The notes under the pieces: model-generated
The model's input: only the letters and a program-made list of their open reading frames with translations
Databases searched by the model: none
What the model was told of the DNA's origin: nothing
Part shown: positions 1-64,000 of the stretch, piece by piece
Numbering within the stretch: the stretch's first letter is position 1
How the letters are laid out: every line of letters starts with the position of its first letter
Made by a program: the position numbers and the translations under genes
DNA from: Cephalotus follicularis
Taxonomy: Eukaryota; Streptophyta; Magnoliopsida; Oxalidales; Cephalotaceae
Assembly: GCA_001972305.1 (NCBI GenBank)
Contig: BDDD01001806.1
Span: 145,142 to 209,141, forward strand
Reading direction: 5' to 3'
Length of the DNA stretch: 64,000 bases

Positions 1-2
1 TG

Positions 3-3000
3 TCAGTCGAGAATCTGGATAGGTATCTCCTCGAAACTCATATCCGGTCTCAACTCCAAACGTTCCCATTGCAACACATGAGAAGGGTCAGGGTGGTACT
101 TCCTCAACATCAAAACATGAAACACGTCGTGTACATCCTCCAGGCTGGGTGGTAAGGCAAGTCGATAAGCAACAGTACCCACTCTCTCAAGGATCTCAAA
201 AGGTCCTATAAATCGAGGGGCCAATTTCCCTTTCTTGCCGAACCTCATGATTCCTTTAGTCAGAGAGACTTTAAGGAATACATGATCGCCCACTACAAAC
301 TCCAACTCTCGCCTGCGGTGGTTTGCATAACTTTTCTGTCTGCTTTGTGCTGTAAGGAGTCATTCCCTAGTAACCTTTGCCTTCTCAGTTGTGTCATACA
401 TAAGCTTAGGTCCCACCAGACTCTGTTCACCCACTTCAAACCAACAGATCAGGGTTCTGCATTTTCGTCCATAGAGAGCTTTGAACGGTGCCATTCCAAT
501 ACTGGCATGAAAACTGTTGTTGTACGAGAACTCCACCAATGGTAGATGTTCTTCCCAGCTACCTCCGCAATCCAAAACACATGCTCGTAGTATGTCTTCC
601 AGAGTCTAAATGGTCCTCTCAGACTGTCCATCAGTCTAGGGATGAAAAGCTGTGCTAAAGTTCATCTGAGTACTAAAAGCCTCTTGCAGCTTTCTCCAAA
701 ACCGTCATGTAAAATGGGGGTCTTTGTCAAACACCACACTGATTGGTACTTCATGGAGCCTCACAATTTTAGCAATATACAGATTTGCCAGCCGTGTTAG
801 AGAAAAATTCGTCTTGATCGCAAGAAAATGTGCAGATTTCATAAAGCGATCAACGATCACCCAAATAGCACCACGACCATTCCTTGTTTCGGGCAATCCT
901 ATCACGAAATCTATCGTTATGTGTTCCCATTTCCACTGTGTCACAGGCAATGGTTGCAACAATCTAGCCAGTCTTTGGTGTTCTGCTTTAACATGTTGGC
1001 ATGTCGAATAGGAAGCAACATACTCGGCTATCTCCTTCTTCATGTTATTCCACCAATAGATCAATTTTAAATCTCGGTACATCTTGGTACTCCCCAGATG
1101 TATGCAGAAACTGGAATGATGCGCTTGTGACAACAGTTCCACCTTCAGCTCTTTGTCATTAGGAACACATACTCTGCCCTGATATAGGATCAATACGTCA
1201 CCTTGTAAAGAAAAATCTGGTTTGAAACCTCCATGTTCGCTCAAAGCTATCTTAAGCAGATTTCCATCGTTACTTTGAGCTTCACGGATCTGGTCCATTA
1301 ACCATGGACGGGTATGAATATGAGCAATGGTTAGGCAAGACAATCGATGACTAAGGGCATCTGCAACAATATTAGCTTTTCCTGTATGGTACTGTATTTC
1401 ACAGTTGTAGTCATTGAGCAACTCCATCCATCTTCGTTGCTCATAGTTAGGTCCTTCTGTGAGAACAAATACTTTAGGCTCTTGTGATCGGTATACACCT
1501 CGAACTTCGCACCGTATACATAATGCCTCCATTTACGCAACGCGAATACTATCGCTGCTAACTCAAGATCATGATTTGGATAGTTCTCTTCATGGGGCTT
1601 TAACTTCCCTTAGGCGTATGTGATCACTCTTCCATTTTGCATAAGGACACATCCCAGGCCACTACCGATGTGCCACTGCATACTGCAAAACCTTCACTGC
1701 CCTCTGGTAAGGCTAGGACTGGCACAGTAGTCAAACAATGCTTTAATTCTTGGAAAATTTGTTCACAAGCACCATCCCAAATAAAGGCAACATTCTTCTG
1801 TGTCAATCTAGTCAGAGGTGTAGCTATCTTTGAAAACCCTTCCACGAATAGACGATGGTATCCTGCCAAGCCGAGAAAGCTTCAGACTTTCATCACATTC
1901 GTTGGTCGCTTCCAGCTCTCACTGCCTCGATCTTTGTAGGATCCACTGACAGTCCTGCACTGGATATAACATGACCAAGAAATGCACTTCTAATAACCAG
2001 AATTCACACTTGCTAAACTTGGTATACAACTGGTGGTCTCTGAGAGTTTGCAATGCAAAGTGTAGGTGTTCTCCATGCTCTTCCAGGGACTTCGAATATA
2101 TCAGGATATCATCAATAAACACCACTATGAACCGAACCAGATATGGACTGAATATCTTGTTCATCAAGCTCATAAATGCCACAGGGGCATTAGTCACCCC
2201 GAAAGGCATTACTACAAATTCATAGTGTCCATATCGTGACCTAAAAGCAGTCTTTGGAATGTCTTTTGCTCTAGCTCTGAGCTGGTGATATCCTTATCTC
2301 ATATCCAGTTTAGAAAACACTAAAGATCCCTTCAGCTGATCAAACAGATCATCGATGTGTGGCAGTGGATACTTATTCTTGACCGTCACTTTATTCAACT
2401 GCCGGTAATCAATGCACATCCGTAAGGATCCGTCTTTCTTCTTAACAAATAAGACCGGTGCTCCCAACAGGGATACACTAGGTCTGATGAAACCTTTATC
2501 CAATAACTCTTGTAGCTGTACTTTCAATTCCTTTAGTTCAGGAGAGGCCATTCAGTAAGGAGCTATCGATGCTGGAGCTGTCCCTGGCAAAAGATCTACA
2601 GCAAACTCCACATCTCTCTCCGGAGGTAAGGACGTCAGCTCTTCCGGAAACACATACGGGTATTCACAAACCACGGGAACATCCTCCAACTTCGGCGTCC
2701 AGATGTTGTCATCCATAACATGCGCCAGGTAAGCAGTACAACCCTGTCTCATGAGTCTGTCAGCCTGAAGGGCAGATATCATGGGAACTGGCTGATGCTC
2801 TATCGTCCCTCTGAACTAGAACAGACACTGTCCCGGCAAATGGAAGGTTACCACCTTCCTGTTACAGTCCACATATGCATAATGTACAGACAGCCAATCC
2901 ATACCGAGAATCATGTCTAGATCACCCATCGGTAGCACTATAAGGTCTACCGGAAGAACATGTCCACAAATCTCGATAGCACAAGATTTACACACCCACT

Positions 3001-3130
3001 GGGAGGTAATCGACTCTCCTACCGGTGTGTTGACCTCTATCACAAAAGGTAAAGGCTCGGGCTCCCCATTTATACAACTTATAAAATGGGAAGCAACATA
3101 TGAATGGGATGAGCCTAGATCAATCAGAGT
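3..3130 (-). pseudogene. A1 pol remnant: protease, RT, RNase H, integrase
   Basis: Polyprotein of a Ty3/gypsy element, broken into several frames. Protease: LIDLGSSHSYV near 3110 and ILGMDWL near 2900. [11 protein letters not shown] and CIDYRQLN near 2400-2500, and catalytic box [11 protein letters not shown] near 2110, intact. RNase H: about 1869-1331 ([10 protein letters not shown]). Integrase: [11 protein letters not shown] near 1100; the zinc-finger pair is damaged (YSTC where a CxxC is usual); core TIDFVIGLP near 905; DGQSERT near 615 followed by a TAG stop near 606. The C-terminal part FIGPFEILERVG lies at 240-180. Frames also break around 2290-2210 and 1530. The chromodomain expected next would lie outside the window. 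Confidence 0.9.
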
Positions 3131-3192
3131 TCATGCTAAAAGCTGAGATATATATATATATATCATACCTCCAATCACTAAGGGTGATCCAT

Positions 3193-4625
3193 CTACAGCT
3201 CGCTTATCCATAGCATATACTCTTCCTTGTACCATAGGTGCCGACCCCATCGGCTATTTGCCATGGTCTCCTCGTGAACTGGTACTAGGATGGCCTTGCT
3301 GGAAACTTCCTTCTGATTGGTTCGATCCTTGTCCAGTTTGACCTCCTTTGTTGGACTGATTCTGAGGACATTCGGCAACTATGTGGTCTGGATCTCCACA
3401 ACTCCAACACCTACCATTCTTCCACCAGCAATCGTCAGAAACATTGTTGGTTCGTCCACAATGCACACAGCGTTCAACATACTCTTGTTCATTATCGCCA
3501 GGTCTAGAAGAACCTCCTTTCGATGTTGTCCTCCGCTAACGCCTCCGTCGTGCATCACGACTCGGTCTTCTTTGCTGAGAACCACGAGGTTGCCTTCCCA
3601 ACCTCGAAGGTCCTGCTGGGCTACTGACATTGTGGGGAGATTCACCCTGCCTTGGACTGTTGTGATATCTGGACCTGCTATATTATTGCTGCTTCCAGAA
3701 CTTCTTCCCGATTGATCACCAGAAGGAGCAAGTATCCGATTGCCTGTCTGAATTTCGAAACTCTGGAATCGCTGAGCCAAGGCTTCAACTTCACGTCCCC
3801 TGTTAGACAGCTCAAAGAAAGATCGCAAATGCAAGGGCACTAACTTCTCTTGAATATCGGGTCGAAGTCCTCCAAGGAACTTCTTAGCTTTCCTCGACTC
3901 AGGGTTCACCATGTAAGGAGCTATCCTTGATAACTCAATGAACTTGGCCTCATATTGGGCCACAGTCATATCTCCTTGTGTAAGGCCTAGAAATTCAGCT
4001 TCTCTCTTATCAATCTCCACCTCAGGAAAGAATCTGTCATTTAACTCTCTCTTAAAAGCATCCCAAGAATATGTCTCTCAGGAAGATTCAATCATCTTCC
4101 ACCAATGTTCCGCTTCGCCTTGTAATATATACGTTGCAAACACAACCTTCTGTGAGTCGGAACAATCCATGACACGGAAATCTTATCCAATTGCATTAAC
4201 CATCTCTCAGCCAATATACAATCAGGATCTCCTGTGAAGGCTGGAGGATTTAACTTCAAGAATCCTATCAATGGGTTCTTTCATCGTGAAGGTTGATCAA
4301 CTGATCTTCTTGCAGTTTCAGCCCGCCTGCTAGGTCTAACAGTTGATGTCTATTCATGTACTTCTATTGCACGCCCAGCTGGCACAGCAGCAGGGGGTTG
4401 TTCATCTTCATCCAGCTGCCGTTGCATGAATTCATGCATTTGACTTATCATAGCACGCATTCTCCTCATAAATCCTTTTCGTTCCTCTCTAGCAGAAGCA
4501 GCAGGTTCTACTTCTTGAGGCATATTTGCTTCTCCTTGCCCTTCGGCATTTCTATTTGTATGGGTATGCCAAGACGACGGCCCGGACCTCTCTCCTCGTA
4601 CGCTTCTACTGCATCGTCCTTCCAT
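3193..4625 (-). pseudogene. A1 gag remnant
   Basis: Capsid/nucleocapsid protein, read from an ATG at 4625. The N-terminal frame (4625-4350) is charged and contains RRMRAMISQMHEFMQRQL. A second frame (4020-3379) has the gag core (KREAEFLGLTQGDMTVAQYE, FLGGLRPDIQEKL). A third (3466-3254) has a zinc knuckle CWSCGDPDHIVAEC of the CX2CX4HX4C type. At least two frameshifts separate these parts, and the 4350-4020 stretch has stops in all frames. A (TA)n run at about 3150-3163 lies between gag and protease and may itself cause a frame loss. Confidence 0.85.
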
Positions 4626-4713
4626 ACTGATTCACATAAAATAACGGGTCAATATCCACACATACATCTTAACTCCACTCGCCAAGGGTCCTATCCTTGC
4701 ATATCCATAATAG

Positions 4714-4734
4714 TACAGCTCTGATACAAAAACT
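4714..4734 (-). other. A1 primer-binding site
   Basis: On the minus strand the LTR end is followed by a degraded TTTGTATCAGAGCT, matching the TGGTATCAGAGC core complementary to initiator Met-tRNA that is seen next to most other LTRs in this window. It fixes the element's direction as minus. Confidence 0.75.
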
Positions 4735-5289
4735 TTTCATGCCCCGAATCGTGGGTTGGGCCCCAGCACCATACACATGGCAATCCGTACATTTTTCCTT
4801 ATCCATTGCCATTATGCAAAAACCAGCCATATAAAAACTTAATACAAAACCATTATTTAATGTGTAGGATATATACCCAGTACCAAAATAACACATATAA
4901 AAATACACTGCCACAGCCTGGCAGATTACTAAAACAAAATACATAAATATTGCTTGTAAAATTCGACTGAAGGAGCGCACTGCCGAGGAGGAGGACTTAC
5001 TCTTTTATTTATCCTTGTTGTTGCCGAGGTGCTCCACTAAAGCCTAGTTCTGTACCTGAACCTGGCCCATTCAGAGAATGGGTCAGCAACCCAAGGGGTT
5101 GTGTAGGAAGCCACATGTACGGCACATACCAGAGAAGCAAACAATACAAGCAGAGGAAAAATGCATGCATGCCATAACATAAGTACAGACCATAGCATAT
5201 AAGCCATCCCTGATCCTCGGACTACTCTAATCAACCATACAATCCATAAACATTACGCAGAGGAGTCAAGTCTGGTATCCTATGGTCTG

Positions 5290-5565
5290 GTCATCCATAA
5301 GGTTCACCGCTGGGCTCACCTGCCAGCTGAATTCACCCTTTGCTCACCTGCTCCATGGATGTCACCCTTGAGATCACCTGCCATCGGAGAAATTCACCCT
5401 TAGGCTCACCCTTTAGCTAGTTCACATGAGGATGACCTGCCCAGCGGAATTCACCCATTTGGTTCACCTACTTGGAGGAATTCTCCTCACAGGGGTTCAC
5501 TACTTGGGACACTTCCTATGTGGATTCGCTCATTAAGCTCACCTACTATAGGGTATCATCATTCG
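5290..5565. repeat. Degenerate TTCACC-rich tandem repeats in the family A LTR
   Basis: About ten imperfect units of roughly 25-30 bp built on GGTTCACCTGC...GGAATTCACCC. The same array, diverged, is at 28735-28980 in solo LTR A2, so it belongs to the LTR family. Confidence 0.75.
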
Positions 5566-5860
5566 TCCTAGGTCCTTTGCCCGAGGAGGAACTCTGCTTA
5601 TCCTCAGACCCTTAATCCAACTTGGGGCTATGTTGGCGCAGTACTTTGTCCTTTACTCTCCCTAATACTTGGCTTGACCGTCCTCGGATACGTGGTAGAG
5701 GAGAACCACATTTGGGATCCTCATATGACCATGTTGGGATCCTCTGATGAATAGCAGGTGAAAGCCATGTTAGGATCCTCGGATGTATGGCAGAGGAAGG
5801 CTCACATGCCTTTGAACGCTCAACTAGGAACCCTCTGACGTATGTCATAAGACGCATGCA

Positions 5861-6030
5861 TTGGGATCCCCTGGTGCATGCCTTGGATGCATGCTTGGGA
5901 TCCTCTGGCACATGCTTTGGATGCATGCTTGGGATCCTCTGTCGCATGCCTTGGATGCAAGCTTGGGATCCTCTGGCGCATGCCTTGGATGCATGCTTGG
6001 GATCCTCTGGCGCATGCCTTGGATGCATGC
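5861..6030. repeat. Five exact-period 34-bp tandem repeats
   Basis: Units start at 5861, 5895, 5929, 5963 and 5997; each begins TTGGGATCC and ends GGATGCATGC or a one-base variant. The last two are identical by eye. Diverged relatives of the GGATCC-centred unit continue leftward to about 5700. Long open frames across this array on both strands come from the repeat and are not genes. Confidence 0.93.
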
Positions 6031-6034
6031 TTGG

Positions 6035-6146
6035 GCGACATGAATCCTCGGGTAGTTGCTCTTCGGGCAACATGGATCCTCGGGTAGTTTCTCCTTGTGC
6101 AACATGGATCCTCGGGTATTTGCTCCTCGGGCAACATGGATCCTTA
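6035..6146. repeat. 32-bp tandem repeats, about 3.5 units
   Basis: Units start near 6035, 6067, 6099 and 6131, with core GCAACATGGATCCTCGGGTA. It follows the 34-bp array directly and shares its GGATCC element, so one array probably grew from the other. Confidence 0.85.
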
Positions 6147-6591
6147 ATGGTAGGACACGTAATCTTTCCTGGATACACTAGCGTTGGTTGGACGCATAGT
6201 CCTCCTCGGACGCACTAGCTCAGGTCAGACATGTAGTCCACCCCAGGAATTTACTTCATCTCCAAGTGCTTTCCAAGCATTGAGGCATGGTCGGGTATCA
6301 ATTTTTGGTAGAGAAGGCAAAATCCTAGTCTAACAGACACAGACAATCACAAAAATAACATACAGCAACACACACATCCAACAATCAAACAAAACAACAC
6401 CACCACACACAAACACACGTGGTGGTAGGCGCTCGGACATGAAGCAACCTACCTAGAGAATGGTTGGAAACGGAGATTGTCTTCTTCCTTCTCTGATTCT
6501 GGACTCCCTTCTGGCCGAGAATTGGCACACGCCTTTGATCGCCTTCCACTTCACTCTTGCATGATTTCCTTCACTTCCAGGAGATGGTATT

Positions 6592-7383
6592 TGAATAAAC
6601 TACAAAGGGGGGGGGGGGGGGGAATTATAGTTTATAAAAATAATTGACTTTTTTTTGCAATTTTAATTTAACAAACAAATGAACAAGTATGTATGTAAAT
6701 AAAAGCAATAAAATAACAATTCAAAGAGAGAGAGTTAGAGAGTTTGCAAAGTGTTAGGTAAGTCTTGATGTCACTTGTGTTATTCTTTTTTTTCTCTTCA
6801 AAAAACCCTTTGTATATATATGTTTCTTGCCTCAGAGATCCGTTAGGTAAGTCTTGAAACTTGGTGCATCAAAACGGCGCATTAAAACTCTGTCAGAAAT
6901 CTTTTCAGCCGTGCAAAGCGTCTACTGTCTCCCTCAAAGCGTCGACGCTTATATGACCATTAGGTATTTTAATTTGAATTTGTCGAGTCAAAGCGCAGGC
7001 GTTCTGGATGTTGGAGTCGACTGTTGCCTCAAAGCGCAGACGGTTAGATCAAAGCGTCACCGCTTGTGTCAAATTGAATTCCATCTTAAGTCACTGGTTT
7101 AATCAGCAGACTCTGTGTGTCAAAGCACAAACGCTTAAATGTAGGAGTTGACGGTTTGAGCATTTGTTCCTCTCCTCAAAACACTTCAACGGTAGACGCT
7201 TTGTTCATTCTCTCGACTGTTGCACAAAGCGCTGATGCTTTATTTCTGAGCATCGATGCTTTATCCTATTTTTGTAGTTTTTCTTGCTGTTTCGCGCATT
7301 CCATGTTTTTCTTGCACATAAAGAGACTTGTTAAATACAAATATGTTATCATCAAAACTAGGATTGAGACATAAATGTCAACA
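6592..7383 (-). repeat. H 3' LTR (shortened)
   Basis: 792 bp, TGAATAAAC to GTCAACA on the plus strand. It matches the 5' LTR but lacks the segment corresponding to about 14748-15118, joined near 6750-6770. It carries a 16-G run (6607-6622) just inside its terminus and the TCGA-palindrome cluster at about 6868-7262. Confidence 0.93.
6868..7262. repeat. TCGA-palindrome cluster in H 3' LTR
   Basis: Short interspersed motifs such as CAAAGCGTCGACGCTTA, GTCGACTGT, AAAGCGCTGATGCTTTA and GCATCGATGCTTTA, spaced by about 25-60 bp. The most complete form, AAAGCGTCGACGCTT, is a 16-bp perfect palindrome when a final T is added. Confidence 0.85.
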
Positions 7384-7400
7384 ATCTCCCCCTTTTTGAT
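7384..7400 (-). other. H polypurine tract
   Basis: The minus strand reads CATCAAAAAGGGGGAGAT immediately before the 3' LTR start TGTTGACA. This is the plus-strand priming site typical of SIRE-type elements. Confidence 0.9.
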
Positions 7401-7882
7401 GATGACAAAATTTGTTTCATTTAAACATAATAAATAGTATAACTTAAAACATAACAAATAATGCACAAACACATTTGTTCCCCCTTAATTCATTATCTCC
7501 CCCTTTGTTAAACAAGGGGTGTTTACTTTGTCATTATTTCCCTATCTTTTCTTATACTTTCTCCCTCTTTTTGTTATCATTTCAAAAAGGATTTAAATTG
7601 TTATAATCAAATCAATTTGTTGTTGGAAAACCATGTCAAATTCATTCATGACATTGGATTAAGTACAAAACAAAGCATTCAATTTCACATTGCATACTTC
7701 AAACCAATCACAAGTTTTACATATCGAAATTAAAACAATACATAGACATAAAATGCATAATGAGATATCACGAAGCTTGTTGAATACATCAAACTATTAC
7801 AAAGATAATACCACAAATCATAAAATGTTGTTCACAGCAAAATACTACATCATCATGGAATGCAAAAATAAATTGCATGAGC

Positions 7883-9183
7883 TTAGTCGTTCATTTGAGT
7901 GTCTTCGTTTTCACCACCGATCTCTCCCTCCAAGTCTTCAGTTGCTCCATCATCTTGTTGAAAGTCATCGTTGTCGTGGCTGGAGGAGGAGGAAATGAGA
8001 CCTGCGTAATCCATTATCCCCGTTTGTGCGAACTTCTTTGCCATTCTCTTCTGTCTTCTTTTAACTGATTGCATATTCATTTTTATTTCTTCGACATTTT
8101 GCTGTAGTCCCTTAATCGCATTAAATATCTCATCTAGTTTGGTTCTTGGGAGGTTGATATCCGGTGTTTGCTTAACTTCAGGTTCTCTTGGTACATTTTG
8201 TGCTTCATCACCCATTTCTGCCTCTCCCTCTTCTTCAATGACTCTATTAGAGTCCTCTTCTCTTGGGATCCAGGTTCCAAGCCGTTTGTGCTTTTTGAAC
8301 CCCATTCTTCCTAAGGTTCCTTTACCTAACTTGTCAACACTCTGGAGTGGGTGATTTATTTCTCCAGTTAGGTCAATTGCGAAGAATTGGAGGATTTTGG
8401 TAATGATGTTGCTATAACCTAATCTGGCATTCTCTCGGTCATGGATTGCATGCATGTGATTAATTATCAAGAAAGGCACATTAATTCTCTTGCCTATGAT
8501 TAGGTGATACATGGTATATGCCTCCATGTGGGTTACCTCATCGAACCCACCAGCTCTAGGTAAAATGTGTGTACATACAGCACGATGTAGGAACCTATAA
8601 TGTGAACTGGGGTTCCTAGTCTACATTCGCTGTAGAAAATCAGCATTTTCACCAAAAATAATTCGTACACAATCCTGTCTATCAAAATCTCTACTTGTTA
8701 CCCAAGTTCTTTGGTTCCATCCCCTAGCACCACATTCAGAACATTTAGGATTGTGGCTAGTGTGTCAATTTCTAATTCAATTCCCTTGTTTTTGACCGTA
8801 GTGCTTAATTCTTCCATAGAGCTATTTAGAATGTGAACATAAAATTCCTTAATTAGCTCAGGATAGCTAGGTAAATTGATTGAAAATAAGGGTTCTAACG
8901 CTTGAGCACCTAGCCACTATACAATGGGAAAACCCTCATTATTGCAGAAATCAAAATCTAATATTTTACCTACTAGAATCTTACGATTAAAATAGGCTTC
9001 AGGATACCTAGGGAGTGAGGAAGCAACCTCTGGTGTGGCTGGATGAGTGTCTATGCCTTTCCCTTTGTGCCCAACAGATTTCCTTTTTGTGTTAGACCCT
9101 TGTCCAGCTTCAAAATTCTTGGTTCTTGGCATCTTTGATGTTAGTTTGAGGTTTATCAAGTATTTTTGAATGAAATGAGGCAC
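7883..9183 (-). pseudogene. H extra ORF with putative plant transposon protein (Transposase_32-like) domain
   Basis: An additional frame between pol and the 3' LTR, in the same direction as pol. It starts at 9183 or at a second ATG near 9132 (MPRTKNFEAGQG) and ends at 7883, over 400 codons in total. From memory of the family, SYPELIKEFYVHI (about 8862), HRAVCTHILPRAGG, HLIIGKRINVPF (about 8505) and LGYSNIITKILQFFAIDL resemble the conserved blocks of the plant transposon protein domain found in many retroelement extra ORFs. The C-terminal part has a predicted helical, coiled-coil-like stretch (DEIFNAIKGLQQNVEEIKMN) and an acidic tail. It is broken by a TAG near 8914, a frameshift near 8710 and a TAG near 8623. 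An env-like label is sometimes used for this position, but I see no signal peptide or membrane span. Confidence 0.7.
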
Positions 9184-9514
9184 AAAATCGCCAGAGACAG
9201 TGGGTTTAGAGTTAGGAGTTTGAGCTTTTGTGTAAAAATGGCTCGACAGACGGCGCTTTCTGTCTTAAAACACGACTAAAGCGTCGACGGAGTAGAGGGA
9301 GGCGTCAGCTCTTTGACTACTTTCCCTAACTCGAGCCCTAATTTTTGTATAAAGCGCTGACGCTTTAATGATAGGCGTCGGCGCTTTGCTCTGTTTTCTG
9401 TCGATTTTTCGTAAACGCATATGAATGAATGCAAATGATGCATTAATGAATAAACAAGCATATTGAGAAAACATGTATTATCACGCCAATCATATAAGCA
9501 TGTCAATCACTCAA
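9184..9514 (-). other. H noncoding spacer between pol and extra ORF, with a palindrome cluster
   Basis: No coding sequence is seen. At 9243-9395 it holds motifs of the same kind as the LTR: AAAGCGTCGACGGAG, AAAGCGCTGACGCTTTA and GGCGTCGGCGCTTTG. Because such clusters otherwise sit in LTRs, this spacer may act as an internal promoter or leader for the extra ORF; that is inference. Confidence 0.7.
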
Positions 9515-12500
9515 TTTCACATAGACCTGATTCCAATCTAAATTTTGAGAAGGTTTGTTCATCTAATGGTTTTGTGAAGATGTCCGCGACTTGTTCTTGA
9601 GTCAAGACGAAAACCAATTCAATATCGCCTTTTTCTATGTGATCTTTTATGAAGTGTTATCTTATGTCAATGTGTTTAGTCCTAGAGTGATGAACCGGGT
9701 TTTTTCCTAAACATATCGCACTAGTGTTATCACACTTAATTGGCACTTTTTCAATGTTAACGCCATAGTCAAGAAGTTGTTGCTTCATCCACATAATTTG
9801 GGCGCAACAACTTCCCGCAGCAATATATTCGGCTTCGGTAGTAGAAAGTGCTACCGAATTTTGTTTCTTGCTAAACCAAGAAATAAGCATATTGCCTAAA
9901 AATTGACACGTGCCACTCGTGCCTTTTCTATCTACTTTATATCCTCTAAAATCGGCATCGGAGTAAGTGTGTAAGTCAAAGGATGATTTCCTAGGATACC
10001 ATAGTCCTAAGGAGGGTGTATATGCTAGATACTTGAAGATTCTTTCTACGGCATGCAAGTGGGATTCCTTGGGACATGCTTGAAATCTAGCACATAAGCA
10101 TACACTAAACAAAATGTCCGGCCTACTCGTCGTTAAGTAAAGCAATGAGCCTATCATGCTTCTATACAATTTTTGATCAATAGACTCACCTTGCTCATCT
10201 TTATCAAGTTTGGTGGTTGTACTCATAAGGGTCTTACTCTTTTTGGCATTCTCCATCCCAAATCTTTTGAGTAAGTCCTTGACATACTTTGATTGATTGA
10301 TGAAGATTCCTTCCTCTAGTTGTTTAACTTGAAGTCCAAGGAAGTAGTTGAGCTCACCCATCATGCTCATTTCAAATTCTTCCTGCATGATCTTAGCGAA
10401 ACTTTTGCACAAGTTTTTGTTAGTAGAACCGAAAATTATATCATCAACATAGACTTGAACAATTAAAATCTCTTTATTAAAAGTTTTTGTGAAAAGGGTA
10501 ATATCAATTGTTCCTCTTTTAAAGCCATTTTCGAGTAAATAGCCACTTAACTTCTCGTACCAAGCTCTAGGAGCTTGTTTCAAGCCATATAATGCTTTTG
10601 AGAGTTTAAAGACATGGTTGGGAAAATGAGGGTTTTCAAACCCGGGAGGTTGTTCCACATAAACTTCCTCCTTTATTACACCATTTAAGAATGCACTCTT
10701 TAAATCCATTTGAAAGAGGGTGAAATCCTTAAATGATGCATATGCAAGTAACATACATATAGATTCTAATCTAGTTACGGGTGCATATGACTCATCAAAG
10801 TCAATTCCCTCTTCTTGGGAATATCCCTTAGCAACTAGCCTAGCCTTATTTCTAATTACAATTCCTTGGTCATCTACTTTGTTACGAAATACCCATTTTG
10901 TGCCGATTATGTTTTGGTTACTAGGCCTAGGAACTAGATTCCATACTTTATTTCTTTCGAATTGATTTAATTCCTCTTGCATAGCATTAATCCAATTTTC
11001 GTCTTTTTCGGCCTCATTTATATTTTTAGGTTCTATTTGTGACAAGAATGCAATATAATTATGATTAATACTAGATCTAGTAGTTACTCCTAATCTAGGA
11101 TTACCTATTATTGCTTCATGAGGGTGTCCTCTTACCACCTTTAAGGTTTTGTCGTGGAGAGCTTCTTGATAGCTTTCTTGAGGTGTCTCTTCTATAGTGG
11201 ATTCCTCCTTTTTGGTTTCATCTAGATTTAGCTTGTTAACTCCATTTTCAATAAAATCTACACAATCATCATCAATAACTTCTTTTGGAAGTTTAGGGTT
11301 AGTTTCATCAAATATAACATGCATTGATTCTTTAACTAGTAAAGTTCTTTTATTGAAGCATCTATAAGCCCTACTACTAGAAGAATAACCAAGAAAAATA
11401 CCTTCATCGACTTTGGAGTCGAATTTCCCAAGATGCTCTTTTCCATTATTGTGGATGAAGCATTTGCATCCGAAGGTATGAAAGTAACTAATGTTTGGCT
11501 TTCTCCCCCTCCATAATTCATATGGAGTCTTTTTGAGAATTGACCTTATTGATATGCGATTTAAGATATAACAAGAAGTATTTATTGCTTCCGCCCAAAA
11601 GTATTTTGGTAAATTATTTTCGTTTAAAAGTGGTCTACACATTTCTTGTAACGTTCTATTTTTCCTTTCAACGACCCCATTTTGTTGAGGTGTTCTATGA
11701 GTGGAGAACTCATGTATAAAACCATTTTCATTACAAAAATTTTCAAACGAATTTTTTTCAAATTTTTTTCCATGATCACTTCTAATTTTAGAAATAGAAG
11801 TATCCTTTTCATTTTGAACAATTTTGTAAAAATTTGAAAATTCTTTGAAAGATTCATTTTTATGGGCTAGGAAAATAGTCCATGTATATCTCGAATAATC
11901 GTCTACTATAACCATGACATAGGACTTACCACCTAGACTTCTAATATATATAGGACCAAACAAATCTATATGAAAAAGTTGCAATAGCCTAGTTGTTGAT
12001 ACAATGTCTTTGCTTTTGAAAGAAGCTCTAGTTTGTTTTCCGTATTGACATGCGTCACAAACTTTATCTTTTTCAAAGTTAATTTTAGGGAGTCCTTTAA
12101 CTAATTCATGTTTTAAAAGCTTTGATATGGTTGACATATACATGACCTAATCTTCTATCCCATAGCCAACTATCTTCATTTATAGATACTAAACATTTAA
12201 CATTATTTAAGTCATCTATATCTACCACATACACATTCCCATGTCTATGTCCTATAAATTTTATTTGATCATTGTTTATATCTATCACTTTGCATGAGCC
12301 TTTTTCAAAAATGACTCTACAATCCTTGTCACATGATTGGCTTATGCTCAAGAGATTGTGCTTAAGTCCATCAACAAATAAAACATTATGAATGGAGGTC
12401 TTATTGTTACCTATGGAGCCAAAACCTGTGATCTTCCCTTTCGCATTGTCTCCAAATGTTACTTCTCCTCCTTCCTTCGATTCGTATTTGATGAAGAGAC

Positions 12501-12579
12501 TCTTGTCGTCCGTCATATGCTTGGAGCATCCACTATCCAAGTACCATTGTGTCTTCTTGGATAATGCCTTCAAGCACAC
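9515..12579 (-). pseudogene. H pol: protease, integrase, RT, RNase H (few lesions)
   Basis: Copia-order polyprotein. Protease: YLDSGCSKHM near 12540, intact. Integrase: [11 protein letters not shown], first D in HIDLFGPI near 11965, second D in RSDHGKKFE near 11780, E in [11 protein letters not shown] near 11670, all present. [16 protein letters not shown] near 10890; [10 protein letters not shown] at about 10460-10435, intact. RNase [14 protein letters not shown] near 9830, CDNTSAICL near 9725. The main open frame (12143-9657) is 828 residues. Lesions seen are a frameshift near 12110-12143 between protease and integrase, and a stop at 9657-9659 just before the last 45 or so codons. It follows gag in the same initial frame after two stops. 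Confidence 0.92.
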
Positions 12580-12594
12580 CTACAAACACAATTT

Positions 12595-14535
12595 TCAAAT
12601 ATTCGTTTGAGGTACCCAACAAACCTTGGGTCCTTTGGGGTTAGTCAAAATGGTTCCTTTGGGAACCCAACTCCTTTTTACTCTAGAAAAATTCAAATTG
12701 TTTAATATATTTTCTTTGTAAAAGCATGAGGTAGAAGTATGGCCATTTTTACAACAATTGTTGCAAAAAACAATTGTTCTTCTTTTATACATATTATTTC
12801 TTTTATAAAAGCAAGATGAAAATGCATGATCGTACTTACCACAATGAGTACATGAGATATTTATCTTTTTCTTATATATGGCATTTTTCCTATGATAGCA
12901 TTGTGAAGATGTGTGTCCATATTTACCACAAAAATTACATGAATTATTCAAATTTTTCTTAAACATGGCATTCTTTTTATGAAAGCAAGTAGAAGATGTA
13001 TGTCCATTTTTACCACAATAGTCACACAAAGTTTTTACAATTTTCTTTTTAATTTGAACCTTTTCAACCTTTTCTTTTTCTATTCTTTCTTTCCTTTCAT
13101 ATAATGTTTGATAAAGCTTAACGTTATTCATCTCCTCATATCCTAGTCCGGCTTTATCAAAGACACACCTTTGCATGCCAAGAAGATTTTCAAGCTTCTC
13201 ACTACTATTAGAAAACTTTGAGAAAGTTTTCTTTAATGCTTCTATTTCTTCCTTAAGATTTCTATTTTCCTTTTCTAGATATGCTACTTCATTCTCTAGA
13301 ATATCTACTTCAATTTCATTCGAGTTTTCTTCTTTAGCTAAATTTATTGATTTAAGTTCATCGTTTTCATTTACTAATGACTTAACCTTTTTCTTTAATG
13401 ATGCAATCATAGAACTATACTTCTCAACTATTAAAACAAGTTCATCATATGTTACCTCATCGCTCTCTTCTTCTTCTTCTTCTTCCTCTAAGGCCATCAA
13501 GGCTATTTGAGCCACTTCTTCATTTGAGTCTCCATCCGAGCTAGACTCATCACTATCATCCCAAGTTGCGATCATGGATTTCTTCTTCTTCTTTAGGAGG
13601 TCCTTCTCTTTGAGCTGAGGGCAATCGCTTTTGCAGTGCCCCGGTTTATTGCATTCGAAGCATATGATCTCTTCCTTTTTGCTTGTCTCTCCCTTTTGGT
13701 GAACTTTCTTGTTTGGCTTTCCACCAAACTTCTTCTTGCTAGCTAAGAATTTTTTGAACTTTCGTGTGATAAGTGCTAGCTCTTCATCATCATCATCATC
13801 GTCCTCAGAATCTTCGATTTGGGACGATTTTAAAGCAACCATCTTCTTCTTCTTCTTCTCTTTTTCTTCATCATCATCCTTGTTTTGCATTGAGAGTTCA
13901 TGAGTCATTAATGACCCAAGAAGATCTTCTAGTGGAAGGACATTGAGATTCTTTGCTTCTTCAATTGCGGTGACCTTCGGCATCCAAGACCTTGGTAAGC
14001 ACCTAAGAATTTTTCTCACCATTTCACTATTAGAATATGTTTTATATAAAGCTTGTAATGCATTAATGATATTTGTAAATCTAGAGAACATGGATTTAAT
14101 GTCTTCGTTCTCATTCATGGTGAACATTTCATATTCATGGACTATCATGCTAATCTTAGCTTCCTTAACTTGATTTGTTCCTTCATAGGTGACCTCAAGT
14201 CTATCCCACATTTCCTTGGCGGAAATGCAAGACGAAATCCTATTGAAGTCATTAGAGTTTATAGCACAAATAATAATGTGTTTAGCCTTAGCATTTATTT
14301 GAACTCTTTTTCTATCATTATCATCATAAAGATTTCTAGGCTTAGGAACTACATCCCCGTTTTCAAGGGTGACAGTGGGGAGATTTGGACCATCAACTAT
14401 AAGGTCCCATAAGTTGTAGTCAAGGGATTGAATGAAAATGGCCATTTTAGCCTTCCAATGGCCATAGTTGTTGCCATCGAAGAAATGGGGTTTTGAGATA
14501 TTTTGGCTCTCTCCTACATTTGAGTTCATTGTCAT
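12595..14535 (-). CDS. H gag with five zinc knuckles
   Basis: An uninterrupted 646-residue gag starting at the first ATG after the primer site. Residues about 15-60 (KPHFFDGNNYGHWKAKM) and a UBN2-like core to about 220 form the capsid part of copia elements. Acidic and lysine-rich runs follow. A classic zinc knuckle CFECNKPGHCKSDC is at about 291-304, then a coiled-coil region. A further tandem set of four CX2CX4HX4C knuckles lies at about 504-605, each starting exactly 29 residues after the last (CDYC, CNFC, CTHC, CNNC). It ends WVPQTNI then TGA, with TAG five codons later before protease in the same frame. Packages element RNA into particles by family role. Confidence 0.92.
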   Translation of the reverse strand: MTMNSNVGESQNISKPHFFDGNNYGHWKAKMAIFIQSLDYNLWDLIVDGPNLPTVTLENGDVVPKPRNLYDDNDRKRVQINAKAKHIIICAINSNDFNRISSCISAKEMWDRLEVTYEGTNQVKEAKISMIVHEYEMFTMNENEDIKSMFSRFTNIINALQALYKTYSNSEMVRKILRCLPRSWMPKVTAIEEAKNLNVLPLEDLLGSLMTHELSMQNKDDDEEKEKKKKKMVALKSSQIEDSEDDDDDDEELALITRKFKKFLASKKKFGGKPNKKVHQKGETSKKEEIICFECNKPGHCKSDCPQLKEKDLLKKKKKSMIATWDDSDESSSDGDSNEEVAQIALMALEEEEEEEESDEVTYDELVLIVEKYSSMIASLKKKVKSLVNENDELKSINLAKEENSNEIEVDILENEVAYLEKENRNLKEEIEALKKTFSKFSNSSEKLENLLGMQRCVFDKAGLGYEEMNNVKLYQTLYERKERIEKEKVEKVQIKKKIVKTLCDYCGKNGHTSSTCFHKKNAMFKKNLNNSCNFCGKYGHTSSQCYHRKNAIYKKKINISCTHCGKYDHAFSSCFYKRNNMYKRRTIVFCNNCCKNGHTSTSCFYKENILNNLNFSRVKRSWVPKGTILTNPKGPKVCWVPQTNI

Positions 14536-14580
14536 CCTAGATCATTAAAGGCTCTAGCACTTAAGAATTATAAGCCTACC

Positions 14581-14592
14581 GCTCTGATACCA
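14581..14592 (-). other. H primer-binding site
   Basis: The minus strand reads TGGTATCAGAGC two bases after the 5' LTR end, complementary to the 3' end of initiator Met-tRNA. Confidence 0.92.
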
Positions 14593-14594
14593 AT

Positions 14595-15746
14595 TGAATA
14601 AACTACAAGGGGGGGGGGGGTGAATTGTAGTTTCTAAAAATAATTATTTTTTTTGCAATTTTAATTTAACAAACCAATGAACAAGTATGTATGCAAATAA
14701 AAGTAATAAAATAACAATTCAAAGAGAGAGAGTTAGAGAGTTTGCAAACACGATTTTTAGAGTGGTTTGGCGTAACTCTTGCCTACGTCCACTTTTCCCA
14801 AGGATCTCCTTGAGTTTCCACTATTCTCCGAATAAAATTCCGGGTGCTATTCGGTACACCTTTGTGATTGACCTCATCACTTACAACTCTCTTTGGGTTC
14901 ACTCCCCAATTTCTTTTAGGGTTCACTCCCCTATTACAATCAAAGTGGATAGAATAAAGTTTTGTTCTAAACGTCTCAAAAGGTTAGATTTTACAAGATG
15001 AAATTGCTCAATCTAATTTGGAAAGAAATATTTGATAGGATATAAAAAGAGGGCTTTTTGAAAGAACTTCTTGATTTTGAATGCTTGTTGTTTGTTTTCT
15101 TGAATGATCTTTTGTATTTGATGTCACTTGTGTTCTTCTTTTTTTTCTATTCAAAAAAACCTTTTTATATATATGTTTCTTGCCTCAGAGATCCATTGGG
15201 TAAGTCTTCAAACTTGGTGCATCAAAATGGCGCATTAAAACTCTGTCAGATACGTTGGGTAAGTCTTCAAACTTGCTAAGCGTCGACTGTCTCCCTCAAA
15301 GCGTCGACGCTTATATGACCGTTAGGTATTTTAATTTGAATTTGTCGAGTCAAAGCACAGGCGTTCTGGATGTTGGAGTCGACTGTTGCCTCAAAGAGCA
15401 GAACGTTAGATCAAAGCGTCGCCGCTTGTGTCAAATTGAATTCCATCTTAAGTCACTGGTTTAATCAGCAGACTCAGTGTGTCAAAGCGCAGATGCTTAA
15501 ATGTAGGTGTCGACGGTTTGAGCATTTGTTCCTCTCCTCAAAACACTTCAACGTTAGACGCTTTGTTCATTATCTCGACTGTTGCACAAAGCGCTGACGC
15601 TTTATTTCTGAGCGTCGACGCTTTATCCTGTTTCTGCAGTTTTTCTTGTTGTTTTGCGCATTCCATGTTTTTTTTTGCACATAAAGAAACTTGTTAAATA
15701 CAAATATGTTATCATCAAAACTAGGATTGAGACATAAATGTCAACA
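14595..15746 (-). repeat. H 5' LTR
   Basis: 1152 bp, TGAATAAAC to GTCAACA on the plus strand, the full-length copy. It has a 12-G run at 14609-14620 and the palindrome cluster at about 15225-15640 (CAAAGCGTCGACGCTTA at 15297, AGCGTCGACGCTTTA near 15611). It is followed by target duplication GTATT. Confidence 0.94.
15225..15640. repeat. TCGA-palindrome cluster in H 5' LTR
   Basis: Same arrangement as in the 3' LTR, with several copies closer to the perfect AAAGCGTCGACGCTTT form, plus single GTCGACTGT, GTCGACGG and AAAGCGCTGACGCTTTA variants. Confidence 0.88.
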
Positions 15747-15751
15747 GTATT

Positions 15752-16269
15752 TATATATGTGAGTAGGGACTCTTCCGAGGAAGGCCCCTGCTTGTCTACT
15801 TCTTCCTTTTTCCGGCATCTGGCCCCATCTCCCACTATTGTCGCCTTTCTCTCTATCTTTCGAGTGGAAGCATGCAAGAAATGCCAAAAAGTATGTCTCC
15901 TAAGTGTTCATTCCCTTTTATACACATGAGAGAAGGTTCCAGAACTCTTTAGACCATTCCAATGGGTACAGGCCATGTCTAATGATTTAGGTCGACCTCC
16001 TCCTATTGGATCAATCCTCCTATCCTTGTTACTTAGGCCGACTCCCTCCAATTGGGCCATCAATACGCTTGGGCCAACTTCAACCATTGGGCTTCTTTCT
16101 CTTCACTTCATTCTTAAGCCCATTTACACATCACTTCAAAAACCAGCCCAAGGAAGAAACAATTGCTCAAGCCCAAAATTACTCAATACCTTACCCCATT
16201 TCGGCCCAAAGGTGAGAAAGGAATTCCAAGGCCCAATAATAATACTTTATAATCTTTAGGGCTCTTACA
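15752..16269 (-). repeat. A1 5' LTR, second part
   Basis: This completes the LTR interrupted by H. It ends TTTAGGGCTCTTACA, matching the end of A2 (TTTAGGGGCATTACA at 51391-51405). Similar text (CTCTCGATCTTTC or close, followed by GTGGAAG-like sequence) occurs near 51118 in A2. Combined LTR length without H is about 2.4 kb. Confidence 0.85.
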
Positions 16270-16274
16270 TCAAT

Positions 16275-16613
16275 TGTAATGACCCGAACCTTAACCACAT
16301 GAGAGATTGTCCACTTTTGTCCCACGGGCGTGGTACATCACGGTTTTGTCCTACTTTATGGATTGGTCAGACTTCCCAGGAGGTCACCCATCCTGGTTTC
16401 CTGAGCGCAACATGCTTAACCTCAGAGTTTCGACTAACTCCTTAGCCAACCCATCAAAAGGCGCCTTATATGATTAGGTTCTAGCATCATTTCTTATATA
16501 TCACAGCCATACTTTTCCCCATTTCGATGGATCTGGTTCATTCCTATCACAAGGGCGGCTTCATCTCATGGAGAGCTCGGTCTCTTTGCCTCACCCTTAA
16601 GCGGGGTGTCACA
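16275..16613 (-). repeat. Cassandra 3' LTR
   Basis: It runs TGTAATGACCC to GGTGTCACA on the plus strand. It differs from the other LTR by substitutions and by lacking a duplicated GGCTTCATCTCATGGAGAGCT-like stretch present near 16965-17020. Confidence 0.88.
16371..16430 (-). other. 5S rRNA-like segment in Cassandra 3' LTR
   Basis: The minus strand contains AGGATGGGTGACCTCCTGGG, the internal C-box region of plant 5S rRNA, and upstream GGTTAAGCATG, close to the A-box region. The rest of a 5S gene has decayed or is absent, so this is not called a 5S gene. Confidence 0.9.
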
Positions 16614-16683
16614 GGCCCACCAGCTTTTGTCTGGTTCATCCCCGAACCACATCTACTAGAGGGGATCCCTCTCTGATACCAAT

Positions 16684-17056
16684 TGTAATGACCCAAACCT
16701 TAACCACATGAGAGATTGTCCTCTTTTGTCCCACGGGCGTGGTACATCACGATTTTGTCCTACTTGATGGATTGGTCAGACTTCCCGAGAGGTCACCCAT
16801 CCTGGTTTCCTGAGCGCAGCATACTTAACCTTGCAGTTTTCACTAACTCCTCATCCAATCCATCAAAAGGCACCTCATATGATTAGGTTCTAGGATCATT
16901 TCTTATATAGCACAACCATACTTTTCCCCATTTTGATGTATCCGGTTCATTCCTGTCACAAGGGCGGCTTCATCTCATGGAGAGCTATTTCCTCAGGATG
17001 GTTTCATCTCATGGAGAGCTCTGTCTCCTTGCCCCACTCTTGAGCAGGGTGTCACA
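16684..17056 (-). repeat. Cassandra 5' LTR
   Basis: The same termini as the 3' LTR. On the minus strand its end is followed by the primer site. It carries an internal duplication of the CATCTCATGGAGAGCT segment (two copies at about 16971-17020). Confidence 0.88.
16780..16839 (-). other. 5S rRNA-like segment in Cassandra 5' LTR
   Basis: The second copy of the 5S-like region. The minus strand reads AGGATGGGTGACCTCTCGGG, two bases off the form in the other LTR. Confidence 0.88.
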
Positions 17057-17534
17057 GTAAGAGTGTAAAGTACATACATGCAGCCAAGCATAGGCTTGCA
17101 TGGATTATTCCACTTAAGGAATATATGAAAGATGTACACCCTTTTAGCCTCTTCTTGGCTTGCAGGGACACCCAACTCCAACACTTTGATGAAGGCTGCA
17201 ATAATGGCCTCTTTAGTTTTTTAAAGTGGTTTGCCCTCAATCCACTTGGTGTATAATTCAATGACTGTGAGGATCCACGAATGGCCATTTGAAGGAGTAT
17301 TTATGGGACCTATCCAGTCTAAGTCCTAGGTGTGGAATGGCCATGGTGTTGACAACACATGGAGCTCTACCGCTGGTGCATTATAAGGTTGTCATGCTTT
17401 TGACAAGCTTGCATTTTCTGGCAAATGATATACAATCTAACTCCATAGTAGGCCAATAGTATCCCTTTGACATGACGTTTTTGAACAGCTTGGTCCCACC
17501 TTGGTGTTCTCCACAGTTATCAGCGTGTATTTTG
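17057..17534 (-). pseudogene. Tat integrase fragment
   Basis: The minus strand encodes, across frame breaks, KGYYWPTM near 17460, a cysteine-rich FARKCK, VVNTMAIPHLGL near 17350, DLDWIGP near 17310 (the first catalytic aspartate region), and FKWPFVDPHSH near 17285. This is the middle of a Ty3/gypsy integrase of Tat type. It is cut on the right by G (TTTTG duplication) and on the left by Cassandra; the remainder is not in the window. Confidence 0.82.
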
Positions 17535-17789
17535 TGTAATACCCTGCTCGTTCGTAAATGTATTTTACGGAATTTATGTGTGTTTTCGGGCTTTTAAATT
17601 TTGGTTAATTTTAAAGTCCGGTTGCCCTGTGTTTTGGGCTTATATGATTTGGACTGATTGATACCAATCCGATTTTGGGTATGTAATGATATGTTGGGTT
17701 TGGTCCTATTTAATCAAAATTTTATTTCATTAAAACAACTAATTTTTATTTTTAAAACCCTTTTATTCCTTTTATTTTAATTATTTTAC

Positions 17790-17882
17790 TATTTTCCTTT
17801 CTTTTTCTTTTTCTTTTTCTTTTTCTTTTTCTTTTTTTCTTTTTTTTCTTTTCTTTCCTTCTTTCTTCTTTCTTTCCTATTC
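17790..17882. repeat. (CTTTTT)n microsatellite in G 5' LTR
   Basis: A pyrimidine-rich run of CTTTTT units degrading into CTTT/CTTC. The counterpart in the 3' LTR is at about 23975-24068 and differs in length. Confidence 0.9.
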
Positions 17883-18696
17883 TTCTCCCTCCTTCACCCG
17901 AACTCTCTCCTCCCTCTTTACTTCCACACGGCAGAAATCTTTTCTTTCCTTTTCTAATCCCATGAAATCTTACTTTCTTCCATTTTGAGCAGATTTGGTC
18001 TCCCTTTTTCCTTTTGTAAGTGCCATTGTCATTCTATAATTGCTTTCTTCTTTTTCTGCAATTGCCACTGCCGAATTCTGCATGTGAGTCTGTGTTAGAT
18101 TGCTGTGGATTCATTTCATCAGGTTGTAGAGGTAATCTCGAATTCTGTTGTCCTTTGGTTGGATTTCTTAGATTGGTTTAAAGCTTTATGCTTTGCTCTT
18201 GGTTTTGTTCTCTTTGGTCCCCTGTGTACAGCTGATTAAACAGTAAGATTGTGGTGTTATTGCTGTGTTTTCGTGTCCTTGGTACTCACTGAAGGTTAGT
18301 TAAATTCGTTTCCTCCAGTGATGGTTTTGTTCCAATGTCATAAATTCAGTTTTTATGCTCTTAATGTCACTTGGGTTCAATTCCTATGTTAATATGTTCT
18401 GCCATTGTGTTGTTAAGTCTGTTAACATGTGTAATACACCTTAGACATGTCACAATCTAGTTTTAAAGTCTGCAAATTAATAAGGGACACAATCTGGACA
18501 CACATGTATGCATGCCTTCTTGTTTTCTCTTGGAAGCTAAGTCACTATCAAATTGTTTCCTATGTCAATTCTGTGTTTTTACGTCACCTAATAGTCATAC
18601 ATGATCATATGTTTATGTCCTTGTGTCACTGGATTAATGTTGTATTCATTTGAACCCATTTCTGTATTGAATTGTCTAGTTTGATGTTGTTCTGTC

Positions 18697-18912
18697 GTCC
18701 AGAACAGTCGGCTGTTCCTGTGGACAGTCGGCTGGATTGGATGAGCAGCCGATTACCAAATGAACACAGTCGACTACCTTAGGTTGAGTAGTCGACTGGA
18801 CCTATGAACCAGTCGACTGCCTGTATGCTGGTTTGAGTAGTCGACTAGCCCTTGTGATTAGTCGACTGCCAAGCTTTCCCAGTCGGCTGGAGCTCTGTAA
18901 TAGTCGACTGTT
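18697..18912. repeat. AGTCGACT palindrome cluster in G 5' LTR
   Basis: About ten AGTCGACT or AGTCGGCT motifs in roughly 215 bp, mostly 15-25 bp apart (for example AGTAGTCGACTGG near 18808 and CCAGTCGACTGCC near 18823). The core is an 8-bp palindrome. Confidence 0.92.
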
Positions 18913-19920
18913 TTGCCCAGAAATGTACTGTTTTCAACTGTTTTGTTCCGTTTGATCTTTGAATCTATCCGAGTCTTTTCCAAACACTGTTATGAGTCTG
19001 TTTAACGTTTCTGATGTGTCTTAGACTCTTATACGTATGATTTTGGATGCCTTTTAGATTGTGTGCTTCAAAGGGGAATTTGTTTTTGATCGCCTATTCG
19101 TAAGTACTTTGTGATCGCATAAGGTACAGATTTTCTGTTCCTTGGCTATCTGATATTTCGAACTGAAACAATTTTGATATGCTTCTTCGTTTATGAAATC
19201 GATAATGTTTTATGGTTTTGATATGTTTCGAAATTAAAGTTGGTTTGATATTTTTAAATGATTCCGACTTTATACATATGATATGAAATGATACGATATG
19301 TTATGAAACATATGATATGATACCGTCGTGAGCGGTTTTCCAATATGTTTTGTGAAAGCATATTTTATGTGTTTTAAATTGATTTCGATAAATCAATGTT
19401 TTTGAAATAAATGAATACTGAGTATTGTACCCACCTATGGGGCGTACCATAGGCACGTCGTGGGCCTGGCACGGGGACGTGACACTTCCGTAGCGGTGTG
19501 ATTAGTCTACGGCGTCTCNTATCGTTTACTGTTTTTATTTCCCTTATCCGTACTGAGGTTTGCTCAGCCGCGTTTTTGTTTCCATGCGGCAGGTTTTCAG
19601 GAGCAGCGAGGGAAAGTGTGATTGAGTGATGACCATCCTATGTATTGGATTCTAGAGTGTGATCCCTATGTTATGTTTAGTGGTCATAAACACTGATAAT
19701 TATGTTATTATGTTTTAAATTGGAACTGGATTATGTTTTGAGTTTTCTGCAAATATTATTTTAATGTTAAGATGACTGCCACGTTTTTGGCTATTTTTGG
19801 CAAATAAGAAAGCTTATGATTAGTAATGTTATATTTATGCTCAGATGAGTCATGTTATACTATGATAGGTTCTGTATGATATATCCCGTGACGACTCCCA
19901 CCGTCCGGGGGTGTTACAGA

Positions 19921-19935
19921 TTTCGGTATCAGAGA
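19921..19935 (+). other. G primer-binding site
   Basis: TTTCGGTATCAGAGA directly follows the 5' LTR. It fits a Met-tRNA type site, with one or two mismatches to the TGGTATCAGAGA form of elements B and D. Confidence 0.8.
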
Positions 19936-20087
19936 ATTAGGTTTGTTTCCTTAGAAGACCTAACTAGGTTTGACCTGTGAGATTGGGTAGACACCGGGTT
20001 AGGCAGTTTTGGTTATGATTTTCTGATATGTTTTCTGTTTTGGTTTTGTTCCTTGTGATGTTTTATGTTTTGGATGCCTTTTCGTAG

Positions 20088-21617
20088 ATGGCACGTACAA
20101 GGAACGCTGCTCGAAGGACTGCACCTGCTGAGGCTCAGGAAGTCCGAAATGAGTCTACCATGGAGGGGCTTGTACGTCAGGTAGTCGCTCAGGAGGTACG
20201 ACACGCGTTGAGTGAGCAGAATCATAATCAGGGCCGTAGGGAGCCGGTTGTTGCTAACGATGCTCCAGCTGATGTTCAGTTGGGAAGAGATGCTGGGGAC
20301 AGGACTGATACGCCCACTTATGTCTGGCTAGAGCGGTTCCAGAAGCAGACACCGCAGTCTTTCAGCTCAGCCATGACTCCTGTGGAGGCTGAGCATTGGA
20401 TTGCTCATATGGATAAGATCTTTGATGTGCTTGGTTGCAGTGATGAACAGAAGATTAAGCTAGCTATTTACAAGCTTGACGGTGATGCTCAGAAATGGTG
20501 GAAAGTTGTGGTTTTGGCTAAGGTTGGTAACTATGCAGAGACTTTGACCTGGTCTGAATTTTGCGAGGTCTTTTATCAGCAGTACTTTCCCACTGCTGAT
20601 AAAGAGGCTTACGCCAAAGAATTTATCAATACCAGACAGAAGGATGGAGAGTCGGTGACAGAATTTCTGACTCGTTTTACTAGGCTTGCTGGTTTTTCTG
20701 GATCCGCGGCAGGGACAGCGTTGGAGCATGCAGAAAAGTTCAAGTGGAAGTTGCATTATCAGTTCCGGGGTAAATTGATCAACACCAGGTTTGCTGATGT
20801 GTCTGAGGTGGCAAATGCAGCAAAGAACATTGAGCTGGAAAGGTTAGATTTCCAGGCAGCTCGTCAGGAGAGTGACAGAAAGAGAAACAGAGGAGATTCT
20901 CAAGGGCAAGGTTCTGGACAGAATTATAAGGGTAGAAATGGCAAGCGAGGAAAGAGGAATGATAACCGGGGACAGCAACAGCCCGGTAATGATCAGAGGC
21001 AGGCTCAGGGAGCTGCGGATGTCCAGATTGCCAAGTGTGATGTATGCGGTAGACAGCATCCAGTTGGAGTATGCTACAAAGCTATTGGGGTCTGTTTTGT
21101 GTGTGGTCAGAAATGGCATTTCGTAAAGGAATGTCCGGACCCTCGTGCGAAGGAAAGAAAGGGGAACAATGTAGATCATGGACAGCGCAATATGGGAGGT
21201 CGTGTCTTTGCTATCACGACTCAGCAGGCTGCCCATGCACAAGGTACTGTTTCGGGCTTTATTTATGTTGGTAACCGTAGGGCTTATGTTTTATATGATA
21301 CTGGATCGACCCACTCGGTTGTAGCGAGGTCTTTTGTTCGGCATCTTGAGATGTCTTCACAGTTGCTTGATCCAGCTTTGGTTCTTTCGACCCCTACGGG
21401 TTCTTCTGTTGTGATATCTGAGTGTTATTATTCTTGTCCTCTTGTTTTAGATGATCGGGTTCGTGATACGGATGTTTTGCCTATCGATATGTATGACTTC
21501 GATATGATTATGGGTATGAACTGGTTGGATCGACATCGAGCTACGATCGACTGCTATGCTCGGAGGATTCTATTTGGGGACGTGAACAGTCCTGAGTTTG
21601 TTTATCAGGGTTCATAG
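20088..21617 (+). CDS. G gag-protease
   Basis: An open 509-residue frame starting MARTRNAARR. The retroviral-type gag core lies at about residues 95-250 (AEHWIAHMDKIFDVLGC, KWWKVVV, EFLTRFTRLAGFSG). A basic stretch precedes CX2C-type text CDVCGRQHPVGVC and zinc knuckle CFVCGQKWHFVKEC near residue 340. Protease has an intact active site DTGSTHS at about residues 404-410, and MGMNWLDRHRATIDC. It ends TAG at 21615-21617, where related elements continue into RT. The frame being open while pol is broken may be chance or recent constraint. Confidence 0.9.
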   Translation: MARTRNAARRTAPAEAQEVRNESTMEGLVRQVVAQEVRHALSEQNHNQGRREPVVANDAPADVQLGRDAGDRTDTPTYVWLERFQKQTPQSFSSAMTPVEAEHWIAHMDKIFDVLGCSDEQKIKLAIYKLDGDAQKWWKVVVLAKVGNYAETLTWSEFCEVFYQQYFPTADKEAYAKEFINTRQKDGESVTEFLTRFTRLAGFSGSAAGTALEHAEKFKWKLHYQFRGKLINTRFADVSEVANAAKNIELERLDFQAARQESDRKRNRGDSQGQGSGQNYKGRNGKRGKRNDNRGQQQPGNDQRQAQGAADVQIAKCDVCGRQHPVGVCYKAIGVCFVCGQKWHFVKECPDPRAKERKGNNVDHGQRNMGGRVFAITTQQAAHAQGTVSGFIYVGNRRAYVLYDTGSTHSVVARSFVRHLEMSSQLLDPALVLSTPTGSSVVISECYYSCPLVLDDRVRDTDVLPIDMYDFDMIMGMNWLDRHRATIDCYARRILFGDVNSPEFVYQGS

Positions 21618-21639
21618 CCGAGGAAAGAAGTGAAAGTTA

Positions 21640-23659
21640 TATCTGCTCTGAAAGGCTCAGAAATTGGTAGCTAAGGGCGCTGAAGGTTTCTTAGCTGTTG
21701 TGAAGGATGTCTCAAAGGTTGAGCCTCGCCTTGAAGACTATCCTATGGTCAGAGAATTTTACCAGATTTACAGTGATGCTTCTAAGAAAGGTTTGGGGTG
21801 TGTTCTGATGCAGCACGGTCATGTGATAGCTTATGCTTCGAGACAGTTGAAGCCTTATGAAGTGAACTATCCTACACATGATCTTGAGTTGGCAGCTGTA
21901 GTGTTTGCGTTGAAGATTTGGAGGCACTACTTGTACGGGGAAACTTGTGACGTCTTTACCGATCATAAGAGTCTCAAGTACATCTTTACGCAAAAGAGTT
22001 GAACATGCGTCAGAGAAGGTGGTTAGAACTTCTGAAGGACTGTGATCTAAACATTCAGTACCATCCTGGTAAAGCAAATGTTGTAGCTGATGCTCTTGGT
22101 CGGAAGAGTTCTGGGAGTGTAGCGGCTTTGCTTACTCAGCCGCAGTTGATAGTCGATATGGAACGGATGGATTTGCATCTATATGTTCGGGGTTCTGAAT
22201 TTTGTGTTGCTGTGATGAATGTTGAGCCTACTCTTATATCTCGGATTAAGACAGCTCAGAGTGACGATGGTGAGCTTTGGGCCTTAGTCCAGAATGTTGA
22301 AAAGGGTAAGCAATCAGAGTTTCATATAGATGAGCACGGTGTGATATGGCTGGGTAATCGGTTATGTGTTCCGTCAGATTCTTCTATCAGAGACGATGTT
22401 TTGTCAGAGGCACACAATTCTCCATTTTCTATACATCCGGGTTCTACGAAAATGTATAGAGACTTGAAGAAGAACTTCTGGTGGAATGGAATGAAAAGGG
22501 ATGTAGCGGAGTACGTTGGGAAGTGTTTGATATGTCAGCAAGTAAAGATTGAGCACCAGCGTGCTAGTGGTTTGTTACAACCCTTGGAAGTACCGGTATG
22601 GAAATGGGAAAGCATTTCGATGGACTTTGTGACGGGTTTACCGAGAACTTTCAGAAGGAATGATGCTATCTAGGTAGTAGTGGATCGATTGACGAAATCG
22701 GCTCACTTCTTGGATATCCGAGAGGACTTCTCTGTTGACCATTTGGCTGAGGTGTTTCAGCGGGAGATAGTGAGACTGCATGGGACTCCAGTATCCATTG
22801 TTTCGGATAGGGATCCTCGTTTCACTTCGCGGTTTTGGAAAGGGTTTCAGAAAGCGTGGGGTACTACGCTCAGTTACAGTATAGCTTTTCATCCACAGAC
22901 AGATGGGAAGACTGAGAGAACCATCCAGACCTTAGAAGATATGTTGAGGTCTTGTGCTTTGGAGTGGATTGGGAACTGGGATGAGTATTTGAGCTTGGTA
23001 GAGTTTGCCTACAATAACAGTTGGCATGCTAGTATCGGTATGGCTCTGTTTGAAGCTCTATATGGGAGGAAGTGTCATGCTCCGACATGTTGGTATGAGG
23101 TTGGAGAGCGAGTTATTGAAGGACCCGAGCTAGTGCAGATCACTACCGAGAAAGTGGCAATAGTAAGGGAGAGGTTGAAAGCGGCTCAATCTCGACAAAA
23201 GAGTTATGAGGACAGACATTGGAGGGACTTGGAGTTCAAGGTTGGTGAACATGTGTTCTTAAAAGTTTCACCATGGAAAGGAGTCCGACGTTTTAGGCTG
23301 AAAGAAAAGTTGAGTCCACGTTTTATCGGGCCTTTCGAAGTTCTGGAGAAGGTAGGCGCGGTTGCTTATCGGTTATCTTTGCCTCCGCAGTTAGCAACGT
23401 CCATAACGTGTTCCATGTGTCTTTACTGAGAGGTTATCAGTATCATCCCCTACATGTGGTTCACTATCCGTTGGACAGTATTCGGGAAGATCTATCATGT
23501 GACGAGGAGGCTGAGGCTATTCTGGATTGACAGGAACGGGTGACACGTAGCAAGACCGTTTCTTTTGTGAAAGTGTTGTGGAGGAATCATCCCGAACGTG
23601 AGGCTACTTGGGAGCTTGAGGAGCATATTCGGGAGCGATATCCGCACTTGTTTGTTTGA
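21640..23659 (+). pseudogene. G pol remnant: RNase H, integrase, chromodomain; RT deleted
   Basis: The protease-RT linker ([10 protein letters not shown], ending near 21759) is joined directly to RNase H ([17 protein letters not shown]). The equivalent interval in element D is about 980 bp and holds all of RT. RNase H then loses frame near 21995. Integrase has [19 protein letters not shown], and all three catalytic residues ([25 protein letters not shown]). A TAG at 22672 interrupts it, and a frameshift lies near 23393. The C-terminal chromodomain (RSKTVSFVKVLWRNHPEREA, then TWELEEHI) has a TGA at about 23529. The frame ends at 23659. Confidence 0.92.
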
Positions 23660-23698
23660 GGTATGTTTATGTTTGTGATTTCGGGACGAAATCTTCTT

Positions 23699-23713
23699 TT
23701 TAGGGGGGGTGGA
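23699..23713 (+). other. G polypurine tract
   Basis: TTAGGGGGGGTGGA lies immediately before the 3' LTR, following the usual GGGACGAAAT text at about 23683. Confidence 0.88.
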
Positions 23714-26529
23714 TGTAATACCCTGCTCGTTCGTAAATGTATTTTACGGAATTTATGTGTGTTTCCGGGCTTTTAATTTTGGGTTAATTTTAAAGTCCGG
23801 TTGCCCTGTGTTTTGGGCTTATGTGATTTGGGCTGATTGATACCAGTTCGATTTTGGGTATGTAATGATATGTTGGGTTTGGTCCTATTTAATCAAAATT
23901 TAATTTCATTAAAACAACTAATTTTTATTTTTAAAACCCTTTTATTCCTTTTATTTTAATTATTTTACTATTTTCCTTTCTTTTTCTTTTTCTTTTTCTT
24001 TTTCTTTTTCTTTTTCTTTTTCTTTCTTTTTCTTTTCTTTCCTTCTTTCTTCTTTCTTCTTTCTTTCCTATTCTTCTCCCTCCTTCACCCGAACTCTCTC
24101 CTCCCTCTTTACTTCCACACGGCAGAAATCTTTTCTTTCCTTTTCTAATCCCCTGAAATCTTTCTTTCTTCCCTTTTGAGCAGTTTTGGTCTCCCTTTTT
24201 CCTTTTGTGAGTGCAATTGTCATTCTATAATTGCTTTCTTCTTTTTCTGCAATTGCCACTGCCGAATTCTGCATGTGAGTCTGTGTTAGATTGCTATGGA
24301 TTCATTTCATCAGGTTGTAGAGGTAATCTCGAATTCTGTTGTCCTTTGGTTGGATTTCTTTGATTGGTTTAAAGCTTTATGCTTTGCTCTTGGTTTTGTT
24401 CTCTTTGGTCCCCTGTGTACAACTAATTAAACAGTAAGATTGTGGTGTTATTGCCGTGTTTTCGTGTCCTTGGTACTCACTGCAGGTTAGTTAAATTCGT
24501 TTCCTCCAGTGATGGTTTTGTTCCAATGTCATAAATTCAGTTTTTATGCTCTTAATGTCACTTGGGTTCAATTCCTATGTTAATATGTTCTGCCATTGTG
24601 TTGTTAAGTCTGTTAACAATTGTAATACACCTTACACATGTCACAATCTAGTTTTAAAGTCTGCAAATTAATAAGGGACAGAATCTGGACACACATGTAT
24701 GTATGCCTTCTTGTTTTCTCTTGGAAGCTAAGCCACTGTCAAATTGTTTCCTATGTCAATTCTGTGTTTTTACGTCACCTAAAAGTCATACATGATCATA
24801 TGTTTATGTCCTTGTGTCACTGGATTAATATTGTATTCATTTGAACCCATTTCTGTATTGAATTGTCTAGTTTGCTGCTGTTCTATCATCCAGAACAGTC
24901 GGCTGTTCCTATGGACAGTCGGCTGGATTGGATGAGCAGCCGACTGCCATATGAACATAGTCGACTGCCTTAGGTTGAGTAGTCGACTGGACCTATGAAC
25001 CAGTCGACTGCCTGCATGCTGGTTTGAGTAGTCAACTGGCCCTTGTGATTAGTCGACTGCCAAGCTTCCCTATTCGGCTGGAGCTTTGTAATAGTCAACT
25101 GTTTTGCCCAGAAATGTACTATTTTCAACTGTTTTGTTCCGTTTGATCTTTGAATCGATCCGAGTCTTTTCCAAACACAGTTATGAGTCTGTTTAACGTT
25201 TCTGATATGTCTTAGACTTTTATACGTATGATTTTGGATGTCTTTTAGATTGTGTGCTTCAAAGGGGAATTTGTTTTTGATCGCCTATTCGTAAGTACTT
25301 TGTGAGCGCATAAGGTACGGATTTTCTGTTCCTTGGCTATCTGATATTTCGAACTGAAACAGTTTTGATATGCTTCTTCGTTTATGAAATAGATAATGTT
25401 TTATGGTTTTGATATGTTTCGAAATTAAAGTTGGTTTGATATTTTTAAATGATTCCGACTTGATACATATGATATGAAATGATACGATATGTTATGAAAC
25501 ATATGATATGATACCGTTGTGAGCGGTTATCTGATATGTTTTGTGAAAGCATATTTTATGTGTTTTAAATTGATTTCGATAAATCAATGTTTTTGAGATA
25601 AATGAATACTGAGTATTGTACCCACCTATGGGGCGTACCATAGGCACGTCGTGGGCCTGGCACGGGGACGTGACACTTCCGTAGCGGTGTGATTAGTCTA
25701 CGGCGTCTCTGAGTGTATGAATAAATCCCATGAGGTGGATTTATGGATCCGCTATGTATGATAGAGGCGTATGAATCGATTCTAGTTTATGATATATGAT
25801 CTAGTGAATGATCAAATATGTGATCAGATGGTTGATCTGATATATGATATGTGAGAATTGACTTGTGTAGTGCCGTACACTTCAATTCTAGTGGGCATGT
25901 GGAATTAGCGCCTCCCTTGCCGAATTTATGTTATGTGATATGTATGTGACTCAGTATGATTTGTGATTTATAACCTATGATTCGTAAATGATTTTATGAA
26001 ATGTTTCGTAATTGTTTCAAAAGTTATCTGGATTTATGAAAGCACAAATATGATTTTTACGATTATTTATTTGTTTAAGATTTATGTTATGTATCGTACT
26101 GCTTTTAAAATTATCGTTTACTGTTTTTATTTCCCTTATCCGTACTGAGGTTTGCTCAGCCGCGTTTTTGTTTCCATGCGACAGGTTTTCAGGAGCAGCG
26201 GGGGAAAGTGTGATTGAGTGATGACCATCCTATGTATTGGATTCTAGAGTGTGATCCCTATGTTATGTTTAGTGGTCATAAACACTGATAATTGTGTTAT
26301 TATGTTTTAAATTGGAACTGGATTATGTTTTGAGTTTTCTGCAAATACTTAATATGTCAAATTGTTAAGTTTTAATGTTAAGATGACTGCCACATTTTTT
26401 GCTGTTTTTGGCTAATAAGAAAGCTTATGATTAGTAATGTTATATTTATGCTCAGATGAGTCATGTTATCCTATGATAGGTTCTGTATGATATGTCCTAT
26501 GACGACTCCCGCCGTCCGGGGGTGGTACA
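23714..26529 (+). repeat. G 3' LTR (full length)
   Basis: 2816 bp, TGTAATACCCTGCTCG to GGTGGTACA. It contains the segment at about 25709-26111 that is missing at the N of the 5' copy, a microsatellite at about 23975-24068, and the palindrome cluster at about 24890-25100, somewhat more decayed (for example AGTCAACTGG). Confidence 0.94.
24890..25100. repeat. AGTCGACT palindrome cluster in G 3' LTR
   Basis: The counterpart of 18697-18912 with the same spacing. Several copies carry single substitutions (AGTCAACT, ATTCGGCT). Confidence 0.9.
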
Positions 26530-28156
26530 TTTTGTCCATGACTTATTCTGCTTGTTCCGTGAATAAACATATGGGTGGCACCCCCACAATGTCTTTCCGA
26601 ATAACTGTCATCTTCTGCAAAAAGAAAAGTGCTCAATCGTTTTTCTAAAGGCAATTGCATCGTTGGCGTTCTTAGGCAATGTGTGGTTTTGGAAAAATTC
26701 TATATAGGGTTGTCTCTAATCTCTAGCAATTTGAACAAAATATGCTTCCATGTGGTCAAAGACTTTATAGCATCGATTACATTCCTTTTGGCACTTGTTG
26801 GATTGTTTTACCATTGTGGGTCAGTAATACCCTTGTCTTTGGATTCACCTATAGAGTGAAGTGCCTTGTTCTCCACACACCTGCCCGTGGATTTCTTCCA
26901 TTTTATGCAACCCCTCTTCTTTAGAAATGCACCTTGCCAGAATCCCATTGAACTTTTTTAGTATAATACATTCTTAAGAAATACGAAATGTTTTACCTTA
27001 TGTACTTGCTGAGGTGTAAGGTTCTATAGTTGTACAATGATTTCTGTCCTCTAGTAATGCGCCTTCTCCCCCAGCTCTTCACTGGTTAGTAAGGCAGCGA
27101 TTAAACAAGGAAGAGCTTTTCTAATAACTTTTATAAGGGCTTCATTGTTTTCGTTCACATCGATATTTGAGGCTAGTGTCGCCTAGGCATCGGCGTGGTG
27201 GTTAGAGCTCCTTGGAGTGTAACTATATCAAATGTTCAAAAAGGGATTTTCTAATCTTTGTACCATCGTTTTACATGAAGCAAGAGTGGGTTCTTTGATA
27301 CCATATTCCCCTATGACTTGACTAAGTACCAACCTTGAGGCTCTTTTTACATTCAGGCTCGCGATCTTCATAGTTGATGCAGCTAGCAATCCAATATAAG
27401 CGCTTCATATTCAGCTTCGTTGTTTGAACATCTGAAGTCTAGCTTATAAGATAACTTGAAAGTATCACCAGTTGGTGAATCTAAGACAATACCAGTGATC
27501 CTCCTCTTAATGTTGATGAACCATCAAAATGTAATTCCCATTCCCCCGATTCAACAAAACATACTTCTTGGACATCTCCTGAAATTTCTTTAAAGACTAA
27601 TTCCAAGTCTTGTGAGGGGGATTGGGCTAGAAAATCAGTGTGGGCTTGACTCTTAATTTCCCTTGGCAATTCTACAGTTATGTTAAATTCTGTGAAGACC
27701 ATTTGTAATTTTTCCATCCGTCCGGAGAGAGCGAGTCTATTGAGCAAAAATCTCATATCATCAGAACATGTGACAGTTATTAGCTTGTGAGATAAAAAGT
27801 AGTGTCTGAACTTCTGCAATTCAAACACTAAGGCTAGACAGTGCTTTTCCATAGCTGTATACCGTAGCTCTAATCCTATAATGACTCTGCTCAAATAAAA
27901 TACAGGGCGCTCTTCTCCCTTGACATCTTGCACTAGCATGGCGCTGATTGGTCTCCCTATAGTTAAAATATAAAGCAACAAGGGTTTTTTTGGATTAGGC
28001 ATGATTATTGTAAGGGTGAGGTCAATACCTGTTTCATTTTATCAAATGCCTGTTGTTGTTCCCCCATTCAAGTGAACGTAATGTCTATCTTTAACAAAGG
28101 CTATAGAGGTGATCAGCTCTACTAAGGTGGGAATGAATCCCCTGACATATTATAAA
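26530..28156 (-). pseudogene. Tat RNase H, archaeal-type RNase H and linker to integrase
   Basis: The minus strand 28002-27481 is open for 173 residues: RNase H with LLLYILTIGRPISAMLVQ and FYLSRVIIGLELRYTAMEKH, then the start of a second RNase H (GEWELHFDGSSTLRGG near 27540). The second domain continues in another frame as NNEAEYEALILGL near 27420. Two RNase H domains in this order mark the Tat lineage. Downstream to 26530 the linker toward integrase is decayed. The right end joins solo LTR A2; the left end is the TTTTG duplication of G. Confidence 0.87.
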
Positions 28157-28734
28157 TGTCACGCCTTAAACCGTGGGATGGGCCCCACGGCCCAACACAT
28201 GGCATTCCATACAATTAAATATCATTCCATAAATTAACCACCATAAAATTTAAAACTTTACTTATAAACATCATAAACAATAATCTTCGAATAATATATA
28301 TGAAGATATACCCAGTTCTTACACAACTTAACCCATAAAGGCTCTACCACAAACCAGCAGGTCATAGAAATAAATAAATAATTTCTTACTCAAAAGACTA
28401 GTCCGAATTAGCACACTGCCAAGGAGGAAGACTTACTTTGCTCTTATCCTTTGGGTTGTTGTGCCGCTCCAACAGTACTTGAACCTGGCCCATTCAGGGA
28501 ATGGGTCAGCAACCCATAGGTTGTGTAGATTACAACATGCAGAGACGCATAACCAAGGAGAAAACCATACAACCAGAGAAGAGATGCATGCATTCCATAT
28601 AACCATACAATCCATGTATGTCATTCATTGCTTCCTCGGACTACTCTACTCAACCAATAGATTTCCCAATATCAAACAGAGGAGTTGGTCCGGTCATCCA
28701 TGGTCTGATCCCTATGCAAAATCTTACTATTGAG

Positions 28735-28980
28735 GTTCACCTGCCTGCGAAATTCACCCTTAGGTTCACCTGCTCCGGCGGCATTCACCATTAGGTTTAC
28801 CCATTAGGCGGGATTCGCCCGAGGATCACCTGCCTATCGAATTCACCCCTAGGTTCACCTGTTTTGGCAGAATTCACCCCTTTGGTTAACCTGCCAAGCG
28901 AAATTCACCCTTGGGTTCACCTACTCTTGGCAGAATTCACCAAATTTGGGCTCACCTGCTAGGGACAGTCTCTAGGTGGA
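28735..28980. repeat. Degenerate TTCACC repeats in A2
   Basis: Homologous to the 5290-5565 array: repeated GGTTCACCTGC and GAATTCACCC segments of 25-35 bp. Element B inserted at its end. Confidence 0.72.
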
Positions 28981-29984
28981 TTCTGTAATACCCCGTACCT
29001 GTTTTAAAGGATTATAAATTAAGGCCTTATTTGGCATATGGAAAGGACTTAAATGGGAATTATGGTAAGTTATTTTAAACATGTGGACATGATTAGTTTG
29101 GATTATTATATGATATATGGATTAGCTTCTTGGAGAAGCTTTGTGTTTTTCCCAAGGTGATGATGATATGATGGGAGTTCGTAAGTGGGCTGGTAGTGCC
29201 TTCTTGGTTAGTGGAGTTCAACTTTGAGAGAGAGAAGTAAGAGAGAGCTGGTTTCTTCTTCTTCTTTCCCCTTCTTCTATGAGCATTTTGGTTGCCCTCC
29301 TTTGCTTTTAAGCTGTGAAGGTAAGCTCTCCTCTTCCCTGGTTTGTGTTGTATGGTGGCACGTTGTGCTGGGGCAGAGGAGGAGCATGATAGCCTGGTTT
29401 GGCTGATTGTGTTTTCTGTTCATGCATGTGTTATGTCTTATTCTCGATCTGATATGTGTTAGTTTGCAAACGAGGAACCTGTTGCTCCGACAGAGCATCT
29501 TGGGGTTGGTCGACGGTAGCTTGATGCCATTTGTGAGTGAGACATTCTCCTCTTTCTTTTACTTGATATGTCGTGTGCCTGTTGTTATCCTCTGGTTGAA
29601 CGTTTTTCGTGGGATTTGGATCCCTGTTACCATTGTTTATGTTGTAATCCTATTCTTGGCAGAGCTTGAGAGCTCGGATGGTTCTTGGGTTGAACGTATG
29701 TTGTCCCTATGACAGTTGTTGTTTGCATCAAACGATATTTTTTTATTCTTGGTTCCTCTGATATGTGGGATGCACTGGGATGTGTGGACGTGATGCGTGG
29801 GTTATGGTCGGTGGTAAAGGGTACGTCCGAGGATCAACTCCCCTTAGTATTCTCATTGTCTATGATGGGATACTATGTGGGAACTGCCCCAGGGTTCAAG
29901 ACCTGGATCTGCGGTGTACTATTGTCTATGATGGTATGCTGAGTGTGAGTGCAGGGGTGTCCTCCGTTCCTTCCCATTTGGCCG

Positions 29985-30275
29985 GGGTTAGCGAGCTGTG
30001 GCTCGGATAGATACTAGCTAGTTGTGGCTCGGATAGATACTAGCAGACGAGGTCCGGATAGATTTTAGCAGGCAAGGCCTGGAAAGGTGGTGTGTGTGTT
30101 TTGCCTGGTATGGCGGCAGACCACGGATATGTGGTGGATATGTGATGTTCTAGCGAGCTGTGGCTAGGATAGATACTAGCGAACGAGGTCCGGATAGATG
30201 TTAGCAGGCTGTGGCCTGGATAGATGTGTGTGTTTTGCCTGGTATGGCGGCTGACCACAGGATATTGTGGTGTTG
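29985..30275. repeat. Tandem repeats in B LTR built on GCTCGGATAGATACTAGC
   Basis: About seven units of 25-30 bp, grouped in two blocks of about 140 bp (about 29985-30125 and 30148-30275), each followed by a TTTTGCCTGGTATGGCGGC segment. The counterpart lies in the 3' LTR at about 49300-49590. Confidence 0.82.
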
Positions 30276-31064
30276 TTCCTCTTCTCTTGTTTATCTTGGG
30301 CATAGTTGTTTTACTTGCGATGTTATCTTTTGTTGGAATCCTCCGCTTATCGATATTTGACTCTCTTTTACATTGGCAGACTCCAAGGGGTGGAGCCTTA
30401 TGATATCGCTGAGTTTGTGTTACTTTTGTTTACCCCTGACTTACTCTGTTTTGCCCAGTGGGGCTTTTTTATATATTTTCCCTGTGCGTCCAGTGGTTAT
30501 GGATGCCCTGGAGAATGCTTGTTCTCGCTCACTAGTCATTTGGACTAATCCCCTCCCAGTTGTTTTGCAGAGGAAGTTGTTGTGGCTGCTAGGGCAGTCT
30601 TTTGGGTTGATAAGGTAGTCTGCGGGGGATGAGCAGAGCTACCGGCTTCACGGGCTCGTCCTTGCATGCATTCATGGGGCATATGGGTTTTATTGCTTTT
30701 GTTGTATGGTCCCTGGTCTGGGAAGGAAATGATATTCTTTTGTATGGGTCCCTGGGTTTTGAACAGGGGACGATATTTTGTGAACAAAATATATATTATT
30801 TTGAACAATGATATAATGCATTCTTGAAATGATTTATTATGTTTTATGATGAAATTTCGTGTTTTTATTTGAAACGATATGTTACGATCTTCTGCTTGTT
30901 TACCGAGAAGGTTACTCGAGGTCGTGCAGGTCGGGGGATCTCCCTGGGGCGGGGGTAAACCTGCGGGGCTCATGTCCTGACCTCAGGGTTGTTAGTGCTT
31001 GGATGGTTTCTGTTGCGGTCTGGCATTTGTCTTCGGGCTCTGTCCGAGGAGACGTCCGAGGAGA

Positions 31065-31140
31065 ACGTGTTGCCCGGGGAAGTCAGGCCCGGGGAGGTCA
31101 TGCCCGGGGAAATCAGGCCCGGGGAGGTCATGCCCAGGGT
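31065..31140. repeat. 15-16 bp GCCCGGGGA repeats in B 5' LTR
   Basis: Four to five close copies of GCCCGGGGAGGTCATG or GCCCGGGGAAATCAG. This G/C-rich, CpG-rich block falls inside the segment deleted from the 3' LTR. Confidence 0.85.
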
Positions 31141-31602
31141 CGGTCGTCCAATGAGGACATGCCCGAGGATGGCTCATCCGGGGAATGCATGTCTTAGGAT
31201 GGTGGTGCAGGCCTGGCTTGTGATACGTCGTGTTGTGTGGGTAGTGTTGGCATCCCCTGCCTGGGACCCCTGGCAAGACGTAGTGTTTCGCTCTTTGCCC
31301 TGGCTCTCTCCCCTGGCATGTTCCTTTAGTGGAACGGTGCGTTTGGGTAGTGGCTGTCATGTTCCTTTAGTGGAACGGTGCGTTTGGGCAGTGTCGTTGT
31401 GTTCCCTTTAGTTAAACGATGAGTTTTTGAATGGTTTTGTAATAAGAATTATTTACAGTTTTGCCATTCCTTCTTTGTCCCTTCTCTGCAGCGTGTTTCT
31501 TCTGTCATGCGTGGCGTTTTTTGCTTAGAGGAGATGGGAAATTCCTCCTTCCTGTCGGGCGTTTCATCCGAGGTGGCTACCCTGAGGGACGGGTCGTCAC
31601 AG

Positions 31603-31616
31603 TTGGTATCAGAGAG
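31603..31616 (+). other. B primer-binding site
   Basis: TTGGTATCAGAGAG begins one base after the 5' LTR, a Met-tRNA type site. Confidence 0.9.
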
Positions 31617-31732
31617 ACCGGTTTGGGGTTCTAGTGCATGTTTTGGGGTTTTATATGTTGGATTTTGCATTTCATGCATGGCATACATATGGAACGTGTT
31701 GTTATGGTGGTTTCTTGGCTTGTGTGTGAAGG

Positions 31733-33139
31733 ATGATGTGTCGTAGTGGCACCAGAGGTCGTGGCCGGATTGGGGGCAAGGCAACCTCCAGGCCAGCAGG
31801 GGATCGGGAACCACAGAATGTTCAGCCGGAAGTGCAGGCAAATCCTGCAGTTGATTCCAAGGAAAGCAGGCCTGCAGAGGTCGAGGATCATGCTGGGCAG
31901 TCTGCTGCTCAAGTACCTCCTCCGGTTGTTGCAAGAAGTCAGTCCGAGTTGTTACAGGCTTTTACCGTTTGGGCTCAAACCATTGGGGCAGCCAGACCTC
32001 AATCCTTGCCACTTGAACGTATGCAGTGCCTTGGAGCGGTTGTTTTTGAAGGATCTGGGAACCCTGCTGATGCAGAGACTTGGTTAAACCATATGGAGCG
32101 GATATTCGAAAGGATTGATATATCCGAGGACCAGCGGATAGGAAATGCGTTCTTTTTGTTGGAGCAAGGAGCCTTGCGTTGGTGGGAAGCTTTGAGTCCT
32201 AGGTTTGAGGATCCTCTAGAGATCACCTGGGCTGTGTTTAAAAAGGAGTTCCGCCAGCATTTTCTTCCTCGTACCTTTGTCCAGGAGAGGAGGAGGGAAT
32301 TCTTGCGTTTGTATCAGGGTTCTATTTCAGTGGCACAGTACGAGCATAAGTTTTTGGAGTTGTCTCATTTTGCTCCTGCCTTGGTGGCTGACCAGGAGGA
32401 GAGATGCCAGAGGTTTTTGGACGGCTTAAGGCTGGAGATACGAAATTTTGTAGCAACAATTGATTGGAATGTTTTTGGTAGTCTGGTAGAGTTGGCCATG
32501 AGGGTCGAGCTAAGCATAAATGAGCAGAGGAGCAGACAGGACCGAGGACAGAATCGGTCTGCTTCGAATCTTGAAGTGGAGGAGAGTTCCTCCAAAAATC
32601 AGAGGACGATGGGACCTTTATCTGCCAGTGGACCAGTTGGTAGAGGTAATTGGGGAGAATCACCCCAGTACTGGTCTCAGGCTCCGGTCACTAGTTTTTC
32701 TCATAGAACTCCTGAGATGGAGGGTGCAGCAGCCTTTTCGTCGCCTTCACGTTGTCAGCAGCGTGGTCGACACCATTTTGGTGAGTGTGGAGTCGAGACA
32801 CGTTCTTGTTACCAATGTGGTCAAACCGGGCATTTGAGGAATCGATGTTCGTTGAGGTTGCAGGGTGCAACGGGGAAAGAAGGATTTGCATCCTCGGATG
32901 TACAGTCAATGGCCAGAGCGCAGAAGACCAATCAGTTGGGTGCACCGAGTAGTGGAGCTGCTGCTTGGCAAGCCTCTAGTTCGGGAGCTGGTAGCAGTAG
33001 ACCACCTGGAAGACCTATGGCCACTGCAAGGGTGTACAATTTGAAGACGGTTACAGGCCTTACCACTCTTGCTGAGGATGAAGGTAAGTTTGTTTCTTCG
33101 AATCATGTTTTGGTTATAAGTGTTCCACCTGTGTTTTAA
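31733..33139 (+). CDS. B gag
   Basis: An open 468-residue frame. The retrotransposon gag core lies at about residues 108-265 (ADAETWLNHMERIFERI, RWWEALSPRF, KKEFRQHFLPRTFVQERRRE, YEHKFLELSHFAP). Zinc knuckle CYQCGQTGHLRNRC is at about 359-372. The protein then reaches ARVYNLKTV, a position that precedes protease in related elements, and stops shortly after (SVPPVF). Only about 35 bp separate the stop from the 3' LTR. It would supply particle protein and nucleic-acid binding but no enzyme. Confidence 0.92.
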   Translation: MMCRSGTRGRGRIGGKATSRPAGDREPQNVQPEVQANPAVDSKESRPAEVEDHAGQSAAQVPPPVVARSQSELLQAFTVWAQTIGAARPQSLPLERMQCLGAVVFEGSGNPADAETWLNHMERIFERIDISEDQRIGNAFFLLEQGALRWWEALSPRFEDPLEITWAVFKKEFRQHFLPRTFVQERRREFLRLYQGSISVAQYEHKFLELSHFAPALVADQEERCQRFLDGLRLEIRNFVATIDWNVFGSLVELAMRVELSINEQRSRQDRGQNRSASNLEVEESSSKNQRTMGPLSASGPVGRGNWGESPQYWSQAPVTSFSHRTPEMEGAAAFSSPSRCQQRGRHHFGECGVETRSCYQCGQTGHLRNRCSLRLQGATGKEGFASSDVQSMARAQKTNQLGAPSSGAAAWQASSSGAGSSRPPGRPMATARVYNLKTVTGLTTLAEDEGKFVSSNHVLVISVPPVF

Positions 33140-33145
33140 AATTTT

Positions 33146-33174
33146 GGGGACAAAATTTCCTCAGGTAGGGAGGA
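33146..33174 (+). other. B polypurine tract region
   Basis: GGGGACAAAATTTCCTCAGG followed by TAGGGAGGA lies directly before the 3' LTR, a typical chromovirus arrangement. Confidence 0.85.
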
Positions 33175-34154
33175 TGTAATACCCTGTACCTGTTTTAGAG
33201 GATTATAAATTAAGGCCTTGTTTGGCATATGGAAAGGACTTAAGTGGGAATTGTGGTAAGTTATTTTAAACATGTGGACATGATTAGTTTGGATTATTAT
33301 ATGATATATGGATTAGCTTCTTGGAGAAGCTTTGTGTTTTTCCCAAGGTGATGATGATATGATGGGAGTTGGTAAGTGGGCTGGCAGTGCCTTCTTGGTT
33401 AGTGCAATTCGGCTTTGAGAGAGAGAAGTAAGAGAGAGATGGTTTCTACTTCTTCTTCTTTCCTCTTCTTCTGTGAGTGTTTTGGTTGCCCTCCTTTGCT
33501 TTTGAGCTGTGAAGGTGAGCTCTCCTCTTCCCCGGTTTGTGTTGTATGGTGGCACGTTGTGCTGGAGTCGAAGAGAAGGATGATAGCCTGGTTTGGCTGA
33601 TTGTGTTTTCTGTTCATGCATGTGTTATGTCTTCTTCTCGATCTGATATGTGTTAGTTTGCAGACGAGGAACCTGTTGCTACGACAAAGCATTTTGGGGT
33701 TAGTCCACGGTAGCTTGAGGCGATTTGGGAGTGGGACATTCTCCTCTTTCTTTTACTTGATATTTCATGTGCCTGTTGTTATCCTCTGGTTGAACGTTTT
33801 CTGTGGGATTTGGTTCCCTGTTACTCTTGTTTGTGTTGTAATCATGTTCTTGGCAGAGCTTGAGAGCTCGGATGGTTCTTGGGTTGAACGTATGTTGTCC
33901 CTCTGACAGTTGTTGTTTGCGTCAGACGATCTTTTTTATTCCTGGTTCCTCTGATATGTGGGATGCACTGGGATATGTGGACATGATGCATGGGTTACGG
34001 TCGGTGGTAAAGGGTACATCCGAGGATCAACTCCCCTTAGTATTCTCATTGTCTATGATGGGATGCTATGCAGGATCTGCCCCTGGGTTCCAGACCTGGA
34101 TCTGCGGTGTACTATTGTCTATGATGGTATGTTGAGTGTGAGTGCATGGGTGTC
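33175..34154 (+). repeat. B 3' LTR, first part
   Basis: It matches 28984-29955 of the 5' LTR with scattered substitutions and ends at the GTGTC duplication where E inserted. Confidence 0.92.
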
Positions 34155-35600
34155 TGTTCACGTAAAAAGAATGATGTTTTAAAATTTATAGCCACAAGTG
34201 CACGGATCATGCAGTAACGAATCGAATGCAGGGAAACGTTAAACTAGTTGTGATTTATCCAACCTAGGCGAAGTATGCGAAATCAAGGTTTAATTATGAA
34301 AACTACTCCTAATTATGCAAAATAAATAATCAAAACAGGAAATTAATACTTCGATAGTTAACAATACTGAATTCGAAATACAAAGAAATAAAGCATGCAA
34401 TTTTAAAATGAATCAAAACAATGAATAAAAGTGAAGAAAATATATAATTAAGAAGCGGTTTAAGGGTATAGAAACTCACCGTAGATTGTATTGAACAATT
34501 CCATTTAATTGAATGATCATACCTTGATAACCAGCGGCAGCTAGGTCGATACGAAGTGCAACGGTGATGACAAGACGTATGAGTAGACATGCTAGGTCTA
34601 TACGAAGTACGACAACTGCGGAAAGACGTATGAGTAGACATGCTAGGTCTATACGAAATGTGTTCGTTGTGACAAATCATATGGGTAGACTCCGTTGATT
34701 GAATTAAGCACCATTTATTCACCAACTTTCAGCTTCACCGACAAGATGTTTGTGGATTTTATTCAGACAGACAAAGTGTGTGCGAGGCAGAAATATTTGA
34801 AGAACAAATCAAATATTTGAAGAACAAATCAAATATTCAAGGATTTTTATTGATGGAATTGAAACAATAACAATCTCGGCTTTGTTCTTCCCTAATACCT
34901 TGAAGAGTTTAGCTACTAAACATTGCAAAATAAACTAAAATTGACAAAGAAGAAAATAGGGTTTCTACCAGCCTCTCCTGAATTTGGCCGGCCTTGTATT
35001 GTTTTATACTACAAAACTGATCAAAAACGGAAATAAATCATTCCTAGTTACAAAATCTGGCAAAAAATCTAACTTTCTATTTCTGCTGCAGAAGAATACG
35101 TCGACGCCTTTAGTTGAAGGTCGACGTGTTTTGTAAAAAATTGTCGTTTGCTTGAGATGCGCGTAATGGACATCGATCCCTATGATGAATGACGTCGATG
35201 CGTTTTGATCCAAAATCTACAGGTCGAATTTGCACAAAGACGTCGATCCGTTTGATGAAAGATATCGATGTCTTTCTCATAGCATTTGAAGGTAGGTTGC
35301 AATCCCAAAAAGGACATCGATCCGCAACAAAAGGCATCGATGTGTTCACTACAAACCCAGAAAAGACATCGATCCCTATGAAAGACATCTACGCTTTTTA
35401 CTCTGTTACTGCAAAATTTGTCAATTCTTCAATCCTTACACTTTCATGCTCTAATTTGCACAACTTTGGGTAATATTCATGCACTTTGTTCCTTTTGCTC
35501 TTGTACCTGAAAATCATCACAATGCAACCAAAGTAGTCCATTTCAAGCATAAAAATATCACAAATAAATCATTAAAAACAACACATTTTTATGCTAAATA
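34155..35600 (-). repeat. E 3' LTR
   Basis: 1446 bp. On the plus strand it starts TGTTCACG and ends ATGCTAAATA where the 5' copy has ATGCTAAACA, so the terminal TG of the element's 3' LTR is mutated. It has an extra copy of a unit of about 48 bp (GACGTATGAGTAGACATGC) and an extra copy of a 23-24 bp ATATTTGAAGAACAAATCAA unit relative to the 5' LTR. Confidence 0.92.
35095..35395. repeat. TCGA-motif cluster in E 3' LTR
   Basis: Repeated GACATCGATCC, GACGTCGATGCG, AAAGATATCGATGTCTTTC and GGTCGACGTG motifs. They resemble the motifs in the LTR of element C, a different lineage. Confidence 0.85.
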
Positions 35601-35617
35601 AATACCCCCATACTTAA
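35601..35617 (-). other. E polypurine tract
   Basis: The minus strand reads AAGTATGGGGGTATT directly before the 3' LTR. Confidence 0.88.
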
Positions 35618-35748
35618 ATCTTGCATTGTCCTCAATGTAATAGAAACAGACTAAAGAAACAACAATGCATGATCACACAAATATAAGAAACAATGCAATA
35701 AAATAAAGAACAAAGGGCTAGGGTTTACCGAATATCATCATGGAGGCT

Positions 35749-38700
35749 CATAAAGAGGCTCATGCAAGTCCATGGCCTCCTCCATCGTCGCAGCCGGAAT
35801 CTCTAAAAATTTCTTCAATCGTTGCCTACCTTGAACACATCTTCAGTACCTGGCTTACATATCTCAAAAACACCATGTGAAAAAATGTTTTTAACAATAT
35901 AAGGACCATCCCAACGAGACCTCAATTTTCCAGGAAACAAATGTAAACGTCAATTATATAAAAGAACCTTGTCTCCTACTTCAATATTTTTTCGCAAAAT
36001 CCGCGCATCATGAAAGGCCTTGGTCTTTTCTTTGGAAATCTTCGCATTGTCATATGCGTCATTTCGAATTTCTTCTAACTCAGATAATTGAAGAGCATGA
36101 TGACTACTCACAGCGGAACGATCAAAATTAAATTGCTTAATAGCCCAAAAGGCTCGATGTTCTAACTCCACAGGAAGATGACAAGCTTTACCATACACGA
36201 GACGGTAAGGAGATTGACCAAGGTCAGTCTTGAAAGCGGTTCGATAAGCCCATAAAGCATCCACAAGTCCCGTGGACCAATCCTTTCTATTGGGGTTGAC
36301 TGTTTTTTACAGAATTTGCTTTATTTGGCGATTAGATACCTCAACTTGCCCACTGGTTTGGGGATGATATGGTGTGGCGAGCTTGTGAGTGATCCCATAT
36401 CTTTTCATAAGGGCTTCAAAAGAACGATTGCAAAAATGAGTACCTCTATCACTGATAATGGCACGTGGTGTGCCAAAACAAGAAAAAATATGTCCCTTGA
36501 GAAATTTAACAACAACGGAGTTGTCATTGGTTCGACAAGGAATCGCCTCTATCCACTTTGAAACATAATCAACAGCCAGAAGGATGTATAAATTCCCGAA
36601 TGAATTGGGAAACGGACCCATAAAATCAATACCCCAAACATCAGAGATCTCAACCGTCAAAATCGGTATCAAAGGCATCATATTTCGTTTGGTCACACGA
36701 CCTAAAGCTTGACACGAGGCATAAGCCCTACAGTACTGAAATGCATCTTTAAAAATAGTCGGCCAATAAAAACCACATTGTAAAACCTTAGCCGCTGTCT
36801 TGGTCGGGCCGAAATGACCACCACATGCCTGATCATGATAAAAAGACAGAACTGAGTGATGCTCATGATCAGGAACACATCGTCGCAAAATTAAATCCGG
36901 ACATGCTTTAAAAAGATAAGGATCATACAAAAAAAATGTTTTGCTTGCGACAAAAACCTATGCTTAACTTGAGCAGACCATTCTGAGGGTACACTTCCCG
37001 TAACAAGATAATTCACTATGTCCGCATACCATGGTTCGCTCTCAATGCGCATAATTTGCTCATCAGGAAAACTTTCATTAACCGGACCGTGGACCTCGGG
37101 TGTATTGGAAAGTCATGATAAATGGTCTGCTACCAAATTCTCAGTTCCTTTCTTGTCTCGAATTTCAACGTCAAATTCTTGAAGGAGCAAAACCCACCAG
37201 ATAAGACGTGCTTTTGCATCCTTTTTACTCATGAGATGCCGAATCGCAGCATGATCTGTATACACGATGACATGTGATCCTAAAAGATATGAACGAAATT
37301 TCTCAAGTGCAAAGACCACAGCTAAGAATTCCTTCTCCGTGGTCGTGTAATTCAATTGCGCATCGGAAAGGGTCCTACTTGCATAATAAATGACGTGAGG
37401 CATTTTATTCATTCTTTGGCCGATAACAGCTCCAATGGTACTATCGGAAGCATCACACGTGATTTCAAAACGCTCAGTCCAAATTGGTGCCTGAATGATA
37501 GGAGCGGAAGTGAGATCCTTCTTTAAGCGGTGAAATGCTACAAGGCACTCGTCAAAGAAAACAAAATCTTGATCTTTTGCTAGGAGCGAAGTCAAGGGGC
37601 GTGCTACCCTGCTAAAATCCTTGATGAACCTTCGATAAAAACCAGCATGTCCGAGGAATGGTCGGATATCTTTCACATTAAGAGGTACAGGCAAATGCTT
37701 GATGACTTCTAGTTTCAATTTATCTACTTGAATTCCTTCTTTTGACACTACATGTCCAAGAACGATCCCCTTCTTCACCATGAAATTGCATTTTTCCCAA
37801 TTAAGCACCAAATTCTTCTCTCGACTTCTTTTGAGTACTAATTTTAGATGATGAATGCATTGAGAAAATGAGGAACCATGCACAGAAAATTCATCCATAA
37901 ATACTTCAAGAAAGTCTTCCACCATGTCAGAGAAAATACTCATCATGCACCTTTGGAAGGTAGCGGGAGCATTGCAAAGGCCAAACGGCATGCGTCGGTA
38001 AGCAAATGTTCCGAAAGGGCATGTGAACTTGGTTTTCTCTTGATCTTGCAGAGCGATGGAAATTTGATTGTATCCGAAGTACTCATCGAGAAAACAATAA
38101 TACTCATGACCAGCTAACCTATCTATCATTTGATCGATAAACGGAAGTGGAAAATGATCCTTCCAGGTGGCTGTATTCAACTTTCGGTAGTCAATGCACA
38201 CCCTCCATCTAGTTTGGATTTTGTAGGAAGTAAGTCATCGGTGGAGGATTGCACTACTGTTACTCCGGATTTCTTTGGGACAACGTGGACTGGACTCACC
38301 CATTGACTATCCAAAATGGGATAAATCATCCCATTGTCCAGCCACTTCAGGATTTCTTTTTGTATGGCCTCTTTCATTAAAGGATTTTCTCTTCTTTGAG
38401 GTTCTCTAGAAGGTTTGGATCCTTCGATGAGATTTATGCGATGCTCGCAAATAGAAGGGCTAATTCCTTTGATGTCAGCCATCGTCCAACCAATTGCCTC
38501 TTTATTTTCTTTGAGTAGGTCAATCACCTCATCTTCCTGATTGGGAGTAAGATCAGATGAAATGATAACAGGAAGAGTTTGGTTTTCACCGAGAAATGAG
38601 TATTTCAATGTAGAGGGCAATTCTTTGAGTTCAAGTTTAGGAGGCTCCTCAATTGATGGTTTAGGTAAGGATGTGGACAATGGGCCTACTGGCTCTAATG

Positions 38701-39261
38701 GCTGCATACTAAATGCATCAACAAAGTCACCTCCATTGACATCCTCTAAATCCTGCATGCATTTATTAAAATGTCCATCAAAATCAATGTCAAAGTGTGT
38801 ATCTATGTAATTGGGAAATGCATGGATTGCGTTCAATTCATCAAAATCGCCGGAATGCTTACCCAACCGGAAAACATTAAAATCCACGGACGTATTTCCG
38901 AAGCTTAATTTCATCAGACCATTTCGACAATTGATTAACGCATTACTTGTTGCTAGGAAAGGTCTACCAAGGATAACTGGAATTTGATCATTTAAGTTTA
39001 CAACAGGCTGGGTGTCTAAGACGACGAAGTCGACCCGAAAGAAAAACTCTCCCACCTTTTTCAACACATCCTCGATTTTCTCTCGCGGCACCTTCACAGA
39101 CCTATCCGCTAATTGCAATGTCATCATGATTGGTCTTAACTCTCCTAGTCCAAGCTTCTCATAAACCAATGATGGCAACAAATTCACACTTGCTCCTAAA
39201 TCAAGCAAGGCATGCTCAATTTTTGTGTTTCCAATAACGCAAGAGATTGTCAGGCAGCCAG
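35749..39261 (-). pseudogene. E pol: protease, RT, RNase H, integrase
   Basis: Protease starts at the C insertion site; ALLDLGASVNLLPS near 39205 and PVILGRPFLATSNA near 38960 are intact. RT: WLDNGMIYPI near 38340, a frameshift near 38200, [14 protein letters not shown], then catalytic box FMDEFSVHG near 37905, where the second aspartate of the xxDD motif is Glu. RNase [46 protein letters not shown] stop lies near 37113. Integrase: [10 protein letters not shown], the catalytic residues in [18 protein letters not shown] and [11 protein letters not shown]; a stop and frame change near 36307-36264; the C-terminus reaches about 35749. Enzymatically dead RT is likely because of the Asp-to-Glu change. 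Confidence 0.92.
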
Positions 39262-41557
39262 TGTCACACCCCGTCTTTCCACAACATAAAAGTGGTAAAG
39301 CAATCAACATAAAATAATCCAACTCGTGCGAAAATACCAATAATTTAAAACCCTCAATAGCGGAAGCAGTTAACTTAACGAGCCGAACATAAAAACACAT
39401 CAAGCATCCCATACTACGTGATGTTCGATAAACCAAACACAACAGGTGATCGCTCAAAACGGAGCGTGAAACAATACATCGGTATGAAATAACAAGATAT
39501 CAATTATTACAAAATCCAAATAACATGATCAGTGTTCAATAACCAGAATACATAAAGAGAATATCCGAGCCTTCTCTTTAAGTCTCCGTGCATGCTCCAT
39601 ATCAAGACTACTCCATCAATCTGTTACAGTAGGGGTTAGCCTTTGTCCTCACTCGGCTAAGTGAACAAATCCATAAATACAGTTCGAGTCATAAGATAAA
39701 GAGTATCATGAATGAATGCATAAAGATGAGCCATGACATGTATTTTGTCAACAGTATACCTTTGTATATAAAAAATATATGCATGCTCACAGTACAGGTA
39801 TAACTCATAAGTTATATCAACACAGGCAGTGAATTTGTTCCCAAAAAGGAACCAGACAAACAGTCGTCATGACCGTCGCCACCTCCTGGCCCCAACGTCA
39901 TGCACTCTTGCTTTAACCCAAACGGTTTTGGAGCAAGTCCTCAGTAAGTTGTTTAGTATGGCAACTAAACCAACAACAGGTTACCAGCACAGTGGCTAAG
40001 TAATCAACAGGTTATTAGCTCGGCGGCTAATAATCAACAGGTTATTAGCACGATGGCCAATAATGAACAAGCACAAGCATTTCACAGTACAGGTCAAGCA
40101 ATTATATATAATTACTTGATCAAATATATTTATGTAAAATATACTTTTCCGTTCACAGGTTGTAATAAGCCGATAACTTAAAACAATACATTTCTCTGTC
40201 ATTGGAATTACTTCCCCAATCATTTTGAAAACATATCCATTTTTGCAAATACTTCGGTTTCATAATCAAACCCTTTAAAACATTTCTCAGTCATTGGAAA
40301 TACTTCCCCAGTCATTTTGAAAATATATAAGTTCATGTAATGACAATTATACATTTTCGTACAAAATGATTATTCAATCATGCAAGCTTTTCAAAATGGT
40401 TATCACTTTTAGGAAAGCAACCATAATGCAAAACACAGTAACAATGCAACCATATGCTCAGAATGCATCTATGTCCATTTCTAGAGTCGATTCGGGTCTA
40501 ATGGTTCTCATTTGTGCGAAATTCTACTGTCCAGGAGGAAAGACGTCGATGTCATTCCCTAAGGCGACGATGTCTTTTAGCCCTAAGCGTTAACCCTATG
40601 TACAAATGTTTCCAGGCGTATCAGGACCAAAGATGTCGATGTCTTCTACAAAGACGTCGATGTCTTTTTCATACCAGAAGACATCAGTTCGCAACCATGA
40701 TTCTAGAGGGCAGGATCCAACCTTTTAATCCCCTTTTACAACAGTTCCCACTCCATAAACGTTTAAGGTATGTTACTGGTTAATGGTTACACAACCATAA
40801 CATCAATCCGAAACCAAACAGGTGATTCCAAGTGGCTAAAATGGCCATCAAACGAACATCACAGTTCTATAGTTTCCCAGAAAAGGAGTCGATGTCTTTA
40901 TAAAAGACGTCGATGTCTTTTCATCACAGAACGTGTTTTCCACTTTTTAAACACACCAAGCCATTTCCAAATCAATCATTTTCACATGCAATACACGTAT
41001 TCATGTAATCATACATGCATAATAATCTCAGTGCATCACAGTAACATTTCAACAAGTCCAGAATCACAATCCAGTCAATAACATGCAAATCATCATGCTA
41101 TTATTAACTTAGAAATCAAAATGCACATATAAACCCATTCACTTCCCCTACCTTATTGTTCCAAGTTAGGAACCAGAAAGTCCACCTCTTTAAGTATCCA
41201 ACAGGTCACAGAAGCCTCTCTAGGTCCGTCCCGTAGCTGCACCAGTGGTTCCAAGGTCCAAGCTCCAAGCTTCAAGCTCAACAATGGCACACACACACTC
41301 ACTGTTTTCTTCTGGTGTCATAAAACGAGAGAGATAGGTGGGGAGGGTTATTTTTATGCAGATTCCTCCCACCTAACACACTTATTCTGTCATTTAACAG
41401 CCACTCCCGAGATCTCTCACACTTTCTCTCCTTCTACATATTCTTTTATCTTCCTCTCACTTTCTTATGCAGATTGCATGTGAGGGTGGTAATCCTCTGC
41501 AGGTTCCATGTGAGGTTAGGTTTTTAGTGCTCCAGGTCAGTACACAGACATGCTCAA
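39262..41557 (-). repeat. C 3' LTR, missing its first 421 bp
   Basis: It aligns with 43414-45707. On the minus strand the pol frame (GPFEIL) runs directly into LTR sequence at 41558/41557, so the pol end, polypurine tract and start of U3 are absent. The palindrome cluster is at about 40540-40920. Confidence 0.93.
40540..40920. repeat. GACGTCGATGTCTT motif cluster in C 3' LTR
   Basis: Five or six copies, for example AAGACGTCGATGTC near 40541, AAAGACGTCGATGTCTTT near 40659 and AAAGACGTCGATGTCTTT near 40903. The arms AAAGAC and GTCTTT are inverted repeats around a TCGA centre. Confidence 0.9.
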
Positions 41558-43333
41558 CAAAATCTCAAAAGGACCAATGTAGCGAGGAGCTAATTTGCCC
41601 TTCCTCCCAAACCGTTGCACGCCTTTCCACAGTGATACTTTCAGGAACACGTGATCACCCACGCTAAAGACCAGAGGTCTTCTCTTCGCACTGTCAGTGT
41701 AGCTCTTCTGCCGACTCTGAGCAGCAAGCAGCTTCTTCTTGATCGTCCTGATCTTTTCTGAAGTTTCCTCCACTAGTTTTGTCCCGAGTAAAGGTCGCTC
41801 CCCGACCTCCTCCCAACACACAGGGGATCTGCACTTCCTCCCATACAACGCCTCAAACGGTGCCATGCCGAAACTGGAATGATAGCTGTTGTTGTAAGAA
41901 AACTCTATCAGAGGAATATGATCCTCCCAGGTACCAGCAAAATCAATAACGCAAGCCCGTAGCATATCCTCCAAGGTCTGGATGGTACGCTCGGACTGCC
42001 CATCGGTCTGAGGGTGGAAGGCAGTACTCAAATTCAGCTTCGTCCCGAAAGCTGACTGAAACCTCTTCCAAAAGTTGGAAGTGAAGATAGCGTCCCTATC
42101 ACATACGATGCTGACTGGAACCCCGTGCAGTCTCACTATCTCCTTCACATACAGCCGAGCCAGCTTGCTCGTAGAATCAGTAACATGTGTCGGCAAAAAG
42201 TGCGCTGATTTGGTGAGTCTATCCACGATGACCCACACAGCATTATGACGGTTCCAAGTCAGAGGAAAACCTGAAACAAAATCCATCGTAACATGTTCCC
42301 ACTTCCACTCTGGAATGGGCAAGGGTTGCAGCAACCCTGCCGGTCTCTGATGCTCAGCCTTAGCTATCTAGCAAGTCCAACACTTCGCCACATACTCGGC
42401 GATCTCCCGCTTCATGCCGGGCCACCAATAAGACTTCTTCATGTCTTGATACATCTTCGTGCTACCCGGATGAACACTGTACATAGATTTATGGGCTCCG
42501 TGAAGTAACCTACTCTTCAATTCTGGTTCATTCGGAAGACATACTCGTCCCCGATATCTCATAATACCATCATCATGCACTCTAAAATCAGACTCTGAAT
42601 CCAGATTCTCTCGAATCCGTTGTAGATCGGGGTCATGCGGTTGTGCCTCTTTGATGCGATGTAGTAATACTGGTTCTACCCGCATGTCTGCAAGAAAGAT
42701 CCCCGGTGACTGATTGAATGGAGACCATTCTCGGAAGTCTTCCAACATCTTCCATTGCGATACCATGGTGCTAGCGATCATAGCCTTGTGGCTCAAGGCA
42801 TCAGCGACTACATTCGCTTTCCCAGGGTGGTACTGGATACTGTAGTCATAATCATTAAAGAACTCCACCCACCTACGCTGTCTCATGTTCAGTGTGTCTT
42901 GACAGAATAGATACCCCAAGCTTTTATGATCGGTGAAGATCTCAAACTGTGCCCCGTAATGATAGTGTCTCCACTTCTGAAGGGCAAAGATAATAGCTGC
43001 AAGCTCAAGGTCGTGAGTCGGGTAGTTATCCTCATACGGTTTGAGTTTCCTCGAGGCATATGCAATCACTCTGCCTCGCTGCATCAATACACATCCCAAA
43101 CCCTTTCCCGATGCGTCACTATAAACCGCGAAACCTTCATTACCCTCAGGTAATGCCAAGATAGGAGCGGAAACCAACCGATCCTTTAGTTCACGAAAAC
43201 TAGCCTCGCAATCATCATCCCAGACGAACAGGGTCTTCTTCTGGGTCAGTCTTGTCAAAGGTACAGCTATTCTCCCTACCACGCGTTCTCCTTCGGTCCA
43301 TATGTTCCTATAAGAAGGACGATGGTTAGTCAC
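41558..43333 (-). pseudogene. C pol remnant: RNase H and integrase only
   Basis: The frame opens at an ATG in the leader (43333) and enters RNase H ([37 protein letters not shown]) and integrase ([15 protein letters not shown]), with a TAG at 42368 after the zinc-finger cysteine. It continues open from 42334 with TMDFVSGFP, VCDRDAIFT and [10 protein letters not shown], so the three catalytic residues are present. It ends at GPFEIL, fused to the LTR. Gag, protease and RT are gone and only about 80 bp separate the LTR from this frame. Confidence 0.92.
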
Positions 43334-43397
43334 GACTTTAGGAAAACAATTTATTGATTGCCAAGGAAAATATCCTAGCTAAGCATATATGGAATAT

Positions 43398-43411
43398 GCT
43401 CTGATACCACC
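43398..43411 (-). other. C primer-binding site
   Basis: The minus strand reads GGTGGTATCAGAGC shortly after the 5' LTR end at 43414, a Met-tRNA type site. Confidence 0.9.
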
Positions 43412-43413
43412 TC

Positions 43414-46128
43414 TGTCACACCCCGTCTTTCCACAACATAAAAGTGGTAAAGCAATCAACATAAAATAATCCAACTCGTGCGAAAATACCGATAATTTAA
43501 AACCTTCAATAGCGGAAGCAATAACTTAACGAGCCGAATATAAAAACACATCACGCATCCCATACTACGTGATGCCCGATTATCCAAACACAACTGTTGA
43601 TCGCCCAAAACGGAGCGTGAAATAATACATCAGTGTGAATAACAAGATATCAATTATTACAAAATCCAAATAACATGATAAATGTTCAATAACCAAAATA
43701 CATAAAAGAGAATATCCAAGCCTTCTCTTTAAGTCTCCGTGCATGCTCCATATCAAGACTACTCCATCAATCTGTTACAGTAGGGGTTAGCCTTTGTCCT
43801 CACTCGGCTAAGTGAACAAATCCATAAATACAGTTCGAGTCATAAGATAAGGAATATCATGAATGAATGCATAATGATGATCCATGACATGTATTTTCTC
43901 AACAGTATACCTTTGTATATAAAAATATATGCATGCTCACAGTACAGGTATAACTCATAAGTTATATCAACACAGGCAGTAAATATGTTCCCAAAAAGGA
44001 ACCAGACAAACAGTCGTCATGACCGTCGCCACCTCCTGGCCCCAACGTCATGCACTCTTGCTTTAACCCAAACGGTTTTGGAGCAAGTCCTCAGTAAGTT
44101 GTTTAGTATGGCAACTAAACCAACAACAGGTTACCAGCACAGTGGCTAAGTAATCAACAGGTTATTAGCTCGGCGGCTAATAATCAACAGGTTATTAGCA
44201 CGATGGCCAATAATGAACAAGCACAAGCATTTCACAGTACAGGTCAAGCAATTATATATAATTACTTGATCAAATATATTTATGTAAAATATACTTTTCC
44301 GTTCACAGGTTGTAATAAGCCGATAACTTAAAACAATACATTTCTCTGTCATTGGAATTACTTCCCCAATCATTTTGAAAACATATCCATTTTTGCAAAT
44401 ACTTCGGTTTCATAATCAAACCCTTTAAAACATTTCTCAGTCATTGGAAATACTTCCCCAGTCATTTTGAAAATATATAAGTTCATGTAATGACAATTAT
44501 ACATTTTCGTACAAAATGATTATTCAATCATGCAAGCTTTTCAAAATGGTTATCACTTTTAGGAAAGCAACCATAATGCAAAACACTGTAACAATGCAAC
44601 CATATGCTCAGAATGCATCTATGTCCATTTCTAGAGTCGATTCGGGTCTAATGGTTCTCATTTGTGCGAAATTCTACTGTCCAGGAGGAAAGACGTCGAT
44701 GTCATTCCCTAAGGCGTCGATGTCTTTTAGCCCTAAGCGTTAACCCTATGTACAAATGTTTCCAGGCGTATCAGGACCAAAGACGTCGATGTCTTCTACA
44801 AAGACGTCGATGTCTTTTTCATACCAGAAGACATCAGTTCGCAACCATGATTCTAGAGGGCAGGATCCAACCTTTTAATCCCCTTTTACAACAGTTCCCA
44901 CTCCATAAACGTATAAGGTATGTTACTGGTTAATGGTTACACAACCATAACATCAATCCGAAACCAAACAGGTGATTCCAAGTGGCTAAAATGGCCATCA
45001 AACGAACATCACAGTTCTATAGTTTCCCAGAAAAGGAGTCGATGTCTTTATAAAAGACGTCGATGTCTTTTCATCACAGAACGTGTTTTCCACTTTTTAA
45101 ACACACCAAGCCATTTCCAAATCAATCATTTTCACATGCAATACACGTATTCATGTAATCATACATGCATAATAATCTCAGTGCATCACAGTAACATTTC
45201 AACAAGTCCAGAATCACAATCCAGTCAATAACATGCAACTCATCATGCTATTATTAACTTAGAAATCAAAATGCACATATAAACCCATTCACTTCCCCTA
45301 CCTTATTGTTCCAAGTTAGGAACCAGAAAGTCCACCTCTTTAAGTATCCAACAGGTCACAGCAGCCTCTCTAGGTCCGTCCCGTAGCTGCACCAGTGGTT
45401 CCAAGGTCCAAGCTCCAAGCTTCAAGCTCAACAATGGCACACACACACTCACTGTTTTCTTCTGGTGTCATAAAACGAGAGAGATAGGTGGGGAGGGTTA
45501 TTTTTATGCAGATTCCTCCCACCTAACACACTTATTCTGTCATTTAACAGCCACTCCCGAGATCTCTCACACTTTCTCTCCTTCTACATATTCTTTTATC
45601 TTCCTCTCACTTTCTTATGCAGATTGCATGTGAGGGTGGTAATCCTCTGCAGGTTCCATGTGAGGTTAGGTTTTTAGTGCTCCAGGTCAGTACACAGACA
45701 TGCTCAAAACGTCGAATCGCACTTGAAAAGGCATTAGGTAAGCCTCTAAACAAATCAACCTTGCATGTTGTTCTACCGACGAAGAACGTGCTGGCCATTC
45801 ACACAAAGGCATCGACGTCTTCCTTTAGACGTCGATGTCTTTTCCAGTTTGGTAAGAAGGTGTCGATGCTTTCTCCCAATGTCGACGTGCATGTCCCTTC
45901 TTCACGTGTACCCTGGATCCAATAGGAGTCGACGTCTTTCCAAAAGACGTCGATGTCTTTTTCCCAGAACGTTGCCGTTTCAACTTGACATACACATTCC
46001 AATTCCAAGTCCATAAGTAGGGTTTGTAAGCATCTTTTGAGTTCAAAACTCAACGTTCTCATTAAACCAAGTTTAACGATTACATCAAAAATGGAAATAT
46101 TACATTCAGGAAAATACCGAGCGTTACA
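43414..46128 (-). repeat. C 5' LTR (full length)
   Basis: 2715 bp, TGTCACACCCCG to GAGCGTTACA on the plus strand. Palindrome motifs at about 44690-45075, and a further set at about 45805-45960 (GACGTCGATGTCTTTTCC, AAAGACGTCGATGTCTTT) in the part missing from the 3' LTR. Confidence 0.93.
44690..45960. repeat. GACGTCGATGTCTT motif clusters in C 5' LTR
   Basis: Two clusters, 44690-45075 and 45805-45960, at least nine copies together. The second also has AGTCGACGTCTTTCC and TGTCGACGTGC variants. Confidence 0.88.
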
Positions 46129-46133
46129 GCCAG

Positions 46134-47580
46134 GGTCTTTGTACTTTCCCATTGTGGGTTGCGAAAATAGTGCACTAATGTTGGCTGCCAAGAAAGCTTT
46201 TTTTTTTGGAGTTTGAAGGATCCTCTTTTTAGTGCATAAGTCTTTAAGGACTTTTGCGTAAGAGGGAACCTGTTCAATGGCTTTAAGCAATGGTATATTG
46301 ATTTGGACTTGCTTAAATGTTTTGATAATCTTTTCCATTGTTGGGGCTTTCTTACTTTGCAATCTTTTTGGAAAGGGAGCTGGTGGGTCAAATGAACGTT
46401 CAGGTGCCTCCACTGGCTGTTTCTTCTTCGTGTCCTCTTTCTCCTTCCTCAATTCATTTTGCGCATTTAATTACTTTGGTTGCTCCGATGGGTCAATCAA
46501 TGGCTCTAGTGAATTTTCTTGTGCCAAGGATTCCTCCATTTGCTCGCTCACGTTCTCCGTTTGATCCGCTGGATGGTATTCATTTCCACTCCTTAGGGAA
46601 AAAACTTGTTTTGATGGACCAGAGGAGGAAGCTGAATTTTGCGGATTTAATGGCTGTTGGATTTGAGTGGAATGGTTTAAGGCAATCCTAGGATTCGGGT
46701 CAGGTTGGGAGGGCATTTTTCCTTTTTCTCTTTTGTGTAGCGCGGATGCTAGTTGTGAAATTTGTTTTTCCATGTTATGCTGACTAGTCATCACAGTGCT
46801 CATAAGAAGTTCCATGCTCTTTTCTAGCGACGAAATCCTAGATGGATCCTTCCATTGGTTTGACAAACCTGATGTTTGTTGATTTAAGAATTGATTTTGT
46901 GGTGGAAATGATGGTCAAGTATTATTCGAATTTTAGGAGAACCTTTGAAAGGTCGTCTGTGGTGCAGACTGGCTAGGGAATCTTGAAGGTTGTCCCAAAA
47001 AGTGTGAAGGTGGGGCACCAACGCTAGAAGGCTGTCCCAAAAAGCTTGATTGTCCTCGCATGTTTTGCCCTTGACTCCATGAGAAGTTTGGATGATTTCG
47101 CCAACCCAGATTGTAAGTGTTACTATACGGGTTGTATTGATTCATAGCAGACACATTCTCGGGAGCATATTGATTGTCAATGTAAATTTGGCACTCTTCA
47201 AACACATGATTTGGGGACTGACACCAAGAACACATAGGGGTGCTGTGATCGATTTGATTGATTTGTGGGGAACCCCTAAGTAGCGACTCTAGTCTAGTTA
47301 AGCGACTTTCTAGCTGTGCCTCCTTAGCAACTGCTCCTTCTATAACGTACCCTTTACTTGGATTGGGTAAACCATGAAAGTGTGGGAGCATGCTAATGAA
47401 CTGAGATTTCAACTCGAAATTGTTCCCTTGAGGAGCAGGCAACAGGATACAGGATGGTTGTGCTATCTTCGCGGGATAGAATCTATCGCGCAAAGTTTGG
47501 AGTGGGCGTTCGTCCGCCATTTGTGGGTGTTGATTATTTCGCTCAAGTCGGTTGTTTGTGCCACGTACCCACTCAGTCAT
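46134..47580 (-). pseudogene. E gag remnant
   Basis: Read from the start at 47580 in three frames: 47580-46933, 46866-46471 and 46452 to the C insertion. The first contains LQTLRDRFYPAKIAQPSCI and a zinc knuckle CSWCQSPNHVFEEC near 47225. The third contains PFPKRLQSKK, QVPSYAKVLKDLCTKKR and ends KYKDPG, after which protease (CLTISCVIGN) resumes on the far side of element C. Frames break near 46900 and 46460. Frames extending past 46134 into C are chimeric artefacts. Confidence 0.9.
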
Positions 47581-47879
47581 AAACTAAAAACTAACTTAAT
47601 GCAATTCTAAACTAATGGTAAAAACGTAGTAGTTTTTTTTTTTTTGAAAGGCCTAAATTAAACTAAATTATTAAAAACTTATGCAGAAAACTAATTAGCA
47701 AAATTAGGGTTTGTTTAAAGCTTATGCAAAGATTAGTAGAATTTGTGTTAAAAGCTTATGCAATTCCCTAATTAAACTAAGCTAACAAAGTAAAAGAAAC
47801 ATAAAAATAGAAAAATAAAACATAAAAAAATACTACGAATCAGTCGAATAAATTTAAGCTAATTTAAAACGTTTCCCCG
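47581..47879 (-). other. E untranslated leader
   Basis: An A/T-rich stretch between the primer site and gag with a T-run at about 47631-47644. No coding or RNA gene seen. Confidence 0.8.
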
Positions 47880-47896
47880 GCAACGGCGCCAAAAAC
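47878..47896 (-). other. E primer-binding site
   Basis: The minus strand reads TTTGGCGCCGTTGCCGGGG next to the 5' LTR end, the long site typical of Athila and related lineages, unlike the Met-tRNA site of other elements here. Confidence 0.9.
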
Positions 47897-47897
47897 T

Positions 47898-49272
47898 TGT
47901 TCACGTAAAAATAATAATGTTTTAAAATTTATAGCCGCAAGTGCACGGATCATGCAGTAATGGGTCGAACGCAGGAAAACGTTAAACTAGTTGTGATTTA
48001 TCCAACCTAGTCGAAGTATGCGAAATCAAGGTTTAATTATGAAAACTACTCCTAATTATGTAAAATAAATAATCAAAACAGGAAATTAAGACTTCGATAG
48101 TTAACAATACTGAATTCAAAATACCAAGAAATCAAGCATGCAATTTTAAAATGAATCAAAACAATGAATAAAAGTGAAGAAAATATATAATTAAGAAGTG
48201 GTTTTAGGATATAGAAACTCACCGTAGATTGTATTGAACAATTCCATTTATTTGAATGATCATACCTTGATAACCAGAGGCAGCTAGGTCGATACGAAGT
48301 GCGACGGTGATGACAAGACGTATGAGTAGACATGCTAGGTCTATACGAAGTGTGTTCATTGTGACAAATCATATGAGTAGACTCCGTTGATTGAATTAAG
48401 CACCATTTATTCACAAACTTTCAGCTTCACCGATAAGATGTTTGTGGATTTTAATCAGACAGACAAAGTGTGTGCGAAGGCAGGAATATTTGAAGAACAA
48501 ATCAAATATTCAAGGATTTTTATTGATGGAATTGAAACAATAACAATCTAGGCTATGTTCTTTCCTAAAACCTTGAAGAGTTTAGCTACTAAACATTGCA
48601 AAATAAACTAAAATTGACAAAGAAGAAAATAGGGTTTCTACCAGCCTCTCCTGAATTTGGCCGGCCTTGTATTATTTTATACTACAAAACTGATCAAAAA
48701 TGGAAATAAATCAATCCTAGTTACAAAATCTGGAAAAAAATCTAGCTTTCTATTTCTGCTGCAGAAGAAGACGTCGACGCCTTTAGTTGAAGGTCGACGT
48801 GTTTTGTAAAAAATTTCCGTTTGCTTGAGATGCGAGTAATGGACATCGATCCCTATGATGAATGACGTCGATGCATTTTGATCCAAAATCTACAGGTCAA
48901 ATTTGCACAAAGATATCGATCCGTTTGATGAAAGACATCGATGTCTTTCTCATAGCATTTGAAAGTAGGTTGCAATCCCAGAAAGGACATCGATCCGCAA
49001 AAAAAGGCATCGATGCGTTCACTACAAACACAAAAAAGACATCGATCCCTATGAAAGACATCAACGCTTTTTACTCTGTTTCTGCAGAATTTGTCAATTC
49101 TTCAATCTTTACACTTTCAAGCTCTAATTTGCACAACTTTGGGTAATATTCATGCACTTTGGTCCTTTTGCTCTTTGCCTGAAAATCATCACAATGCAAC
49201 CAAAGTAGTCCATTCCAAGCATAAAAATATCACAAATAAATCATTAAAAACAACACATTTTTATGCTAAACA
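47898..49272 (-). repeat. E 5' LTR
   Basis: 1375 bp with intact TG...CA ends (TGTTCACG and GCTAAACA on the plus strand). The motif cluster is at about 48770-49070 (GACGTCGACGCC, AAAGACATCGATGTCTTTC). Confidence 0.93.
48770..49070. repeat. TCGA-motif cluster in E 5' LTR
   Basis: The counterpart of 35095-35395. The AAAGACATCGATGTCTTT copy near 48941 is a perfect 18-bp palindrome, where the 3' LTR has ATATCGAT. Confidence 0.88.
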
Positions 49273-50140
49273 GTGTCCTCCGTTCCTTCCCATTTGGACG
49301 GGGTTAGCGAGCTGTGGCTCAGATAGATACTTGCGAGCTATGGCTCAAATAGATACTAGCGGACGAGGTCCAGATAGATTCTAGTGGGTAAGGCATGGAT
49401 AGGTGGTGTGTGTGTTTTCCCTGGTATGGAGGTAGACCACGGATATGTGGTGGATATGTGATGTTCTAGCGAGCTGTGGCTCGGATAGATACTAGCGGAC
49501 GAGGTCTGGATAGATGTTAGCGGGCAGTGGCCTGGATAGATGTGTGTGTTTTGCCTGGTATGGAAACTGACCATGGGATATTATGGTGTTGTTCCTATTC
49601 TCTTGTTTATCTTGGGCACAGTTGTTTTACTTGCGATGTTATCTTTTGTTGGAATCCTCCGCTTATTGATGTTTGACTCTCTTTTCCATTGGCAGACTCC
49701 GAAGGGTGGAGCCTTATGATATCGCTGAGTTTGTGTTCCTTTTGTTTACCCCTTACTTGTGATACGTCGTGTTTTGTGGGTAGTGTTGGCATCCCCTGCC
49801 CGGGACCCCTGGCAAGACGTAGTGTTACGCACTTTGCCCTGGCTCCCTCCCCTGGCAAGTTTCTTTCGTGGAACGGTGCATTTGGGTAGTGGCTGTCATG
49901 TTCCTTTAGTGGAACGGTGCGTTTGGGCAGTGTCGTTGTGTTCCATTTAGTTAAACGGTGAGTTTTTGAATGGTTTTGTAATAAGAATTATTAACAGTTT
50001 TGCCATTCCTTCTTTGTCCTTTCTCTGTTGTGTGTTTCTTCTGGCATGCGTGGCATTTTTGGCTTAGAGGATATGGGAAATTCCACCTTCCTGCCGAGCG
50101 ATTCATCCGCGGTGGCTACACTGAGGGACAGGTCATCACA
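49273..50140 (+). repeat. B 3' LTR, second part
   Basis: It resumes with the GTGTC duplication and follows the 5' LTR from about 29955. It lacks the segment equivalent to about 30446-31218 (join near 49759) and ends GGTCATCACA before GATTC. Confidence 0.9.
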
Positions 50141-51405
50141 GATTCACTCTTTAAGTTCACCTACCATAGGACGTCTCACTATGTTTGCACCTATATGCAT
50201 CAGGCAGATAAGGAACTCTACTCCGGCTCTGACCCTTAGTCAGACTTGTCGCTCACGATGCTATACATTGCTCCAATCATTCTTACGCTTGAAGGACTGG
50301 TCGGACAGGTACACATGAATATGCTTGGCGACCATATGGACTGGTCTGCTTGGCATGCGCAGTTAGTCCACTCTAAGCGTTGGTCTGACTTCCACGTATC
50401 TATTTATCTCGGGCGGAAAAGGTGGTCTACTCAATGTGCTTAGGCAAGTCTTGCTCGACATCTACGGACTAGCCATGCTCGGGCAAGTCATGCTTGACAC
50501 ACACGAGTGGGTTCAGCTCAGACATGTTATGCTCGGCACATGCATGAGCAAGTCATTCTCGGAGACCAAGTGGACTGGTCTGCTCGGCACACATAGTACT
50601 AGTCTGACTTCAAGCTAGGAAGCTCTAAGTCCTCTGGAGACTAATCTGGCTCAGCATCGAGATGTAGTTCTAAGTACTTTCCAAGTACTGAACTTCACCG
50701 AGATCATTCTCAATTCCTTAAAATTGGTAGGGGAACAAACAAGGAAATCCTAGTCTAAAAACACAACATAATCAAGCAATACAAGCAACACATACAACAA
50801 TCAATCAACAGAAATAGCAACACACAAACACACATAAGCACACATGTTGGTAGACGCTCGTACATGTAGCAACCTACCTCAGAAACGGTTGAAAACGAAG
50901 ATCGCCTGATTCCTTCTCGAATCCTGAACTTCCTCCAAGACTAGAGCTACCACGCACCTAAGCTTCCTTCTCTTTTCCACTCTGGTATTGCTCCTTTGCT
51001 TCCATGTGATGGGGAATTTATACATGAGTCTTTGAATTCTCCTAAGAAAGCTCCTCCCTTGTTGCTTTCCTCTCCTTTCTCATGACACCAGGCCCTATTT
51101 CCACTTCCTCACCTTTCTCTCGATCTTTCTAGAATGGAAGTGGGAAAGGAAGTCTAAAACGTGTTTCATGGGCGTCTCCTTTCTTATATACCTATATGAA
51201 GAAGAATCTAGAAAGTGCCACACACACATAGCCGCCTTCTAGAATTGGGCCAATCTCTCTCTCCTTATCTTTACGGCCCAAAATCAATCCTTCTAAAGCC
51301 CAAAACCAAATTTGACCCAAAGGATGAGAAATAAATCTTGGAAGCCCATAATTGCATATTATCATATGTACATAACAATTCTTTATAATATTTAGGGGCA
51401 TTACA

Positions 51406-52740
51406 ATACCTTTCCCAGGAACTCTTGAGTTACTTTTGACATTGTGAAGGCGGTATTTTCATGATGGTGCCTCTTTGGTATGATCAATGTTGACACCATG
51501 ATGATGTACAATAAAGCCTAGGAACTTGCCTGTTGATACTCCAAAGGATAATTTAAGTGGGTTGAGCCTGAGCTTGTATTGTCAGCATCATATTAATAAT
51601 CTTCTAAGATGTTCTACATGCTCATGCGCCTTCTTGGATTTGACTACTATGTCATCCACATAATCTTCCATGAAGTCTTGTAGCATATCATGAAAGATTG
51701 CAGTCATTGACTTTTGATATGTTGCATCTGCGTTCTTTGAATCGAAAGGCATGACTGTGCAATAGGAGTTTGCTAGTGGGGTTCTGAATAGTGTTTTCTA
51801 TGCGTCTCCGCATGCCATCTTTATGTGATTATAACCACTAAATCCATCCACAAACGAAAACATTTCATGACCCGTTGTAACATCAATCATGGTATCCACA
51901 TTGGGTAGAGGGAATTCATCCTTAGGACAAGCTTTGTTGAGGTTCCTAAAATCCATGTAACACCTAATTTGGCCTTCTTCTTTTTAACTGGGACTCTGTT
52001 AGCTAACCAAGATGGGTGCACGATGGGGCGGATGAATCCTGTTTGGAGCAATTTTTCAATTTCAATTTTAATTTGAACTTCTAGTTCATGATGGAATGTT
52101 CGTTTGATTTGTTTGACAGATTTATAATCAGAAGAGACATATAATATATGAGAAACAGAGATACGTCTCATCCATGCATGTCCTAGTAACCCTAAGCAAA
52201 AACATCTTGAAATTATTTCAATAATTTTGGTAACCTACCCCGAATAAATAAAGGGATAACTTTGCTAACCAGAACTATCTTTTTTAATATGCCATCGGCG
52301 CTCAGATTGACCTCTTCAAGTTAATCTTGTTGTGGTTTTTGCCCATCTTGTAAATATTATGGGGCATGTTCAAATTCTTCAACGGGTTGTACTTCATAGA
52401 TTTCTTGAGGAGTAGGGCCAAGGATGGTAGGTTCTTCTGACCCTATGCACTTTCATAAGTGATAACGCGCCTTGCTGTTAGGTAAGTTTCCCTGTATATC
52501 CCTCCTTTCTTTCTTGAATCTAGAGGAAATTGATGCTTAGGTTTGTCATTCTTATTGTTCAATGGTACGCTATAGGTTTTTCTTGACATTGTCCCTTCAC
52601 GATAATTACTGGCAGTTTGAAAGGAGTTATCCTCATATTCAATGAACAAATCAAAAAATTTGGTCTTTGCCATATGGGCATCGATATAAGTAAATGGCTG
52701 AGAAGTCGCAAGGACAAATAGGTCATGTACCCTCCATCTT
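51406..52740 (-). pseudogene. Tat protease-RT linker and RT fragment
   Basis: The minus strand first shows HDLFVLATSQPFTYIDAH and MAKTKFFDLFIEYEDNS (52740-52620), the linker after protease. RT follows: IKIEIEKLLQTGFIRPIVHP near 52060; the PVKKK strand near 51990; the intact YVDDIVVKS box near 51660; LGFIVHHHG near 51505; and QEFLGKV at the A2 junction. Several frame breaks are present. The right boundary is the ATCTT duplication of element D. Confidence 0.85.
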
Positions 52741-54761
52741 TGTAATGACCCAAAATTTCATTAAAGATATTAATTATGGAAAGATGATGGCTATTGTATA
52801 ATTGGCAAATATTTCAAGGGATCGTAGTATGACCCTACGCTCGGGTGGTTTGGGGGGTCCCACTACCCGGAAAGTGGGCAGAGGATCGGGGGCAGCGCCC
52901 CCGGAAGAAAATTTAATTTTGCTAATTGTTTTGAGCTGGAAATGTCTAAAGTGCCGACGGTTAGACTTAAAGCGTCGACGCTTAGTGCAACCGGTGACGC
53001 TAAAAATGTAACCTTTAGTGCTTTGAAGTCATGTAGTGAGGTTGACCTGGACGAGACTTAAAGTGGCGACGCTTTGTAAGAAAGCATCAGCGCTTTAGTC
53101 GGGATAGAAGTTGGAGAACTGAGGTCAAGCCCGTAAGCGACGACGCTTGAGCAAAAGCGGCGACGCTTTGAGCTACAGACAGATTGCAAAATCTAACTTT
53201 TTATCATTTGTGAGTAAAATTCCTTGATTTTGGACACGTGGCAGGCTAGGGGAGGATGATTTGAGATGTTATCAGATGATCTAACAAGTGTCATCACTTG
53301 GATTGGTAGAATTTGAGCACATGGGTTGCTAAGAGAGAGTTGAGTCATGTGAGAGAGGGAGAAGACTTGCCTCCCAAGTAACAATTCTATTTAATGACAA
53401 AGAAGGCTGAACTCAGTCATTTTGGCTGAGGATAGGAAGTGCTTTCTGCTGGGAATAAGTGGAGATTTCGGCAAAGCAAAGAGAGAAAGAAATTATAAGG
53501 CAAAGTAAGGAAATTCTATACCCATTTTCTCCAAAGTATCCCCTGTTTTACTTCCAGTTTTACAGCAGATCGTTTTATTAATATCTTGCTCAATTCTTGA
53601 TGAATTTTCGAATGGTTTAATGTTTTGGAAACTTCAAGATGTCTTCTTTAACTGTTATGTTTTATGATTCTCAAAATTATATCAGATTCTTGATGAGAAT
53701 CCATGTTTCATTTTACTGCTCATGGCCTGTTTTCAAAGGGAACCAGCCACTTTAAAAATTCATAGTAGATTCAATTCTCAACCAAATGTTATAAACTTTA
53801 GCTTTCTGTAATTGTTGAGATGTCTACTTCAATTTCAATGTTTTAAGTTTTCTCAGAAAATGATTACTTCTATATGAAATGTTAATTTTAGAAATGCTAT
53901 GAAAAACTATTTATGAATGCTTTGAGTTATGTACTCAAAATGATGAGAAATGTTTATGAATTGTGAAAGAATGATGTTTAAGAATGCTTTGAGCTGATCA
54001 CTAAAAGTATCAAGGAAATGTTTTATGAAATGATGAATGAACCACCCTTGGATTACGATCCAAGGGGAATGCAGCGAGATGCTCAATGTTAATGGAGCGA
54101 GATGCTCACGGACATGCATGTGATGTAAGGATAGTAGTCGGGGAGTACACAATGCCCCGGTGAAGTGGTGAAAAGGGTTCATTAAGGTTTTTATGACTTT
54201 CATGTTTACGAAATGATCTAGTTATGATTTTAACTAGAAAAGTGATATGTTTTATGAAATGTTTTAGTCATATATGTTGACTAGAAAAAGGTTACGATGA
54301 AATGTGTTTACAGTAAAAATACCTTACTGAGCTATTTTGAGCTCATTCCTTTCGATGTTTGTTTTCAAATAAAATGTTTTCAGGAAAGGATTAAGAGGAG
54401 AATGCGAGCTTTAGATGGAGCTCTTAACAAGGAGTTTTTGTGAAAGAAATGCTATGCAATAGTCTTTGCATAAATGTTTTGATATGTAATAAGATAATGT
54501 TTTCTGCTGTATTATATGTTATGATAAAGGATGATCCTGTGTAAATGTATGCCAACGATATGGTTATGACATCTTTATATGAGATGATTATGTGTAAAGT
54601 TTGAATTTAAGATTATGTATTATGTTGAAAGACACGAGTTTATGATGTAATGTACTTTTAGAGAAGAGTACCAAAGGATGTAACGGTTCACTCCCACGTA
54701 ATGCAATCGATCCTCAAAGTTCGCTTAGAGCTATTAGCGAACTCGGGTCGGGGGCGTTACA
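52741..54761 (+). repeat. D 5' LTR
   Basis: 2021 bp, TGTAATGACCC to GGGGGCGTTACA, with the palindrome cluster at about 52950-53170. It contains a segment (about 53899-54130) absent from the 3' LTR. Confidence 0.93.
52950..53170. repeat. TCGA/GCGACGCTT motif cluster in D 5' LTR
   Basis: TTAAAGCGTCGACGCTTAG near 52968, plus AAGTGGCGACGCTTTG, AAGCATCAGCGCTTTAG, AAGCGACGACGCTTGAG and AAAGCGGCGACGCTTTG. The first matches the copia H motif almost exactly. Confidence 0.9.
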
Positions 54762-54765
54762 AGAA

Positions 54766-54778
54766 TGGTATCAGAGAG
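54766..54778 (+). other. D primer-binding site
   Basis: TGGTATCAGAGAG lies four bases after the 5' LTR, a Met-tRNA type site. Confidence 0.9.
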
Positions 54779-54834
54779 ATAATTGTGATACATGTTGAGG
54801 ATATGATTTGTGTATTTGCTAACCTATTTTTAAG

Positions 54835-55221
54835 ATGTCAACAATGAGCGAATCCAACTCCAATTCTAGTACAGGATTCTCCCGTTGTGGGTCATCAGAA
54901 ACGGTACACTGGCAAGTACCAACCTTGATAGCTGAAAACCAGCAATTACGCGAAGAAAAGGAAGAGTTAAGACAATTGGTAGCAAACAATAGAGAGAAAT
55001 TCTATACACACATTTACCAGATGGAGGTAGAGTACCATCAAGAGTTAGAAAGGAAAAACGAAACCCTCAGAGAAATTAAATCTGGCCTTAGGGTGCTTAT
55101 GAGATACATATGGGGACTTAATGACATTGTGATGACTAGTGTTAGAGAGAACCTTAGAATGATGATAAGACGGATTCAGCAAGAAGTGCTCGATGATGAA
55201 GTCCCTAGTGATGAACACTAG
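54835..55221 (+). CDS. D extra ORF upstream of gag, coiled-coil protein
   Basis: An open 128-codon frame starting MSTMSESNSN, 56 bp after the primer site and about 216 bp before gag. Residues about 30-85 are strongly charged with a heptad-like pattern (AENQQLREEKEELRQL, YHQELERKNETLREIK), suggesting a coiled coil. A more hydrophobic segment follows (LRVLMRYIWGLNDIV) and an acidic tail (LDDEVPSDEH). No zinc knuckle, protease or gag core. I do not recognise its family. It could be a separated N-terminal part of gag, since Tekay gag N-termini can be coiled coil, or a lineage-specific accessory protein. It is intact while gag-pol is broken. Confidence 0.65.
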   Translation: MSTMSESNSNSSTGFSRCGSSETVHWQVPTLIAENQQLREEKEELRQLVANNREKFYTHIYQMEVEYHQELERKNETLREIKSGLRVLMRYIWGLNDIVMTSVRENLRMMIRRIQQEVLDDEVPSDEH

Positions 55222-55437
55222 GGTAATCATAAGGAAGATTTTGTAAAAATGAATAAATGTGGACATGTGAAAATGTGACATAAGTGTGAAATGAAGTGTA
55301 GGAAATGTATAAAGGTTTATGAGATAAATAAAGATGTTAATTCCTTGTATGATATTGAACATTAGAATTTAACTGCTTTACCTAGCATATGAGTAGAATT
55401 GCTTAAGATTAAGAACTAACCTATGGATGCTAACTAG

Positions 55438-56515
55438 ATGGTCGACGCGAGCAGAGGAAGAGGACAAAGAAGAAACGGGAATGCACGAAACAATGAGGAT
55501 GATAATTCGCTGAGCGCCATTTTAAATAGATTGGCTCAAGTTATAGCCGACAACAACGGCAATAATCAGCAAGAGCATCCACCATCAAGGCCGACGCTAG
55601 AGCACTTTGCGACGCACAATCCGAAAATCTTTTCGGGAACAACCGATCCTTTGGAAGCAGAAGCATGGATCCAAGGGAACGAGAAGTTTTTAGAGCGTTG
55701 GATTGCACAGACCGATAGAAAGTAGAATTTTCAATATACAAGTTAGATGGAGAAGCGGACCAATGGTGGTGTATGATTGAAAGGACAAAGACACATCGAG
55801 AAAGAGAAGCCATGACATGGGAAGGGTTCAAGGAAATATTTATGAACAAATATTTTCTGCAAGCTCTGAGGGATAAAATGGAGGAAGATTTTATCCAACT
55901 AGAGCAAGGCGAGTCTGAAACAGTGGCTCGGTACGAGTCAAACTTTGCAAGGATGTCTCGTTATGCGACTCACCTAGTGTCCACAGAAGAGAGAAGGGCC
56001 AATAGATTTTCTCAAGGATTGAAGCCTCATATCCGAAGGCTAGTGATAGCGCAAGACCTACAGACCTATGAGGCGGTCTTGAGATGTGCATTGAGGATTG
56101 AGATTGATAACCAAAGATATCAGCAAAGACGGGGCTGAACAAGGATAAGGGAAGAGGAAAACAGGTGAATCCTCTAACAGTAAGCATAAGAAAGCAAGGT
56201 TCGATGGAGGACAGGACTCAAAAATTTGTCAAGAATGTGGAAGGAATCATCGCGGGAAATGTTTATACGGGATGGGAGTGTGTTACAAATGTGGAAAGCA
56301 AGGACACCAAGCTAAAGAGTGTCAACAAGGACCAAACCAAGCCCAGAATCAAAGGATGATCAGATGTTACAATTGTGGACAAGAAGGACATATGTCCAAT
56401 CACTGCACCCGACCAAAGACGGGAGGGCAAGGAGGGAACGGGGCCCAGCAACAAAGAGCACCAGCAAGAACCTATGCCATGACGGCTGACGAGGTGGAAA
56501 TCCCAATGACATGGT
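55438..56515 (+). pseudogene. D gag
   Basis: It starts MVDASRGRGQRRNG. The gag core (PLEAEAWIQGNEKFLERW, then after a frameshift at about 55715 WWCMIERTKTHRE, TWEGFKEIFMNKYF, VARYESNFARMSRY) covers 55640-56120. Two zinc knuckles lie at about 56282-56323 (CYKCGKQGHQAKEC) and 56363-56404 (CYNCGQEGHMSNHC). Frames also change near 56136 and 56270. The knuckle-bearing C-terminus overlaps the start of the protease frame near 56511. Confidence 0.88.
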
Positions 56516-57791
56516 GACAGGTACTTTTCCCGTATGCTCTAAATCTGCATATGTATTGTTTGATACGAGAGCGACACATTCTTTTGCGTCTTTATCTTTT
56601 GCACCATGTTTAAGCACCCCATCACAAGAATTGGAGATAGGTTTAGCCGTTGAAACCCCAAGTGGTAATACTTTGGTGGCTGATAAAGTACACAAGTCTT
56701 GTGACCTAATATTATGTGATTGGATGATGCTAGTAGACTTGGTACCTCTAGCAATCCTAAAGTTTGACGTTATACTAGGCATGGATTGGCTTTCGGCGAA
56801 TCATGCTAGTGTTGACTGCTTTAAGAAGGATGTTAGGTTTGCTATACCGGAACAACTTGAGTTTGTTTTCCGAAGCATGGGAGCCAGTGAACCCTTAAAG
56901 ATCATATCGTCGATGTAAGCTAAGCGATTGTTGGAAAGAGGATGCAAAGGCTATCTTGCCTATGTGATGGATACCGATAAAGTGAAGATCAAGATAGAAG
57001 ACTTACATGTTGTTAAGGAGTTCACTGATGTCTTCCATAAAGATTTACCGGGTATGCCACCGGATCGAGAAGTTGAGTTTACTATTGATTTGGTACCAGG
57101 AACAGCTCCTATTTCAAAGAGCCCTTACCGCATGGCACCAGCTGAGCTAAAAGAGTTGAAAGATCAATTACAAGAGCTTTTGGATAAAGGGTTTATCCGA
57201 CCGAGTGTATCACCATGGGGTTCACCGGCACTGTTTGTGAAAAAGAAGGACGGGACAATGAGACTCTGCATAGACTACCGAGAGCTAAATCAAGTCACCA
57301 TTAAGAACAAGTAGCCAGTACCAAGGATTGATGACTTGTTTGATCAACTCAAGAACGCTCGATACTTCTCGAAGATTGATCTTCGATCGGGCTACCATCA
57401 AGTGAAAGTCAAGAAAGAAGATATACCAAAGACTGCCTTCCGGACAAGATATGGACACTATGAGTTTTTGGTAATGTCATTTGGATTGACAAACGCTCCA
57501 GCAGTATTTATGAGTTTGATGAACAAAATATTCAGTGAATATCTAGATCAGTTCATGATAGTCTTCATTGATGACATCTTAGTGTACTCAAAGAGTCGAG
57601 AGAAGCATGTGGAGCACTTAAACCGTGTGTTGCAAACACTACGGAAGGAGCAGCTCTATGTTAAGTTTAGAAAATGTCAGTTTTGGATGGAAGAAGTATC
57701 CTTGTTGGGACACATGATCACAAGGGAAGGTATATTGGTAGATCCCGCCAAGACGGAGGCAATAAGAGAATGGCAGAGACCTACTCAGTAG
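56511..57791 (+). pseudogene. D protease and RT
   Basis: Protease has FDTRATHSFASL at about 56560, where the usual glycine of the DTG/DSG triad is Arg, so it is probably inactive; ILGMDWLSANHASVDC follows. A stop lies at 56916-56918. [22 protein letters not shown] near 57190, [15 protein letters not shown] ending in a TAG at 57312-57314, then [29 protein letters not shown], and catalytic [11 protein letters not shown] near 57580 intact. Confidence 0.92.
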
Positions 57792-59908
57792 CCGAGATAC
57801 GGAGTTTTCTGGGACTAGCAGGCTACTTCCGAAGATTTGTTGAGAATTTCTCTCGTATTGCGAACCCACTCACAAGGTTGACGCAGAAGAATGTAAAGTT
57901 CGAGTGGTCTGACCAATGCGAGAAGAGATTCTTGGAGATGAAAGAAAGACTGATGAATGCCCCGATATTAGCATTACCGACGGAATCAGAAAGTTTTATG
58001 GTGTATAGTGATGCATCCCACAAAGGGCTTGGTTGCGTGCTGATGCAACAAGGAAAAGTAATCGTGTATGCTTCCAGACAGCTTAAAGCACATGAACAGA
58101 ACTATCCTATGCATGATTTGGAATTGACCGCAGTTATCTTCGCTCTAAAGATTTCGAGACACTATCTATATGGAGCGAAGTGTGAAATCTTCACCGACCA
58201 CAAAAGCCTCAAGTATATTTTCACCCAAAAGGAGTTAAATATGAGGCAAAGGAGATGGTTTGAGCTTATCAAAGATTACGATTACACCATTCAATACCAT
58301 CCGGGTAAAGAGAATGTTGTGGCAGACGCCCTGAGTCGAAAAAGTACAGGGAACTTGACTATGATGATCACTACACAGGAAGAGTTGATAAGAGATTTCC
58401 AACGGATGAACTTGGAAGTGATAAGACAAGGAGAAGGGGCTTCCCTATTTCAAGTCATAGCACAACCTTCTCTAATTGAGAGAATAAAGCAAAGTCAGTT
58501 TGAGGACTTGGAATTTAAGGAGATAGCAGAGGGAGTAAGGAATGGTAAAGTATCACGCTTCAACTTGGGAACTGACAACGTATTGAGATTCGATACAAGA
58601 GTATACGTTCCAGCTAAGACAGAATTGAAAGAGGAACTAATGACGGAAGCACATAGTTCAAATTTCTCAGTACACCCTGGAAGTACAAAGATGTATAGAG
58701 ATTTGCGAGATCTCTATTGGTGGAATAATATGAAAATAGAAATTGCAGACTTTGTGTCAAGATGTCTTGTTTGTCAACAAGTGAAAGCTGAGCATCAGTT
58801 GTCGAAAGGAACCTTACAGTCGCTTCCCATACCAGAATGGAAGTGGGAGCATATTAGTATGGACTTCGTGACAGGACTGCCAAGGACCGCTAAAGGGAAT
58901 AATGCAATATGGGTAGTTGTGGACCGATTAACGAAATCTACGCATTTTCTACCAATCAAAGACAGTCATTCATTGAGTCAATTGTCAAGGGTATATGAAC
59001 AATAGATCATCAGACTACATGGTGTACCAGTATCGATCATTTCGGATCGAGATCCCCGTTTCGCGTCACGCTTTTGGAAGAGTCTATAGAATGCTTTGGG
59101 TACAAGGTTGAACTTTAGTATGGCTTATCACCCAGAAACTAATGGGCAATCAGAACGAACCATACAGACATTGGAAGACATGTTACGTGCTTGTGTTATA
59201 GATTTCCAAGGGAATTGGGAAGAACATGTTTCTCTGATCGAGTTTGCTTACAACAATAGTTTCCAAGCAAGCATACAGATGGCACCTTTTGAAGCACTTT
59301 ATGGACGAAGATGTCGAACGCCTATCTGCTGGGAAGAGGTAGGAGAACAGAAGTTATTGGGACCGAAAATGGTACAAGTAACTACAGAAAAAGTAAAACT
59401 GATTCGAAAACGCCTCTTTACGGCTCAAAGTAGACAGAAGAGCTATACGAACAAGAAACGGAGAGAGCTACAGTTTGAAGTGGGAGATCACGTTTTTCTC
59501 AAGGTATCGCCATGGAAAGGAGTAAGGGGGTATGGCAAGAAGGGAAAGCTTAGTCCTCGATACATTGGACCATATGAGATTTTGGAAAGGATAGGAGAAG
59601 TTCTGTATACGCTTGCTTTGCCACCAAGTCTATCTCATGTACACAACGTATTCCATGTATAGCTACTACGGAAATATATCGCCAACCCATCTCAAGTTCT
59701 AGGAGTTAAGCCTATTCAAGTGCATGAAGACTTGTCATACAATGAGCAACCAGTGGAGATCCTGGATTACAAAGAACAAGTCCTGCGGACCAAGACCGTT
59801 CCGTTAGTAAAAGTTTTATGGAAAAACCACGAAGTTGAAGAAGCCACCTAGGAGTTAGAAGACACCATGAAACAAGAGTACCCTCATCTTTTTAAGTCTA
59901 ATGTATAA
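57778..59908 (+). pseudogene. D RNase H, integrase and chromodomain
   Basis: After a frame change near 57780 the frame is open to 59005: [52 protein letters not shown] (RNase H), then [32 protein letters not shown] (integrase). TAG stops interrupt at 59003-59005 and 59087-59089, around ISDRDPRFAS. The frame continues open 59096-59662 with [15 protein letters not shown] and FIGP-type text [15 protein letters not shown] stop at 59660 and a TAG near 59847 lie in the C-terminal part, which has the chromodomain motif RTKTVPLVKVLWKNHEVEEA and ends YPHLFKSNV at 59908. Confidence 0.92.
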
Positions 59909-59915
59909 CAAATTT

Positions 59916-59946
59916 TGAGGACAAAATTATTGTAAGGAGGGTAGAT
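59916..59946 (+). other. D polypurine tract region
   Basis: TTTTGAGGACAAAATTATTG, then AAGGAGGGTAGA, lies directly before the 3' LTR. Confidence 0.82.
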
Positions 59947-61723
59947 TGTAATGACCCAAAATTTCATTAAAGATATTAATTATAGAAAGATGATGGTTAA
60001 TGTGTAATTGGCAAATATTTCCAGGGACCCGTAGTATGACCCTATGCTCGGGGGGTTCGGGGGGTCCCGCTGCCCGGATAGTGGGCAGGGCGTCGGGGCA
60101 GTGCCCCCGGAAGAAAATTTAATTTTGCAAATTGTTTTGAGCTGGAAATGTCTAAAGCGCAAACGGTTAGACTTAAAGCGTCGACGCTTAGTGCAACCGG
60201 TGACGCTCAAAATGTAACCTTCAGCGCTTTGAAGTCATGCAGTGAGGTTGACCTGGACGAGACTTAAAGCGGCGACGCTTTGTAAGAAAGCATCAGCGCT
60301 TTAGTCGGGATAGAAGTTGGAGAACTCAGGACAAGCCCGTGAGCAGCGACGCTTGAGCAAAAGCGGCAACGCTTTGAGCTACAGACAGATTGCAAAATCT
60401 GACATTTTGTAATTTTGTGAGTAAATTTCCCTAATTTTGGACATGTGGCAGGCCAGGGGAGGATGATTTGAGATGTTATCAGATGATCTAACAAGTGTCA
60501 TCACTTGGATTGGCTGAATTTGAGCACATGGGCTGCTAAGAGAGAGTTGAGTCATGTGAGAGAGGGAGAAGACTTGCCTCCCAAGTAACCATTCTATTTA
60601 ATGACAAAGAAGGTTGAACTCAGTCATTTTGGTTGAGGATAGGAAGTGCTTTCTGCTGGGGATAAGTGGAGATTTCAGCAAAGCAAACAGAGAAAGAAAT
60701 TCTAAGGCAAAGTAAGGAAATTCTATACCCATTTTCTCCAAAGTATCCCCTGTTTTACTTCAAGTTTTACAACAAATCATTTTATTGATATCTTGCTCAA
60801 TTATTGATGAATTTTTGAATGGTTTAATGTTTTGGAAACTTCAAGATGTATTATTTAACTGTTATGTTTTATGATTCTCAAAATTATATCAGATTCTTGA
60901 TGAGAATCCATGTTTCATTTTACTGCTCATGCCCTGTTTTCAAAGGGAACCAGCCACTTTAAAAATTCATAGTAGATTCAATTCTGAACCAAATGTTATA
61001 AACTTTAGCTTTCTGTAATTTTTGAGATGTCTACTTCAATTTCAATGTTGTAAGTTTTCTCAGAAAATGATTATTTCTATATGAAATGTTAATTTTAGAA
61101 ATGATAGTGCACGATGGCTCGGTGAAGCGGTGAAAAGGGTTCATTAAGGTTTTTATGACTTTCATGTTTACGAAATGATCTAGTTATGATTTTAACTAGA
61201 AAAGTTATATGTTTTATGAAATGTTTTAGTCATATATGTTGACTAGAAAAAGCTTACGATGAAATGTGTTTACCGTAAAAATACCTAACTGATATATTTT
61301 GAGCTCATTCCTTTCGATGTTTGTTTTCAAATAAAATGTTTTCAGGAAAGGATTAAGAGGAGAATGCGAGCTTTAGATGGAGCTCTTAAAAAGGAGTTTT
61401 TGTGAAAGAAATGACATGCAATAGTGTTTGCATAAATGTTTTGATATGTAATAATTTAATGTTTTCCGCTATATTATATGTTATGATAAAGGATGATCCT
61501 GTGTAAATGTATACCAACGATATGATTATGACATCTTTATATCAGATGATTATGTGTAAAGTTTGAATTTAAGATTATGTATTATGTTGCAAGACATGAG
61601 TTTATGATGTAATGTACTTTTAGAGAAGAGTACCAAAGGATGTAACGGTTCACTCCCACTTAACGCAATCGATCCTCGAAGTTCGCTTAGAGCTATTAGC
61701 GGACTCGGGTCGGGGGCGTTACA
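59947..61723 (+). repeat. D 3' LTR
   Basis: 1777 bp, same termini as the 5' LTR. It lacks about 235 bp corresponding to 53899-54130 (join near 61105). The motif cluster is at about 60155-60380. Confidence 0.93.
60155..60380. repeat. TCGA/GCGACGCTT motif cluster in D 3' LTR
   Basis: The counterpart of 52950-53170: TTAAAGCGTCGACGCTTAG near 60173, AAAGCGGCGACGCTTTG near 60266, AGCAGCGACGCTTGAG near 60341. Confidence 0.9.
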
Positions 61724-63692
61724 ATCTTGCTTTCAGACACTGGTACAGAATCGAGGGGATGACATTGTTCTCGTGAATCCAGGGCTGCCTAATAAGACAA
61801 GAAATAGTGGGCCCTCTTATCTTACTGACCTTTAGGTCCACCGAGACATGTCCCAAAGTTTGCAAAGTTACTGTACTAAAGCCAAATACATCTAATGATT
61901 GCTTTACAAGGTGCCTTTTTCGGATTCCTATTTCCTTGAAGGTGTCATAAGGCTTGAGGTTTCTGGAGGCGCCATTATCTACTAGAGCCTGCTTGAAAGT
62001 ATAACTCCGTTTATGATTGCTTCCAGATACAAAGGACGATTGTGGCACTTTGACTTTGCAATTCGTTATACTTCTGTGAATATAATAGCACCTTCATGTG
62101 CCTTTGCGATCTTCCTTATCGGCTGGTCCACCACAAAACATTCCCCACTATAATCATAAGAAATCCTTATGAAAGCTTTATTAGTATTATGCTTTTGCTA
62201 AGTCATTAAAACCAAAATGGTTGAGGAAACCTCTTACATTAGAACTTTAGAGTAGAGCTTATGCAAGTGGTCGATAATCATAATCTTGACTACCTGCTTC
62301 ATTAACATGAAAGGATTCATCCACTTCTTCGACAATGTAATCAATCAAAGGAATATTGGTGGCATGGGTACACACATGCGCCTATTCGGCCGAAGCATGT
62401 GGAGATAAAGGATTTTCCTGACATATCTTGGTTTGACCGCAATCAATCCTTCTTGGACATTCTGATGGTAGATCCTTCGTAGTGTGTAGCAGTCCCATGT
62501 AGAGTGCTCCGCATACTGATGGAAGTGGCAGTAATTTAGTTGTGCCATGTCTGTAGGTGTGGGGAGCTTCTGAAAAAATGGTAATTTGACGTCGTCGTTA
62601 GTTAGCCATTGATCCAGGAGTTCGTCAATCTTTTATGGGCTTACTGGAAATGGCGGTGGTTTGTCCCTATCACCGCCTGGCTTCCTTTTCTTTGAGGCTT
62701 TTGTTTTTGCCATATTTGTCGAAACGGATCTCCTCATGGGTTTATTTTGTGGCTTCAACTTTGACTCTTCTCATAGACCCTACAGTCCTCCTTACTACCT
62801 CACTAAGGCGTTCCACGGTTTTAATTCTTAGGTTTTCCAAGAACATCCTGGATTCATCATCCAAGCCTCAAATACAGGTGTCAACCACATGCTCCTTATT
62901 CACATTCTCTTGGCATTCCATGACCTGGTCTTCGAAGCCCTCCACGTAAGCATCCAACTATTCATTATTCTATTGGGTTATGTTCCCCAAGTCCATCACT
63001 GTTACTTGGGTTTGGGCATGGAAGAACTTGCCATAAAATATATCTGTCATATCCTCCCAGGTTGATACTGATCTTTGGGGTAAGTTGGAGTACTAGGTAT
63101 ATGCCTTCTCACTGAGCAACTTAGAGAACTCATGGAGGCGCAACGCCAGATCTGACCCATGCACTCCTAGAGCGTCAACAAAAGAGACTATGTGTTCCTT
63201 AGTACTTTTTGTCTTTCCATTAAACATAACACAATTTGGTACTTTATATTCCACTGGGAAAGGCATACTTACCAAGTGGGTTGGTTAAGGCGGCCACATG
63301 TCGATGTTGGCCAATAAAGGATAATCTCGGCCCTTGAGCATCAGTTGTTTCAAGTCATCCCTTGTCACATAAGGCATTTGACCTCTATCAATGCCCAACT
63401 ATAGATTGGAGGCATGCACGGGTGGTTTCTCAACATGAAGTGTATTAAGTTGGACTCCTAGTGTCGCTACAATGATAGGTGGGGTTTGGGTAGGCTAAAT
63501 AGGTGGTGTAACGATGGACAAGAATGGTGCTATGAAAGTTTGGTGTTGTTTGATAGTGTGATCATGTTGTTTCAATGTCTGTTGTTGTTGTTGCAAATTT
63601 GTGAGGATGGTGTTTTAGATAGTTTGGATAACTTCAATAATGGGTTGGAGAGTCGCAACTAGCTCAGTTTCCGGAATATTGTTCATAGGTGG
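61724..63692 (-). pseudogene. Tat gag and protease fragment
   Basis: Gag runs from 63692 leftward: a Q-rich N-terminal part near 63600, then CVMFNGKTKSTKEHIVSFVD near 63215 and several frames to YCHFHQYAEHSTWDC near 62530, the histidine/cysteine motif of Tat gag. Protease is open at 62048-61719: ALVDNGASRNLKPYDTF near 61975, VSVDLKVSKI and PWIHENNVIPS. The usual D(S/T)GAS motif reads DNGAS here. The left end is the ATCTT duplication of D; the right end is the copia LTR at 63693. Confidence 0.85.
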
Positions 63693-64000
63693 TGTTGACA
63701 TTTAATGTCTCAATTCCTAATTTTGATGATAACATATTTGCCACTAATGAGTTTGTTTTGTGCAAGATAAACAATAACACAAAGCAGATATAAATTGTTT
63801 TTAAACAAGCAAACGGCCGACACCTAATTTTGAGGTGGCGACGCCTATGAGATAGTAATTTTTGAAGGCGTCGAGAGTTTACATAAAGAAGTCGACTACC
63901 AATACGCACAAAGCGCCAGCACTCAAGAATTGAAAGAAGTGATACTCTAGCACTAAATTTTAAAGAGGCGACAATATTAGCACAAGTTCAGCACATGAAG
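63693..64000 (+). mobile_element. SIRE-like copia LTR, 5' end only, runs off the window
   Basis: It starts TGTTGACATTTAATGTCTCA, matching the minus-strand start of the H LTRs (TGTTGACATTTATGTCTCAA), followed by TTTTGATGATAACATATTTG in both. It diverges further on but keeps motifs GGTGGCGACGCCTA, GGCGTCGAGAG and GAAGTCGACTACC at about 63830-63905. It is therefore a related but distinct subfamily in the opposite direction. It interrupts the N-terminal part of Tat gag. Confidence 0.85.

Follow-up and report, generated by a model that had tools for sequence, protein, structure and literature searches.

This locus raises the question why the long terminal repeats (LTRs) of unrelated retrotransposons carry clusters of the same short palindromes centred on TCGA. 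A sequence-only reading of the window, i.e., of the whole stretch of 64,000 nucleotides analysed here, had described such clusters in LTRs of different superfamilies, and these turn out to be real and larger than described. From our point of view, the occurrence of the boxes in unrelated elements, mostly paired two helix turns apart, suggests that these elements have one kind of host switch in common. The clustering, the pairing, the retention in diverged copies and the sharing across superfamilies are results of computation.

Box clusters in copia and Ty3 elements

GTCGAC occurs 32 times in the window as compared to 5.5 times expected, a number that none of 100 shuffles reached, and RTCGAY, counted in one LTR per family (H5, G5, E5, C5, D5 and K), occurs 38 times as compared to ~6.3; outside the LTRs, 30 RTCGAY were found for 25.3 expected. 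The comparison with shuffled sequence had been proposed beforehand as one on which the observation could fail, and since the counts lie above the shuffles, the observation stands. In H3, H5 and G3, taken singly, the count equals the best of 300 shuffles. RTCGAY dyads cluster in the LTRs of the copia element H and the Ty3 elements G, C and E, and the boxes of element D are the same but degenerate. The D LTR exceeded its own shuffles in none of three simple counts; it is included among the box carriers because of the arms, eight of its boxes matching 8 or more of the 12 arm bases and forming four pairs 20–21 bp apart. Element F provides a negative control without paired boxes: the LTR part at 28984..30442 (no strand assigned) has two RTCGAY, 840 bp apart, and the two copies of the LTR hold 2 in 1845 bp and 0 in 1849 bp.

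Element H lies on the minus strand, and its pol is of the copia type (RVT_2). Its 3′ LTR (6591..7383, box cluster ~6915–7262) and 5′ LTR (14594..15746, cluster 15282–15620 with the pairs 15282/15303 and 15588/15609) were delimited by self-alignment, by the boxes and by two Sirevirus junctions, namely PPT AGGGGGAG-AT/TG at the former and the PBS junction CA/ATTGG-TATCAGAGC at the latter. Judged by these sequence features, H is a Sirevirus. A further cluster (9243..9393, minus strand, pair 9351/9372) lies outside the LTRs, between the pol stop and the ATG (9132–9130) of an additional, env-like ORF, which is broken in the window copy and part of which (7886..8620, minus strand) matches Transposase_32 (PF20167) with 45.2 bits at a cut-off of 45. 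Neither this cluster nor the pairing at 19–22 bp had been part of the sequence-only description. At the end of the window, which cuts the LTR, lies the start of a copia LTR of H's kind (K, 63693..64000, plus strand, boxes ~63811–63920), which over 80 bp is 83.8% identical to the beginning of the H LTR; an AAAGCG-type pair at 19–23 bp was not found in this stretch.

The pol and gag domains of G, C, D and E are of the Ty3 kind (RT_RNaseH, Integrase_H2C2, RVP_2, SH3_Tf2-1 or RVT_1). E is a putative Athila element, as in its earlier naming, and the lineage names Tekay and Athila given to G, C, D and E are likewise presumptive; what was checked is the Ty3 type of pol. Self-alignment and boxes place the G LTRs on the plus strand at 17535..19918 (5′, ten CAGTCGACTG-type boxes at 18707–18908) and 23714..26529 (3′, boxes ~24898–25100), and the E LTRs on the minus strand at 34155..35598 (3′, boxes 35095–35398) and 47898..49270 (5′, boxes 48767–49071, in pairs 19–22 bp apart). 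On the minus strand, too, are the C LTRs, the 3′ one at 39262..41557 (self-alignment and boxes; first ~420 bp missing; boxes 40539–40920) and the 5′ one at 43414..46127 (boxes 44689–45070 and 45805–45960, six pairs 19–21 bp apart). The D LTRs, on the plus strand and found by self-alignment, span 52741..54763 (5′, boxes ~52950–53170, pairs including 53060/53081 and 53134/53154) and 59947..61725 (3′, boxes ~60161–60380, pair 60266/60287). The earlier description of family-typical TCGA palindromes of 8–18 bp holds in part: the C clusters contain no exact one of at least 8 bp, only near-palindromes with one unpaired position, and each D LTR has one exact TCGA palindrome, its remaining boxes being centred otherwise.

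Two long forms had been said to cross lineages, and both do. AAAGCGTCGACGCTT is present in copia H (6936, 15298) and in Ty3 D (52969, 60175); AAAGACGTCGATGTCTTT occurs exactly five times in C (40650, 40903, 44800, 45053, 45943), and E has a form of it that differs by one base at 48931 and by two at 35258, in the 3′ LTR copy. Among the three arm types, AAAGCG..CGCTTT, AAAGAC..GTCTTT and CAG..CTG, two are found in both Ty1 and Ty3 elements and the third probably is as well. Boxes of the asymmetric AAAGAC type nearly always point the same way with respect to transcription (32:3). A second, unequal box recurs: NCGA is followed by TCAG in D, H, the internal cluster of H and that of L048, one H-internal module being reversed (CTGA, then TCGA), and GGGATCGATGTC or a near form takes this place in E, L039 and L041.

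Protein scans of IMG/VR (three, and one with alignment A1) confirmed no relatives in other plants. Residues 400–640 of H pol matched sequences of many plants, but no close one was among the best 120 of 7990 matches. Pattern scans of the same database gave 20 and 10 loci; sites were counted in all 30 and two were inspected in part, and we take these loci for chance matches, except for the array in L024.

Pairing at two helical turns and retention

The window holds 14 RTCGAY pairs with centres 19–22 bp apart (one in H5, three in G5, four in E5 and six in C5), whereas random placement leads to 2.5 and none of 5000 placements reached 14. In the ten-box array of G5, eight of nine steps measure 20–22 bp. 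Twenty further 10-kb regions (200 kb) contained 69 pairs at 19–22 bp as compared to 6 at 6–18 bp, and a genome pattern scan returned 224,538 matches to GTCGAC-N4-34-GTCGAC but 3,925 to the reversed pattern; 81 of the first 100 genome matches listed, which all come from the initial 358 kb of contig C1, are spaced by 19–22 bp. When the 64 palindromic 6-mers are ranked by pairs at this distance, GTCGAC comes out on top (25 vs 3.7), followed by GACGTC (4 vs 0.9). The pair distance is nearly independent of dyad length: when spacings up to 34 bp are considered, the range of 19–22 bp takes in 22 of the 26 AGTCGACT pairs (mode 21), 21 of the 23 AAAG..CTTT pairs (mode 20) and 26 of the remaining 48. 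A simple helical periodicity of all spacings was rejected, the peaks at 21, 42 and 63 being accompanied by others at 50, 71, 92 and 113.

In diverged copies, paired sites are retained in 75% of cases and isolated sites in 28%. Where a paired site has a diverged homologue (115 sites), column identity is 0.894 as compared to 0.715 in the flanks (higher at 101 sites, lower at 9), whereas for 46 isolated sites the values are 0.771 and 0.743 (27 higher, 18 lower); in these site counts, members of one family are not mutually independent. The G boxes compared with L051 are retained in two of seven cases, not better than flank words (0.34), which counts against a regulatory reading.

Possible functions and origin of the boxes

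In our opinion, the LTR clusters probably are regulatory arrays for a putative dimeric host DNA-binding protein, often with two dimers side by side. Each box would be a dyad held by one dimer, and boxes 19–22 bp apart, i.e., two helical turns, would align two dimers on one side of the helix. Several such modules of ~40 bp per LTR could act as an enhancer. The Ty1 Sireviruses and several Ty3 families would then use one host protein or protein family, with the three arm types possibly corresponding to paralogues, and the second array before the additional ORF of Sireviruses would probably serve an internal promoter. Convergent selection for such a factor-binding platform is the best supported of the explanations offered initially, because the spacing is two turns whatever the arm length and because sites are kept while their flanks decay, although the factor itself is putative.

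The position relative to candidate TATA boxes fits in part. Counted from the last dyad, TATAWAW starts 111 bp downstream in H5 (a TATA-like run at LTR position 573), 94 bp in E5 (TATAAAA) and 100 bp in L039, where the chance of finding it 80–130 bp from a random place is 0.05–0.11. In the five other LTRs of the eight examined (D5, C5, L053, LTR-b and G5) there is none at that distance, the less strict TATA-like sequences of D and C having been picked after the sequence was seen, and our confidence in the regulatory platform is reduced because the placement holds in three of eight LTRs only. Further points against the platform are that the G array lies ~1 kb downstream of the sole TATA-like motif found, that C has arrays on both sides of its candidate TATA box, and that a simple enhancer has no need of the orientation bias of the AAAGAC boxes. 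The box module upstream of the additional ORF in H has a similar counterpart at the homologous position in L048; TATATAA follows the latter, and no TATA box was found after the former.

The better folding of the clusters as RNA than of their shuffles also counts against the platform and leads to a different model, in which transcripts of the palindromes fold back into hairpins and thereby supply small RNAs and silencing, a proposal made for maize Sireviruses (Bousios 2016, as cited in PMC10760457). Each of the seven clusters tested has a folding energy below that of its shuffles on either strand (z −2.3 to −11.1), the mean 110-nt energy is in each case lower inside the cluster than outside it, and the LTR's lowest window falls inside the cluster in H5, E5 and G5 (G5: −50.8 kcal/mol). 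In addition, U3 is part of the 3′ end of the genomic RNA. We nevertheless consider hairpin silencing unlikely: no window falls below −40 in H5, E5, C5 and L039, the lowest one lies outside the cluster in D5 and LTR-b, the sense strand of C and L039 folds more weakly (its unpaired position being A.C rather than G.U), no fixed centre distance is predicted for unequal stems, and it would be odd for a liability to be kept across lineages. A further idea is that a sequence-specific host factor, e.g., a REM-type B3 protein, recruits Pol IV and DNA methylation via the boxes; elements would, however, be expected to shed a silencer site. The clusters are indeed CpG-rich for the window (observed/expected 0.76–1.47 vs 0.63), in part due to the CpG inside the box, and AAGCG of the REM motifs, which are tandem AAGCGGAT in REM8 peaks and tandem TTTTGCTTAT in VDD/VAL peaks with 1-nt spacers in the part of PMC12270911 available, matches part of the H/D arm. 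Those motifs are direct repeats, though, unlike the dyads of the boxes, and the agreement in five bases could be fortuitous, so that we regard a silencing platform as quite improbable and REM proteins as a lead only.

Kissing-loop dimerisation or packaging in the RNA leader would be in keeping with the self-complementary GUCGAC and AUCGAU, which AAAGC..GCUUU arms could expose as loops, and with the G array, which could sit in the leader; yet in H and E the clusters precede the candidate TATA box and hence are outside the 5′ leader, each LTR has multiple copies, CAGTCGACTG boxes have no stem and the loop of the most frequent AAAGAC form is imperfect, which makes this early suggestion very hard to uphold. 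Hardly any credit can be given to a functionless tandem duplication (minisatellite) or a composition artefact either. Some LTRs do contain partial internal duplications (L048, 5393–5594/5520–5717), but the boxes stay while the linkers mostly differ, shuffles do not reproduce the counts, and retention is seen in paired, not in isolated sites.

As to origin, ~40-bp modules could have been passed from family to family when reverse transcriptase switched templates, or by gene conversion, with function being secondary. This reading is compatible with the regulatory platform. H and D modules align over 36–45 bp at ~80%, linker parts included, an unequal second box is repeated in several elements, the AAAGAC boxes are constant in orientation, and C and E have one exact 16-mer in common outside the boxes (E-value 0.024). 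With all boxes masked, however, H–D (p 0.21), H-internal–D (p 1.0) and H–H-internal (p 0.285) are at shuffle level, one H-internal module has the opposite order, and before finer masking 6 of 78 cluster pairs had p ≤0.05 where ~4 are expected by chance. After finer masking, similarity persists for E–L041 (p 0.005). Longer homologous blocks, proposed initially as the finding that would speak against the observation, are thus mostly absent (C–E masked: p 0.585 for one C cluster and 0.055 for the other), and little similarity between families is left once the boxes are masked. We regard exchange as possible but doubtful. One could tentatively go further and imagine that a single factor system, based on paired TCGA dyads two turns apart, regulates much of the plant's LTR retrotransposons, Ty1 Sireviruses and several Ty3 families alike, that box types moved or re-evolved across superfamilies, and that the commonest regulatory grammar may be that of the retrotransposons.

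Relation to known LTR motifs

As far as found, the boxes in Ty3 elements, the forms common across superfamilies and the two-turn pairing are new: neither TCGA boxes in the LTRs of Ty3 elements nor pairing at 21 bp turned up in the literature searched. If the regulatory platform is correct, unrelated retrotransposons would converge on, or trade, a single host control handle, and two-turn pairing together with Ty1/Ty3 sharing offers a geometry that can be tested and a defined bait with which to look for the host factor.

The H boxes match the "RM boxes" of Sireviruses (Bousios et al., 2010; PMC2829016), which the accessible part of that report describes without a bound protein, as Sirevirus-specific and with a CGG-CCG core, Tnd-1 excepted; none of the literature found names a protein bound to them. 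Both kinds of box are family-typical, multicopy palindromes in the upper LTR half, upstream of the TATA box and CpG-rich. RM boxes come in at least eight copies per element, and H5 has nine boxes that match 8 or more of the 12 AAAGCG-type arm bases, many of them imperfect, with a TATA-like run shortly downstream. RM clusters are reported to start at 200–400 bp of the LTR; the H cluster is at ~130–462 of 1153. An extra RM cluster upstream of the env-like gene has its counterpart in the internal H cluster (five boxes by the same arm count) and the L048 module. Unlike the RM core, that of H is TCGA, NCGA or TCAG, and the boxes described here, with mostly RTCGAY or NCGA cores, are paired at 19–22 bp and are also carried by the Ty3 elements G, C, D and E. 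Two of the 13 RM boxes listed in PMC2829016 have a TCGA centre, namely Vitis CGGTCGACCG, which contains GTCGAC, and Tnd-1 ACAATCGATTGT; in the accessible text, "spacing" and "helical" occur in reference titles only.

The palindrome-rich cis-region of maize Sireviruses, a small-RNA hotspot (Bousios 2016, as cited in Martin 2023, PMC10760457), occupies the same LTR region and is likewise palindromic, but is read there, in the part available, as RNA hairpins. Heat-response elements in Brassicaceae COPIA LTRs, which several families are reported to have gained independently (available parts of PMC5059998 and PMC3907296), resemble the boxes as clustered short half-sites for a host factor; they consist of nGAAn/nTTCn half-sites in COPIA families, whereas the boxes are RTCGAY dyads with AAAGCG, AAAGAC or CAG arms. 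The ONSEN LTR is described as lacking symmetric C, whereas the boxes retain CG, and the REM motifs of CLSY3/CLSY4, being direct tandems, have only AAGCG in common with our inverted repeats. Lastly, the BII boxes of Tnt1 are also factor-binding boxes in a plant retrotransposon LTR, but according to the accessible part of PMC3316501 they belong to one element family and are not described as shared between superfamilies, whereas the boxes described here cross Ty1 and Ty3.

Elements of the window and abundance of TCGA-centred boxes

The window (C1806:145142-209141 of the 1.577 Gb genome G000, 9746 contigs) is made up of plant LTR retrotransposons nested in one another, and its self-alignment yielded LTR pairs for H, G, E, C, D and F. 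H carries a copia-type pol (RVT_2), its two junctions bear the Sirevirus signatures, and gag or pol domains of the Ty3 type are found in G, C, D and E. About 367 bp of the H 5' LTR (window 14749-15117) are missing from its 3' LTR (junction near 6750-6765). The first ~420 bp of the C 5' LTR, with one box cluster, are missing from the 3' LTR (window 41557-46127), the inter-LTR stretch of C being only ~1.9 kb long. Element E is apparently hosted by an F LTR (window 34154-49273), with both F LTRs interrupted or split, and a 316-bp direct repeat (spacing 409 bp, 91% identity) lies between H and G (window 16262-16986).

TCGA-centred boxes, i.e. short dyads mostly centred on RTCGAY, are far above chance in the pooled LTRs. 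GTCGAC occurs 32 times in the window vs 5.5 expected, and RTCGAY 38 times in one LTR per family vs ~6.3 expected, compared with 30 vs 25.3 in the rest of the window; the F LTRs represent a negative control. With up to three mismatches, AAAGACGTCGATGTCTTT and AAAGCGTCGACGCTTT gave 34 and 22 strand matches (0.07 and 0.10 expected). The C boxes are near-palindromes. In D alone, where centres are mostly other than TCGA, simple box counts are not above its own shuffles; scored by arm matches, a rule without shuffled control, the D 5' LTR shows eight boxes, which form four pairs at 20-21 bp. Among 20 further 10-kb regions, picked by contig number with contents unseen beforehand, no palindromic 6-mer is as strongly over-represented as GTCGAC (114 vs 15.9), and 15 regions hold 27 clusters of at least four sites (raw count without shuffled control). 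In the whole genome, AAAGCGTCGACGCTT has 7,729 forward matches vs 8 for the reversed control.

Other box arrays were also seen: a dense TAGTCGACTA array (12 RTCGAY in 300 bp) in an IMG/VR contig (L024:450-880; 56% GC over a 2.4-kb stretch), CAGTCGACTG boxes in an inverted repeat (L049:2334-7600; arms ~2.5 kb, 88.7% identity), and mostly unpaired GGCGTCGACGC-like boxes, perhaps a further type, in another repeat (L042:3874-5166).

Two-turn pairing and retention

Within the window, 14 RTCGAY pairs are spaced by 19-22 bp, vs 2.5 expected (sd 1.5, largest 9) when sites are placed randomly within clusters, and none of 5000 placements gave as many. According to the pair listing, 27 of the 35 clustered sites have such a partner. 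Distances in the 20 further regions likewise peak at 19-22 bp (69 pairs, vs 6 at 6-18 bp), with dyad length having hardly any bearing on pair distance. Genome-wide, GTCGAC-N4-34-GTCGAC has 224,538 matches vs 3,925 for the reversed pattern; 81 of the first 100 matches listed, all from the start of contig C1, fall at 19-22 bp.

In alignments of up to 90% identity drawn from the window and the further regions, RTCGAY is kept in 75% of paired sites (diverged homologue for 115/167), 53% of other clustered sites (58/124) and 28% of isolated sites (46/101), at similar flank identities (0.715, 0.759 and 0.743, respectively). Pooled alignment rows including coding stretches, which share families, count both directions and hence are not independent trials, leave 0.547 of 433 sites as RTCGAY, with flank 6-mers identical in 0.248. 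Between C and its relative L053 all 10 boxes keep RTCGAY, vs 0/9 flanking nnCGnn words. In G-type alignments the retention is weaker (3/7 and 5/7 against the two L046 copies), and against L051 the G boxes (2/7 kept) do no better than flank words. For one H box, the 3' LTR (window 7253) has AGCATCGATGCT and the 5' LTR (window 15615) AGCGTCGACGCT; the copies differ by a symmetric pair of CpG-type transitions that leave the centre intact.

Box types, polarity and possible function

The AAAGCG type surely occurs on both sides, namely in Ty1 (H, its internal cluster between pol and the additional ORF, and the internal cluster of L048, whose pol is 82% identical to that of H over 285 residues) and in Ty3 (D). 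The same holds for AAAGAC, found in L039 on the Ty1 side (gag 52% identical to H, PPT signature present) and in the Ty3 members C, L053, L041 (LTR not delimited) and E. The CAGTCGACTG type of the Ty3 elements G, L046 and L051 probably also has a Ty1 side, LTR-b (L048, L057, L039), judged copia by its C-rich end and the following gag in L057 (34% identical to H gag), although no PBS was seen between the two.

Of the 78 cluster pairs, 6 are at p 0.05 or less once the boxes are masked, among them D-E (p 0.015) and E-L039 (p 0.045) with TCAG-centred boxes left in. Masking these as well brings three H/H-internal/D pairs to shuffle level; E-L041 still reaches p 0.005. Since H and D modules (~40-bp box pairs) align unmasked over 36-45 bp at ~80%, and since C and E have an exact 16-mer outside boxes in common, single modules may have been exchanged between families. 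We regard this reading of their origin, which is compatible with a function as DNA platform, as possible but rather doubtful.

Asymmetric boxes are also mostly polar. On the sense strand, ATCGAC outnumbers GTCGAT by 32 to 3 in one LTR each of C (9:1), its relative L053 (6:1), L039 (10:1), L041 (6:0) and E (1:0); the second LTRs of E (2:0) and L039 (8:1) were left out, and the form is absent from H, G and D. Where an AAAGCG module includes a TCAG- or TTAG-centred box, this box lies downstream on the sense strand in one module of each H LTR, one of H-internal, one of L048-internal and two of each D LTR; one H-internal module is opposite. Such polarity is consistent with exchange by way of RNA, with an element that is sensitive to direction, or with the two together.

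From our point of view, it is somewhat more plausible than not that the boxes serve as a DNA platform to which a host factor binds as a dimer. Two dimers per module would sit on one helix face and act on the promoter of the LTR, as well as on an internal one in Sireviruses. Our confidence was slightly lowered by the TATA result. TATAWAW follows the last dyad at 111 bp (H), 94 bp (E) and 100 bp (L039) in 5' LTRs or the LTR examined (chance 0.05-0.11 per LTR), but none lies at 80-130 bp in D, C, G (5' LTRs), L053 or LTR-b; looser forms lying downstream by ~224 bp in D and by ~304 bp in C and L053 were chosen after the sequence was seen. In H as well as in L048, a module lies after pol and ahead of the additional ORF; it is followed by TATATAA in L048, with no such box found in H. 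That RNA hairpins formed by the boxes feed silencing appears improbable, G being its best fit and C and L039 its worst.

Comparison with known LTR boxes

Boxes in Ty3 elements, forms common to both superfamilies and the two-turn pairing are apparently new, no printed report having been found in the literature searched. In the parts consulted, maize Ty3 elements are described as generally lacking such a structure peak (Martin 2023, PMC10760457). Bousios et al. (2010; PMC2829016) reported palindromes, named RM boxes, in the LTRs of Sireviruses and also upstream of env; they proposed regulation and an internal env promoter, and termed the boxes Sirevirus-specific, a single binding factor not having been found. 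H is a good case of Sirevirus RM boxes, with a TCGA core.
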